This document shows, in pieces, positions 1-64,000 of a stretch of 64,000 nt of DNA. Source of the stretch: Sycon ciliatum. Lineage: Eukaryota; Porifera; Calcarea; Leucosolenida; Sycettidae. The notes under the pieces were generated by a model, which saw nothing but the letters and a program-made list of their open reading frames with translations, searched no databases and was not told the origin of the DNA. The position numbers and the translations under genes are program-made. The DNA lies in the NCBI RefSeq assembly GCF_964019385.1, contig NC_088645.1, forward strand, positions 11,446,492-11,510,491, written 5' to 3'. Each line of letters opens with the position of its first letter. Positions within the stretch are counted from its first letter, which is position 1.

Positions 1-593
1 TTGAACGCTGATGGTGAGCCAATGTGATTATGGTAAAAAAAAGAAAAATAGAAGGACCAAAATGTTACGAGGTATGCCCTGACTCAGGTCCACGAATGTC
101 TCAGTACTCCTTTTCAATTTTGTACCATTTTTGTAGCATTCGCTGACTGTATATGATCTGGTTACGTTGGTGGACAGTTAGTCATAACTTGCAACATTTG
201 GTCCTTCTCCTTTTTTACCAGAAGTACATTTCGAAGGAGTTCTGCAAAAGCGAAATTATTCTGTAAACCACAATTTCGAATTTGAAACTTCGCAGGCAAC
301 CTGTGAGGTTATCATCCATCTTCCTGTATGTAGCCCGTAAATCGACTGATGACCGTGAAAAATGTAACAAAAGAACGGTTTCGGACGTAATTTCTCTCGA
401 ATGATTCGTTTTTCAACATTTTGGTTCAGTTCTTCACATGGTGTAGTGATTAGGAATGGTAACCGAACACGTTGATCTTCCGTCAAAGAGGATCTGGAAA
501 GTTCTGGAGCCGGAAGATTGTCCAAAGACATGGAGCACGTTTATTATTTATATTTTAGGAATGTGCACATGCCTAACGTAGAATAGAAGAGAA
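1..593 (-). other. R1 intron 2, segment just upstream of an off-window B-type exon 3
   Basis: Non-coding. The first bases match the sequence about 40 bp upstream of the B-type terminal exons at 29285 and 57541, including the stretch that reads as an open TTG-initiated extension there. The window therefore starts just 5' (minus-strand sense) of a B-type exon 3 that is not included. The same intron segment recurs near 11185-11660, 29380-29890, 46031-46500 and 57603-58150. Short reading frames here have no conserved product. Confidence 0.75.
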
Positions 594-813
<220 letters not shown>

Positions 814-1152
814 AAATCAACTTCTCTTATTGGCCACAGGCCATCGTGAGAATATATTATACCGCAGTGTTTCGGACGTCAAAAGTGTTTTTACCCATAC
901 CTACATGTATGAATAGAATGTGCCACTTGAGAATGAATACGTGAACCTTTGGCCGAGTAGCTATCTCCTGCGCAGTGCCAAAGAACCGGATGGCCTCGGC
1001 TTCCATACCCACCAATTTTCGACAAAAAGGAGGGCCAAAGGTTTCCTAGGTGTCTCGGGGAAAGAAGTTGATTGCATCGGGCAGGAGCAAAGCATAAGGC
1101 AAAACATAATTATTACTTTCTCCAAACAACCCACGCGTTACTAAGGAACGTA
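814..1152 (-). other. R1 intron 2, conserved spacer
   Basis: Non-coding sequence shared with 11850-12150, 35800-36178, 46680-46980 and 63591-63918. It starts with a short motif (CTTATTGGCCACAGGCCATC) that also appears, inverted, at 19081-19110 next to a TTG microsatellite and looks like a retroelement tail. No gene seen. Confidence 0.6.
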
Positions 1153-1393
1153 ACAAGTCAATTATTTCCTTTCCTTACCCATTGTGCAAGCTCAAGCCGG
1201 GTATTGATCTATTTCATTCCTTGGTGCTGACCGCTTTAATGCGCTTCCCGAATCCCTTCGCAAAAATCATATCCCAAATTCATTTCGGCAGGAGCTTAAC
1301 AATTTCATTAATCTTGGGCACCTTGTACGAAGACCTCAGGGTCTGTTGGGAATACCCAAGTAAAATAATAAAATACAATACAAAAATACAAAT
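1153..1393 (+). mobile_element. 5'-truncated LINE 3' tail
   Basis: A plus-oriented LINE 3' end. It contains the signature CTTGGGCACC, then a GGGTCTGTTGGGAATACCCAAG segment and an A-rich AATAAAATACAAT tail. The same signature ends the larger LINE fragment at 7431-8173. The matching place in R2 (about 12152) goes straight from GGAACGTA to CCACCATCAGG, so R2 is an empty site. The insertion separates the end of the old P exon from its 3' continuation. Confidence 0.75.
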
Positions 1394-2157
1394 CACCATC
1401 AGGCGTGGTGTCAACAGGGATATCCCCTCTTTGGAGATAATTACCCTTGGGACAAAGGCCTTCGGTATGGTTGGGATGTGCTTGTGTACGCATAGACAGT
1501 AGCGTGTAGTGACGTTCCTGCGCTTCAGCACTGGCATCTTCAGTTATCTCCAGATCAGCATACAGCTAATCTTGGGTGTGTACACCATTAGACGGTGCCT
1601 AGGACACCTGTGCATGGACTCAATCCTGCTTCGTGCCGTCAGTCGTGTAGCAAGACTTAGACGTACTCGCGGTGACGTCTGCGTTAGTAGAGTCTATGGC
1701 TTCAACATAGTTGCGCTTAATTCGATGCAGAAGCACGAGTAAAATAGGGAGAGTGAGGAGAAGCAAGGGAATACGTAAGCGCGGAGTAAGACCCTTTGCT
1801 TGCGCTGTTGCAGGCAGAAGAATGATCCTGTCCACGGCTGTTGATGGAGAGGGTTTAGCTGCAGCAACTGTGTTGTCCTTAGTCCGTAGAGTAGTAACAG
1901 CAGACAATATAGCTCTTGTGGAGGTGTTCGAGTAGCGCCACTTGTTGCTTGAGGTAGGTACTATAGAGGTGTTAGCTAGAGGAGAGAGTGTACTTCGTGT
2001 AGTGAGGTGCACTGGAGTAGTGGTTGAATACGTGTAGTAGTAGATGCAGTACTACAATAGCATTGGAAGGGAGTTTTACCAGTTTCTTCCAGCCCAGGAC
2101 AGCTTTGGTAGAGCGTTTGGCAGTCCCTACATGCACCATGGTCACACGCATTAGACG
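1394..2157 (-). pseudogene. R1 P exon: decayed older terminal receptor exon
   Basis: Relic of a terminal exon with the same order as the live exon 3: six-Cys module near 2160-2000 (CDHGACRDCQTLYQSC), Ser/Thr stalk, membrane helix (IPLLLLTLPILLVLL, about 1745-1780), then tail. Several faults are visible. The splice acceptor that reads AG in R2 and R5 is GG here (2159-2158). The Cys module and helix are in different frames. The juxtamembrane part is deleted compared with R2. A LINE tail truncates the 3' end. It should be skipped in favour of the off-window B-type exon. Confidence 0.8.
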
Positions 2158-2235
2158 CCACAGTAATAAGGTCAGAAAGTAACATATTACGAAAGTTGTT
2201 GCAACAAGGGCGGTGATTTGTAAAGAAAGTGTCTT

Positions 2236-2560
2236 CTCCGAACCTCGGAGCTCGCGCTCCCTGCAGTCTGATTTCACACCTGACTGACTCATGACTCACG
2301 ACGAAGAGCACTACTTAATGCAGTGCTCTCAGCACAGCCGAAATTTCGTTCGAATGCTCAAGCTGAATTGATGAGGGGAATTTACCGAAAAACTGTGTAT
2401 TGAGAAGTGAGTGGTGCTCTCTTTCAGGTTTGCGGAGTGGAAGGTTCGGCATGCTTCGCGTGTGCTCCAGTCGCAGTCGTGAGTCAGTCAATTGTCAAGT
2501 CAGTCGGCAAGAAGCGCGAGCTCCGACGTTTGGAGCAGACCACTTCAGTAGCAGATTGTC
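2236..2560. repeat. Imperfect inverted repeat flanking the P exon
   Basis: Two arms of roughly 70-80 bp face each other around a loop of about 100 bp. Left arm: CTCCGAACCTCGGAGCTCGC onward to about 2315. Right arm: about 2480-2560, reading GTGAGTCAGTCAATTGTCAA then GCGCGAGCTCCGACG. The same arrangement occurs next to the other P exons. Probably an old foldback or MITE carried along in the duplications. Confidence 0.6.
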
Positions 2561-2882
2561 ATAGGAAATCCGTAATGGAACAGAGTACGCACTTCATTTT
2601 GTCAAAGAACACAACATCCACGTTGCAATCCTGAGGATAGACCCTGCGGCCACCATTATTTTGGCTACTATCTTCAAAGAGATTCACTTTTACTCCGAGG
2701 TATATTCGAATCTTTCGAGTCAAAGAGTCTATTCTGCGTATCGGAGAAAGAAGTTGACAATGCTTCACAGAAACACAATATAATTATTATGATGCTCCAA
2801 ACACATTACTAAAATATCAAAGTCATGGTATCGGTTATCAATAATGGAAATTATTAGTGCGCACCAAATAACTCATGCTTAC

Positions 2883-3395
2883 CACGGATGGTTATCGTGA
2901 TACGAGGCTCCAGAGCAGCACCAAAGGCAAACGTCGTTAAGACACGTGGTGAGCTGCCTGACGTCAAGGCCCAAGAGAATTCTGGCCAGACAGCTTTATA
3001 GTCCAATTGGCAGCCAGCTTGCATGGTGATCCCGAGGATATATTCTTCAGTAACGCCGATATTACCAGATATCATGTAGTCATCAAGGCACACCCCAGTC
3101 CATGCTGCAAAATTCCCTATATGTTCACTCGGTGAAATCATTTTAGAGGCAATCTGATACTTTCCCCCAGGGAATTCCTTCAATAGCACCAACTTCGGGT
3201 TGCACAAATGTTGAGACACATCGGCACTAATATCTACATGGACAAATGGACAACTGCTGTAGAACGATATGTTTGGGAAAGGAACAATTGTCCGCGGTTG
3301 AGGAATTGCTCCAACAACAGTTGCACTTGTCAGCTTTATATGATTGTCAATGGTCAGATTTCGTGGAGTTTGTGACCGTGTGCATGTTAGTGATA
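2883..3395 (-). CDS. R1 receptor exon 2: variable ectodomain
   Basis: 513 nt, phase 1 at both ends. The acceptor is CCACCTCCAG before 3395 and the donor is GTAAGC after 2883. It encodes about 171 residues of unrecognised extracellular domain. Cysteines sit in TCTRSQ, FYSSCPF, SQHLCNPKLVLL, WTGVCLDDY and MQAGCQL. N-glycosylation sites include NLT and NIS. The core LCNPKLVLLKEFPGGKY is shared with every other copy. About 36 residues differ from its R4 counterpart although flanking intron DNA is almost identical. It joins exon 1 at 4796-4877; its terminal exon is outside the window. The open frame continues past both splice sites, which is fortuitous. Confidence 0.85.
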
Positions 3396-3487
3396 CTGGA
3401 GGTGGGAGAGAGACATGTAGCAACATTACATACCCGGTTATGATGTACACAGCCATCCACAGATACACATGCCCATGTACTCGTTCA

Positions 3488-3712
3488 ATAATATAATAAT
3501 AATCTTTATTAAAGGATCTCCCAGAGGCGATGGCCTGTCGAGGGGATCTCCTGATGCAAATCATGCAATAGAAATAAACAGTGAGGAAGACTACACGTGT
3601 TACAGTATATGCTACATAAATTAGCAATAAGCACAGGGCTGGGTTGTTAAAATAAAACAATTAATTTAAATGTCCAGGGATATACCACTACAGTCAAATT
3701 TAAAACTTTTCA
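3488..3712 (-). mobile_element. Truncated retroelement tail in R1 intron 1
   Basis: 225 bp flanked by a 6-bp direct repeat CGTTCA (3482-3487 and 3713-3718). On the minus strand it ends CAGGCCATCGCCTCTGGGAG then AATAAAGATTATTATTA, a typical non-LTR 3' end. R2 and R5 have the uninterrupted site (TACTCGTTCATAACG), while R4 has the same insertion at 38521-38745. It therefore marks the B-type lineage. Confidence 0.85.
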
Positions 3713-3730
3713 CGTTCATAACGTTATTTG

Positions 3731-3882
3731 CACATGCACCCCCCCCCCCCCCGATGCACACACACACGCCTACACGCACACGCACACACACACATTCCCT
3801 TTCTCTCTCTCTCTCGCAACCACGCATACCTACACACACACACGCACGAACACACACACGCGAAAACACACACACATACACA
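3731..3882. repeat. C-run followed by (CA)n/(CT)n microsatellite, intron 1
   Basis: A C homopolymer, then CA-rich, CT-rich and again CA-rich tracts. The same block sits in intron 1 of R2, R4 and R5 with different lengths. Reading frames made of His/Thr or Cys/Val repeats come from this tract. Confidence 0.9.
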
Positions 3883-3972
3883 AGGTAACGCACTCGCGCA
3901 ACTGTAGATATGCACCCGTACTTCCTCCGTGTCAGAAAAGGGATCGGTTGTGTTTGTGCGATACAGCTGCAG

Positions 3973-4266
3973 ATGGCGTCAAGAAAGGGATTATTCAGGC
4001 CAAGTCGTACTCTAAGCAAACGAAGTCTTGAAGCATGTCCGCAGCGAGAAATCCTGCGAGAAGCAACCAATACCCTCCAAATTATAGACTTGAAGCTCCT
4101 ACAAGGTCAGCCCTTCACCTGTTTCGTTGTAGCCCGCGTGCACTTGCGAATTCAAATAAGTAAAAAATATACTTACATACGTCGTTTCCCGGTTGTTGGA
4201 TGTACAGTAAATACACTGGGTAGCGCACATGGTCAAAGTCGTCTAGTGAATGCACTCGTTATGTAG
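3973..4266 (+). other. Short plus-strand ORF in R1 intron 1, kept in four copies
   Basis: 98 codons from an ATG just after the CA microsatellite, antisense to the receptor. The first 55 residues or so (MASRKG..SRTLSKRSLEACPQREI) stay open in R1, R2, R4 and R5, but the C-terminal part diverges and stops early in R2. No domain recognised, no signal peptide, no clear splice sites. It may be a nested short gene or simply non-coding sequence without stops. Confidence 0.25.
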
Positions 4267-4795
4267 TGATGCTGCTATTCGGATACGAAACTTATTTGGA
4301 TGGATTAAGGGGTAACCAGCGGCATTCGGCACTGTACCGATTTTTCATCAACCACCATACCATAACTACGGTCTCCAGGCGCTGTGAACCTTGTCACGTC
4401 CATTTCTGTGCTCTCTCGAAAGCGTCCAAGTATTCAAAGTAGGTCACTTTTTTTATCTGTTCACCAATGGTCAATCCTTTTTTAATTTTGTGTAAGATTT
4501 TATCTGACCAAATCCCATCCTATTGGTACCTAATGTTCTGCAAGGATGTTAGGAAATGAACTTCTCGACCTCAAATCGGTCAGTTACACTCCGTGGTTTC
4601 CGTTTTTCAACAGGGTTCTTTTTCACGTAGCTCAAATGCGCCATGTCGCTCACATGTATAAATGGAGGCGCCATCGCCTGTTTGTGTTGCGACTTTAAAT
4701 AAAATTCAACAACAACAACAACTTCACCCAATAGGTAAGGTAATGTATGTGTTCGCACGCTAGGACATTCGTGACCTGCTTAAGGATAACCTCAC

Positions 4796-4877
4796 CTGCT
4801 GCTCCAGTTTGCGGTAGCATCACTCCGAACATTCCCATAGCCAACACCACGACCAGTACCCTGTGAATATACTTCAT
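4796..4877 (-). CDS. R1 receptor exon 1: signal peptide
   Basis: 82 nt from ATG (4877-4875) to a GTGAGG donor. It encodes 27 residues (MKYIHRV, then a hydrophobic core of Val/Leu/Ala/Met/Phe, then PQTGAA) plus one base, so phase 1. This is a classic secretory signal ending in small residues at the likely cleavage site. The in-frame upstream GTG was not used because ATG fits the family. The phase matches exon 2. Confidence 0.85.
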
Positions 4878-6204
4878 TTTCTCCACTTGCTGGTGGCAGT
4901 ACTCTTGTGTATGTATCTATAGTTCAAGACTACAAAGGAAGGTGGAACAGTTTGTTATTGCAGCTTCGAGTATCACGCTCGCGCTATCATCAGGCGAAAA
5001 CCTAGACGATTGCTAGGCAGGTTGTATTGAACGGGTCCTGACTGGAAACGTTCAATAACAGCTACCTCCGTGACTTCATCTGTCCGAGGAAAGGTCCAGG
5101 TTGCCTATTAGAGTATTAGTGAATTAACCTATCTTATTACAAGCTTTGCAGCGAAGATGTTACGATACGTGCTGATTTTCAGGAAGCCTGCGAATGGCCT
5201 GTGTGAACTGGCCGTGTGACCGGAAGTTGGTTGGTTTATTTTAATTCACACAATAAACCGGGAACTAGGCCCAATGATATAAAGGCGAAAGTTCATAGTA
5301 ATAGATGCGGGCAGGTGTTAACCCTAAGCGCTAGACATTGTATGTGCGACCTGATCATTCTCGGGGATGATAAAGCATTGTTGTCTGAAGCGATAGCATA
5401 TTTAGACTTGCCAGACTAGCTAGGGCTTGCTCAATACCCTACTGATGATCTGCTGTAGATCTTCTTTTCATTTCGTTAAACGTCTGGCGGCCAGTGGCCA
5501 AACATTTCAGTTGCAAGGTGGTTTAAGCATGGATCCTGTATTCGTGGCTCGTGCATGGCATCATGCTTCGGCAAGTAAGCTGAAGCGTGTTACATTTTTT
5601 CATAGTCCTGGTTCGACGGCATGGACGAAGAGGACGAAGTTGATTTCCTGCAGTTAATGACGTATATGTACGTTGGCGTTGAAGAGCAAGGACGTTCATT
5701 TCTAGGTGGTATTTAACACAACCACCTACACATAATCCACACTTTTTTCTCCTCAGTTGTAAGAAGCAGTACTTGCCCATCTTCCTTGTGATGATAAGCA
5801 TTTCATTTCATGGGATACTGGAGATCTGGGAGTTCAATTTTTGGAATGAAATATTATCAGAATCATCAACGATGGCAGCCCTTTCCCAAAGATGCCAAAA
5901 TCTTTCGCATCTTGCTTTTCGCAACCATGCCAAAACAAGTGAAAGCTGGTGAAATCGCATCAATATTTTCAGAAAAAGCTCAAACATTGCTGATATCGCA
6001 ACTCTTAATGAGCGAGTTCTTGTGCATAATATCATAGCAGCATTGCTCAGTGCTGCCACATTATAATGTATGTTCGGCCTCATTTCCTCTGTGCTGCGCT
6101 GATGAGTCCACAAAGGGCGAAACAGTTCTGTCCGCAGATTGAGTATAATATTATGTATGTACATATACTCTATGTCCAGTGGACAGAGCCAGTTATACAA
6201 TGAT
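4878..6204. other. R1 5' flank, no gene recognised
   Basis: Presumed promoter and intergenic DNA upstream of R1. It is repeated almost unchanged at 39917-41243 and 51231-52560, and in decayed form at 16640-17250. Small reading frames on both strands show no conserved domain. No TATA box or other element could be assigned with confidence. Confidence 0.5.
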
Positions 6205-6948
6205 CACACAGCAATGAAGCAAAAAAATCTCTTTTCCGCCGATACTCGGATATGTTCTGGTGAATGCCAGTCTTGGTCGTATGCTGTCGGATGAGTGTTT
6301 CACATGAAACTCCGAGTAGCGGCTGAAAAAAGATTTGTTCGCTTCATTGCTGTGTTAAGAACTGAGATGGAGAGCCACGGACAAAAAATTGTAACATGGA
6401 AATTGTGGGCACAAGTTTTGTGCTAGATTGTGCACGTCTGACTGTTCAAAATCTGGTTTAGTCGGTGGACTCGATCGCATAACTTGTGCCCACAATTTCC
6501 ATGTGACAATTTCATTGCTGTGTGATAATTGCACATGATATTAGATAAACCTTGTTTTGTTGACAGCATGTTACAAGCTGCAAGGTGGAGGACCACTGTG
6601 TGTGGAAACTGTGACCTTACTACAACCATCCACGGTTGGCTGAACCAGTTCAAATGGTCGCAAGACCGGGGCTCTGCCAACCGTGGATGGTTGTAGTAAG
6701 GTCACTGTTTCCGAACACAGTGGCGCTCCGCTTTCTAACATGCTGTCATGTACATGCACATGACCTTTGTACGCATGTCAACAAACAATGGATCACTCGT
6801 AGGGTTTTGCTACTTTAGTTTCATGCACTATGTGAAATCATCATCAGGCAAACAATATTCAATACTTTTTGTACTTAGTATTTTTGTACACAGTGCATGA
6901 AACTCAGAATAGCAAAACACTACGAGTGATCCATTGTTTTTTGACATG
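6205..6948. repeat. Four consecutive foldback inverted repeats
   Basis: Four independent hairpins in a row: (a) 6208-6354, arms built on CAGCAATGAAGC; (b) 6384-6514, arms on AAATTGTAACATGGAAATTG; (c) 6561-6749, arms on GACCTTACTACAACCATCC; (d) 6783-6948, arms on AACAATGGATCACTCGTAG. The same cluster occurs at 41244-41912, where (c) has lost its left arm, and at 52560-53298, where (d) is cut short. These look like stacked MITEs. Confidence 0.8.
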
Positions 6949-7430
6949 ACTGTGTCATCGTAAATGCTGCTGTGGTATGATCACTGAAATGGGTGAAACT
7001 TAAAGTTGCAGTGGGCGTCGTAGTGCTCGAGTATGTCGAGCCCTACACAATAGAGTGAGACGAACCAGAAAACTTGATCATGAAGCTACACTCTTTGCCA
7101 TTGCTGACACTAACAAACAGCAAGAAATATCTGCCATAACTGTACACAAATGTGCACGTTTCACTCTTCACTCGGGAGTCGTCAAATACTGACTCCCAGC
7201 TTGCACTTGATCGTTGGGGCACACCAAAAACAACTTTCGGCAACACTGCCTGTTTGGGGAAGTTCTGGTCGAATCATCGGATGGATTTTCTGTCCTCGGA
7301 CCCGGTCTTTGAAAATTACACCAAAATTCGGAGTGCAAAAGGTCTCTACTATTATTCGAAGGTTCAGCATAAGCAGGGCATTTATACCCATCAGAAATAC
7401 CTATCATTATCTTCGACGTATACTTTTCAT
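6949..7430. other. Intergenic spacer between R1 and R2
   Basis: Shared with 41913-42392, and in part (from 7216) with 54692-54912. No gene seen. A long plus-strand frame starting at 7150 is a chance extension into the neighbouring LINE fragment. Confidence 0.5.
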
Positions 7431-8173
7431 CTCAATTCCGGTGACTGCATCAGTGCTGTGCGACACGACTGTCATCACCCCGTCACCTACATGTAAGTAT
7501 CTTGGGCTCCACATCGATGAGCACCTGCCCTTCCGACCCCATATCTCCCACCTCTGTGATGAAATTAATAAGAAGCTAGGTGCTTTTAGGCGAGGCAGAG
7601 ACAACCTGGACAGTAAAGCCCTCCGAGCGTTCTATCTCGGAGTTATACAGAGCAAATTAGAGTACCGTCAAGCACATCATAATGTTCATTCATTACACGC
7701 TGCAGAATACGATAAGCTTCTAGGACTGAGCCGCCGAGCTGTTCCTGTTGTATTTGCCTACCCTTCCCGTGCTGGCATTGAGCCCATTTTGCGTTGTCAC
7801 AAACTCCACCCACTCAGCCTACACCTCACTCTTTTGACTTTTCATTTTTACTTTTCGGTGCATCAGGTCCCTGCAGTCCCCTCACCTCCCAAATCTTTAC
7901 GACCTGAAATAATGCTACCCACACTACCTCCCAAACCAGAGGCCAAACATCCAGTAGTCTCTTTCTCCCCCGCATTCATGTCCCGTCCAGGCTCTACAGT
8001 CTCTCATTTTTTGGTGCTGTACGCTTTAATGCACTAACCGCTATCATTCGATCCCAGCGTACTTTGCCTGCTTTTCGCGCTAGCTGCTCACAATTTCTCC
8101 TTGGGCACCCTGTAAGAAGGCCATAGGCCTGTTGGGTATACCCAAGAAAAATAATAAATACTACTACTACTAC
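7431..8173 (+). mobile_element. 5'-truncated LINE, C-terminal reverse transcriptase part
   Basis: The reading frame from about 7440 to 8037 has the C-terminal region of a Jockey/CR1-type reverse transcriptase (CKYLGLHIDEHLPF, SKALRAFYLGVIQSKLEY). It is followed by a 3' end GGCCTGTTGGGTATACCCAAG and a (CTA)n tail. The equivalent site at 54908-54915 reads TATACTTTTCATCAATTACC without it, giving a clear empty site. The copy at 42393-43130 is the duplicate. Frames near the 3' end differ between the copies, so it is dead. Confidence 0.85.
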
Positions 8174-9160
8174 TAATTGCTATGGCGTGTTTGTAGTTAC
8201 AGGGGCAGGTAACACATTTGCCGTGTTACCTAGATACGTGACATAATAGGCTATTGACAGTTCTATAGGCAAACACAAAATTTAATTACAAAGCAAAATG
8301 AGAAAAAAGAAATACTGCTCTTGGCCCAGCGTAATTCGTGTACAGGGCAGACACCACCATACCTATTCAGAAACGGGTGAAGTTGAACTGCCACCAATGT
8401 CAAGTAGTAGTAGTAGTATTCTTTTATTTATAGTGGAGAAACCAAAACAGGCAGACGCCTAATAACAATGCACCCACTGTGTAGGGTGGTGGAGGAGGGG
8501 GTCAAGCCTACCCTACTGCAAGTCCCTAGCAGAACAGTATAGATCACGTGATATAAGGCCGACCAATTATGTGAAGAAGCTGGCTGCTCCAAGTGTAGGA
8601 GCCGCCCCGGCCCGGGGCATCCTTCCAACAGACTTAAAATTTGCCCTTTTCCGAATATTTGTTTAGTGTACATGTAGGCAGCTCTACCTTACCACTTGTG
8701 TCATAACAAAGACATAAGCCTCTTTCACGGGCGAACAAAACACAATTTGCCATCATGGTCTGGAAAATGGGAACACAACTCACATACCGAAACAATTACA
8801 TGAAAGTTAGAATGCGGTAAGGAATGAGGACCCCACTCAAATCCAGCAGAAGTATGTGAAGTGAGTATATGTACTGAGGTGAACGGAGAAAGGCGTACAC
8901 TCTCATAGAAGGGGAATTCACGATGGGAAGTGACGTTATGTCTTCTAGCAATGTTGTACTCCCATCAATTGTGTGCTATTATGTACAATTGTAACTATCG
9001 AAAAACAAACACAATCGTTCTGTAATAGAAAGTTCTCGAAATACGAATATTGGAGGGATAACTAACTGAACAAAATGCTATTCTTGGATTAGCTGGTAAA
9101 ATAATACTGATCGGTTCGGAAACCTGGGCAACTGGGGGATTTCGATGGCTTGAGTTGTCG
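8174..9160 (-). other. 3' flank of R2
   Basis: Non-coding DNA downstream of the R2 stop codon, shared with 43131-44008 and more distantly with the 3' flanks of R4 and R6. It includes a small retroelement insert, listed separately. No polyadenylation signal could be placed with confidence. Confidence 0.5.
8405..8500 (-). mobile_element. 96-bp retroelement tail found only here
   Basis: Flanked by a 6-bp direct repeat GTCAAG (8399-8404 and 8501-8506). On the minus strand it ends ...TAAAAGAATACTACTACTACTA, a LINE-like tail. The duplicate locus near 43365 reads ATTGTCAAGCCTACC without it, so it inserted after, or was missed by, the large duplication. Confidence 0.75.
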
Positions 9161-9166
9161 TTCAAT

Positions 9167-9653
9167 CTAGGCCTTGACAGATTATGCTAATACTTTCGTG
9201 AAATTATGCTTTTCGCATTGCTGAAAAAATTGCAGAATTATGCTATTTTTATGCTAAAGGTTATCATATTATGCCACATTATGCTCACATTATGCTGCTA
9301 ATGTATAATGGTTCTGTGTAAAATAGCAGGGGAATTTTTTTGTAGAGGGTGTTGTACTGTAGTAGTAAAAGTTCAGCGGGGTCAACGCACCGTCCGACCT
9401 GGTATAGCTACGACCGTAACTGATTGTAGTGGACTGGACATGTTATCAAGGGAGTCGTAAACATACGACTTTCGGGTGCATCTACTTGTACTTGTACTTG
9501 TAGAACATGTACAACTGTATGGAATTTGATGCGAACAGGCGGATTATTCCAATTTTATGCGATTCATATGCAATTTGCCTCGAATTATGCGATTATTCGA
9601 TTTTGGTAGGAATCATGCAAAACATTCTGCTAGCATAATCTGTCAAGGCCTAG
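9167..9653. mobile_element. 487-bp MITE inserted at the R2 stop codon
   Basis: Terminal inverted repeats CTAGGCCTTGACAGATTATG at both ends, with many ATTATGC sub-repeats inside. The 6-bp target duplication TTCAAT lies at 9161-9166 and 9654-9659. B-type genes have the empty site (GTAGTTCAATCATCC near 27938). The R2 stop codon TGA (9657-9655) lies within the duplicated target. Superfamily not assigned. Confidence 0.85.
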
Positions 9654-9654
9654 T

Positions 9655-11123
9655 TCAATCATCCGCATCAGCTTTCGGGCAGTCACCTTTAGTGAGAGAT
9701 GAATACACAGCATGTGCGACGGGCATCAACGCCGTGTTGTATTGCTCCGAGTGTGTAGTATTACAGATAACCAAGCCATGACGATGGGGGCTGCTGTCAG
9801 CAGGAGTTTCCACTCCGCCGGCAGTGTTGCTGTGGGTACCAAGGCTCTCGTAAGTGCTGGGTTGCAGTTCTGCGCTTGTAGACAGCGGAATGTAGTGAGA
9901 TCCTTGTGCATGGGTGCTGGTGACATCAGATGTGTTCACATTAGAATACGTAGAATCGTCGTTCTGTAAGCCAATTGAAGATGCCATGGGCACATACTCA
10001 TCGATATGGGTTTGTATTTTGCCGTCAGAACGAGAAAAAGACGTCGGAGTCCTCACAGTATTGGCTGCTCCCTTGTCAGTAGAAGATTTACCGCCGTGAG
10101 TGTCGTTGCTTTGGAGATCAATACTTTGGTACGGGTGAGGTTGTGTTTGCATACTTGTTGACAGTGGTGTGTATTGTGGCAGTTGTTCTTCATCACTAAT
10201 GTCTGCATGTGTCTCCAGATCAGCCGACAGGGAAACGTGATTGTGTACGGTATTCAATGAATCCATGTGCACATACTCATCCCCATGGTCCTGGTTTGCA
10301 GCGTCAGTGATGGCAGGCGACCAAGTCGTGCTGGCGGAATCGTTTTCTTCATTCGGAGCTTCAATAGCGATATAGTAGGGACTCTCAGACGAATTTATTA
10401 ACGCTCTATTGGATGCTTCAGGCAGAGTTGGGAGTGTCCGTGGGACACGACAGTTGCACAGTTGCTCATTCTGCAACCCTGATTGGCCAGCTGCGGACAG
10501 GGAATCACGCTGCTTGATTCGATGTAGAAGTATCACGAATACAGACAGCGTCAGGAGGAGCAAAGGCACAACGATGCCCAGGATAATACCGGTTGATGGC
10601 CCTGTTTTCACAATGATGCGGCTATCCAAAAATTCTGTACTGCTAGGCTTTGATGTGGATGGGGAAGACGATTCAGCGAAGTCTCCTGTAGCGGCTGTGT
10701 GTTTGGTTAAACTGCTGGTAAGTGCTGCACTCTTAATTGCGAGAGACGATATAGAAACCCTTGTACTTGTGGCTGCTTCTGACGCGGGCAATCGAACAAA
10801 CTCAGTAGCAGTTTGTGCAGCAGAGGACAATATGTCCTTACTTCTGTCAGAAATGGTTGGTGGACTGGGATTTGTAGTAAGTGTCGCTGTAGTTGCTTCA
10901 GTGGTAACCACCAGAGAAACAGCAGTAGTTGCGGTAGGCTTTGCATTGGTGCTCGGAAGGGCAGAGGTTGCAGCTTGTGTTGGAGTAGTGGTTGGACACG
11001 TGTGGTTAGATGCAGTACCACAATAGTATTGATAGTGATTTTTACCACTCGCTCCTAATGCAGGACAGCTTTGATAGAGTGTTTGGCAGTTGCCACATGC
11101 AGCTTGTCCGCACGCATCTGATG
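9655..11123 (-). CDS. R2 receptor exon 3, A type (terminal exon)
   Basis: 1469 nt: 488 residues and TGA. The acceptor is CATTCGGCAG before 11123, phase 1. Order: six-Cys module (residues 4-43), Ser/Thr/Ala-rich mucin-like stalk to about 175, membrane helix about 178-200 (GIILGIVVPLLLLTLSVF), then a tail of about 288 residues. The tail has ten tyrosine sites, including two YxxM (EYVHM, EYVPM), YSNV (YxN type) and several Yxx(L/I) such as QYTPL, HYIPL, TYESL and VYSSL. These suit SH2 docking after tyrosine phosphorylation. With exons 14966-15475 and 16307-16391 it gives 687 aa. Its stalk is about 40 residues longer than in B-type genes. The open frame upstream of the acceptor starts with TTG and is intron. 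Confidence 0.85.
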
Positions 11124-11689
11124 CTGCCGAATGAAAAACATAAATACCAGGTAGAAGTATCATTGAACGCTGATGGTGAGCCAATGTGATTAGGACAAAA
11201 ATGTTACGAATGTTACGAACTCAGGGCGACGAATGTCTCAGTACTCGCATTCGCTGACTGTATATGATCTGGTTACATTTGTGGACAGTTAGTCATAACT
11301 CATAACATCTCGTAAATCACAATTTCGAATTTGAAACTTCGCAGGCACGCGGTGAGGTTATCATCCGTCTTTCTGGATGTAGCCCGTAAATCGACTGATG
11401 ACCGTGAAAAATGTAAAAAGAGAACGGTTTCGGACATAATTTCCCTTGCATGATTCATTTCCCAATGTTTTGATTCAGCTCTTCACCATGGTGTAGTGAT
11501 TAGGAATGGTAACCATGGTAACCGAACATGTTGGTCTTCCGTCAAAGAGGATCTGGAAGGTTCTGGACCTTGAAGAATGTCTAAATATATTGAGCAAGTT
11601 TACTTTTATAACATTTATTTTTATGAAAGTACACATGCCTACATAGAACAGAAGAGAGTAACAACAACAAAAACAACAACAACAACCAG

Positions 11690-11747
<58 letters not shown>

Positions 11748-12177
11748 GCAAGAGAAATTAGGGGACTGCAAAGGGAGTGTAGATGCCATAAAGCTGTGCA
11801 TGTGAGGTGAGGTGCGCTCCCCCGTCCAATGGTCTAAAACAGTACTTTTAGTTCTCTGGACGAGTGAATACCGCAGCGTTTTGGACGTCGTTTTTACCCA
11901 TACCTACATTTATGAACGTCCCACTTGAGATGAAATTCGTGATGATGCACCTGTGGCCGAGTAGTTATCTCCTGCGCTGTGCCAAACCGGATGGGCTCGG
12001 CCTCAATTCCCACCAATTTTCGAAAAAAAAGAGGGCCAAAGGTTTTCTAGGTGTCTCGGGGAAAGAAGTTGAAATGATTGTATCAGGCATGAGCAAAATG
12101 TACTTGAAGTAATTACTTTCTCCAAACAGCCCACACGCTACTAAGGAACGTACCACCATCAGGCTTGGTATCTGCAG
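11124..12177 (-). other. R2 intron 2, with a (CAA)n tract at about 11661-11750
   Basis: Homologous to the R1 segment 1-1152 and duplicated at 45970-47006. It contains a CAA microsatellite of about 90 bp without the LINE seen in R4 and R6. No coding feature recognised. Confidence 0.6.
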
Positions 12178-12179
12178 TA

Positions 12180-12378
12180 GGATCCGGCGGATTCTGCCTG
12201 CAGAAAAATTGGCAGAATTCGGTACTCTTTCTGGTAAGTTTCATGCCTGTTTGGTATGTGGATAAAAAAATGGAGCAGAATTCGAGAAATTAACCGCCAT
12301 AAGGTTTGTATGGTTCTGCCAATTTCACTGCTTTTCGAGCAGAATCTGCCACCTTTTCGAGCAGAATCCTCGGGTCCC
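12180..12378. mobile_element. 199-bp MITE with TA duplication
   Basis: Imperfect terminal repeats GGATCCGGCGGATTCTGC and (reverse complement of the right end) GGGACCCGAGGATTCTGC. TA occurs on both sides (12178-12179, 12379-12380). It lies inside the 3' part of the R2 P exon; the P exon of R1 has none. Duplicated at 47009-47207. The TA target suggests a Tc1/mariner-type MITE. Confidence 0.7.
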
Positions 12379-13272
12379 TAATCAGCAGGGATTTCCCCTC
12401 TTTGGAGATCGTTGCTATGGGGACCAAGACATTCGTAATGGTTGCCATGTGCTTGTGTGCACGTGGATAATAACATGTAGTTTCGTTCCTGCGCTTCAGC
12501 ACTGGCATGTTCAGCTGTCTCTAGATCAGCATACAGCGAATCTTGTGTTTCTTCAATATTAGATAGTGCCATTGACACCTGTGCATGGACACAATCCTGC
12601 TTTGTGCCGTCCGTCATGGAGCAGAACGTGAGTGTGTTTGCGGTGATGTTCTCGTTCGTAGAGTCTATGGCTCCAATAAAGTATGGGCTCTGGGATGTAT
12701 TAGTTGCTACTTAGGCGTATTGAGGGGGGGGGGGGAGGGGCGGACTGTGGTATACGGGGTGTGGTTGGAGTCTGCAAGCTATCAGCTTTTAAATTTTCTC
12801 GTCGAGATTGGCCGTTTGCTGAGAGGGATTCGTGCTCAATTCGATACGGAAGTACGAGTAAAATGGAGAGAGTGAGGAGAAGCAAGGGAATACTGAAGCC
12901 TGGAGTAAGACCATTTGCTTGCGCTGTTGGTGGAAGAATAATGATCCTCTCCGCGGCTGTTGATGGAGAGGGTTTAGCTGCAGCAACTGTGTTGGCGTTA
13001 GTCCGTAGAGTAGTAATGGCAGACAATATAGCTCTTGTGGAGGTGTTAGAGTAGCGCCACTTGTTGCTTGAGGTACTATAGAGGTTTAAACTAGAGGAGA
13101 GAGTGTACTTCGTGTAGTGAGGTGCACTGGAGTAGTCGTTGGACACGTGTAGTAGTAGATGCAGTAGTACAATAGCATTGGAAGGGAGTTTTACCAGTTA
13201 CTTCTAGCCCAGGACAGCTTTGATAGAGCGTCTGGCAGTCGCTACATGCACCATGGTCGCACGCATTAGACG
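12379..13272 (-). pseudogene. R2 P exon: older terminal exon, frameshifted, acceptor intact
   Basis: The acceptor AG is at 13274-13273 in the phase expected after exon 2. It encodes the Cys module (NACDHGACSDCQTLYQSC), then runs out of frame: the region matching TACACGTGTCC in the live exon is 2 nt longer here, giving a stop at 13091. The stalk and helix (IPLLLLTLSILLVL) follow in another frame. The tail (SLYADLET, NYMLLS, HYECLG motifs) is in a third frame beyond a G-run at 12723. If spliced in, it would give a short secreted product ending about 60 residues into the exon. Confidence 0.75.
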
Positions 13273-13329
13273 CTACAGTAATAAGTTCAGAAAGTAACAT
13301 ATTACGAAAGATGTTACAAGGGCGGTGAT

Positions 13330-13712
13330 TAGTAAAGAATGTGTCTTCTCCGAACGTCGGAACTCGCGCTTTCTGCCGTCTGACTTGACACTTGACTGAC
13401 TCACGCCTCACAACGAAGAGCACTACCGGGGTACATAATGCACTGTTCTCAGCAGAGCAGAAATTTCATGAGAACACTCCAGCTCGATTGATGAAGAGGT
13501 TGGTGCGACACACAATTGCCAAGCTCAATTGATGAGGTGTGAATTCCCCGAAACACTCTGTATTGAGAGGGGAGTGGTGCTGTCTTGAAGGTTTGCGGAG
13601 TGGAAGGTTAGGCGGGCTTCTCGTGTGCTCCAGACGCAGTTGTGAGACAGTCAAGTGTCAAGTCAGTCGGCAGGAAGCAAGCGCTCCGACGTTCGGAGCA
13701 GATTATTTCTTT
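13330..13712. repeat. Imperfect inverted repeat next to the R2 P exon
   Basis: Same arrangement as at 2236-2560. Left arm near 13350-13425; right arm near 13625-13705 (GTCAAGTGTCAAGTCAGTCG, then GCTCCGACGTTCGGAG). The loop is longer than in R1. Confidence 0.55.
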
Positions 13713-14120
13713 AAAAAAAGTAGCAGATTGTCATAGGAAATACATAATGTAAACAGATTAGGCACTTCATATTTTTCAAAGAACACAACATAAAAGTTCC
13801 AATCCTGAGGACAGAGCCTGCGGTCACCATTATTTTGGCTACTATCTTCAAAGAGATTCACTTTTACTCCGAGGTATATTCGAATCTTTCGAATCAAAGA
13901 GTCTATTCGACGTATCGAAGAAAGAAGTTGAACAATGCTTCACAGAAACCAAATCTATTATGGTGCTCCAAACACCCCGCACATTACAAAAATATCAAAG
14001 TCATGGTATCGGTTATTGATATTGAAAATTATCTTTTGTTTTCTTGCTTTGCGAGCTGGTTGCCTTTTTTCTGGACTCCCTCGATTTCATCATTCGTTGA
14101 GTCGTACCTGCCTTTCCGTT

Positions 14121-14480
14121 ATGCCTCCAAAGAAATCCAACGCCCCCTCGGCAGCGCAGCTGGTACCTCCAAGGAGATAATCCAAGGCCCCCTCGGCAGC
14201 GCAGCTGAGCGTGGACCTCAATTCAACGAGGGAAAAGTTTGAGGCGGAAAAGGAAGAGAGCGCCCTGAGAATCAGGCTCCTCGAGGGACAGCTGGAACGG
14301 GGAAACGAGTCGTCCTCGTCCAAGCGTAAACGTCGTAATGCTTCTGTGTCACCGTCGTCTTCATCGTCTTCGTCATCATCTTCTTCATCGTCCTCGTCAT
14401 CTGATTCGTCTGGCTCGTCGGACGACTCCCGCCGGAAGTTTTGTTTTCTTGCTGTGGCTGTCCCCGCAGTTGTTTATTCT
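14121..14480 (+). pseudogene. Plus-strand Ser-rich coding fragment in R2 intron 2
   Basis: It opens ATGCCTCCAAAGAAATCC (MPPKKSNAPSAAQL), meets an in-frame stop after 19 codons, then continues open. A second copy of the KSxAPSAAQL motif follows, then a charged stretch likely to be a coiled coil (REKFEAEKEESALRIRLLEG), a KRKRR basic patch and a serine run. Not recognised; it could be part of a retroelement ORF1 or a captured exon. The duplicate (48952-49332) has a different stop (TGA instead of TAA) at nearly the same position. Absent from R1 and R4, so specific to the A-type lineage. Confidence 0.4.
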
Positions 14481-14935
14481 GTGATGAGTGTGTGTGTATG
14501 AGTGTGTGTGTGCGTGTGTGTGTGAGAGGGATTGTGTGTGTGTGTGTGTGGGTGAGGTGTCGGAGTCCTTCGCTAGGCTTTACAAGCCCGCGAGAGGAGC
14601 AAACTACCGCACGAAGACGACGACTTGGAACGACTCTGAGCGTTGGCTCATGGAGTGTTCGCTCTTTTGTGGAGAGTGATGGACCACTTCTAGCGGCAGC
14701 CGTGAGAGGAATCGTTCCCGATGATAAGCCAGATCCATACCTGCTGGAGATGGCTCTCTCGAACATGGTCCCGCTCGTCGTTCTATATTGTCGGGCCCGT
14801 AAGGGGACACGTGACCGTAATGGCAGTGTTTACCAGGACCAGGACCAGGAGGTGTGTGTGTACCTGTATGTGTGTGAGTATGTGTGCAGTATTGACTTGT
14901 GAGTGAGAAAAGAACGGTTATTGATAATGGAAATC
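14481..14935. repeat. (GT)n tract and adjoining unrecognised insert
   Basis: GT-rich microsatellite at about 14484-14552, then some 300 bp present only in A-type introns (also 49320-49735). A plus-strand frame here contains VGSWSVRSFVESDG (SIGSWNVRSV in the duplicate), which faintly resembles the start of a LINE endonuclease. This is too weak to call. Confidence 0.4.
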
Positions 14936-14965
14936 ATTAGTGCGCACCAAATACCTCATGCTTAC

Positions 14966-15475
14966 CACGGATTGTCATGGTGACAGGTTGCTCCACAGCA
15001 GCACTATAGGCAAGCGTCTGTAAGACACGTGGTGAGCTGCCTTGCGGCAAGACCCAAGACACTTCTGACGAGGCAGCTTTATAGATCAATGAGCAGCCGG
15101 CTTCCATGGTGATCCCGAAGATATATACTTCAGTAACATTGCTGGTACTAGATATGTAGTCCTTAAGGCGCACCCAAGTCCATGTTCCAACGTTCCCTAT
15201 ATGTTCACTCGGTGAAATCCTTTCAGAGGCAATCTGATACTTTCCCCCAGGGAATTCCTTCAATAGCACCAACTTCGGATTGCACAAATGTTGAGCCACA
15301 ACTGCAGTAATATCAATCTGGACAAATAGACAGCTGCTGTAGAAGGATATGTTCGGGAAAGGAATTAATGTCCGTGGCTGGATAATTGGTGAAGCACGGG
15401 GCGCGATTGTCAGCTTCATATGATTGTCAATGGTCAGATTTCGTGGAGTTTGTGACCGTGTGCATGTTGGTGATA
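14966..15475 (-). CDS. R2 receptor exon 2: variable ectodomain
   Basis: 510 nt, phase 1 at both ends. Acceptor CCACCTCCAG, donor GTAAGC. 170 residues. It keeps PNISFYSSC, LCNPKLVLLKEFPGGKY and MEAGC but has GVRLKDY-type sequence instead of the fifth Cys in R1 and R4 (WTWVRLKDY here). An extra N-glycosylation site (SNVT) is present. About 29 of 170 residues differ from its R5 partner. Joins 16307-16391 and 9655-11123. Confidence 0.85.
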
Positions 15476-15585
15476 CTGGAGGTGGGAGAGAGACATGTAA
15501 CAACATTACATACCCGATTATGATGTACACACCCATCCACAGATACACATTCCCATGTACTCGTTCATAACGTTATGTGCACATG

Positions 15586-15730
15586 CACCCCCCCCCCCCC
15601 CAGATGCACACACACACACACGTTACGCACATTCCCTTTCTCTCTCTCTTGCAACTACGCATACCTACACACACGCACACACACGCACGAACACACACAC
15701 GCGCAAACACGCACACACACACACACACAA
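15586..15730. repeat. (CA)n/(CT)n microsatellite, R2 intron 1
   Basis: C-run then CA, CT and CA tracts in the same place as in the other genes. Here it directly follows the uninterrupted CGTTCATAACGTTATG site that carries a retroelement in R1 and R4. Confidence 0.9.
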
Positions 15731-15820
15731 CGTCACGCACTCACGCAACTATAGATATGCACCCGCACTTCCTCAGTGTCAGAAAAGTGATCGGTTGTGT
15801 TTGTGCGATACAGTGTGCAG

Positions 15821-16012
15821 ATGGCTTCAAGAAAGGGATCATTAAGGCCAAGTCGTACTCTAAGCAAACGTAGTCTTGAAGCATGTCCGCAACGAGAAAT
15901 CCTGCGAGAAGCAACCAATAACCTCCAAAGTATAGACTTGAAGCTCCTACAAGGTCAGCCCTTCACCTGTTTCGTTGTAGCCAGTGTGTACTTGCGAAAT
16001 TTAAATAAGTAA
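15821..16012 (+). other. Short plus-strand ORF in R2 intron 1
   Basis: Equivalent of 3973-4266 but stops after 63 codons (frame change and TAA after VYLRNLNK). The first 55 codons are open and similar. The early stop argues against a conserved protein of full length. Confidence 0.2.
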
Positions 16013-16306
16013 AATATGTGCTTACATACATCGTTTCCCTGTAGTTGGATGTACAGTATATACACCGGGTAGGGCACACGGTCAAAGTCGTCTAGTGAAT
16101 GCACTCGTTATGTAGTGATGTTGCTATTTGGATATGTGGAACTTATTTGGATAGATTAAGGGGTAAGCAGCGGCATTCGGCCCTGTACAGATTTTTCATC
16201 AACTACCACCACCACACTATAACTACGCTCTCTAGCTATAGGTAAGGTATTTGTTTGCACGCTAGCCTCGCTAGGATTATCCTGATCTTTGTAAGGATAA
16301 TCTTAC

Positions 16307-16391
16307 CTGTTGCTCCAGTTTGCGGTAGCATCACTACGAACATTCCTACAGCAAACACCACGACCCTGAGTACCCTGTGTATCTGCTTCAT
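16307..16391 (-). CDS. R2 receptor exon 1: signal peptide
   Basis: 85 nt, ATG at 16391, donor GTAAGA. 28 residues: MKQIHRVLR, hydrophobic core VVVFAVGMFVVM, then LPQTGAT; phase 1 end. One codon longer than in R1, R4 and R5. Donor GTAAG differs from the GTGAGG of the B-type genes, matching the A/B split. Confidence 0.85.
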
Positions 16392-17394
16392 CTTCACTAA
16401 GTGAAGTGGAACAATATTATTTTATTGCAACTTCGAGTTTCAAGCTTGCGCGATCACTACGCGAAAACCTAGACGATGGCTGAACGGAATGGGGCCTACC
16501 TGGAAACGTTCAATAACAGCTACATGGATCTCCGTGACGTTATCTACAAGAGGACAAGTTTTCAGATTGCCTATCAGTGCATACCACTTTTAAGTTTTAG
16601 TACAGGCCTTGCAGCAAAGTTGTTATTGTAAGTGATGACTTTCAAGCAGGCTGTGAATGGCGTGTGTGACTGGCAGTGTCACTGGATGTTAACAGCATAT
16701 ACGCACAGGTGTCAACCCGAAGCGCGAGACATTGTATGTGCGACCTGATCAATGCCGATGATGATAATATGGCGTTATTGTCGGAAGTGACAGCATACGT
16801 AGACTTGCGAGACTGGCTAAGGCTTACTCAATACCCTTGTGATGAGTAGTTGTAGATCTTTCTTTCAATTGGTTTATATTAAATAGTGGCCAAACATTTC
16901 ATTTGCGAAGTAGTGATCTCTTACGCGCGGCTCGTGCATGGCATACATTTTCTGAAAGTAAGGTGAATTGCCAAACAAAACTATTACTTTGCTCAATAGT
17001 GCAGGGTCGACGGCATGGACAAAGAGGATGAAGTTGATGTCCCTCAGTTAATGAAGTATGTTGGCGTTGAAGAGCGAGGACCTTCATTTCTAGGTGTTAT
17101 TTAGCACTACGACCTACAACATAATCCATACTTTGTTCTCCTCCGTTGTAAGAGTAAGAAGCAGTACTTTTCCATCTTTCTTGTGATGATGAGCATTGCA
17201 TTTCATGGGATACTGGAGATCTGGGAGTTTACTTTTTGGAATGAAATGTTCACGGGTTCATCTACGATTGAAATGCGGCTAGGTTGTTGTAAACAGCTTG
17301 TATAGACACGTAACAAATTCCACGATGCACAGGGATACCTCCCAAAGTGAAACCACCAAAGCCGAATTATCGTTAAATACATGTACGGATTGGG
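16392..17394. other. Decayed 5' flank of R2
   Basis: A diverged version of the 4878-5850 flank (for example CATTGTATGTGCGACCTGAT is shared). No gene recognised. Confidence 0.45.
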
Positions 17395-17510
17395 ATTGGG
17401 CGCATCAGGCGAACTTGCCATCTTTAAAATGATTACAAATGGTCGAATTTGCTCGACTTTGTAATGATGTGCACGCTGACGAGACTGCAATATGGATAAA
17501 ATCTATCCGT
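17395..17510 (-). pseudogene. Relic of the 5' part of a receptor exon 2
   Basis: Sequence resembling the start of exon 2: GATTACAAATGGTC, then GACTTTGTAATGATGTGCACG, matching TGATTGTCAATGGTC and GACTTTGTGACAATGTGCATG of other copies, with no open frame. It lies 1 kb downstream (minus strand) of an orphan signal-peptide exon, so a lost gene once stood here. Confidence 0.5.
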
Positions 17511-17629
17511 ATTGCAGTCTCGCCTAATACAAGTTGACACATTCCCGCACAAACAAACCAAGCGAACAGACACACATGCCCATTATTTACCCAGGTGAAC
17601 ACGCTCGCTCAAACACTCCTACAATCCCC

Positions 17630-17690
17630 CACCCACTTCAATACACACACACGCACATACACACACATGCACGCGCCCACACACACAGAA
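17630..17690. repeat. Short (CA)n tract
   Basis: CA-rich tract corresponding to the intron 1 microsatellite of the live genes, in line with a decayed gene between 17.4 and 18.5 kb. Confidence 0.6.
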
Positions 17691-18459
17691 AATGTAATAG
17701 TAAATACATGTATGCACTTGCTCAGTGCTGAAAAGTATGAAAGCAAGCAGGTAGGTGCTATTTTACTCTAGTTCCGAAGTACGCCTTTTGAAGTGTTCGG
17801 TATCCAGAAGAAACATTAGCCACAACATCTATAATAAGTGACCATCAGTGTACGCCTGCATCCCGCTATGTGCTCCCCGCCGGCACATTCAGCTTGTATA
17901 TCACTTGTATACCACTCTAAGTTTAAAACGCCCTCAATATGTCGGCTATATTATTAAATATGTTATGTATTGGGGCTCCTCTTCTGGTGGTTTGTACGTG
18001 ACGTTAGTAAGTTAAAGTGAGGGCTGCGTCCCACCAGCCGCTGTGGATTCACAGGAAGCGTGAGTTTCGAAGTCTGATAAATTTTTAAAACAAAATTATG
18101 TGAACGGTCGCTGTTTGGATGTCAACTGCGCTAACTGTTGGCCATGAGTGAGGAGAGTTCTTGGTTCGAGTCCAGCGGGTGAGAGTCTATTGTTTCGTCA
18201 CACCTTTCTAGTTTGCAACTTTCCCGCTAACTAATGAACAGGTCCGTTTTTCGTTTTATGGGCAGTGCTGTAACTCTGGATGCTCTATGCGGATAGCAGT
18301 GTTTACTGTTGCAGGGTAGTGCTGCAATGAGTGGCATCAATTTTCAGTTATCACAATGGAACAGCACAATGTAGTGCGTTGAAGAAAACTAGTAAACTGT
18401 TTTTATAGCGATCCTGACATTAGCGGGATGGTATCATCTACAAACTTGTAGAATCTTAC

Positions 18460-18535
18460 CTGTTGCTCCACTGTGCGTTGGTATCACTACGAACACACCA
18501 ACGGTAAACACCACTATCAGCAGTCCGCTGTGCAT
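18460..18535 (-). pseudogene. Orphan signal-peptide exon
   Basis: 76 nt, ATG at 18535, GTAAGA donor, phase 1. 25 residues: MHSGLLIVVFTVGVFVVIP then THSGAT, closely like the R3 signal exon. Start, core and donor are intact, but downstream only an exon 2 relic (17395-17510) remains before R2. It could still splice to a distal exon, but nothing supports that. Confidence 0.6.
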
Positions 18536-19055
18536 TGTCACCACTAGCTGGTATCGTTGTTCCTGCAAATGTATCTATTTTTCAAAACTCCGTCATAGGG
18601 TAGGACATGTGTGCTTTAGAAAAAACGCATGAGAAAATTCACTTGAACAGGAATCTGTTGTTGCTGATCAGTGTACTAATAAAGCTCTGCTGTGTGATAA
18701 TCACGATCTACATGAAGTTCTAAAGGGAAATGATGCCCCAGTGTAATGAATCTTGCAGGTCTGATGAAGCATTGCTGACTACTCTACCAGCGACCTGAGC
18801 TAATAATTGTGTTCTAGGATAGTCTGTAGTGCGGTGTGCAGTGTGCAGTGTGCTGACTGTTCGGCTTGGCCTTTACTCTCCAAGTCACTTGCTGCATTCG
18901 GCAGCAAACAGGCCACCGCTACCGGATGATTTCATTCGTACGTATATATCAACGTTGAAGTACAGCCACTAGCGGTAGTTATTGACGCTTCCAGAGGATG
19001 TTCAACATCTTGTTGTTTCTGCTGTTGTGGCTGTTTTTGATTTTGTTGTTGCTGT
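18536..19055. other. Spacer, nothing recognised
   Basis: No exon, repeat structure or RNA gene identified. Resembles upstream flank DNA of the receptor genes in part (18,700-18,960 includes a GTGCAGTGTGCAGTGTGC short repeat). Confidence 0.4.
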
Positions 19056-19057
19056 CG

Positions 19058-19123
19058 TTTGAAATCTTTTATTCTCAGGATGGCCTGTGGCCAATAAGAC
19101 AAGTTATTGTTGTTGTTGTTGTT

Positions 19124-19199
<76 letters not shown>

Positions 19200-19203
19200 T
19201 GCT
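19058..19203 (+). mobile_element. Retroelement tail with (TTG)n
   Basis: GATGGCCTGTGGCCAATAAG followed by about 110 bp of TTG repeat. The same motif occurs in reverse, joined to CAA repeats, at 800-840 and near 35780-35820. So the CAA microsatellites in intron 2 of the receptor genes are probably tails of this element type. Confidence 0.6.
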
Positions 19204-20695
19204 TTAGAACCCGAATAGACTATTGTTATCTTACAGAATATTCAAGAAGTTTTATTTAGCGTTTATTTGAATTCGGAGAGCTCAATAGTACAGGTGAGTG
19301 ACACAGTGCAGGTATGCAATGAATTAATCATCCTATTCTAATTGTCGTACAAACATGTGTTTTTCTCATAGGACCCACTCACGTGACCTACCAATACAGC
19401 CGAAGTCGCTGCTACTTCTAAGCGGATAGTGGTATCCCTCTTGCAGACGTGTGAGTTGTTGTTGAATGTGATAGCGTTGTGCACAGCTGCTGGCTTTCAG
19501 CGTCTGTTTAGCTACACTCAATGGGCGACTCCTGCTCAAGCTGCTATTTTGGGCTTCAGGAGGTGTTGGTTGCGCTGTACACAGAGCGTAATTGTTAGCC
19601 TCTATCCCTAGTGCTCTTTGGGTTGCGTGAGCGCTATACAATGTAGTGCGACGTGCTATCTTTTAAATGTCTGTGGGGCCACCTTTGTAACATAGCAAGT
19701 AGTTTCGGTTCCAATTGGGTGCGGAGTACTCCAGTCTTGGAACACAATCGTCCTCAGCCTACGCAAGCTCAACTGGTGACGGAATTACCAGAAACACTGT
19801 GTAATAAGCAGGGAATGGGGAATTCTTGCAGGTTATCTTCGTGGAAGGTTTGGTGGACTTCTTGTGTGCTCTTGTTGGCGGTCGTGAGTCAGTCAAGTGT
19901 CAAGTTCTGCAGGAGCAAGGCGACATGAGGGATAGGTTTGTAGGGAGGGACTGTGAGGGGTTGGGTGGGGTTTGGGGGAACAAGGGAGGGAAGGAGGGGG
20001 GGGGGTAGGAGAGAGATATAGAGAGATTGAGAAATATTGGAAAGAGGGACAGAGAGAGACTTAGAGAGAAACATCCAGTCATTATTCCAGCACATGTGTG
20101 TCGCACTGTGAGTTCAATTGATTTCATAACAGTGATGAAGTATGGAGAGTATCATAATCTACCATTTGAGCCTTTGCATTTATTGTACTGAACAATGGCA
20201 CAATTCTGTATAATGTGCCATGCACACGATTGAAGACAGGTTTGAAGTCACTGTAAGAGTCGCCGAATTGAAAGAACATAGTGCAGTGCTATCTACCATT
20301 GGTCTTAAAATGCCACATGGCTTGGTTACGGCAGAAATGTATTCGCCACCCTACTGTGCTGGCGGTGCAAGCTGGCTGCCCTGATCATGTAGACGAGGCA
20401 GTCAGCAGAGATATCAGATATCACTCCAAGGAAAACTACAATACTACTCTAGCCAGAAATACTAAGAGACGCTATAATATAAGCTGTTACAGAGGCGTGG
20501 ATCGGTGTAACGGGAAGGCACATCCGTACGCCTAAAGAAACGTGCGGGATCCAATCGACAAAATTGAATTGATCTGCCACAGTTGTCCAGACAACCAGAT
20601 AATCATTGGCAGAATAGCAATGAGTCAAGTGAACAACACTAAACTAGTTTGAATAGGCACTGGTGTCCATGATCATAATTTGGTGATAGGAAGGC
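19204..20695. other. Spacer without recognised genes
   Basis: Contains one half-arm of the P-exon-flanking inverted repeat (about 19830-19915, GTGAGTCAGTCAAGTGTCAA) and a G/A-rich tract at 19924-20070. Small open frames at 19366-19641 (minus) and 20281-20535 (plus) have no recognised domain. Confidence 0.45.
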
Positions 20696-20699
20696 ATTG

Positions 20700-20935
20700 G
20701 AAAGAGGAGACGATTCGGAGTAGGCCTTTGTAACCCGAGGCGTGGTTGATGGTGAGACTGTAGCCGCAGCAACTGTGTCGGAGGTAGTCCGTAGATAAGT
20801 AACGGCAGACGATGAAGGTCTTGTGAAGGTGGTCGATGGAGTAGCGCTAGTAGTTGCTTGAGGTACTATGGATGTTTTCGTTAGAGGAGAGATTGTACTG
20901 CGCGTAGTAGGGTGAAATGCAGTAGTGGTTGGACA
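20700..20935 (-). pseudogene. Relic of a P-type exon (stalk region)
   Basis: Matches the stalk region of the P exons (GCAGCAACTGTGTCGG, TAGTCCGTAG, GCTTGAGGTACTAT on the plus strand) but without Cys module or helix and with no open frame. A second decayed terminal exon beside R3. Confidence 0.55.
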
Positions 20936-21089
20936 AAAAAATCATAATTATATCACTTGCTTTGGAATCAATAGCCTCGTTGGTCGCTTATCCGCAGGGG
21001 TATTTGCGTCGTGAATTTGCTGCTCTGGGCGTTGTTGTTTGTTGTATTAGGATCTGAGGTGACTGGGCACGTTAGAATTGAGTAGTTGG

Positions 21090-22019
21090 TCAAGCTTCAG
21101 GAACAGCGTCGACGCAGTCACTCACTAGTACAGGAGTGTAAGTAACGTGTGTGACGGGAGCAGACGCTGTGCTGTACTCCAGTGAGCGGGCGGTATTGCA
21201 GATAACCAACGTATCATCATCAGGCTTGGCGTCAACACGGGATTCCCCGCTGGGAAGGTCGCGGCTATGGGGAGCAAGACCTTCGTAAGGGTTGCGATGT
21301 GCTCGTGTACGCTTAGATAGTAGCGTGTAGTGACGTTCTTGCGCATCAATACTGGCATTTTCAGTTGTCTCCAGATCAGCATACAGCGAATCTTGGGTTT
21401 GTTCACTATTAGCTGGTGCCGTGGACGATTGCACATGGACAAATTCCGGCATGGTGCCATTAGTCATGGAACAGGACTTGGGCGTGACGTTCGCGCTCAT
21501 CGAGTCTACAGCGTCAATATAGTATGGACCCTCGGACGTGTCAGTTGCTACTTGGCGGCATTGTTCGGGGCGGGCTGTAGCAGGCGGAGGTGGTGTTGGA
21601 GTCGGCAAGCCTACCGCTTCTCTTTTTTCTTGTCGAGAGTGGCCGCGTGCTGAGAGAGATTCGCGCTTCATTCGATACAGAAGTACGAGGTAGAATGAAG
21701 AGGGTGAGAAGAAGCAAGGGAATATTGAAGCCCATAGTAAGTCCGCTTGGTTGCCCTGTCCCGGGAAGCATTATGACCCTATCCACCGCTTCTGTAGCAC
21801 TTGGTGATCCACGCTTAGATGATCCTGGCGGTGGCGCACTTGCATGTTGTGAAGATCCAGAAACTAAAACTTCCGTTGAGGTTGAGGTTGGACACGTGTA
21901 GTTAGATGCAGTACCACAATAGTATTGATAGCGATTTTTACCAGTTGCTCCTAATGCAGGACGGCTTTGATAGAGTGTTTGGCAGTTGTCACATGTAGCC
22001 TGGTTGCACGCACTGGATG
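21090..22019 (-). pseudogene. R3 exon 3 (P-like), frameshifted in the membrane helix
   Basis: Acceptor TTTCTGCAG before 22019. The Cys module is present, but the fourth Cys is replaced (LYQSRPALG for LYQSCPALG). A short stalk and helix follow (GFNIPLLLLTLFIL). An extra base (GG at 21689-21690; one G in R2) shifts the frame right after the helix, so translation ends at 21541 with no tyrosine tail. The tail itself survives in the other frame (21090-21671): PYYIDAVDS, SLYADLET, HYTLLS, PYEGL, EYSTA, TYTPV. It carries a single tyrosine-motif unit, where A/B exons have two. Confidence 0.75.
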
Positions 22020-22495
22020 CTGCAGAAATACATGTAAGGGAAAAAATTGTCGGGTTATGATCAGAAATCCATGATGGAAACAGATTTGACACTTTACTAA
22101 ATGTTTGACAAAGAACACATCTTCAAAATTGCAATCCTCAAGACAGATCACGAGGTCACCTTTATTCTGGCCGCCATCGTGAAACAGATCCGCTTTTGAC
22201 TTCGGTGCATCCGAGTCAAGGAATCTAAACGCCATAGTAATCAGCTAATTTGACCACCCTTATTAGAACGAAATACATTGTGGCCTTTGTCACTGCTGCA
22301 TTTGCTAAAGTATTCTCTCTAGCATTTTACTATTGCTCGGCTTAGAGGTCTAAGATGGGAAGCGAGTACAGTTTTACATGATTTGTGACAGTTGCTAGTG
22401 TAGCGTTCAAGCATGCCTGATAAATGTACTAATCACACCTTGCCACTGTTCGGGGAAGTAAATGAGTAGAGAGTACGGGAATGAACGGCACTTAC
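22020..22495 (-). other. R3 intron 2
   Basis: Short intron-like spacer partly matching the R1/R2 spacers (CAATCCTCAAGACAGA block near 22130). No gene seen. Confidence 0.4.
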
Positions 22496-23005
22496 CACGG
22501 ATGGTCATCGTGACAGGAGGCTCCAGCGCAGCACCCTAGGAAAACTTCTGTAAGACATCTGGTGTACTGCCTTGCAGCATTACCCAGGCGACTTGCGGCC
22601 AGATAGCTTTTAAATTCAACTGGCATCCGGTTTGCAGAGTCATTCCAATGATAAAAGCTTCTGTCGCACTGCTGTTATGAGATACGTAGTGGTCAAGGCC
22701 CACCCCGGTCCATGTAGCAGAACCCATCTTGTGTGTACTAGGTGGAATGCGTTCAGAGGCAATCTGATACTTTCCCCCATGGAATTCCTTCAATAGCACC
22801 AACATCGGATTGCACGACGTTTGAGCCACATCTGCCGTAATATCGATCTGGACAAATGGACAGCTGCTGTAGAAGGATATGTTCGGTAAAGGAATAATTG
22901 TCCGCGGTTGGAGAATTGGTCCCACACCAGGCGCACTTTCCAGCTTCATATGATTGTCAATGGTCAGATTTCCTGGACTTTGTGACAATGTGCATGGCGC
23001 CGAGA
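22496..23005 (-). pseudogene. R3 exon 2 with an internal stop
   Basis: 510 nt between acceptor TTGCAG (before 23005) and donor GTAAG. Open and family-like (LVLLKEFHGGKYQIASERI, WTGVGLDHY, LQTGC) until TAG at 22538-22536, where other genes have Phe in KF.FGAA. The stop is 13 codons before the donor. Segments such as SPGNLTIDNHMKLESAPG are shared with R5 rather than R2. Confidence 0.75.
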
Positions 23006-23086
23006 CTGCAAGGGGGAGGGAGACAGGTAGTAACATTCCCACGCAAAATACACACACGCATACGAACAAACTTTCACATAGACGTT

Positions 23087-23210
23087 GTTCTTGGTTGGAA
23101 AATGTTCAAGCACCAGGCGCACGTGTCAGCTTTATTATGGTTATGAATGGTCAAATTAATTATTTCCTCGACTTTGTGATGATTTGCACGCTGAGGATAC
23201 TGCAATATGG
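23087..23210 (-). pseudogene. Second exon 2 relic beside R3
   Basis: Partial second copy of the exon 2 start (CAGGCGCACGTGTCAGCTTT, AATGGTCAAATTAATT, GACTTTGTGATGATTTGCAC) within R3 intron 1, without an open frame. Close to the 17395-17510 relic. Confidence 0.5.
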
Positions 23211-23309
23211 ATATAAACACGTTGAAGCATTCCCACACCAGCAAACCAAGCGGACTGACACACATGCTCATTATTTACCCGGATGAACACGCTCGCTCAA
23301 GCACTCCTA

Positions 23310-23348
23310 CAAATACCACCCCCCTCCCCCCCCCACACACACGCACAA
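23310..23348. repeat. C-rich / CA tract
   Basis: Shrunken equivalent of the intron 1 microsatellite. Confidence 0.55.
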
Positions 23349-23880
23349 AAAGTAATAATTATGCACTTGCTCAGTGCTGGGAAGTAGAAAAGTAGGCAGG
23401 TTCAGGTGCTAATCTAGCTCAGAAGTATGCGTAGTGAAGCGTTCGATACCAAGAAGAAACATTAGCCACAAAGTCTATAATAAATGACCATTACTGCATT
23501 AGTGTTAGACAGCATCCCGCAATGTGCTCTCCGCCGACCCACTCAGCCTGTACATCACTAAGTTAGTATAGCGAAACAACTTCGTCGATAAATAAATATT
23601 GGAAAACCTCTGTCGGACATTGAAAATGTGGGTGATTGGACACTTTCCACATATTCTTTTCTTTATTTCCTCGAAGAGACCCCAACGGATCAATTCTCCT
23701 GGTTCTAATGGGCTGTACCTCGACACGCTCAGCGGGGATGTCATTCGGCTGCAGCAGGACTGGTTTGCAACATTGATGATCACATTGCAAACATTGATAC
23801 GGAGTACACTAAGCACCCTTGTAATTTAGCCATGTTTGTGCATGGTGAGGGCAAAACTACACGCACTTGTATCATCTTAC

Positions 23881-23956
23881 CTGCTGCTCCACTGTGCCAT
23901 GGTATCACTCCGAAAATACCTACGATGAATACCACTGTCTGCATTCTGCATTTCAT
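23881..23956 (-). pseudogene. R3 signal-peptide exon
   Basis: 76 nt, ATG at 23956, GTAAGA donor, phase 1. 25 residues: MKCRMQTVVFIVGIFGVIP then WHSGAA. The exon is intact, but the gene carries a stop in exon 2 and a frameshift in exon 3, so it is classed with pseudogene R3. A truncated secreted product is possible. Confidence 0.65.
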
Positions 23957-24568
23957 TTTAGCCACGTGCAGGCGACAGGCCCCGTGCCAAGGAACTTATC
24001 ACTCAAGAGTCTTTGAAAGATAGGAAATTTCACAGCCTAGAAACTGACTGGAGGATGTACCGTGATAACTACCGTCGTGGCTTTCTCTATCCAAAGCAAA
24101 AATTTAGTTCGAGACCGTATCAACAAAACTCCCAGTTCACACTGTATTGAAGTTGTGATCGCATGTGCGGACTGGTGCTTAGCCAGGACACAATCAACAT
24201 GACAACATGGAGGGAGAACGATAGAAGACGGGCATTGCCACACCGAGTCTCTCGGTAAATCGAGATCATTAGCCAAGTGATGGCTGCGAACAGGCTGGCT
24301 GAACGTAAAAAAGGATGTGAAGCGAGAGCATGTGGAGAGCAATAGTGCAACCGGGAGCAGGCTAGAGTTCGACAAGCCTGCATGACTGAGAGCTACACAG
24401 TAGCAGGTCTTGCACTATAGCAGGACATTGCTCACAACGCTCAAGCTGGCGGCCGTAGGTGCTAAATATTATTGCGCTCTAGTGTAGAAAGATATGAAAC
24501 TGGAATGATGAGATGAGACGTGCGCGTCTGGCAAGGACTTGCTCACTCCTCTACCGGTGATCTGACAA
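23957..24568. other. R3 5' flank, nothing recognised
   Basis: No gene, repeat or RNA feature identified. Confidence 0.4.
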
Positions 24569-24916
24569 TAGGGCTTGAAAGTGCTACGTCACTCCATAGC
24601 AATGGCATAGCAACAATTTGAAAAATTCGAAAACTGGATCCAGGTGGATCCAGTTTTGTATGGATCCAAGCACATTTCAAGCGGTCTCACTCACAGCAAG
24701 GTGATGTTGCCAGTGAAACTGACTGATTTGGCTAGTGGGGGCGGGGTGACAACTGGTGGCGAAGTAAAAGTTGCACCTGCATACGACATGAGTGGGTTGC
24801 TATGCACCCACATACTGAGGCAATAGCAAAGTTACACCTTAGTGGATCCAAAATAGAAATCTGATGTCAATTTACTACTCCCAGGCCGTTTTTGACGTCA
24901 TCACTTTCAAGCCCTA
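24569..24916. mobile_element. About 346-bp MITE
   Basis: Terminal inverted repeats beginning TAGGGCTTGAAAGTG at the left end and, as reverse complement, at the right end; both continue into a near-match (CTACGTCA / ATGACGTCA). TA at each border. A small palindrome of GGATCC motifs lies at 24630-24657. No transposase. Confidence 0.7.
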
Positions 24917-26070
24917 TAGTTAGCTTATGTGTTCCGAAAAGGCTAAAATGTGGTCAATGTACACGGTACATTGCCAAATGTTCCGCTGAACATTTCCTCT
25001 ACACCACTACATTCGAACGCACACAGGACAAGGATACCGGATCATTCCATTGTTGCCGTAAACCACATGAAGCACGAAGCAAAAAGAGTAGAGCCACAAC
25101 TTCCATAGAATGTTTTTTCCAGTCACTGATGATAAAAAGCGGACAATGGAGGAACTTGTGGCGGGAATTGTTTTTCGTCTAAAACTAAAAGGCTACACGC
25201 CGCGCCGGCAAGGGGGTCGGGTTTCAGTTGCTAGCACTGTAGGAGCATCAATTTCATAAGGCTACTGAAGTACTTAAGTTATGTTCAACTGATATGGGGT
25301 GAATTTCCCGACACTCTTTAAGTTGAGCAGGGAGTGGCGCTTTCTTGTAGGTTTGCTGAGTGGAAGACGCAACGCGGTTTTCGTGGTTTCCAGACGCAGT
25401 CGCGAGTCAGTCAAGTGTTAATTTAGTCGGCAGGAAGCGAAAGATGCGAGATTTGAAGCATAGCCTTTTCTCTCCAAAAGAACAGTAGCAGTTACTCCAG
25501 TTTTTCCTGGGCTTGCACTTCTTGCGTCCTGCTGCCAAACCCTTCCTATGAGAATCAGGGCGCATAAAACATCAGTATCGGAAGGGTTGCAGAGGACAGG
25601 ACTTGTCGGTCCATATGCTTGGCAGCGTGGATTGTTCATTCGAAAATCCGTTTTTTGCAGGGAGGCTTAGAATTATGTTAGAGTCTGTACATATCAGAAC
25701 TTAGGGTGTTCAGTGAAAACCGCCACAACTCAATGTCGAGATGCTATCCATTCCACACTTCGAAACATAATTCTTATTCTTTCTTTATTATTCGGTCAGT
25801 GTAGTGCAATGTTGTCGCATGAGCTGATTGTTTAGTAACTGGTGGTGTTAGTGGACAGTATAGCGTAACTTGTAGTTCTTTTTCTTTGGTATAAATTATT
25901 TTTTTCAAATACGCTTTTTAGACCATCATCAGTAACTACGGAATGAGTGGAAGTAGGGCATCTATAACCTTCAGACATACCTATGGGGAGCCTTGACGTA
26001 TGTATGATCACGGGAAATAAGGGAGACTAATAGTTGTGTAAATGTGCGACGAGGAGACAACAATTTTAAT
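24917..26070. other. Spacer; one half-arm of the P-flanking repeat at about 25290-25450
   Basis: A plus-strand frame at 24892-25182 has several Cys/His residues but no recognised domain. The 25290-25450 stretch matches the right arm of the inverted repeat at 2236-2560. Nothing else identified. Confidence 0.4.
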
Positions 26071-26616
26071 AATGGCAATAAGTAGGACGAGCTGAAGTGA
26101 CATTTGGATTACTTTACTAAACAATGTAAGCGATGGAGACGATGCAAAAACAATCTAAAGTGTAAGGAAAAATACATGTAAGAAGAAAAAGGCAATGGAA
26201 AAAAAGATGATTCGAAAAGGTTTTCGTACAACACTCTTCAGGAATCACAGTTGTACTAAAGAACAAAATGAGAACAAAGGAAATGCTTGTCACGCTTACT
26301 TCCTACTTGTTTACCCTTGTTTTCTGCACACTTTTGTGAGAAATCGCACCTTGATATTTTAGTGCTGTCGTTGTGTCCTGCTACCCTACCTTGATTGCTA
26401 TACTATTTCCTTTGTTCTCATTTTGTTCTTCAGTACAACGGTGATTCCTGAAGAGTGTTGTACGAAACCTTGTTCAAATCATCTTTTTTTCCATCGCTTT
26501 TTTCTTCTTACATGTTTTTTCCTTACCCTTTAGATTGTTTTGCATCGTCTTCATCACTTTAATACATTGTTTAAAAGTAATCCAAATGTCACTTCAGCTC
26601 GTCCTACTTATTGCCA
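26071..26616. mobile_element. Foldback element with about 213-bp arms
   Basis: Left arm about 26071-26284, right arm about 26404-26616, near-complementary over their whole length (for example GGACGAGCTGAAGTGACATT and TACAACACTCTTCAGGAATC, each inverted on the other side). The loop is about 119 bp with no coding frame. Inserted in flank DNA that is continuous at the matching places in the other genes. Confidence 0.85.
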
Positions 26617-26875
26617 TAATTATTATAAATTATGTGAAGGAGCTTCCTGCTCCAAATGTAGGAGCTCGCGCGTAATGTCAACAAACTTGAAATTTGACCT
26701 TTCTACTAACTCAGATGGTGCGCCAAGGAAAAAATTGTAACATGGAAATTGTGGGCATAAGTAATGCGATCGAGTCCACCAATTAAACCAGATTGTGACC
26801 TTTTTACGAACATTTTTCAGTGTGTATGACATGTTTCTTCAGAATTCCCAAGCTCCATTGCAGCGTATTTCTTGC

Positions 26876-27009
26876 ACTTGAAAATACCGCCATTCCGGCA
26901 ACAGGCTCTCAGCTGCACCAAAGAGATAAATAAATAACTTTGCAAAGTTATTTATTTATCTATTTGGTGCAGCTGAGAGCCTGTTGCCGGAATGGCGGTA
27001 TTTTCAAGT
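26876..27009. repeat. 134-bp near-perfect palindrome
   Basis: Arms of 66 bp with one clear mismatch and a 2-base centre (AACTTTGCAAAGTT). They begin ACTTGAAAATACCGCC and end GGCGGTATTTTCAAGT. No such hairpin occurs in the matching flank at 55250-55290. Confidence 0.9.
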
Positions 27010-27939
27010 ATATGACATGTACACTAAAAATATTCAGAAAATTGTAGCTAGCCCTACCTTACCACTTGTGTCGTAATCTAGACATAAACCTCTTTTACCG
27101 GCGAACAAAACACAATTTGCCATGATGGTCTGGAGAATGGGAACACAACTCACATACTGAAAACAATTGCATGAAAAGTAGAATGCTGTAAGGAATGAGA
27201 TCCCCACTCAAATACAGCAGAATTATGTTAAGTGAGTACTGAGATGAAAGGAGAAAGGCATACTCTTATAGAAAGGAAATGTATTATGAGAAGTGACATT
27301 ATTATGTCAACGTTGTACGAGTCGTACACCTATCACTTGTGTACTAGCATTGAAATTATTAGTATTATGCGCTTGTCCTCGTCTTCGCATAAGCCAAATG
27401 AACAAAAGAAATGAGGAACGAGCGAGGCCAGTAAACACACGCGTGCAACTGCAGAATAGTCAAAAGGAATATACGTGTAATAAGAAATAAACAACAAATA
27501 AAACTGTAAACGGATGAATACAGGAATCATGACAGCTGACGGTACATACTAGCAAAGCCACATAACACGAGTATACTGTACATGAGAGAACAATAATATA
27601 CTTATAAACTACAGCCGAGAACCACGTAGTCGAAACTAAACAACATAGGTAACCATTTGCACATGCACAGAAATTTGAAAAAAGGGCTCGAATGTTCAGG
27701 AAAAACGATATTACTTGCATGGCACATTGGCAGGATGAGCAAAGCGCATTTCAACATTCTATCATTGAAAAATTATTGAAAAACAAAAATTTATCACACT
27801 GTAATGGAGGGTTCTCGAAATGCGATTCATCGAGGGGTATTTAACTGAACAAAACGTTTTCTTAGACTAACTCGTAAAATAATACTGATCGGTTCGGACA
27901 TCTGGGCAACTGGGGGATCTTGATGGCTTCAGTTGTAGT
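27010..27939 (-). other. 3' flank of R4
   Basis: Shared with the R6 flank (55260-56195) and more distantly with the A-type flank at 8650-9160. No gene recognised. Confidence 0.5.
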
Positions 27940-29285
27940 TCAATCATCCGCATCAACTTTCGGGTAGTCATCTTTAGTGAGAGATGTGTACACAGCATGT
28001 GCGACGGGCATCAACGCCGTGTTGTATTGCTCCGAGTGTGTAGTATTACAGATAACCAAGCCATGACGATGGGGGCTGCTGTCAGCACGAGTTTTCACTC
28101 CACCGGCAGTGTTGCTATGGGGACCAAGGCTCTCGTAAGTGCTGGGTTGCAGTTGTGCACTTGTGGACAGCGGCATGTAGTGAGATCCTTGTGCATCGGT
28201 ACTGGTGTCATCAGATGTGTTCACATTGGAATAGTTAGAATCGTGGTTCTGTAAGCCAATTGAAGATGCCATGGGCACGTACTCATCGATATGGGTTTGT
28301 ATTTTGCCGTCGGACCGAGAAAAAGACGTCGGTGTCCTCACAGTATTGGCTGCTCCCTTGTCAGTAGAAGATTTACCGCTGTGAGTGCCTTTGCTTTGGA
28401 GATCGATACTTTGGTAAGGGTGAGGTTGTGTTTGCATACTTGTTGACAGTGATGTGTATTGTGGCAGTTGTTCTTCATCACTAATGTCTGCATGTGTCTC
28501 CAGATCAGCCGACAGGGAAACGTGATCGTGTACGGTATTCAATGAATCCATGTGCACATACTCATCCCCATGGTCCTGGTTTGCAGCGTCAGTGATGGCA
28601 GGCAACACAGTCGTGCTGGCGGAATTGTTTTCTTCATTCGGAGCTTCAATATGAATATAGTAGGGACTCTCAGACGAATTTATTAACGCTCTATTGGATG
28701 CTTCAGGCCTAGTTGGGTGTGTCGGTGGGATACAAGAGTTGCCCAGTTGCTCATTCTGCAACCCTGATTGGCCAGCTGCGGACAGGGAATCACGCTGCTT
28801 GATTCGATGTAGAAGTATCACGAATACAGACAGCGTCAGGAGGAGCAAAGGCACAACGATGCCCAGGATAATACCTGTTGATGGCCCTGTTTTCACAATG
28901 ATACGGCAGTCCAAAGTTTCTGTACTGCTAGACCTTGATGTGGATGGGGAAGATGGTTCAGCGAAATCTCCTTTAGCGGCTGTGTGTTTGGTTGAACTGC
29001 TGGGAAGTGCTGAACTTTTCATTTCGAGAGACGATGTAGAAACCATTGTACTCATGGTCGTGGGTAATCGAACAAAGCCAGTAGAAGTTTGTACAGCAGA
29101 GGACGATATCCCCATACTGCTGTCAGAAACGGTTGGTGGACTGGGAATTGTGGTTGGACACGTGTAGTTAGATGCAGTACTACAAAAGTATTGATAGTGA
29201 ATTTTACCAGTTGCTCCTAACGCAGGACAGCTTTGGTAGAGTGTCTGGCAGCTGCCACATGCCGCTTGTTCGCACGCATCTGATG
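27940..29285 (-). CDS. R4 receptor exon 3, B type (terminal exon)
   Basis: 1346 nt: 447 residues and TGA. Acceptor CGTTCTGCAG before 29285, phase 1. Six-Cys module (SDACEQAACGSCQTLYQSC, then FCSTASNYTC), stalk shorter than A type, membrane helix (GIILGIVVPLLLLTLSVF), and a long cytoplasmic tail with PYYIHIEA, EYVHM, QYTSL, PYQSI, EYVPM, NYSNV, HYMPL, TYESL, QYNTA and VYTSL. These are candidate SH2-docking sites. With exons 37916-38428 and 39835-39916 the join is exactly 1941 nt (646 aa). Intron 2 is 8.6 kb and contains a LINE plus the dead P exon. The frame continues open into the intron up to a TTG at 29379; it was rejected as start because the acceptor and phase fit. Confidence 0.85.
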
Positions 29286-29909
29286 CTGCAGAACGAAATG
29301 AATAAATACCAGGTAGAAGTATCCTTGAACGCTGATGGTGAGCCAATGTGATTATGGTAAAAAAAAAGAGAAGGACCAAATGTTACGAGGTATGACTAAC
29401 TCAGGTCCACGAATGTCTCAGTACTCCTTTTCAATAGGGTACCATTTTTGTCGCATTCGCTGACTGTATATGATCTGGCTACGTTGGTGGACAGTTAGTC
29501 ATAACTTGTAACATTTTGTCCTTCTCCTTTTTTACCAGAAGTACATTTCGAAGTAGTTCTGTAAAAGCGAAATTATTCCGTAAACCACAATTTCGAATTT
29601 GAAACTTCGCAGGCAAGCTGTGAGGTTATCATCCATCTTCCTGCATGTAGCCCGTAAATCGACTGATGACCGTGAAAAATGTAACAAAAGAACGGTTTCG
29701 TTTTTCAACATTTTGGTTCAGCTCTTCACCATGGTGTAGTGATTAGGAATGGTAACCATGGTAACCGAACACGTTGATCTTCCGTCAAAGAGGATCTGGA
29801 AGGTTTTGGAGCTGGAATAATGTCTAAAGACATGGAGCAAGTTTATTATTTATATTTTATGAATGTGCACATGCCTAATGTAGAATAGAAGAGAATAACA
29901 ATAACAACC

Positions 29910-29952
<43 letters not shown>

Positions 29953-29961
29953 CCAATGTCA
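29286..29961 (-). other. R4 intron 2 with a (CAA)n tract at about 29895-29953
   Basis: Same segment as 1-593. The CAA tract is followed by CCAATGTCA and then the LINE poly(A), read as a T run on this strand. No coding feature. Confidence 0.6.
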
Positions 29962-30354
29962 TTTTTTTTTTTTTTACTATGTTCACACTCCCAGCTCGAA
30001 AATAATAAAGAAAGACAATGATACTGAGACTAGGACGAACGTGACAACTATTGAGCAGGGGCTGCACCGAGACGCAGCAGTGATGGTGGGGCATTGATGG
30101 CTCTGCCGACCTGAGGTCTCGGCATCACGGCCAAAAACACGCACCAAAAACAAAAGATAGAGCTGTACGAGTCAGCAAAATGAAAAGAAAGGAAGGGTTA
30201 ACATCAGCGAGTGTGCGGGAGAAACTGTGAGACTATTAACAAATTACAAGGGCTGTTACTGAGAGGAGCATCATCATGGCTGATCATGGCGAGTCGGTTG
30301 TCTGAGCCAGTTGTGGAGCATAGATAGGGATAGAGGAGAACGACGAGAGCATCA

Positions 30355-33270
30355 TCATAGCGAGTCGACTGCCCAGAGCCAGTTTGTGCTTCGCAGATGG
30401 CGATAAACATTAGTTTTGAATGCTTGCATTCCCTTGCTGTGGGGAGGCTGGGACAGAAGAGCGGCGGGGAGGGAGTTCCAGTCACTAATACTGCAGTGTG
30501 GGAACGAGCGCTTTAATGCCAGCGGGACAGATCCAAGCAGCTGGTGTTGGAGCTGGTGGTCATGGCCAATGACGCTACCATGCTCGCTGCGAGTTCTGGG
30601 GCTGGATGAGGGGAAATGGCGCGGTGGCAAAAGAGAGAGCAGCTGCCGAGGGCCAGGCAGGTAATGCAGCTTGTATAGGCAGGCAAGCGAGGCAACAGTA
30701 CGACGGATGGCCAGGCTAGGTAATAGTGCACCTGGACCGATGATTCGCAGAGCACAGCGTTGGATATGATCCAGGCGTTGCAGGTAGCTGGGCGGAGCAC
30801 CTATCCAGATGAGGGGGGCATACTCCATAACTGGTCGAACAAATGCCTTGTATACTGTGGTGCGGCCGGCTGGAGAGAGAATGTGCGCTGCACGGCGCAG
30901 GAAGCCCAGGCGTTGTTTGGCTCGAGTGGCAACCTTCCGGAGATGAGTGCTGAATGACAGCTTCGAGTCAAAGGTCACTCCAAGTAAAGAGAGAGCCTTC
31001 TCCTCAAGGACAGGAGTGCCGCTGAAGACAATGCGAGGCAAATTGATGGGGGTTCTGCGGAGAGTGGCGGTCATGGCTTGGGACTTCGACGGTTCGAAGG
31101 AGATGCGCCATCTGCGGCCCCACTGATGCAAGCGATCAACAGAAGTCTGGAGGCTCAATGCTGCGTCGGCTGGGGATGTGTCGAGGGATATCAGGCTGTA
31201 CAAGGTAGTATCGTCGGCGTACGCCTCCAGGTGGGCTCCGGGTAACAGGGTCTCTGAGGCGTCGTTCACGTAAATCAGGAAGAGTGTAGGGCCGAGTATG
31301 CTCCCTTGCGGAACTCCTGCTGATATGGTATACAGCGATGAGGTTTGGCCGCCCACCAGGCATTGAATGGACAGTCCACCTAGGTAGGAAGAGAGCCAGG
31401 TATGCAGGGGGCCGCCAATGCCAAGATGGCGGACTTTGTGGAGGAGGCCAGCATGGGACACATGGTCGAATGCTCCGGCAATATCCACGGCTAGAATACG
31501 TGCTGCACCGCCTCGGCCGACGGCTGTGATCCAGGCGTGGTGTAGAGCCTGTAGCGCATCTGAGGTCCCGAGGCGGCGACGAAACCCGAACTGGTGGGGT
31601 GTCAGGAGTTTGTAACGCTCAAGGTGATTCATGAGCTGACGATTGATAACGCTCTCCATAATCTTAGAGATTATGCTCAGCAGTGAAACTGGACGATAAT
31701 TCCTTAGGGCGGATCGTGAAGATCGCTTGTGGATTGGAACCACGCTGGCAGTCTTCCACATTTGTGGCTGGACTCCGTGCTGGAAGCAAAGAGCAAAGAG
31801 CTGACACAGTGGCTTGGCAAGTTCTCTGTCGCATTCCTTCAAGACACGAGCGGAAATACCGTCGGGTCCAGTCGCCTTTGAGGCATCCAGGCGAGCTAAA
31901 AGCCGGTGGACTGCATCCAGGCGGAAGTGGACTGTCGTTAGTGCAGGTGCGTCAGCGAATGCCGTGTCCGGTAAGTCCATCGTGGTAAGGTCGCGGCCTT
32001 GCACACTGCACTTGTGGGAAAAGAAACGTGCGAAAGCCTCCGCTTTCTCATAGCTTGTGGCCCTCTCGCAACCTTCACTATCAACGAGCAGGGGAATGTC
32101 AGTGTTCCGACCCTCGCCACAAGCACACTTTAGCTTCGTCCACCATTCCTTCTCCTTCAGGGACCCATTCGACAAGCTATGTCTGAGGCTGTTCTCTTTG
32201 GAAACTCTAGATCTAGCGAGGACTGCGATAGCATTGTTTACAGAACGGGTAAACTCATGTTTCAGTGCAAAATCGTGAGGGTGCTTCCTCCAAGTGCGCC
32301 AGCGTTTGTCCTTCTCCTTCATGGCGGCTGCACACTCAGGTGTCCACCATTTCGGATCCGTTGACTTCACTGTCAGTGTCTTGGACGGAACGAACTGGGA
32401 AACGGCTTTCATGATTGTGGCAGTAACGTGCTCACACGAAGTTTCTGGGTTGGCAGTAATGACGGTTGACCAATCAACCAGGCGGAAAAAGGATCGGAGG
32501 CGGTTCCAGTCTGCCTTTTCATAGCGCCAGACAGTTCGTTGCACCGCCGCTTCATGGGTAGGAAGAACACCTGTGAAGTCCGAAAGAATTACAGCGTGGT
32601 CAGATCGACCAATAGGGGACATTATCTGCGTGGTCACTGGAGAGTTGAGCGTGGACATCACCAGGTCGAGTGTGTTATCCCCGCGAGTAGGACTCTGAAC
32701 GTGCTGCGTGAGAAAGTGGGCTGTGCATGTGTCTTCGAGGGCTTCCCCCGCAGGTGTGGTCTTCGAGCTATGGAGCCAATTGCGGTTATGCACGTTAAAA
32801 TCACCGGCGAGTATGAGGTTGGCACCAAGTGCACGAGCAGAGGGAAGGATGTCATCGAGATGGTTAATGAGCGTAAGGTCACTGGGCCCCGTCGAACCTG
32901 GCTTGTAAGCAGCGCCCAAGACTATCTTTTGTCCAGGGGACAATTGAATGGATAGCCAAATGAGTTCGTGATGTGGAGAAAATAACTCATCAATTACCAT
33001 GGCTGGGAGTGTAGATCTGATCCATACCGCCACTCCGCCACCGCGTGCTGTTCGATCCAGCCGGAAGGTGGTGTAGCCAGGGAATGTGGAGTCGGATGGT
33101 GGAACGGTTTCAGAGGAAAACTTTGTTTCCGTCACTACTGCTATGTCGGGATTATGCTGGTGCAGTGTGTGCTGGAACTCAGCTAGCTTGTTTCCTAAGC
33201 TAAATACATTGGTGCAAAGGAGTCTGAGTGAACATTTAACGGTATTGTGATGAATGACAGAACTAGGCAT
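30355..33270 (-). CDS. LINE ORF2: endonuclease and reverse transcriptase, intact
   Basis: 971 residues from ATG (33270-33268). An N-terminal APE-type endonuclease (about 1-230) has TETKF, GDFNVHNRNW and SDHAV motifs. The central reverse transcriptase has VVPIHKR, NYRPVSLLSIISKIME, FGFRRRLGTSDAL, AVDIAGAFDHVSH, GVPQGSILGP and the catalytic YADD (AYADDTTLYS). The C-terminal part ends HLRSTNWLWAVDSL; no RNase H was seen. It would nick and reverse-transcribe LINE RNA at the target. The frame is unbroken, but ORF1 of this copy is split, so independent activity is doubtful. The R6 copy is broken at two places. Confidence 0.9.
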   Translation of the reverse strand: MPSSVIHHNTVKCSLRLLCTNVFSLGNKLAEFQHTLHQHNPDIAVVTETKFSSETVPPSDSTFPGYTTFRLDRTARGGGVAVWIRSTLPAMVIDELFSPHHELIWLSIQLSPGQKIVLGAAYKPGSTGPSDLTLINHLDDILPSARALGANLILAGDFNVHNRNWLHSSKTTPAGEALEDTCTAHFLTQHVQSPTRGDNTLDLVMSTLNSPVTTQIMSPIGRSDHAVILSDFTGVLPTHEAAVQRTVWRYEKADWNRLRSFFRLVDWSTVITANPETSCEHVTATIMKAVSQFVPSKTLTVKSTDPKWWTPECAAAMKEKDKRWRTWRKHPHDFALKHEFTRSVNNAIAVLARSRVSKENSLRHSLSNGSLKEKEWWTKLKCACGEGRNTDIPLLVDSEGCERATSYEKAEAFARFFSHKCSVQGRDLTTMDLPDTAFADAPALTTVHFRLDAVHRLLARLDASKATGPDGISARVLKECDRELAKPLCQLFALCFQHGVQPQMWKTASVVPIHKRSSRSALRNYRPVSLLSIISKIMESVINRQLMNHLERYKLLTPHQFGFRRRLGTSDALQALHHAWITAVGRGGAARILAVDIAGAFDHVSHAGLLHKVRHLGIGGPLHTWLSSYLGGLSIQCLVGGQTSSLYTISAGVPQGSILGPTLFLIYVNDASETLLPGAHLEAYADDTTLYSLISLDTSPADAALSLQTSVDRLHQWGRRWRISFEPSKSQAMTATLRRTPINLPRIVFSGTPVLEEKALSLLGVTFDSKLSFSTHLRKVATRAKQRLGFLRRAAHILSPAGRTTVYKAFVRPVMEYAPLIWIGAPPSYLQRLDHIQRCALRIIGPGALLPSLAIRRTVASLACLYKLHYLPGPRQLLSLLPPRHFPSSSPRTRSEHGSVIGHDHQLQHQLLGSVPLALKRSFPHCSISDWNSLPAALLSQPPHSKGMQAFKTNVYRHLRSTNWLWAVDSL

Positions 33271-33324
33271 GGGTGTAAAAATGAAAGGTAAATGTGTATC
33301 AAAGCGGTAAGTTTCTGAAGTGAC

Positions 33325-35592
33325 TTACTGCAGGACTTGTTGGCCACTCTCAGGAGATTTTCGTTTCCGTTTTTTCCGTTGCTTGGATCCAGTGGTGGTG
33401 GCACTCTGGTCCCGATCAGGTGTGACGCTATGGCGTGAACGCTTGGATCGGTTGACTTCCCACCCGCCAGAATCAGGATCATCGTCGCTATGGCCTCCCA
33501 GCTGTGGGCCTAGGGCTCTACATGCATGGCTGTCTGCCTTCTTGGCCTCTCTGTCGGAGTCGCAGGGCAAGTTAGACAGCTGCTGGTTTTCTGGCTTGGA
33601 TAAGCTTTCGTTGTCGACCAATGACTCAGTATCAGCAGAAAGAGGCAACTCTTCAGACTCAGAGGAGCTGGAGTCGCTCTTGTCAGCTGCTGGGTGATCA
33701 GCCTGCTTAGACTTGGATGTTGGGCGTTGTGATTGGGCTTTACTTTGCTGCTCTGTCTGGGCTGGGTTTGTGGCCACATCAGACAGGAGTCGACGTGTGC
33801 GTTCAACGCCAGCTGGCCGAACAACTGTCTACAAGGCATTCGTGAGGCCCCTGATGGAGTATGCCCCGCTTGTGTGGATGGGCGCGCCAGCCAGCCACAT
33901 CCAACGTCTGGATAATGTTCAACGCCGCGCACTGCGCATCATTGGCCCTGGTGCAATTCTCCCCAGTCTGGCTGTCCGCCGGACTGTTGCTGCTCTCTCG
34001 TGCATGTACAAATTATTGCATTTCATTACTGGTCCTCCTCAGCTACTTGCTGTATTGCCACCGCATCGCGTTTCTCCAGCCAACCCCAGAACCAGGAACC
34101 AGCACAATAATGCCACCAGCCACGCCTATCAACTGTCAGACACGCTCCCTGTCTCAGCTCCATCCGTCGTGAAGCGGTCGTTCCCGTACTGCTGTATTGG
34201 CGCATGGAACTCCCTTCCTGACAGGCTGCTGTCGCAGCGCCCACACAAAACACGTTTTCAGTCATTCAAGACAAAGGTCTACCGACACCTGAGAGACAGC
34301 AATTGGTACTGGGCAACAGATTCCCTGTAATTTTTCGAGCTCGTCGCTTGCCGGACCCGCTAATCCGCGTACCTGGCCTTGCTCAGAGTGCTCAGCTGTG
34401 TTTTGCATACATGGAAAAACTTGTTATGATTCTTTTCTTTTCTCTGCTTATTCTTTTACCAGGCGTGGGCCATCCCCTGGATTATGAAAATGGGTGCCTT
34501 ATTATTTTTCTGTTTTTTAGCTTGTTTTCTTTACACTTCTTTGTGGGAGTTTCGTTTCAGATCTATTAAAAAAGTTCATAAGTTTTGGTTGATGAAGTTG
34601 ACATGTACATTGTACATCAATCCAAACACTGATAATAAACAATCTCTTTTCATCTTGTTTTTATTTTTCTAAACACCTACCGGTACTTTTACCCATTCTA
34701 CTTCCCCATAGCTAGATCTAGCTTTGCTTTACATTTCTGTTTCTTTTTCCTGGTGCGTGCTTGTGGCATTGAAGCCGAGACCTTTGGTCGGTGGAGCCCC
34801 TGGTAATCACCATCACTGCTGCCCAGTGCAGCCCCTGCTCAGTAGCTGTTTGTTTTTGTCCACATCATTATTTATTTTACGAGTTGGGTTTGTGAATAAT
34901 AGTAAAAAAAAAGTGTCTGTACATGTAGGTGACGTTGAATGCCGTGACTGCTGTGTACTACCTGTACTGGCAGTGGTACTGCGGGCCTCAGGGCAGTCCT
35001 TGGCAAGGTGCTCTGGCTTGCTACAAATCCGACACGTGGGCTTTTGGCCACTATAATGTACGCAGAAAGTGCCTTTCCCGTCTCTGGATTTCACGTACGA
35101 AGGTACGGCTTTATTCGACCCCAGTACAAAGGTTGCAAAACGGACTCCGGTTGCAATAACAACGTTGTCCCGGACCTTAAGTTTACCGTGGCGGATGGCG
35201 CCCTGCACGGTACCGTATGGAGCAAGTGCGGCTGTAATGGCGCCATCCGACACCCACACAGGAACATCGTGAATGTGCAACTGAACATGAGTGTTTTCTG
35301 TCAAGGATTTTGGAAGGATATGTTGTCCATTGATATGGAAGCCATTCTTCACGACTAACTGGGCAAGCTGGATATCTGTGAACGTTAATCTGCATTGGCC
35401 TACCGAACTGACCTGGATAGATAGGATGAGCTCAGCTCCTATTCCGTGTTGCTCGAGGCAGCTCACGTACTCGGCGAGTTTCAAATCCTTTGGAGCTGGA
35501 AATAGCACAGTTCGGGCCATCAGGTCCCTGGCGCTTACTTTCCGCCATGGGTCGACTTCAGCTGGTTCCCGAGATGTATCAGTGGTCTCCAT
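33325..35592 (-). pseudogene. LINE ORF1 (zinc-knuckle RNA-binding protein), split by a nested LINE
   Basis: The 5' part (35592-34913) starts METTDTSREPAEVDP. It has an RNA-binding-like region (VQLHIHDVPVWVSDGAI, LAPYGTVQGAI) and a CCHC knuckle (CRICSKPEHLAKDC). It is cut after SPTCTDT. The 3' part (33805-33325) is Ser/Lys-rich with basic clusters (KQRKKRKRKSPESG) and ends 54 nt before ORF2. In life ORF1 proteins bind LINE RNA as a chaperone. The uninterrupted join is seen in R6 at about 62046. Confidence 0.85.
33806..34912 (+). mobile_element. Nested 5'-truncated LINE, opposite orientation
   Basis: 1.1 kb in plus orientation inside ORF1 of the larger LINE. An open frame to 34330 gives the last 170 or so residues of a related ORF2 (GRTTVYKAFVRPLMEYAPLV, ending NWYWATDSL). 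A 3' UTR and an A run (34903-34912) follow. Its 3' end (AATAGTAAAA after a G-rich hook) is like that of the outer LINE, so they are related subfamilies. R6 has the empty site GCGTTCAGTGTCTG (62040-62053). No clear target duplication. Confidence 0.85.
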
Positions 35593-35766
35593 GATCCCGG
35601 AACGGACATATGTGGGGCTAAAACGCCCAACCACGAGATTTTTTCAGAGCTAAAAAAAGCTTTACCACACGTCACGGAGACAAAAAAACCTCTCATCATG
35701 TCTAGTACAGTGTGTTGACTACACACACCGCTGGCTATGTGGCACAGATCCACCTTGATATAGTTG

Positions 35767-36178
35767 AACAACAGCAGCAACAGCAAATCAACTTCTCTTA
35801 TTGGTCACAGGCCATCGTGAGAATATAATTATTATACCGCAGTGTTTTGGACGTCAAAAGTGTTTTGGACGTCAAAAGTGTTTTGGACGTCAAAAGTGTT
35901 TTGGACGTCAAAGTGTTTTTACCCATACCTACATGTTTGAATAGAATGTGCCACTTGAGAATGAATACGTGAACCTGTGACCGAGTAGCTATCTCCTGCG
36001 CTGTGCCAAAGAACCGGATGGCCTCGGCTTCCATACCCACCAATTTTCGAAAAAGGAGGGCCAAAGGTTTTCTAGGTGTCTCGGGGAAAGAAGTTAATTG
36101 CATCGGGCAGGAGCAAAGCATAAGGCAAAACATAATTATTATTTTCTCCAAACAACCCATGCGTTACTAAGGAACGTA
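35767..36178 (-). other. R4 intron 2 spacer with an 18-bp minisatellite
   Basis: Equivalent of 814-1152. The unit TGTTTTGGACGTCAAAAG is repeated four times at about 35842-35912. R1 (near 869) and R6 (near 63636) have one unit. Confidence 0.7.
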
Positions 36179-36418
36179 TCAAGTCAATTTTTCCCTTTCC
36201 TTACCCATTGTGCAAGGTCAAGGTGGATACTGATCTATTTCAATCCTTGGTGCTGACCGCTTTAATGCGCTTCCCGAATCCCTTCGCACAAATCATATCC
36301 CCAATTCATTTCGCCAGGAGCTTAACAATTTCATTAATCTTGGGCACCCTGTAAGAAGACCTTAGGGTCTGTTGGGAATGCCCAAGTAAAATAATAAAAT
36401 ACAATACAAAATACAAAT
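36179..36418 (+). mobile_element. LINE 3' tail (duplicate of 1153-1393)
   Basis: Same element and position as in R1, with small differences. It continues in R6 at the right edge of the window. Confidence 0.75.
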
Positions 36419-37181
36419 CACCATCAGGCGTGGTGTCAACAGGGATACCCCTCTTTGGAGATAATTACTCTTGGGACAAAGGCCTTCGTTATGGTAGGGA
36501 TGTGCTTGTGTACGCGTAGACAGTAGCGTGTAGTGACGTCCCTGCGCTTCAGCACTGGCATCTTCAGTTGTCTCCAGATCAGCATACAGCTAATCTTGGG
36601 TGTGTACACCATTAGCATGATGGTGCCTAGGACACCTGTGCATGGACTCAATCCTGCTTCGTGCCGTCAGTCATGTAGCAAGACTTAGACGTACTCGCGG
36701 TGACGTCTGCGTTGGTAGAGCCTATGGCTTCAACCTAGTTGCGCTTAATTCGATGCAGAGGTACGAGTAAAATGAGGAGAGTGAGGAGAAGCAAGGGAAT
36801 ACTGAAGCGCGGAGTAAGACCCTTTGCTTGCGCTGTTGCAGGCAGAATAATGATCCTGTCCACGGCTGTTGATGGAGAGGGTTTAGCTGCAGCAACTTTG
36901 TTGTCGTTAGTCCGTAGAGTAGTAACAGCAGACAATATAGCTCTTGTGGAAGTGTTCGAGTAGCGTCACTTGTTGCTTGAGGTACTATAGAGGTTTTAGC
37001 TAGAGGAGAGAGTGTACTTCGTGTAGTGAGGTGCACTGGAGTAGTCGTTGGACACGTGTAGTAGTAGATGCAGTAGTACAATAGCATTGGAAGGGAGTTT
37101 TACCAGTTACTTCCAGCCCAGGACAGCTTTGATAGAGCGTATGGCAGTCGCTACATGCACCATGGTCGCACGCATTAGACG
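36419..37181 (-). pseudogene. R4 P exon, splice acceptor lost
   Basis: Copy of the R1 relic. The acceptor AG is GG (37183-37182). The Cys module (NACDHGACSDCHTLYQSC) is followed by a frame change, helix IPLLLLTLLILLVPL and an in-frame stop just after HRIKRN. It lies inside R4 intron 2 and should be skipped. Confidence 0.8.
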
Positions 37182-37254
37182 CCACAGTAATAAGGTCAGA
37201 AAGTAACATATCACGAAAGATGTTGTAACAAGGGCGGTGATTTGTAAAGAAAGT

Positions 37255-37575
37255 GTCTTCTCCGAACCTCGGAGCTCGCGCTCCCTGCAGTCTGATTTCA
37301 CACCTGACTGACTCACGACTCACGACGAAGAGCACTACTTAATGCAGGGCTCTCAGCAGAGCCAAAATTTCATTCGAATACTCAAGCTGAATTGATGAGG
37401 GGAATTTACCGAAAAACTGTGTATTGAGAAGTGAGTGGTGCTTTCTTGCAGGTTTGCGGAGTGGAAGGTTCGGCATGCTTCGCGTGTGCTCCAGTCGCAG
37501 TCGTGAGTCAGTCAATTGTCAAGTCAGTCGGCAAGAAGCGCGAGCTCCGACGTTTGGAGCAGACCATTTCAGTAG
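37255..37575. repeat. Imperfect inverted repeat next to the R4 P exon
   Basis: Duplicate of 2236-2560: CTCCGAACCTCGGAGCTCGC on the left, GCGCGAGCTCCGACGTTTGG on the right. Confidence 0.6.
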
Positions 37576-37915
37576 CAGATTATCAAAGGAAATCCGTAAT
37601 GGAACAGAGTACGCACTTCATTTTTGTCAAAGAACACAACATCCACGTTGCAATCCTGAGGATAGACCCTGCGGCCACCATTATTTTGGCTACAATCTTC
37701 AAAGAGATTCACTTTTACTCCGAGGTATTATTCGAATCTTTCGAGTCAAAGAGTCTATTCTGCGTATCGGAGAAAGAAGTTGACAATGCTTCACAGAAAC
37801 ACAATATAATTATTATGATGCTCCAAACACCCCGCACATTACTAAAATATCAAAGTCATGGTATCAGTTATCGATAATGGAAATTATTAGTGCGCACCAA
37901 ATAACTCATGCTTAC

Positions 37916-38428
37916 CACGGATGGTCATGGTGACAGGAGGCTCCACAGCAGCACCAAAGACAAACTTCTGTAAGACAAGTGGTGAGCTGCCTTGCGGCAA
38001 GGCCCAAGACACTTCTGGCCAGACAGCTTGATAGTTCACTTGGCAGCCGGCTTCCATGGTGATCCCGAGGATATATGCTTCAGTAACGCCGATATTACCA
38101 GATATCATGTATTCATCAAGGCACACCCCAGTCCATGTAGCAACATTCGTTATATGTTCACTCGGTGAAATCCTTTTAGAGGCATTCCGATACTTTCCCC
38201 CAGGGAATTCCTTCAATATCACCAACTTTGGTTTGCACAAATGTTGAGACACAACTGCAGTTATATCTACATGGACAAATGGACAGCTGCTGTAGAAGGA
38301 TATGTTCGGGAAAGGAATAATTGTCCGTGATTGGAGAATTACTACAGCACCAGTTGCACTTGTCAGCTTCATATGATTGTCAATGGTCAGATTTCGTGGA
38401 GTTTGTGACCGTGTGCATGTCGGTGATA
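37916..38428 (-). CDS. R4 receptor exon 2: variable ectodomain
   Basis: 513 nt, phase 1/1, acceptor CCACCTCCAG, donor GTAAGC. 171 residues with five Cys in the R1 positions (WTGVCLDEY retained). Differences from R1 are concentrated at HMKLTSATGAVVILQSRT, KYRNASKRI (adds an N-glycosylation site NAS), NVATW, MEAGCQVNYQA and the C-terminal LPQGSSPLVLQKFVFGA. Joins 39835-39916 and 27940-29285. Confidence 0.85.
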
Positions 38429-38520
38429 CTGGAGGTGGGAGAGAGACATGTAGCAACATTACATACCCGATTATGATGTACACACCCATCCACAGATACA
38501 CATGCCCATGTACTCGTTCA

Positions 38521-38745
38521 ATAATATAATAATAATCTTTATTAAAGGATATCCCAGAGGCGATGGCCTGTCGAGGGGATCTCCTGATGCAAATCATGCA
38601 ATAGAAATAAACAGTGAGGAAGACTACACGTGTTACAGTATATGCTACATAAATTAGCAATAAACACAGGGCTGGGTTGTTAAAATAAAACAATTAATTT
38701 AAATGTCCAGGGATATACCACTACAGTCAAATTTAAAACTTTTCA
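38521..38745 (-). mobile_element. Retroelement tail in R4 intron 1
   Basis: Duplicate of 3488-3712, with the same CGTTCA target repeats and only about two base differences over 225 bp. Confidence 0.85.
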
Positions 38746-38769
38746 CGTTCATAACGTTATTTGCACATG

Positions 38770-38923
38770 CATCCCCCCCCCCCCCCCCGATGCACACACA
38801 CACGCCTACACGCACACGCACACACACACATTCCCTTTCTCTCTCTCGCTCGCAACCACGCATACCTACACACACACACGCACGAACACACACACGCGAA
38901 AACACACACACACACACACACAA
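38770..38923. repeat. C-run and (CA)n/(CT)n microsatellite, R4 intron 1
   Basis: Length variant of the R1 tract. Confidence 0.9.
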
Positions 38924-39012
38924 GGTAACGCATTCGCGCAACTGTAGATATGCACCCGTACTTCCTCCGTGTCAGAAAAGGGATCGGTTGTGTTTGTGCG
39001 ATACAGCTGCAG

Positions 39013-39306
39013 ATGGCGTCAAGAAAGGGATTATTCAGGCCAAGTCGTACTCTAAGCAAACGAAGTCTTGAAGCATGTCCGCAGCGAGAAATCCTGCGAG
39101 AAGCAACCAATACCCTCCAAATTATAGACTTGAAGCTCCTACAAGGTCAGCCCTTCACCTGTTTCGTTGTAGCCCGCGTGCACTTGCGAATTCAAATAAG
39201 TAAAAAATATACTTACATACGTCGTTTCCCCGTTGTTGGATGTACAGTAAATTCACTGGGTAGGGCACATGGTCAAAGTCGTCTAGTGAATGCACTCGTT
39301 ATGTAG
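39013..39306 (+). other. Short plus-strand ORF in R4 intron 1
   Basis: 98 codons, almost identical to 3973-4266. See that entry for the doubts about coding. Confidence 0.25.
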
Positions 39307-39834
39307 TGATGCTGCTATTCGGATACGAAACCTATTGGGATGGATTAAGGGGTAACCAGCGGCATTCGGCACTGTACCGATTTTTCATCAACCACCATAT
39401 CATAACTACGGTCTCCAGGCGCTGTGAACCTTGTCACGTCCATTTCTGTGCTCTCTCGAAAGCGTCCAAGTATTCAAAGTAGGTCACTTTTTTTATCTGT
39501 TCACCAATGGTCAATCCTTTCTAATTTTGTGTAAGATTTTATCTGACCAAATCCCATCCTATTGGTACCTAATGTTCTGCAAGGATGTTAGGAAATGAAC
39601 TTCTCGACATCAAATCGGTCAGTTACACTCCGTGGTTTCCGTTTTTCAACAGGGTTCTTTTTCCTGTAGCTCAAATGCGCCATGTCGCTCACATGTATAA
39701 ATGGAGGCGCCATCGCCTGTTTGTGTTGCGACTTTAAATAAAATTCAACAACAACAACAACTTCACCCAATAGGTAAGGTAATGTATGTGTTCGCACGCT
39801 AGGACATTCGTGACCTGCTTAAGGATAACCTCAC

Positions 39835-39916
39835 CTGTTGCTCCAGTTTGCGGTAGCATCACTCCGAACATTCCCATAGCCAACACCACGACCAGTACCC
39901 TGTGAATATACTTCAT
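39835..39916 (-). CDS. R4 receptor exon 1: signal peptide
   Basis: 82 nt, ATG at 39916, donor GTGAGG, phase 1. Identical to the R1 signal peptide except for the last residue (GAT for GAA). Confidence 0.85.
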
Positions 39917-41243
39917 TTTCTCCACTTGCTGGTGGCAGCACTCTTGTGTATGTATCTATAGTTCAATACTACAAAGGATGGTGGAACAGTTTATTATTGC
40001 AGCTTCGAGTATCACGCTCGCGCTATCATCTGGCGAAAACCTAGACGATTGCTAGGCAGGTTATATTGAACGGGTCCTGACTGGAAACGTTCAATAACAG
40101 CTACCTCCGTGACTTCATCTGTCCGAGGAAAGGTCCAGGTTGCCTATTAGAGTATTAGTGAATTAACCTCTCTTAGTACAAGCTTTGCAGCGAAGATGTT
40201 ACGATACGTGCTGATTTTCAGGAAGCCTGCGAATGGCCTGTGTGAACTGGCCGTGTGACCGGAAGTTGGTTGGTTTATTTTAATTCGCACAATAAACGGG
40301 AACTAGGCCCAATGATATAAAGGCGAAAGTTCATAGTAATAGATGCGGGCAGGTGTCAACCCTAAGCGCTAGACATTGTATGTGCGACCTGATCATTCTC
40401 GGGGATGGTAAAGCATTGTTGTCTGAAGCGATAACATATTTAGACTTGCCAGACTAGCTAGGGCTTGCTCAATACCCTACTGATGATCTGATGTAGATCT
40501 TCTTTTCATCTCGTTAAACGTCTGGCGGCCAGTGGCCAAACATTTCAGTTGCAAGGTGGTTTAAGCATGGATCCTGTATTCGTGGCTCGTGCATGGCATA
40601 ATGCTTCGGCAAGTAAGCTGAAGCGTGTTACATTTGTTCATAGTCCTGGTTCGACGGCATGGACGAAGAGGACGAAGTTGATTTCCTGCAGTTAATGACG
40701 TATATGTACGTTGGCGTTGAAGAGCAAGGACGTTCATTTCTAGGTGGAATTTAGCACAACCACCTACAACATAATCCATAATTTGTTCTCCTCAGTTGTA
40801 AAAAGCAGTACTTGCCCAACTTCCTTGTGATGATAAGCATTTCATTTCATGGGATACTGGAGATCTGGGAGTTCACTTTTTGGAATGAAATATTATCAGA
40901 ATCATCAACGATGGCAGCCCTTTCCCAAAGATGCCAAAATCTTTCGCATCTTGCTTTTCGCAACCATGCCAAAACAAGTAAAAGCTGCTGAAATCGCATC
41001 AATATTTTCAGAAAAAACTCAAACATTGCTGATATCGCAACTCTTAATGAGCGAGTTCTTGTGCATAATATCATAGCAGCATTGCTCAGTGCTGCCACAT
41101 TATATGTATGTTCGGCCTCATTTCCTCTGTGCTGCGCTGATGAGTCCACAAAGGGCGAAACAGTTCTGTCCGCAGATTGAGTATAATATTATATATGTAC
41201 ATATACTCTATGTCCAGTGGACAGAGCCAGTTATACAATGATC
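39917..41243. other. R4 5' flank, no gene recognised
   Basis: Near-identical to 4878-6204. Presumed promoter region; no element assigned. Confidence 0.5.
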
Positions 41244-41912
41244 ACACAGCAATGAAGCAAAAAAATCTCTTTTCCGCCGATACTCGGATATGTTCTGGTG
41301 AATGCCAGTCTTGGTCATATGCTGTCGGGTGAGTGTTTCACATGAAACTCCGAGTAGCGGCTGAAAAAAGATTTGTTCGCTTCATTGCTGTGTTAAGAAC
41401 TGAGATGGAGAGCCACGGACAAAAAATTGTAACATGGAAATTGTGGGCACAAGTTTTGTGCTAGATTGTGCACGTCTGACTGTTCAAAATCTGGTTTAGT
41501 CGGTGGACTCGATCGCATAACTTGTGCCCACAATTTCCATGTGACAATTTCATTGCTGTGTGATCATTGCACATGATATTAGATAAACCTTGTTTTGTTG
41601 ACAGCACTGAACCAGTTCAAATGGTCGCAAGACCGGGGCTCTGCCAACCGTGGATGGTTGTAGTAAGGTCACTGTTTCCGAACACAGTGGCGCTCCGCTT
41701 TCTAACATGCTGTCATGTACATGCACATGACCTTTGTACGCATGTAAACAAACAATGGATCACTCGTAGGGTTTTGCTACTTTAGTTTCATGCACTATGT
41801 GAAATCATCATCAGGCAAACAATATTCAATACTTTTTGTACTTAGTATTTTTGTACACAGTGCATGAAACTCAGAATAGCAAAACACTACGAGTGATCCA
41901 TTGTTTTTTGAC
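41244..41912. repeat. Foldback cluster, one arm deleted
   Basis: Same four hairpins as 6205-6948, but hairpin (c) lacks its left arm: TTGACAGCA runs straight into CTGAACCAGTTC (about 41599-41616). Confidence 0.8.
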
Positions 41913-42392
41913 ATGTGTCATCGTGAATGCTGCTGTGGGATGATCGCTGAAATGGGTGAAACTTAAAGTTGCAGTGGGCGTCGTAGTGCTCGAGGATGAC
42001 GAGCCCTACACAATAGAAGGAGACGAACCAGAAAACTTGATCATGAAGCTACACTGTTGGCCATTGCTGACACTAACTAACAGCAAGAAATATCTGCCAT
42101 AACTGTACACAAATGTACACGTTTCACTCTTCACTCGGGAGTCGTCAAATACTGACTCATAGCTTGCACTTGATCGTTGGGGCACACCAAAAACAACTTT
42201 CGGCAACACTGCCTGTTTGGGGAAGTTCTGGTCGAATCATCGGATGGATTTTCTGTCCTCGGACCCGGTCTTTGAAAATTCCACAAAATTCGGAGTGCAA
42301 AAGGTCTCTACTATTATTCGAAGGTTCAGCATAAGCAGGGCATTTATACCCATCAGAAATACCGATAATTATCTTCGACGTATACTTTTCAT

Positions 42393-43130
42393 CTCAATTC
42401 CGGTGACTGCATCAGTGCTGTGCGACACGACTGTCATCACCCCGTCACCTACATGTAAGTATCTTGGGCTCCACATCGATGAGCACCTGCCCTTCCGACC
42501 CCATATCTCCCACCTCTGTGATGAAATTAATAAGAAGCTAGGTGCTTTTAGGCGAGGCAGAGACAACCTGGACAGTAAGGCCCTCCGAGCGTTCTATCTC
42601 GGAGTTATACAGAGCAAATTAGAGTACGCAGCACATCATAATGTTCATTCATTACACGCCGCAGAATACGATAAGCTTCTAGGACTGAGCCGCCGAGCTG
42701 TTTCTGTTGTATTTGCCTACCCTTCCCGTGCTGGCATTGAGCCCATTTTGCGTTGTCGCAAACTCCACCCACTCAGCCTACGCCTCACTCTTTTAGCTTT
42801 TCATTTTTACTTTTCGGTGCATCAGATCCCTGCAGTCCCCTCATCTCCCAAATCTTTACGACCTGAAATGATGCTACCCACACTACCTCCCAAACCAGAG
42901 GCCAAACATCCAGTAGTCTCTTTCTCCCCCCATTCATGTCCCGTCCAGGCTCTACAGTCTCTCATTTTTTGGTGCTGTACGCTTTAATGCACTAACCGCT
43001 ATCATTCGATCCCAGCGTACTTGGCCTGCTTTTCGCGCTAGCTGCTCACAATTTCTTCTTGGGCACCCTGTAAGAAGGCCATAGGCCTGTTGGGTATACC
43101 CAAGAAAAATAACTACTACTACTACTACTA
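42393..43130 (+). mobile_element. 5'-truncated LINE (duplicate of 7431-8173)
   Basis: Same insertion point (after TATACTTTTCAT). The reverse transcriptase fragment ends at 42987 in a different frame from the first copy, and a 3-nt difference lies at SKLEY.AHHN. The (CTA)n tail is retained. Confidence 0.85.
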
Positions 43131-44008
43131 ATTGCCATGGCTTGTTTGTAGTTACAGGGGCAGGTAACATAATTGCCGTGTCACCTAGATACGTGACATA
43201 ATAGGCTATTGACAGTTCCATAGGCAAAAACAAATTTAATTACAAAGCAAAATGAGAAAAAGAGGAATACTGCTCTTGGCCCAGCGTGATTCGTATACAG
43301 GGCAGACACCACCATACCTATGATATAGAAACGGGTGAAGTTGATCTGCCACCATTGTCAAGCCTACCGCGCCGTCCCTAGCAGAACAGTATAGATCACG
43401 CGATATAAGGCAGACCTATTATGTTAAGAAGCTGGCTGCTCCAAGTGTAGGAGTTTGCTCCGGGCATCCTTTCAACAGACATGAAATTTGCCATTTTCCG
43501 AATATTTGTTTAGTGTACATGTAGGCAGCCCTACCTTACCACTTGTGTCATAACAAAGACATAAGCCTCTTTTACGGGCGAACAAAACACAATTTGCCAT
43601 GACGGCCTGGAGAATGGGAACACTACTTACATACCGAAAACAATTGCATGAAAGTTAGAATGCTGTAAGGAATGAGGATCCCACTCAAATACAGCAGAAG
43701 TATGTGAAGTGAGTATATGTACTGAGGTGACCGGAGAAAGGCGTACACTCTCATAGAAGGGGAATTCACGATGGGAAGTGACGTTATGTCTTCTAGCAAT
43801 GTTGTACTCCCATCAATTGTGTGCTATTATGTACAATTGTAACCATCGAAAAACAAACACAATTGTTCCGTAATAGAAGGTTCTCGAAGTACGAATATTG
43901 GAGGGATAACTAACTGAACAAAATGCTATTCTTGGATTAGCTGGTGAAATAATACTGATCGGTTCGGAAACCTGGGCAACTGAGGGATTTCGATGGCTTG
44001 AGTTGTGG
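43131..44008 (-). other. 3' flank of R5
   Basis: Duplicate of 8174-9160 without the 96-bp retroelement insert. No gene recognised. Confidence 0.5.
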
Positions 44009-44014
44009 TTCAAT

Positions 44015-44499
44015 CTAGGCCTTGACAGATTATGCTAATATTTTCGTGAAATTATGCTTTTCGCATTGCTGAAAAAATTGCAGAATTATGCTATTTTGAT
44101 GCTAAAAGTTATCATATTATGCCGCATTATGCTCACATTATGCTGCTAATGTATAATGATTCTGTGCAAAATAACAGGGGAATTTTTTTGTAGAGGGCGT
44201 TGTACTGTAGTAGCAAAAGTTCAACGGGGTCAACGCACCGTCCGACCTAGCTACGACCGTCACTGATTGTAGTGGACTGGACATGTTCTCAAGGGAGTCG
44301 TAAACCTACGACGACTTCCTGGTGCATCTACTTGTGCTTGTACTTGTAGAACATGTACAACTGTATGGAATTTGATGCGAACAGGCGGATTATTCCAATT
44401 TTATGCGATTCATATGCAATTTGCCTCGAATTATGCGATTATTCGATTTTGGCAGGAATTATGCGAAAAATTCTGCTAGCATAATCTGTCGAGGCCTAG
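44015..44499. mobile_element. MITE at the R5 stop codon
   Basis: Duplicate of 9167-9653, TTCAAT repeats at 44009-44014 and 44500-44505. The R5 stop codon (44503-44501) lies in the right target repeat. Confidence 0.85.
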
Positions 44500-44500
44500 T

Positions 44501-45969
44501 TCAATCATTCGCATCAGCTTTCGGGCAGTCACCTTTAGTGAGAGATGAATAAACAGCATGTGCGACGGGCATCAACACCGTGTTGTATTGCTCCGAGTGT
44601 GTAGTATTACAGATAACCAAGCCATGACGATGGGGGCTGCTTTCAGCAGGAGTTTCCACTCCGCCGGCAGTGTTGCTATGGGTACCAAGGCTCTCGTAAG
44701 TGCTGGGTTGCAGTTGTGCGCTTGTAGACAGCGGCATGTAGTGAGATCCTTGTGCATGGGTGCTGGTGACATCAGATGTGTTCACATTAGAATACGTAGA
44801 ATCGTCTTTCTGTAAGCCAATTGAAGATGCCATGGGCACATACTCATCCATATGGGTGTGTATTTTGCCGTCGGACCGAGAAAAAGACGTCGGTGTCCTC
44901 ACAGTAATGGCTGCTCCCTTGTCAGTAGAAGATTTACCGCTGTGAGTGTCGTTGCTTTGGAGATCGATACTTTGGTATGGGTGAGGTTGTGTTTGCATAC
45001 TTGTTGACAGTGATGTGTATTGTGGCAGTTGTTCTTCATCACTAATGTCTGCATGTGTCTCCCGACCAGCCGACAGGGAAACGTGAGTGTGTACGGTATT
45101 CAATGAATCCATGTGCACATACTCATCCCCATGGTAGTGGTTTGCAGCGTCAGTGATGGCAGGCGACCAAGTCGTGCTGGCGGAATTGTTTTCTTCATTC
45201 GGAGCTTCAATATCGATATAGTAAGGACTCTCAGACGAATTTATAAACGCTCTATTGGATGCTTCAGGCCTAGTTGGGAGTGTCCGTGGGACACGACAGT
45301 TGCACAGTTGCTCATTCTGCAACCCTGATTGGCCAGCTGCGGACAGGGAATCACGCTGCTTGATTCGATGTAGAAGTATCACGAATACAGACAGCGTCAG
45401 GAGGAGCAAAGGCACAACGATGCCCAGGATAATACCGGTTGATGGCCCTGTTTTTACAATGATGCGGCTATCCAAAAATTCTGTACTGCTAGGCTTTGAT
45501 GTGGATGGGGAAGACGATTCAGCGAAGTCTCCTGTAGCGGCTGTGTGTTTGGTTAAACTGCTGGTAAGTGCTGCACTCTTAATTGCGAGAGACGATATAG
45601 AAACCCTTGTACTTGTGGCTGCTTCTGACGTGGGCAATCGAACAAACTCAGTAGCAGTTTGTGCAGCAGAGGACAATATGTCCTTACTTCTGTCAGAAAT
45701 GGTTGGTGGACTGGGATTTGTAGTAAGTGTCGCTGTAGTTGCTTCAGTGGTAACCACCAGAGAAACAGCAGTAGTTGCGGTAGGCTTTGCATTGGTGCTC
45801 GGAAGGGCAGAGGTTGCAGCTTGTGTTGGAGTAGTGGTTGGACACGTGTGGTTAGATGCAGTACCACAATAGTATTGATAGTGATTTTTACCACTCGCTC
45901 CTAATGCAGGACAGCTTTGATAGAGTGTTTGGCAGTTGCCACATGCAGCTTGTCCGCACGCATCTGATG
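44501..45969 (-). CDS. R5 receptor exon 3, A type (terminal exon)
   Basis: 1469 nt, 488 residues and TGA, acceptor TTCTGCAG before 45969. Differs from R2 at about 19 positions, nearly all in the cytoplasmic tail (for example SAGRETHAD for SADLETHAD, HYMPL for HYIPL, EQYNTVL). Cys module, stalk and helix are almost unchanged. All ten tail tyrosines are kept. With 49791-50300 and 51149-51230 it gives 2061 nt (686 aa). Predicted single-pass surface receptor signalling through tyrosine phosphorylation. Confidence 0.85.
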
Positions 45970-46532
45970 CTGCAGAATGAAAAACATAAATACCAGGTAG
46001 AAGTATCATTGAACGCTGATGGTGAGCCAATGTGATTAGGACAAAAATGTTACGAATGTTACGAACTCAGGGCGACGAATGTCTCAGTACTCGCATTCGC
46101 TGACTGTATATGATCTGGTTACATTTGTGGACAGTTAGTCATAACTCATAACATCTCGTAAATCACAATTTCGAATTTGAAACTTCGCAGGCACGCGGTG
46201 AGGTTATCATCCGTCTTTCTGTATGTAGCCCGTTAATCGACTGATGACCGTGAAAAATGTAAAAAGAGAACGGTTTCGGACATAATTTCCCTTGCATGAT
46301 TCATTTCCCAATGTTTTGATTCAGCTCTTCACCATGGTGTAGTGATTAGGAATGGTAACCATGGTAACCGAACATGTTGGTCTTCCGTCAAAGAGGATCT
46401 GGAAGGTTCTGGACCTTGAAGAATGTCTAAATATATTGAGCAAGTTTACTTTTATAACATTTATTTTTATGAAAGTACACATGCCTACATAGAACAGAAG
46501 AGAGTAACAACAACAAAAACAACAACAACCAG

Positions 46533-46575
<43 letters not shown>

Positions 46576-47006
46576 GCAAGAGAAATTAGGGGACTGCAAA
46601 GGGAGTGTAGATGCCATAAAGCTGTGCATGTGAGGTGAGGTGCGCTCCCCCGTCCAATGGTCTAAAAACAGTACTTTTAGTTCTCTGGACGAGTGAATAC
46701 CGCAGCGTTTTGGACGTCGTTTTTACCCATACCTACATTTATGAACGTCCCACTTGAGATGAAATTCGTGATGATGCACCTGTGGCCGAGTAGTTATCTC
46801 CTGCGCTGTGCCAAACCGGATGGGCTCGGCCTCAATTCCCACCAATTTTCGAAAAAAAAGAGGGCCAAAGGTTTTCTAGGTGTCTCGGGGAAAGAAGTTG
46901 AAATGATTGTATCAGGCATGAGCAAAATGTACTTGAAGTAATTACTTTCTCCAAACAGCCCACACGTTACTAAGGAACGTACCACCATCAGGCTTGGTAT
47001 CTGCAG
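45970..47006 (-). other. R5 intron 2 with a (CAA)n tract at about 46507-46576
   Basis: Duplicate of 11124-12177 with a shorter CAA tract. No coding feature. Confidence 0.6.
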
Positions 47007-47008
47007 TA

Positions 47009-47207
47009 GGGTCCGGCGGATTCTGCCTGCAGAAAAATTGGCAGAATTCGGTACTCTTTCTGGTAAGTTTCATGCCTGTTTGGTATGTGGATAAAAAAAT
47101 GGAGCAGAATTCGAGAAATTGCCCGCCATAAGGTTTGTATGGTTCTGCCAATTTCACTGCTTTTCGAGCAGAATCTGCCACCTTTTCGAGCAGAATCCTC
47201 GGGTCCC
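47009..47207. mobile_element. 199-bp MITE (duplicate of 12180-12378)
   Basis: Left end GGGTCCGGCGGATTCTGC pairs better with the right end than in the R2 copy. TA on both sides. Confidence 0.7.
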
Positions 47208-48103
47208 TAATCAGCAGGGATTTCCCCTCTTTGGAGATCGTTGCTATGTGGACCAAGACATTCGTAATGGTTGCCATGTGCTTGTGTGCACGTGGATAAT
47301 AACATGTAGTTTCGTTCCTGCGCTTCAGCACTGGCATGTTCAGCTGTCTCTAGATCAGCATACAGCGAATCTTGTGTTTCTTCAATATTAGATAGTGCCA
47401 TTGACACCTGTGCATGGACACAATCCTGCTTTGTGCCGTCCGTCATGGAGCAGAACGTGAGTGTGTTTGCGGTGATGTTCTCGTTCGTAGAGTCTATGGG
47501 TCCAATAAAGTATGGGCTCTGGGATGTATTAGTTGCTACTTAGGCGTATTGAGGGGGGGGGGGGGGAGGGGCGGACTGTGGTATACGGGGTGTGGTTGGA
47601 GTCTGCAAGCTATCAGCTTTTAAATTTTCTCGTCGAGATTGGCCGTTTGCTGAGAGGGATTCGTGCTCAATTCGATACGGAAGTACGAGTAAAATGGAGA
47701 GAGTGAGGAGAAGCAAGGGAATACTGAAGCCTGGAGTAAGACCATTTGCTTGCGCTGTTGGTGGAAGAATAATGATCCTCTCCGCGGCTGTTGATGGAGA
47801 GGGTTTAGCTGCAGCAACTGTGTTGGCGTTAGTCCGTAGAGTAGTAATGGCAGACAATATAGCTCTTGTGGAGGTGTTAGAGTAGCGCCACTTGTTGCTT
47901 GAGGTACTATAGAGGTTTAAACTAGAGGAGAGAGTGTACTTCGTGTAGTGAGGTGCACTGGAGTAGTCGTTGGACACGTGTAGTAGTAGATGCAGTAGTA
48001 CAATAGCATTGGAAGGGAGTTTTACCAGTTACTTCTAGCCCAGGACAGCTTTGATAGAGCGTCTGGCAGTCGCTACATGCACCATGGTCGCACGCATTAC
48101 ACG
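47208..48103 (-). pseudogene. R5 P exon, frameshifted, acceptor intact
   Basis: Acceptor AG at 48105-48104. Reads A-C-N-A-C-D-H-G-A-C (one extra Cys compared with R2) and reaches a stop at 47922 after 59 residues. Helix and tail follow in other frames; the G-run near 47553 is longer than in R2. Could act as an alternative terminal exon giving a soluble product. Confidence 0.75.
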
Positions 48104-48149
48104 CTACAGTAATAAGTTCAGAAAGTAACATATTACGAAAGATGTTACA

Positions 48150-48545
48150 AGGGCGGTGATTAGTAAAGAATGTGTCTTCTCCGAACGTCGGAACTCGCGC
48201 TTTCTGCCGTCTGACTTGACACTTGACTGACTCACGCCTCACAACGAAGAGCACTACCGGGGTACATAATGCACTGTTCTCAGCAGAGCAGAAATTTCAT
48301 GAGAACACTCCAGCTCGATTGATGAAGAGGTTGGTGCGACACACAATTGCCAAGCTCAATTGATGAGGTGTGAATTCCCCGAAACACTCTGTATTGAGAG
48401 GGGAGTGGTGCTGTCTTGAAGGTTTGCGGAGTGGAAGGTTAGGCGGGCTTCTCGTGTGCTCCAGACGCAGTCGTGAGACAGTCAAGTGTCAAGTCAGTCG
48501 GCAGGAAGCAAGCGCTCCGACGTTCGGAGCAGATTATTTCTTTAC
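48150..48545. repeat. Imperfect inverted repeat next to the R5 P exon
   Basis: Duplicate of 13330-13712. Confidence 0.55.
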
Positions 48546-48951
48546 AAAAAGTAGCCGATTGTCATAGGAAATACATAATGTAAACAGATTAGGCACTTCA
48601 TTTTTTTCAAAGAACACAACATCAAAGTTCCAATCCTGAGGACAGAGCCTGCGGTCACCATTATTTTGGCTACTATCTTCAAAGAGATTCACTTTTACTC
48701 CGAGGTATATTCGAATCTTTCGAATCAAAGAGTCTATTCGACGTATCGGAGAAAGAAGTTGAACAATGCTTCACTGAAACAAAATCTATTATGGTGCTCC
48801 AAACACCCCGCACATTACAAAAATATCAAAGTCATGGCATCGGTTATTGATAATGGAAATTATCTTTTGTTTTCTTGCTTTGCGAGCTGGTTGCCTTTTT
48901 TCTGGACTCCCTCGATTTCATCATTCGTTGAGTCGTACCTGCCTTTCCGTT

Positions 48952-49332
48952 ATGCCTCCAAAGAAATCCAACGCTCCCTCGGCAGCGCAGCTGGTACCTC
49001 CAAGGTGAAAATCCAAGGCCCCCTCGGCAGCGCAGCTGAGCGTGGAGCTCAATTCAATGAGGGAAAAGTTTAAGGCGGAAAAGGAAGAGAGCGCCCTGAG
49101 AATCAGGCTCCTCGAGGGACAGCTGGAACGGGGAAACGAGTCGTCCTCGTCCAAGCGTAAACGTCGTAATGCTTCTGTCTCGCCGTCGTCTTCATCGTCT
49201 TCGTCATCATCTTCTTCATCGTCCTCGTCATCTGATTCGTCTGACTCGTCGGACGACTCAAGCCGGAAGTTTTGTTTTCTTGCTGTGGCTGTCCCCGCAG
49301 TTGTTTATTCTGTGATGAGTGTGTGTGTATGA
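48952..49332 (+). pseudogene. Plus-strand Ser-rich fragment in R5 intron 2
   Basis: Duplicate of 14121-14480. In-frame TGA after 18 codons (R2 has TAA one codon later). The KSxAPSAAQL repeat, predicted coiled coil, basic patch and Ser run are otherwise kept, followed by a CCCCGCAG sequence that could serve as an acceptor and by a GT repeat. Confidence 0.4.
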
Positions 49333-49790
49333 GTGTGTGTGTGTGAGAGAGAGAGTGTGTGTGTGTGTGTGTAGGTGTGGTGTCGGAGTCCTTCGCGAGG
49401 CTTTGCAAGCCCGCGAGTGGACCAAACTACCGCACGAAGACGACGACTTGGAACGACTCTGAGCATTGGCTCATGGAATGTTCGCTCTGTTGATGAGAGT
49501 GATGGAACACTTCTAGCGGCAGCCGTGAGAGGAATCGTTTCCGATGATAAGCCAGATCCATAGCTGCTGGAGATGGCTCTCTCGAACATGGTCCCGCTCG
49601 TCGTTTTATATTGTCGGCCCCGTAAGGGGACACGTGACCGTAATGGCAGTGTTTACCAGGACCAGGACCAGGAGGTGTGTGTGTGTACCTGTATGTGTGT
49701 GAGTATGTGTGCAGTATTGACTTGTGAGTGAGAAAAGAACGGTTATTGATAATGGAAATCATTAGTGTGCACCAAATAACTCATGCTTAC

Positions 49791-50300
49791 CACGGATGGT
49801 CATGGTGACAGGAGGCTCCACAGCAGCACCAAAGGCAAACGTCACTAAGACACGTGGTGAGCTGTCTTGCGGCAAGACCCATGTGACTTCCGGAAAGGCA
49901 GCTTTATAGGTCATTGAGCAGCCGGCTTCCATGGTGATCCCGAAGATATATACTTCAGTAACATTGCTGGTACTAGATATGTAGTCCTTAAGGCGCACCC
50001 CAGTCCATGTTGCAACGTTCCCTATATGTTTCCCCAGCGGAATGCGTTCAGAGGCAATCTGATACTTTCCCCCAGGGAATTCCTTCAATAGCACCAACTT
50101 CGGGTTGCACAATTGTTGAGACACATATGCAGTAATATCAATCTGGACAAATAGACAGCTGCTGTAGAAGGATATGTTCGGGAAAGGAAGAAATGTCCGT
50201 GGCTGGCGAATTGATGAAGCACCAGGCGCACTTTCCAGCTTCATATGATTGTCAATGGTCAAATTTCCTGGACTTTGTGACCGTGTGCATGTTGGTGATA
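49791..50300 (-). CDS. R5 receptor exon 2: variable ectodomain
   Basis: 510 nt, phase 1/1, acceptor CCACCTCCAG, donor GTAAGC. 170 residues. The N-terminal part (SPGNLTIDNHMKLESAPG) matches R3, the middle (KDYISSTSNVTEVYIFGI) matches R2, and the end (VTFAFGAA, KHELFGAH frame) is closer to R1 and R4. This is a mosaic pattern. Confidence 0.85.
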
Positions 50301-50405
50301 CTGGAGGTGGGAGAGAGACATGTAACAACATTACCTACCCGGTTATGATGTACACACCCATACACAGATACACATGCCCATGTACTCGTTCATAACGTTA
50401 TGTGC

Positions 50406-50544
50406 ACATGCCCCCACCCCACCCCCAGATGCACACACACATACACACACGCCTACACGCACACGCACACACATTCCCTTTCTCTCTCTAGCAACCACGC
50501 ATACCTACACATACGCACACACAAGCACGAACACACACACGCGC

Positions 50545-50575
<31 letters not shown>

Positions 50576-50577
50576 AC
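50406..50577. repeat. (CA)n/(CT)n microsatellite, R5 intron 1
   Basis: Variant of the intron 1 tract, with the C-run broken by A residues. Confidence 0.9.
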
Positions 50578-50666
50578 GTCACGTACTCGCGCAACTATAG
50601 ATATGCACCCGCACTTCTTCAGTGTCAGAAAAGTGATTGGTTGTGTTCGTGCGATACAGTGTGCAG

Positions 50667-50963
50667 ATGGCGTCAAGAAAGGGATCATTAAGGCCACGTC
50701 GTACTCTCAGCAAACGAAGTCTTGAAGCATGTCCGCAACGAGAAATCATGCGAGAAGCAACCAATACCCTCCAAAGTATAGACTTGAAGCTCCTACAAGG
50801 TCGGCCATTCACCTGTTTCGTTGTAGACGGTCTGCACTTGCCAATTCAAATAAGTAAAAATTATACTTGCGTACATCGTTTCCCCGTAGTTGGATGTACA
50901 GTATATATACACTGGGTAGCGCACCTGGTCAAAAGTCGTCTAGTGAATGCACTTGTTATGTAG
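50667..50963 (+). other. Short plus-strand ORF in R5 intron 1
   Basis: 99 codons, equivalent of 3973-4266, with about ten residue changes in the first 60. Confidence 0.25.
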
Positions 50964-51148
50964 TGATGTTGCTATTCAGATATGTGAAACGTATTTGGAT
51001 AGATTAATAAGGGGTAAGCAGCGGCATTCGGCCGTGTACAGATTTTTCATCAACCAACACACCATGACTACGCTCTCCGGCCAATAGGTAAGGTAAGGTA
51101 TTTGTTCTCACGCTAGGATAATCGTGATCCTTTTAAGGATAATCTTAC

Positions 51149-51230
51149 CTGTTGCTCCAGTTTGCGGTAGCATCACTACGAACATTCCTACAGCAAACAC
51201 CACGACCAGTACCCTGTGAATATACTTCAT
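51149..51230 (-). CDS. R5 receptor exon 1: signal peptide
   Basis: 82 nt, ATG at 51230, donor GTAAGA, phase 1. MKYIHRVLVVVFAVGMFVVM then LPQTGAT. Its start resembles R1/R4 (MKYIHRVL) and its core resembles R2 (VVFAVGMFVVM), another sign of exchange between units. Confidence 0.85.
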
Positions 51231-52559
51231 TTTCTCCACTTGCTGGTGGCAGTACTTCTGTCTATGTATCTATAGTTCAATACTACAAAGGAAGGTGGAA
51301 CAGTTTGTTATTGCAGCTTCGAGTATCACGCTCGTGCTATCATCAGGCAAAAACCTAGACCATTGCTAAGCAGGTTGTATTGAACGGGCCGTGACTGGAA
51401 ACGTTCAATAACAGCTACCTCCGTGACTTCATCTGTCCGAGAAAAAGGTCCAGGTTGCCTATAAGTGAATTAAATTCTCTTAGTACAGGCTTTGCAGCGA
51501 AGATGTTACGATACGTGCTAAGTTTCAGGATGCCTGCGAATGGCCTGTGTGAACTGGCCGTGGGACCGGAAGTTGGTTGGTTTATTTTAATTCGCACGAT
51601 AAACGGGAACTAGGCCCAATTATATAAAGGCGAAAGTTCATAGTAATAGATGCGGGCAGGTGTCAACCCTAAGCGCTAGGCATTGTATGTGCGACCTGAT
51701 CATTCCCGGGGATGATAAAGCGTTATTGTCTGAAGCGATAACATATTTAGACTTGCCAGACTAGCTAGGGCTTGCTCAATACCCTACTCGATGATCTGCT
51801 GTAGATCTTCTTTTCATCTCGTTAAACGTCTCGCGGCCAGTGGCCAAACATTTCAGTTGCGAGGTGGTTTAAGCATGGATCCCTTATTAGTGGCTCGTGC
51901 ATGGCATAAGGCTTCTGCAAGTAAGCTGAAGCGTGTTACATTTGTTCATAGTCCTGGTTCGACGGCATGGACGAAGAGGACGAAGTTGATTTCCTGCAGG
52001 AAATGACGTATATGTACGTTGGCGTTGAAGAGCAAGGACATTCATTTCTAGGTGGTATTTAGCACAACCACCTACAACATAATCCATACCTTGTTCTCCT
52101 CAGTTGTAAAAAGCAGTACTTGTCCATCTTTCTTGTGATGATAAGCATTTCATTTCATGGGATACTGGAGATCTGAAAGTGAACTTTTGGAATGAAATGT
52201 TCTCAGGCTCATCAACGATGGCAGCACCTTCCCAAAGATGCAAAAGTAACATTATTTCGCAACTTATGATTTTCTCAACCATGCCAAAACAAGTGAAAGC
52301 CACTGAAATCGCATCCATATTTTCAGAAAAGCTCAAAAGTAGGTGATAACGCAACTCTAAATGAGCGAGTTCTTGTGCATATTATCATGACAGCATTGCC
52401 AGTGCTGCCACGTTATATATGTATGGTTGGCCTCATTTCCTCTGTACTTGGCTGATGAGTCCACAAAGGGCGAAACAGTTCTGTCCGCAGATTGAGTATA
52501 TGTATGTATTATGTATGTACATGTACTCTGTGTCCAGTGGACAGAGCCAGTAATACAAT
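51231..52559. other. R5 5' flank, no gene recognised
   Basis: Like the R1 and R4 flanks, unlike the R2 flank. Presumed promoter region. Confidence 0.5.
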
Positions 52560-53298
52560 GATCACACGGCAATGAAGCAAACAAATCTCCTTTCCGACTC
52601 CGATACTCGGATATATTCTAGTGAATGCTAGTCTTGGTCAGGTGCTGTCTGCTGAGTGTTTCACATGAAACTCCGAGTAGCGGCGGAAAAAGATTTATTT
52701 GCTTCATGGCTGTGTTAAGAACTGAGATGGTGAGCCATGGACAAAAAAATTGTAACATGGAAATTGTGGGCACAAGTTTTGTGCTAGATTGTGCACGTCT
52801 GACTGTTCAAAATCTGGTTAAGTCGGTGGACTCGATCGCATAAATTGTGCCCACAATTTCCATGTTACAATTTCATTGCTGTGTGATCATTGTATGTACA
52901 TGTACATAGTATTAGATAAACATTGTTTTGTTGACAGCATCAAGTATTTATTATTTAAAAGATTTCCCAAAGGCATAGTCTATGTTGTTGATTGACAGCA
53001 TGTTACAAGGTGGAGGACCACTGTGTTTGGAAACTGTGACCTCACTACAACCATCCGCGGTTGGCTGAACCAGTTCAAATGGTCGCAAGACCGGGGCTCT
53101 GCCAACCGTGGATGGTTGTAGTAAGGTCACTGTTTCCGAACACAGTGGCCATCCGCTTTCTAACATGCTGTCATGTACATGCACATGACCTTTGTACGCA
53201 TGTCAACAAACAATGGATCACTCGTAGGGTTTTGCTACTTTAGTTTCATGCACTGTGTGAAATCATCAGGAAAACAATATTCAATGCTTTTTGCACTT
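52560..53298. repeat. Foldback cluster, third copy, right end replaced
   Basis: Hairpins (a) to (c) are present. A 60-bp insertion follows the first GACAGCA near 52940, and hairpin (d) is cut off where the hAT-related segment begins. Confidence 0.75.
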
Positions 53299-54692
53299 AG
53301 CCCGTACTTCACACAGCCGGATATGTACAAGCGCGTGCATGCGGACCCACACGCATGAACGAGCACACACACAGAATAGTCTGGTTGAGTTAAATTGGAT
53401 AGGTGGAGTGCTGGATTCGAACAACTGGTGCAATGTCACGTGACTTGGCAAATGAGTCGCAACGCGAAAAGACACCGCTGAGTCGCGAACAGGCAATGAC
53501 TCTGCAACTGAGTCGCAAGCAAGCAAACAGGGCAAACCAGTTGTGAGCGAACATACGCACTCCCCAATATTTTATTTTACTTGTATGTTTTTTTTGGAGA
53601 ATTGAATATGGCAAGTTAGTTACAGCGGATGCGAGTGCAGACCACATAGGCTGCAGAGAATATAGCAACATGTTAACGTAGAGCAACGACGTTGGTCAGT
53701 ACATCGACGACATTGCCAAGGGCGTGCAACTGGCAGATGACGACAAATATTGCCTGCTGAAGCAGCATTTCTCGCCGGACGCTCGCTACGCGTTCCCAAG
53801 ACACGATGGCCGAGCGTTTCAGCATCGCTGGCTTCAAACCTACCAGCTCTGGTTGGTGTTCAGTGCCACCTGTGGTGGCGGCTTCTGTTTGCCCTGCGTG
53901 TTATTCGCTCGCTCATATCGTGGGTCATCGCTGGGTGTATTTGCCAGGCGACCACTGACGAATTTTCGAAAAGCTTTGGAGTTGCTGGATGACCACATGA
54001 CGAAGCAGTTCCACCGGGACGCAATAGTACGAGCGGTTGGATTCTTATCTGTAAAGGATGGAAAGAGAGAGAATGTCATCCAGCAAACCAACACAGCGCT
54101 TGCAGACAAAGTGGCAGCCAACCGCAAAAAGCTGACCTCTATCGTCAAAGTCATTCTGCTATGCGGACGCCAGAACTTCCCCCTGCGTAGACATCGATGC
54201 GGTCATAGATGAGTTTGCGCGGCGCCATCCAAGGGGGATGCACCTGACAAACATCTTCGCCACCGCACCCCAAGCTGCTGCACCAGATTCAGCTTGAACT
54301 GTGGGTCCTGACTTGATTTCCAGTCACCAGTCACCTGCATACTATTAATTTTGCTTGTTCTAAATACATCATTAGTATCGGATATCTACTCGCAAACTAT
54401 CACTTTACTAATAGCATAGTATACAGTACACTAGCTGTCACACAGAAGAGGCCCAAATTTGTATTGAATGTTTTCGCTCTATTCACATCATGACGATACA
54501 TAGAGAACAGTCGACAGTGCAATGCAAATGTGTAATTATAATAGATTGTTGGAATGGGAAGCTGGAGACATTCATAATACATAAATTCAAGGTGTACACC
54601 GCACTAGCATGCATATACAAGATTCCTCAAAAGAACGTATATGGAAGAAATTATGGGCACCCCCCTAAACCATGATCCTGGCTACGCCGCTG
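53299..54692 (+). mobile_element. hAT-like DNA transposon remnant
   Basis: A segment present only here; R1 and R4 flanks have 6875-7215-type sequence instead. The right end reads, in reverse complement, CAGCGGCGTAGCCAGGATCA, matching the CAGNGGCG start common in hAT termini. No matching left terminus was found, so the element is truncated or rearranged. Carries a transposase remnant. Confidence 0.6.
53685..54212 (+). pseudogene. hAT-type transposase N-terminal part (TTF zinc finger)
   Basis: Open from about DVGQYIDDIAKG. Then RAFQHRWLQTYQLWLVFSAT and GGGFCLPCVLFA (TTF-type zinc finger), and LTNFRKALELLDDHMTKQFH, as in ZMYM/DUF4371-type hAT proteins. It breaks after LLCGRQNFPLR, where the family normally continues into the catalytic core. 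Another frame then gives a C-terminal-looking end (EFARRHPRGMHLTNIFATAP). Probably an internal deletion removed the catalytic domain. Confidence 0.7.
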
Positions 54693-56195
54693 GTTGGGGC
54701 ACACCAAAAGCAACTGTCGGCAACACTGCCTGTTTGGGGAAGTTCTCGTCGAATCTTCGGATGGATTTGCTGTCCTCGGACCCGGGCTTGGAAAATTACA
54801 CCGAAATTCGGACTGCAAAAGGTCTCTTCTATGATTCGAAGGTTCAGCGGAAGCAGGGCATTTATACCCATCAGAAATACCTATCATGAGCTTCGACGTA
54901 TACTTTTCATCAATTACCATGGCGTGTTTGTCCTTACAGGGACGGGGAACATATTTGCCGTGTTTCTTAAATTCGTGACATAATAGGCCATTGACAGTTC
55001 CATAGGAAAAAAACAAAATTTAATTACAAAGCAAAATTAAAAAAGAGGGAATACTGCTCTTGGCCCAGCGTGATTCGTGTGCAGGGCAGACACCACCATA
55101 CCTATGATATAGAAACGGGTGAAGTTGATCTGCCACCATTGTCAAGCCTACCGCGCCGTCCCTAGCAGAACAGTATAGATCACGTGATATAAGGCAGACC
55201 AATTATGAAGCTGGCTGCTCCAAGTGTAGGAGTTTGCTTTCAACAGACATGAAATTTGCCATTTTCCGAATATTTGTTTAGTGTAGCCCTACCTTACCAC
55301 TTGTGTCATAACCCTCTTTTACGGGCGAACTAAACACAATTTGCTATGTTGGTCTGGAGAATGGGAACACAACTCACATACTGAAAACAATTGCATGAAA
55401 GGTAGAATGCGGTAAGGAATGAGGACCCCACTCAAATGCAGCAGATGTATGTGAAGTGAGTACTGAGATGAAAGGAGAAAGGCATACTCTAATAGAAAGG
55501 AAATGCACTATGAGAAGTGACATAATATTATTATGTCAACGTTGTACGAGTCGTACACCTATCACTTGTGTACTAGCATTGAAATCATTATTATTATGCG
55601 CTTGTCCGCGTTGACATCACCAAGCAAGCTTGGCTAGTCTTCGCATAAGCCAAATGAACAAAAGAAATGAGGAACGAGCGAGGCCAGTGAACACACGCGT
55701 GCAACTGCAGAATAGGCAAAAGGAATATACATGTAATAAGAAATAAACAACAAATAAACTGGAAACGGATGAATACAAGAATCATGACAGCTGACGGTAC
55801 ATAGTAACAAAGCGACATAACACGAGTATACTGTACATGAGAGTACAATTCTACTTATAAACTACAGCCGAGAACCACGTAGTCGAAACTAAACAACATG
55901 GGTAACCATTTGCACATGCACAGACAATTTGAAAAAAAGGGTTCGAACGTTCAGGAAAAAAGATATTACTTGCATGGCATATTGGCAGGACGAGCAAAGC
56001 AAATTTCAACATTCTATCATTGAAAAATTATTGAAAAACAAAAATTAATCATACTGTAATTGAGGGTTCTCGAAATGAGATTCATGGAGGGTTATTTAAC
56101 TGAACAAAACGTTTTTCTTAGACTAACGCGTAAAATAGTACTGATCGGTTCGGACATCAGGGCAACTGGGGGACTTTGAAGGCTTGAGTTGTAGA
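54693..56195 (-). other. 3' flank of R6; empty site for the 7431-8173 LINE
   Basis: Matches 7216-7430 and then, at 54912, continues directly into the sequence that follows the LINE in the other two copies. From about 55260 on it resembles the R4 flank. No gene recognised. Confidence 0.6.
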
Positions 56196-57541
56196 TCAAT
56201 CATCCGCATCAACTTTCGGGCAGTCATCTTTAATGAGAGATGTATAAACAGCATGTGCGACGGGCATGAACACCGTGTTGTATTCCTCCGAGTGTGTAGT
56301 ATTACAGATAACCAAGCCATGACGATGGGGGCTGCTGTCAGCAGGAGTTTCCACTCCGCCGGCAGTGTTGCTATGGGGACCAAGGCTCTCGTAAGTGCTG
56401 GGTTGCAGTTGTGCACTTGTAGACAGCGGCATGTAGTGAGATCCTTGTGCATGGGTGCTGGTGACATCAGATGTGTTCACACTAGAATAGGTAGAATCGT
56501 CGTTCTGTAAGCCAATTGCAGATGCCATGGGCACGTGCTCATCGATATGGGTTTGTCTTTTGCCGTCGGACCGAGAAAAAGACGTCCGTGTCCTCCGAGT
56601 ATTGGCTGCTCCCTTGTCAGTAGAAGATTTACCGCTGTGAGTGTCGTTGCTTTGGAGATCAATACTTTGGTAAGGGTGAGGTTGTGTTTTCATACTTGTT
56701 GACAGTGATGTGTATTGTGGCAGTTGTTCTTCATCACTAACGTCTGCATGTGTCTCCCGACCAGCCGACAGGGAAACGTGATTGTGTACGGTATTCAATG
56801 AATCCATGTGCACATACTCATCCCCATGGTCCTGGTTTGCAGCGTCAGTGATGGCAGGCGACCAAGCCGTGCTGGTGGAATTGTTTTCTTCATTCGGAGC
56901 TTCAATATCGATATAGTAGGGACTCTCAGACGAATTTATTAACGCTCTATTGGATGCTTCAGGCCTAGTTGGGTGTGTCGGTGGGATACAAGAGTTGCCC
57001 AGTTGCTCATTCTGCAACCCTGATTGGCCAGCTGCGGACAGGGAATCACACTGCTTGATTCGATGTAGAAGTATCACGAATACAGACAGCGTCAGGAGGA
57101 GCAAAGGCACAACGATGCCCAGGATAATACCAGTTGATGCCCCTGTTTTCACAATGATACGGCAGTCCAAAGTTTCTGTACTGCTAGACCTTGATGTGGA
57201 TGGGGAAGATGGTTCAGCGAAATCTCCTTTAGCGGCTGTGTGTTTGGTTGAACTGCTGGGAAGTGCTGAACTTTTCATTTCGAGAGACGATGTAGAAACC
57301 ATTGTACTCATGGTCGTGGGTAATCGAACAAAGCCAGTAGCAGTTTGTACAGCAGAGGACGATATCCCCATACTGCTGTCAGAAACGGTTGGTGGACTGG
57401 GATTTGTGGTTGGACACGTGTAGTTAGATGCAGTACTACAATTGTATTGATAGTGATTTTTACCAGTTGCTCCTAACGCAGGACAGCTTTGGTAGAGTGT
57501 CTGGCAGCTGCCACATGCCGCTTGTTCGCACGCATCTGATG
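56196..57541 (-). CDS. R6 receptor exon 3, B type (terminal exon)
   Basis: 1346 nt, 447 residues and TGA, acceptor CGTTCTGCAG before 57541. Intact, but about 35 residues differ from R4. Tail changes affect signalling motifs: EYVPM is EHVPM (one YxxM lost) and TYSNV is TYSSV (the YxN type lost). EYVHM, QYTSL, PYQSI, HYMPL, TYESL and VYTSL remain. An unpaired Cys appears in the membrane-proximal KQCDS. SAGRETHAD is shared with neighbouring R5 rather than with R4. Exons 1 and 2 lie beyond the right edge. Confidence 0.8.
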
Positions 57542-58159
57542 CTGCAGAACGAAATGAATAAATACCAGGTAGAAGTATCCTTGAACGCTGATGGTGAGCC
57601 AATGTGATTATGGTAAAAAAAGGAGAAGGACCAAATGTTACGAGGTATGACTAACTCAGGTCCACGAATGTCTCAGTACTCCTTTTCAATTGGGTACCAT
57701 TTTTGTCGCATTCGCTGACTGTATAATTATGATCTGGTTACGTTGGTGGACAGTTAGTCATAACTTGTAACATTTTGTCCTTCTCCTTTTTACCAGAAGT
57801 ACATTTCGAAGTAGTTCTGTAAAAGCGAAATTATTCTGTTAACCACAATTTCGAATTTGAAACTTCGCAGGCAAGCTGTGAGGTTATCATCCATCTTCCT
57901 GTATGTAGCCCGTAAATCGACTGATGACCGTGAAAAATGTAACAAAAGAACGGTTTCGTTTTTCAACATTTTGGTTCAGCTCTTCACCATGGTGTAGTGA
58001 TTAGGAATGGTAACCATGGTAACCGAACACGTTGATCTTCCGTCAAAGAGGATCTGGAAGGTTCTGGAGCTGGAAGAATGTCTCAAGACATGGAGCAAGT
58101 TTATTATTTATATTTTATGAATGTGCACATGCCTAATGTAGAATAGAAGAGAATAACAA

Positions 58160-58195
<36 letters not shown>

Positions 58196-58204
58196 CCAAT
58201 GTCA
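57542..58204 (-). other. R6 intron 2 with a short (CAA)n tract at about 58157-58196
   Basis: Same as 29286-29961, with a shorter CAA tract before CCAATGTCA and the LINE poly(A). Confidence 0.6.
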
Positions 58205-58601
58205 TTTTTTTTTTTTTTTTTTACTTTGTTCACACTCCCAGCTCGAAAATAATAAAGAAAGACAATGATACTGAGACTAGGACGAACGTGACAACTATTG
58301 AGCAGGGGCTGCACCGAGACGCAGCAGTGGTGGTGGGGCATTGATGGCTCTGCCGACCTGAGGTCTCGGCATCACGGCCAAAAACACGCACCAAAAACAA
58401 AAGAGAGAGCTGTACGAGTCAGCAAAATGAAAAGAAAGGAAGGGTTAACATCAGCGAGTGTGCGGGAGAAACTGTGAGACTATTAACAAATAACAAGGGC
58501 TGTTACTGAGAGGAGCATCATCATGGCTGATCATGGCGAGTCGGTTGTCTGAGCCAGTTGTGGTGCATAGATAGGGATAGAGGAGAACGACGAGAGCATC
58601 A

Positions 58602-61516
58602 TCATAGCGAGTCGACTGCCCAGAGCCAGTTTGTGCTTCGCAGATGGCGATAAACATTAGTTTTGAATGCTTGCATTCCCTTGCTGTGGGGAGGCTGGGA
58701 CAGAAGAGCGGCGGGGAGGGAGTTCCAGTCACTAATACTGCAGTGTGGGAACGAGCGCTTTAATGCCAGCGGGACAGATGCAAGCAGCTGGTGTTGGAGC
58801 TGGTGGTCACTGCCAATGACGCTACCATGCTCGCTGCGAGTTCTGGGGCTGGATGAGGGGAAATGGCGCGGTGGCAAAAGAGAGAGCAGCTGCCGAGGGC
58901 CAGGCAGGTAATGCAGCTTGTATAGGCAGGCAAGCGAGGCAACAGTACGACGGATGGCCAGGGTAGGTAATAGTGCACCTGGACCGATGATTCGCAGAGC
59001 ACAGCGTTGGATATGATCCAGGCGTTGCAGGTAGCTGGGCGGAGCACCTATCCAGATGAGGGGGGCATACTCCATAACTGGTCGAACAAATGCCTTGTAT
59101 ACTGTGGTGCGGCCGGCTGGAGAGAGAATGTGCGCTGCACGGCGCAGGAAGCCCAGGCGTTGTTTGGCTCGAGTGGCAACCTTCCGGAGATGAGTGCTGA
59201 ATGACAGCTTCGAGTCAAAGGTCACTCCAAGTAAAGAGAGAGCCTTCTCCTCAAGGACAGGAGTGCCGCTGAAGACAATGCGAGGCAAATTGATGGGGGT
59301 TCTGGGGAGAGTGGCGGTCATGGCTTGGGACTTCGACGGTTCGAAGGAGATGCGCCATCTGCGGCCCCACTGATGCAAGCGATCAACAGAAGTCTGGAGG
59401 CTCAATGCTGCGTCGGCTGGGATGTGTCGAGGGATATCAGGCTGTACAAGGTAGTATCGTCGGCGTACGCCTCCAGGTGGGCTCCGGGTAACAGGGTCTC
59501 TGAGGCGTCGTTCACGTAAATCAGGAAGAGTGTAGGGCCGAGTATGCTCCCTTGCGGAACTCCTGCTGATATGGTATACAGCGATGAGGTTTGGCCGCCC
59601 ACCAAGCATTGAATGGACCGTCCACCTAGGTAGGAAGAGAGCCAGGTATGCAGGGGGCCGCCAATGCCAAGATGGCGGACTTTGTGGAGGAGGCCAGCAT
59701 GGGACACACGGTCGAATGCTCCGGCAATATCCACGGCTAGAATACGTGCTGCACCGCCTCGGCCGACGGCTGTGATCCAGGCGTGGTGTAGAGCCTGTAG
59801 CGCATCTGAGGTCCCGAGGCGGCGACGAAACCCGAACTGGTGGGGTGTCAGGAGTTTGTAACGCTCAAGGTGATTCATGAGCTGACGATTGATAACGCTC
59901 TCCATAATTTTAGAGATTATGCTCAGCAGTGAAACTGGACGATAATTCCTTAGGGCGGATCGTGAAGATCGCTTGTGGATTGGAACCACGCTGGCAGTCT
60001 TCCACATTTGTGGCTGGACTCCGTGCTGGAATCAAAGAGCAAAGAGCTGACACAGTGGCTTGTCAAGTTCTCTGTCGCATTCCTTCAAGACACGAGCGGA
60101 AATACCGTCGGGTCCAGTCGCCTTTGAGGCATCCAGGCGAGCTAAAAGCCGGTGGACTGCATCCAGGCGAAAGTGGACTGTCGTTAGTGCAGGTGCGTCA
60201 GCGAATGCCGTGTCCGGTAAGTCCATCGTGGTAAGGTCGCGGCCTTGCACACTGCACTTGTGGGAAAAGAAACGTGCGAAAGCCTCCGCTTTCTCATAGC
60301 TTGTGGCCCTCTCGCAACCTTCACTATCAACGAGCAGGGGAATGTCAGTGTTCCGACCATCGCCACAAGCACACTTTAGCTTCGTCCACCATTCCTTCTC
60401 CTTCAGGGACCCATTCGACAAGCTATGTCTGAGGCTGTTCTCTTTGGAAACTCTAGATCTAGCGAGGACTGCGATAGCATTGTTTACAGAACGGGTAAAC
60501 TCATGTTTCAGTGCAAAATCGTGAGGGTGCTTCCTCCAAGTGCGCCAGCGTTTGTCCTTCTCCTTCATGGCGGCTGCACACTCAGGTGTCCACCATTTCG
60601 GATCCGTTGACTTCACTGTCAGTGTCTTGGACGGAACGAACTGGGAAACGGCTTTCATGATTGTGGCAGTAACGTGCTCACACGAAGTTTCTGGGTTGGC
60701 AGTAATGACGGTTGACCAATCAACCAGGCGGAAAAAGGATCGGAGGCGGTTCCAGTCTGCCTTTTCATCGCGCCAGACAGTTCGTTGCACCGCCGCTTCA
60801 TGGGTAGGAAGAACACCTGTGAAGTCCGAAAGAATTACAGCGTGGTCAGATCGACCAATAGGGGACATTATCTGCGTGGTCACTGGAGAGTTGAGCGTGG
60901 ACATCACCAGGTCGAGTGTGTTATCCCCGCGAGTAGGACTCTGAACGTGCTGCGTGAGAAAGTGGGCTGTGCATGGGTCTTCGAGGACTTCCCCCGCAGG
61001 TGTGGTCTTCGAGCTATGGAGCCAATTGCGGTTATGCACGTTAAAATCACCGGCGAGTATGAGGTTGGCACCAAGTGCACGAGCAGAGGGAAGGATGTCA
61101 TCGAGATGGTTAATGAGCGTAAGGTCACTGGGCCCCGTCGAACCTGGCTTGCAAGCAGCGCCCAAGACTATCTTTTGTCCAGGGGACAATTGAATGGATA
61201 GCCAAATGAGTTCGTGATGTGGAGAAAATAACTCATCAATTACCATGGCTGGGAGTGTAGATATGATCCATACCGCCACTCCGCCACCGCGTGCTGTTCG
61301 ATCCAGCCGGAAGGTGGTGTAGCCAGGGAATGTGGAGTCGGATGGTGGAACGGTTTCAGAGGAAAACTTTGTTTCCGTCCCTACTGCTATGTCGGGATTA
61401 TGCTGGTGCAGTGTGTGCTGGAACTCAGCTAGCTTGTTTCCTAAGCTAAATGCATTGGTGCAAAGGAGTCTGAGTGAACATTTAACGGTATTGTGATGAA
61501 TGACAGAACTAGGCAT
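58602..61516 (-). pseudogene. LINE ORF2, inactivated copy
   Basis: Same protein as 30355-33270. Broken by TGC to TGA in the reverse transcriptase (60034-60032, after CQLFAL) and by a 1-nt deletion near 59419 (TGGGATG for TGGGGATG), which splits the region after the YADD motif. Otherwise nearly identical. Confidence 0.9.
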
Positions 61517-61570
61517 GGGTGTAAAAATGAAAGGTAAATGTGTATCAAAGCGGTAAGTTTCTGAAGTGAC

Positions 61571-63159
61571 TTACTGCAGGACTTGTTGGCCACTCTCAGG
61601 AGATTTTCGTTTCCGTTTTTTCCGTTGCTTGGATCCAGTGGTGGTGGCACTCTGGTCCCGATCAGGTGTGACGCTATGGCGTGAACGCTTGGATCGGTTG
61701 ACTTCCCACCCGCCAGAATCAGGATCATCGTCGCTATGGCCTCCCAGCTGTGGGCCTAGGGCTGTACATGCATGGCTGTCTGCCTTCTTGGCCTCTCTGT
61801 CGGAGTCGCAGGGCAAGTTAGACAGCTGCTGGTTTTCTGGCTTGGATAAGCTTTCGACCAATGATTCAGTATCAGCAGAAAGAGGCAACTCTTCAGACTC
61901 AGAGGAGCTGGAGTCGCTCTTGTCAGCTGCTGGGCGATCAGCCTGCTTAGACTTGGATGTTGGGCATTGTGATTGGGCTTTACTTTGCTGCTCTGTCTGG
62001 GCTGGGTTTGCGGCCACATCAGACAGGAGTCGACGTGTGCGTTCAGTGTCTGTACATGTAGGTGACGTTGAATGCCGTGACTGCTGTGTACTACCTGTAC
62101 TGGCAGTGGTACTGCGGGCCTCAGGGCAGTCCTTGGCAAGGTGCTCTGGCTTGCTACAAATCCGACACGTGGGCTTTTGGCCACTATAATGTACGCGGAA
62201 AGTGCCTTTCCCGTCTCTGGATTTCACGTACGAAGGTACGGCTTTATTCGACCCCAGTACAAAGGTTGCAAAACGGACTCCGGTTGCAATAACAACGTTG
62301 TCCCGGACCTTAAGGCTGTGTTTACATGAAGCGTTTCAACCCGGGTTGAGTTCAACCCGGGTCAGATTTCAACCCGCCATGTGCACAAAGTGAATGGCGC
62401 GTTTACATGACGCATTGCGCTTGACCAGGGTTGAAATTTCGCCCCGGGTTGATTTCAACCCTCCCCCCAAGGGGAGGGTTGAAATCAACCCGGGTCAACA
62501 AAATCGTACAAACGTACTTCTGTGCGTATCTCGCGCCAGGTTTGAACGGCACTGCAGATGCAAATTTCGCGCGAACGGATTCACGTGACCATACAGCACT
62601 GTAGAAGTGGACTTTTGGCGGCATATCAGTATTTGACCCGGGTCAACTGTCTTCATGTAAACGCTCACCTCTTTTGTCTATCGTACAGACTTTCAACCCG
62701 GGCTGAACTCGACCCGGGTTGAAATTTCTCATGTAAACACAGCCTAAGTTTACCGTGGCGGATGGCGCCCTGCACGGTACCGTATGGAGCAAGTGCGGCT
62801 GTAATGGCGCCATCCGACACCCACACAGGAACATCGTGAATGTGCAACTGAACATGAGTGTTTTCTGTCAAGGATTTTGGAAGGATATGTTGTCCATTGA
62901 TATGGAAGCCATTCTTCACGACTAACTGGGCAAGCTGGATATCTGTGAACGTTAATCTGCATTGGCCTACCGAACTGACCTGGATAGATAGGATGAGCTC
63001 AGCTCCTATTCCGTGTTGCTCGAGGCAGCTCACGTACTCGGCGAGTTTCAAATCCTTTGGAGCTGGAAATAGCACAGTTCGGGCCATCAGGTCCCTGGCG
63101 CTTACTTTCCGCCATGGGTCGACTTCAGCTGGTTCCCGAGATGTATCAGTGGTCTCCAT
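61571..63159 (-). pseudogene. LINE ORF1, split by a Harbinger-like MITE
   Basis: ATG at 63159. Open to the MITE at 62744, resuming at 62313. The zinc knuckle (CRICSKPEHLAKDC) is downstream of the MITE and continuous with the Ser-rich C-terminal part, unlike in R4. Confidence 0.85.
62314..62744. mobile_element. 431-bp PIF/Harbinger-type MITE
   Basis: Terminal repeats GGCTGTGTTTACATGA on both ends, 3-bp target duplication TAA (62311-62313, 62745-62747), and many CAACCCGGGTTGA-like sub-terminal repeats. The empty site is CCGGACCTTAAGTTTACC in R4 (about 35173-35190). TAA target duplications are typical of PIF/Harbinger. Confidence 0.9.
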
Positions 63160-63366
63160 GATCCCGGAACGGGCATATGTGGGGCTAAAACGCCCAACCA
63201 CGAGATTTTTTCAGAGCTAAAAAAAGCTTTACCACACGTCACGGAGACAAAAAAACCTCTCATCATGTCTAGTACAGTGTGTTGACTACACACACCGCTG
63301 GCTATGTGGCACAGATCCACCTTGATATAGTTGAACAACAGCAGCAACAGCAAATCAACTTCTCTT

Positions 63367-63590
63367 TCGTCCGTAAATATCGAACACTTTTCACCAAACG
63401 AATTATTTTAGTTTAGACCCAACCCCTCCCTCCCTCCCCCTCAGAACGTAAAAAATGTTGACATACATGCATATACAACAGCCATGTACAAGAATCAATG
63501 TTTTCTGAAACGAAATTTGTCAACCCCCTCCCACCCCATAACGAAATTATTTCGTTTTGTGAAAAAAGTTCGATATTTATGGACGACCCC
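63367..63590. mobile_element. 224-bp MITE at the LINE 5' junction
   Basis: Inverted ends TCGTCCGTAAATATCGAAC and (reverse complement of the right end) TCGTCCATAAATATCGAAC. R4 has the empty site AACTTCTCTTATTGG. TT flanks both sides; the exact target duplication is ambiguous. Confidence 0.85.
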
Positions 63591-63917
63591 TTATTGGTCA
63601 CAGGCCATCGTGAGAATATAATTATTATACCGCAGTGTTTTGGACGTCAAAAGTGTTTTTACCCATACCTACATGTATGAATAGAATGTGCCACTTGAGA
63701 AGGAATACGTGAACCTGTGGCCGAGTAGCTATCTCCTGCGCTGTGCCCAAGAACCGGATGGCCTCGGCTTCCATACCCACCAATTTTCGAAAAAGGAGGG
63801 CCAAAGGTTTTCTAGGTGTCTCGGGGAAAGAAGTTAATTGCATCGGGCAGGAGCAAAGCATAAGGCAAAACATAATTATTATTTTCTCAAAACAACCCAT
63901 GCGTTACTAAGGAACGT
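63591..63917 (-). other. R6 intron 2 spacer
   Basis: Equivalent of 814-1152 with a single 18-bp GGACGTC unit. No gene seen. Confidence 0.6.
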
Positions 63918-64000
63918 ATCAAGTCAATTTTTCCCTTTCCTTACCCATTGTGCAAGGTCAAGCTGGATACTGATCTATTTCAATCCTTGGTGCTGACCGC
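63918..64000 (+). mobile_element. Start of LINE 3' tail, cut by the window end
   Basis: Same as the first 83 bp of 36179-36418. Shows that the R6 unit continues with a P exon beyond the window. Confidence 0.7.

Follow-up and report, generated by a model that had tools for sequence, protein, structure and literature searches.

Clustered, tyrosine-tailed receptor-like genes with recombining ectodomain exons in the calcareous sponge Sycon ciliatum

Gene structure and genomic setting of the array

The window, a 64,000-nucleotide stretch of the Sycon ciliatum genome (NC_088645.1, positions 11,446,492 to 11,510,491), contains units R1–R6 of a receptor-like array on the minus strand (Table 1). Signal-peptide exons, ectodomain exons of 510 or 513 nt and terminal exons follow each other with the lengths, phases and splice sites that the original prediction had given them; all junctions are of the phase-1 GT-AG type, with GTAAG or GTGAG donors and CAG acceptors. 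As also predicted, the three complete joins each add up to a multiple of three and contain a single stop codon at the end and none internally (R2, 85 + 510 + 1469 nt, 687 residues; R4, 82 + 513 + 1346 nt, 646 residues; R5, 82 + 510 + 1469 nt, 686 residues). Two corrections apply at the borders: the window edge truncates R1, and the R6 tail is a member of the same array. By sequence, the signal exon and one hydrophobic helix correspond to a single-pass membrane protein with a signal peptide. Judged by eye, R3 is nearly a copy of the LOC135812463 gene but broken: its ectodomain exon contains a TAG stop, and the frame of its tail changes at the membrane helix.

Table 1. Exons, pseudogene and relic tails of the array (window coordinates unless marked C3)
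Feature	Position	Strand	Remark
R1 exon 1, signal peptide	4796..4877	-	
R1 exon 2, ectodomain	2883..3395	-	513 nt, phase 1 both sides
R1 tail exon	C3:11445110-11446450		~40 nt outside window
R1 B relic tail, Cys motif	2033..2157	-	acceptor AG changed to GG
R2 exon 1, signal peptide	16307..16391	-
R2 exon 2, ectodomain	14966..15475	-	510 nt
R2 B relic tail, Cys motif	13148..13272	-	acceptor AG intact, frame lost past motif
R2 exon 3	9655..11123	-	Cys motif, Ser/Thr stalk, membrane helix, A-type tyrosine tail, stop
R3 pseudogene	21090..23956	-	ectodomain exon 22496-23005, tail 21090-22019
R4 exon 1, signal peptide	39835..39916	-
R4 exon 2, ectodomain	37916..38428	-	513 nt
R4 B relic tail, Cys motif	37057..37181	-	acceptor AG changed to GG
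R4 exon 3, A-type tail	27940..29285	-
R5 exon 1, signal peptide	51149..51230	-
R5 exon 2, ectodomain	49791..50300	-	510 nt
R5 B relic tail, Cys motif	47979..48103	-	acceptor AG intact, frame lost past motif
R5 exon 3, A-type tail	44501..45969	-
R6 exon 3, A-type tail	56196..57541	-	only R6 part inside window
R6 likely ectodomain exon	C3:11512126-11512635		outside window

Between the ectodomain and tail exons of R1, R2, R4 and R5 lies a decayed second tail (B). Its acceptor is intact in R2, R5 and the copies L012, L024 and L021, and reads GG in R1, R4 and L002; the R6 copy of the B exon contains a stop. These mixed acceptors and the stop look more like decay than like an exon for a secreted isoform, a reading that we rejected. 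Retroelement or repeat ORFs were ruled out for R1–R6, and phage, tRNA or RNA-gene readings were dismissed (no tRNA, no Rfam match). The R4 intron carries a separate non-LTR retroelement ORF.

Across the S. ciliatum genome, the ectodomain has 35 matches, of which 31 lie within one 525-kb cluster on C3, and there are 19 tails of the window's type (A-type). About thirty receptor-like genes are thus packed into half a megabase of one chromosome, forming a clustered multigene locus that includes pseudogenes such as the broken R3. Six ectodomain exons are identical to RefSeq proteins. Relatives in RefSeq and EukProt show the same three blocks in unchanged order, and in a structure model of one of them, P0003, the membrane helix (residues 392-417) is predicted with high confidence. 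The S. ciliatum RefSeq proteins LOC135811431, LOC135811432, LOC135811434, LOC135812463 and LOC135812464, together with "mucin-5AC-like", belong to the same family; in them a signal is likewise followed by the ectodomain, the Cys module, the stalk and the membrane helix, but they have other tail types, none of them the A-type tail of R1, R2, R4, R5 and R6. All matches carry S. ciliatum or scpid labels and none is labeled with another species, and the open-access literature searched does not name the family in titles or the opening lines of abstracts. Together with the joins, the cluster and the tail motifs described below, the labels of the relatives lend good support to the predicted lineage-specific family of single-pass, tyrosine-tailed receptors. 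In peptides P0002 and P0005, one ectodomain start follows different signal exons; alternative splicing is a possible explanation, but assembly of close paralogues could produce the same picture.

The array might also be largely unexpressed or decaying, or partly an assembly product, with unused segmental copies or haplotypes placed in tandem. In line with this idea, no protein or transcript peptide with an A-type tail occurs among the matches (best 33–39%), R3 is broken, L054 and L061 are altered at the end of the tail, the B tails are decayed, the near-identical pairs L010/L011 and R1/L002 lie in opposite orientation, and L018 contains 200 N. However, a phase-1 AG acceptor and a GT donor flank all 30 ectodomain exons cut from the genome, and only the R3 ectodomain contains a stop (29/30 stop-free). 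None of the 19 A-tail matches contains a stop, and 17 reach the usual end. When neutral evolution was simulated with the divergence observed, about 3.5 of 30 ectodomains and 3.2 of 19 tails were expected to be stop-free, a rough control since the consensus served as the start and copies were treated as independent. Upstream of 24 of the 30 loci, within the 1.5 kb scanned, lies a signal exon that ends in a GT donor. Intact ectodomain splice sites and stop-free exons beyond neutral expectation indicate that the structure of the array is more than chance, and we regard a decaying or artifactual array as unlikely.

Divergence and recombination among ectodomain exons

Where the introns of two copies are 1–2% apart, their ectodomain exons can be 10% apart. 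Between R1 and R4, for instance, 52 of 513 ectodomain sites differ, compared to 13 of 1000 sites in one flank and 17 of 700 in the other. Among twelve hand-picked pairs, this excess was significant in seven and not significant in R2/R5, L008/R5, R5/L010, R1/L002 and L010/L011; divergence is therefore limited to the exon in part of the close pairs. Haplotype duplication fails to explain an exon with ten times the divergence of its intron.

The ectodomain exons have recombined (PHI z -6.9 and -7.1; third positions z -3.0). Moreover, the nearest neighbor by ectodomain and the nearest neighbor by tail were discordant in 15 of 16 genes, showing that the two parts are uncoupled. In a shared-variant test, 38 of the 52 R1/R4 ectodomain differences had both states in other copies, with 0.32 expected for random changes. 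However, intron differences were shared as often (7/11 and 23/26 with both states elsewhere), and the test thus carries no weight for exon-specific conversion. Likewise, positive selection is not demonstrated, given a dN/dS of 0.71 across all 435 ectodomain pairs, with dN exceeding dS in only 75 of them.

Conserved tyrosine motifs of the A-type tails

The A-type tail is long, with about eleven tyrosines. Eight of 11 tyrosine columns are invariant, compared to 142 of 278 other tail columns, which again argues against an array in decay. The original prediction had pointed to single Yxx(L/I), YxxM and YxN sites. YVxM is enriched over shuffled tails, with 1.79 per A tail against 0.01, while YxN stays near chance (0.79 per tail against 0.63). 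In addition, we found a paired YxxL/I-x10-Yxx(L/I) motif and its 93-residue repeat, both absent from the earlier description. The paired motif is present in all 19 A tails, twice in 16 of them (shuffle mean 0.02), and among the relatives' proteins in P0003 and P0026 only (2/28).

Canonical ITAMs have the spacing YxxL/I-x6-8-YxxL/I, and the relaxed form allows YxxL/I-x6-12-YxxL/I. The canonical spacing occurs in none of the 19 A tails and the relaxed spacing, with ten residues, in all 19; judged by pattern, the paired motif is ITAM-like but not canonical. As a spacing of ten lies outside the canonical range and ITIM-like sites are also common in A tails, signaling through these tails might have either sign. 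SH2 and kinase genes are present in the S. ciliatum genome, although a Syk gene was not resolved among them.

The same anatomy would also suit proteins for cell adhesion or gamete recognition that have no immune role and have diverged through sexual conflict or drift, and the sequence is silent on the ligand. With their paired YxxL/I motifs and YVxM sites, the tails suggest signaling instead, and we hold a purely adhesive or gametic role to be quite improbable.

A candidate recognition receptor family

We suggest, with a probability of roughly 0.65, that the array encodes a family of recognition receptors specific to this lineage, with exchange between paralogues as the source of its diversity. 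R1–R6 would be members of a multigene family found in Sycon only and encode type I receptors of the cell surface. These would combine a secretion signal, one variable ectodomain on a single symmetric exon, a module rich in Cys, a Ser/Thr stalk, one membrane helix and a multi-tyrosine tail. Neighboring paralogues would exchange sequence, with the products kept by selection for differing outer domains, such that many ectodomains come to sit on a small set of standard tails. A ligand from a cell surface or a microbe, once bound, might then lead to tyrosine phosphorylation and SH2 docking, with Syk-, Src- or SHP-type partners at the paired YxxL/I and PI3K p85-type partners at YVxM, and result in a self/non-self or microbe-recognition response. 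We infer the recognition role itself, to which the exon-limited divergence and the ectodomain recombination add weight.

Sponge aggregation factors are secreted proteoglycan cores with Calx-beta domains. In work by Grice et al. from 2017 (cited in PMC12065747), they are reportedly treated as candidate sponge allorecognition molecules. The Sycon receptors differ from them, as no Calx-beta Pfam match was found in seven receptor ORFs (E ≤ 1) or four RefSeq relatives (E ≤ 0.1).

In excerpts of PMC11067881 (citing Huene et al. 2022), Hydractinia Alr is described as a cluster of single-pass receptors whose ectodomains vary, with numerous paralogues as well as pseudogenes, and ITAM/ITIM motifs have been reported for Alr in excerpts of PMC12065747. 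The Sycon family resembles Alr in clustering, single membrane pass, variable ectodomains, number of paralogues and pseudogenes. However, Alr ectodomains are reported as immunoglobulin-superfamily, while three Sycon ectodomain ORFs gave no Pfam Ig match at E ≤ 1 and structure models gave only weak predictions for their fold, which may or may not be Ig-like; and allelic polymorphism and function are known for Alr, whose alleles decide fusion or rejection, while for the Sycon family a recognition function is proposed. The Botryllus fuhc receptors (fester, FcoR) are also clustered, with ITIM and hemITAM reported for an FcoR-type family (excerpts of PMC12065747); they differ in their Ig/Sushi ectodomains and in the hemITAM, a pattern found in 0 of 19 Sycon A tails.

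On these grounds, the cluster may tentatively be viewed as a sponge histocompatibility locus, read when tissues of two individuals meet, as is Alr in Hydractinia. Clustered paralogues, variation of the outer domain, a single membrane pass and tails with several tyrosines would all fit, the same features being reported for Alr and the Botryllus receptors (excerpts of PMC11067881 and PMC12065747), but the variation described here is that among copies. Just as tentatively, the genes may encode germline pattern receptors for microbes or symbionts, each with a different glycan or surface, which would be useful to a filter feeder.

According to excerpts of a 2025 review (PMC12065747), the proteins proposed for allorecognition show no conservation between sponges, cnidarians and ascidians, while the cnidarian and ascidian candidates share ITAM/ITIM-type motifs. 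Speculatively, the lineage-specific recognition family proposed here could serve a calcareous sponge as its histocompatibility or immune-recognition complex, in which a single outer exon of some thirty paralogues is rewritten by exchange while introns and paired-tyrosine tails remain more uniform. If so, since ITAM/ITIM-type tails have already been reported for cnidarian and tunicate recognition receptors, unrelated outer domains would have come to use one tyrosine read-out, by convergence or by inheritance, and would have done so as early as in sponges. The array also offers a clear case of exon-confined divergence in the germline. Moreover, the cluster, placed in a chromosome-scale assembly, provides a concrete candidate locus for sponge recognition, at which it may be tested directly whether an ITAM/ITIM-type read-out reaches back to sponges.

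Structure and genomic clustering of the receptor genes

Six-frame translation and self-comparison of the whole window revealed a repeated minus-strand unit, in which a signal-peptide exon is followed by a symmetric 510/513-nt ectodomain exon, a decayed second tail (B tail) and an intact terminal exon encoding a Cys motif, a Ser/Thr stalk, a membrane helix and a tyrosine tail (A tail). The original observation of a receptor array proved correct: R2, R4 and R5 join as described into proteins of 687, 646 and 686 residues, respectively, with all introns in phase 1 and bordered by GT-AG and a single, terminal stop. The other three units call for corrections: R1 has its signal and ectodomain exons inside the window and its tail just beyond the edge, R3 is broken by a stop in the ectodomain exon and loses its frame at the membrane helix, and R6 is visible within the window as a tail alone. 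In the B tails the Cys motif is open and well preserved, the acceptor is retained in two of four copies and the frame is lost downstream of the motif; a truncated secreted product is conceivable.

Relic tails, retroelements and other open reading frames in the window
Feature	Position	Strand	Remarks
B relic tail (Cys motif)	2033-2157	minus	
B relic tail (Cys motif)	13148-13272	minus	
B relic tail (Cys motif)	37057-37181	minus	
B relic tail (Cys motif)	47979-48103	minus	
Non-LTR retroelement (endonuclease, reverse transcriptase)	30355-33324	minus	R4 second intron; one frame, 989 aa
Non-LTR retroelement, second copy	58602-61570	minus	upstream of R6 tail; three open frames
ORF with CCHC zinc knuckle	34813-35643	minus	276 aa
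Long ORF	7114-8037	plus	
Long ORF	42163-42987	plus	
Long ORF	53682-54212	plus	

Of 2969 sites compared between the two retroelement copies, 20 differ, suggesting that the block was duplicated after insertion or homogenized; the CCHC ORF may represent this element's first ORF. By eye, we take the plus-strand ORFs to resemble reverse-transcriptase and transposase fragments; they had no Pfam match at E≤0.1.

The family is real and clustered. Among 35 ectodomain matches in the genome, 31 lie between 11,309,536 and 11,834,068 on the contig that contains the window (C3, with the window at 11446492-11510491), two on a small contig (C286), one on C8 and one, a fragment, on C4. The matched stretch is stop-free in 34, and all 30 loci examined carry a phase-1 AG acceptor and a GT donor; in 24 of them the 1.5 kb upstream includes a signal exon that ends in a GT donor. 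The C8 copy (C8:33446188-33446700) is a lone ectodomain exon on a different chromosome, whose frame is open and whose splice sites are intact; the surrounding 20 kb yielded neither a signal nor a tail exon. All 19 A tails fall inside the C3 cluster, and 17 reach the usual stop; of the other two, L054 shifts frame shortly before its end and L061 terminates prematurely. Other tail types also follow ectodomain exons of the same kind, so that a single outer module is combined with several tails. The cluster switches strand between 11.309-11.375 Mb and 11.385-11.645 Mb. Two near-identical pairs of copies, L010/L011 and R1/L002, lie on opposite strands, which points either to a recent duplication with inversion or to a problem of the assembly.

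Relatives and transcription

A first protein search returned 28 proteins, eight from RefSeq Sycon ciliatum and 20 from EukProt with scpid labels, which we take to denote S. ciliatum transcript peptides. Six ectodomain exons (L014, L018, L025, L026, L027 and L030) are 100% identical to RefSeq proteins P0003, P0028, P0001, P0018, P0027 and P0023, respectively. With residues 25-250 of P0001 as query (up to E 10), 28 of 1319 candidates were recovered, and with a profile (up to E 0.1) 31 of 7999; all were labeled Sycon ciliatum or scpid and none bore another species label, although the search requires shared five-residue words and similar length, such that distant relatives could escape. So far, the family is known from Sycon alone.

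The EukProt peptides are presumably transcript-derived and, if so, the family is transcribed. They join signal, ectodomain and tail blocks in the predicted way, and residues 1-39 of P0002 differ from the R2 signal and ectodomain start at one position. The main gap in the case is the missing A-tail protein: none of the proteins recovered carries an A-type tail (best identity 33-39%), in a search that would overlook models differing greatly in length from the query. For the A-tail genes (C3, 11.31-11.64 Mb), no RefSeq protein exceeds 39% identity to the tail, although RefSeq models at least six neighboring family members; either these genes are missing from the annotation or they are not expressed.

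Divergence and recombination of ectodomain exons

In part of the close pairs, divergence is concentrated in the ectodomain exon. Between R1 and R4, 52 of 513 exon sites differ, compared with 13/1000 upstream and 17/700 downstream, the shift falling at the exon borders; in a block profile, intron 1 differs at 17/1399. L012 and L024 differ at 86/510 exon sites and 5/700 downstream, with an upstream flank 9% diverged. Among 435 non-independent pairs, 42 had a flank below 8%; the exon exceeded both flanks in 17, one flank in 23 and neither in two. Fisher tests on 12 hand-picked pairs gave p<0.01 in seven and not in the other five. R2/R5 is mixed (ectodomain 9.2%, intron 1 8.2%, intron 2 0.6-2.5%, tail 2.1%), and R4/R6 differ by 3.5% in tails, 0.7% in the intron retroelement and 2.2% in the remaining aligned sequence.

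Ectodomain exons have recombined. In a PHI-type test on 30 sequences, adjacent sites showed greater compatibility than after shuffling (z -6.9; z -7.1 for 25 sequences without near-duplicates; z -3.0 for third positions alone, with 7/5000 shuffles as low). Identical runs of up to 88 bases occur in pairs differing by 14-20% overall. Moreover, ectodomain and tail nearest neighbors conflict in 15 of 16 genes, each ectodomain being presumptively assigned to the adjacent tail, while a weak link between the two distances persists (Mantel r 0.28, p 0.01). dS and dN climb together, as in R1/R4 (0.106 and 0.110), which is better explained by import of diverged sequence than by selected point mutations. 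Mean dN/mean dS over all ectodomain pairs is 0.71 and dN exceeds dS in 75 of 435, which gives no proof of positive selection.

Tyrosine tails and predicted role

In the R4 tail, tyrosines 84, 118 and 132 reappear at 177, 211 and 225, as part of a repeat [DEYVxM ... YxxL-x10-Yxx(I/L)] with a 93-residue period. The paired motif YxxL/I-x10-Yxx(L/I) occurs twice in 16 and once in three of the 19 A tails, which form one family and are not independent tests; it is also present in P0003 and P0026 among the 28 relatives. A canonical x6-8 ITAM was found in none of the 19, and ITIM-type sites average 3.05 per tail (0.39 in shuffled tails), so that the predicted signaling could be of either sign. Across the 17 intact tails, no variation is seen in 8 of the 11 tyrosine columns, and the same holds for 142 of the 278 other columns.

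The genome has 86 SH2 and 141 kinase matches at E≤1e-20, with five SH2 matches within 3 kb of a same-strand kinase match; no Syk gene was resolved among them. Syk-family kinases have been reported from sponges to primates (PMC9601881). Kinase-domain ORFs form tandem arrays at C5:28.06-29.91 Mb (24 matches) and C14:17.91-18.05 Mb (nine; both E≤1e-20).

R1-R6 are predicted to be expressed, to bind a ligand and to signal, possibly in allorecognition. We suggest that the family most likely serves recognition of self/non-self or microbes, where exchange between copies would supply a diversified outer exon and the conserved multi-tyrosine tail would provide the read-out.
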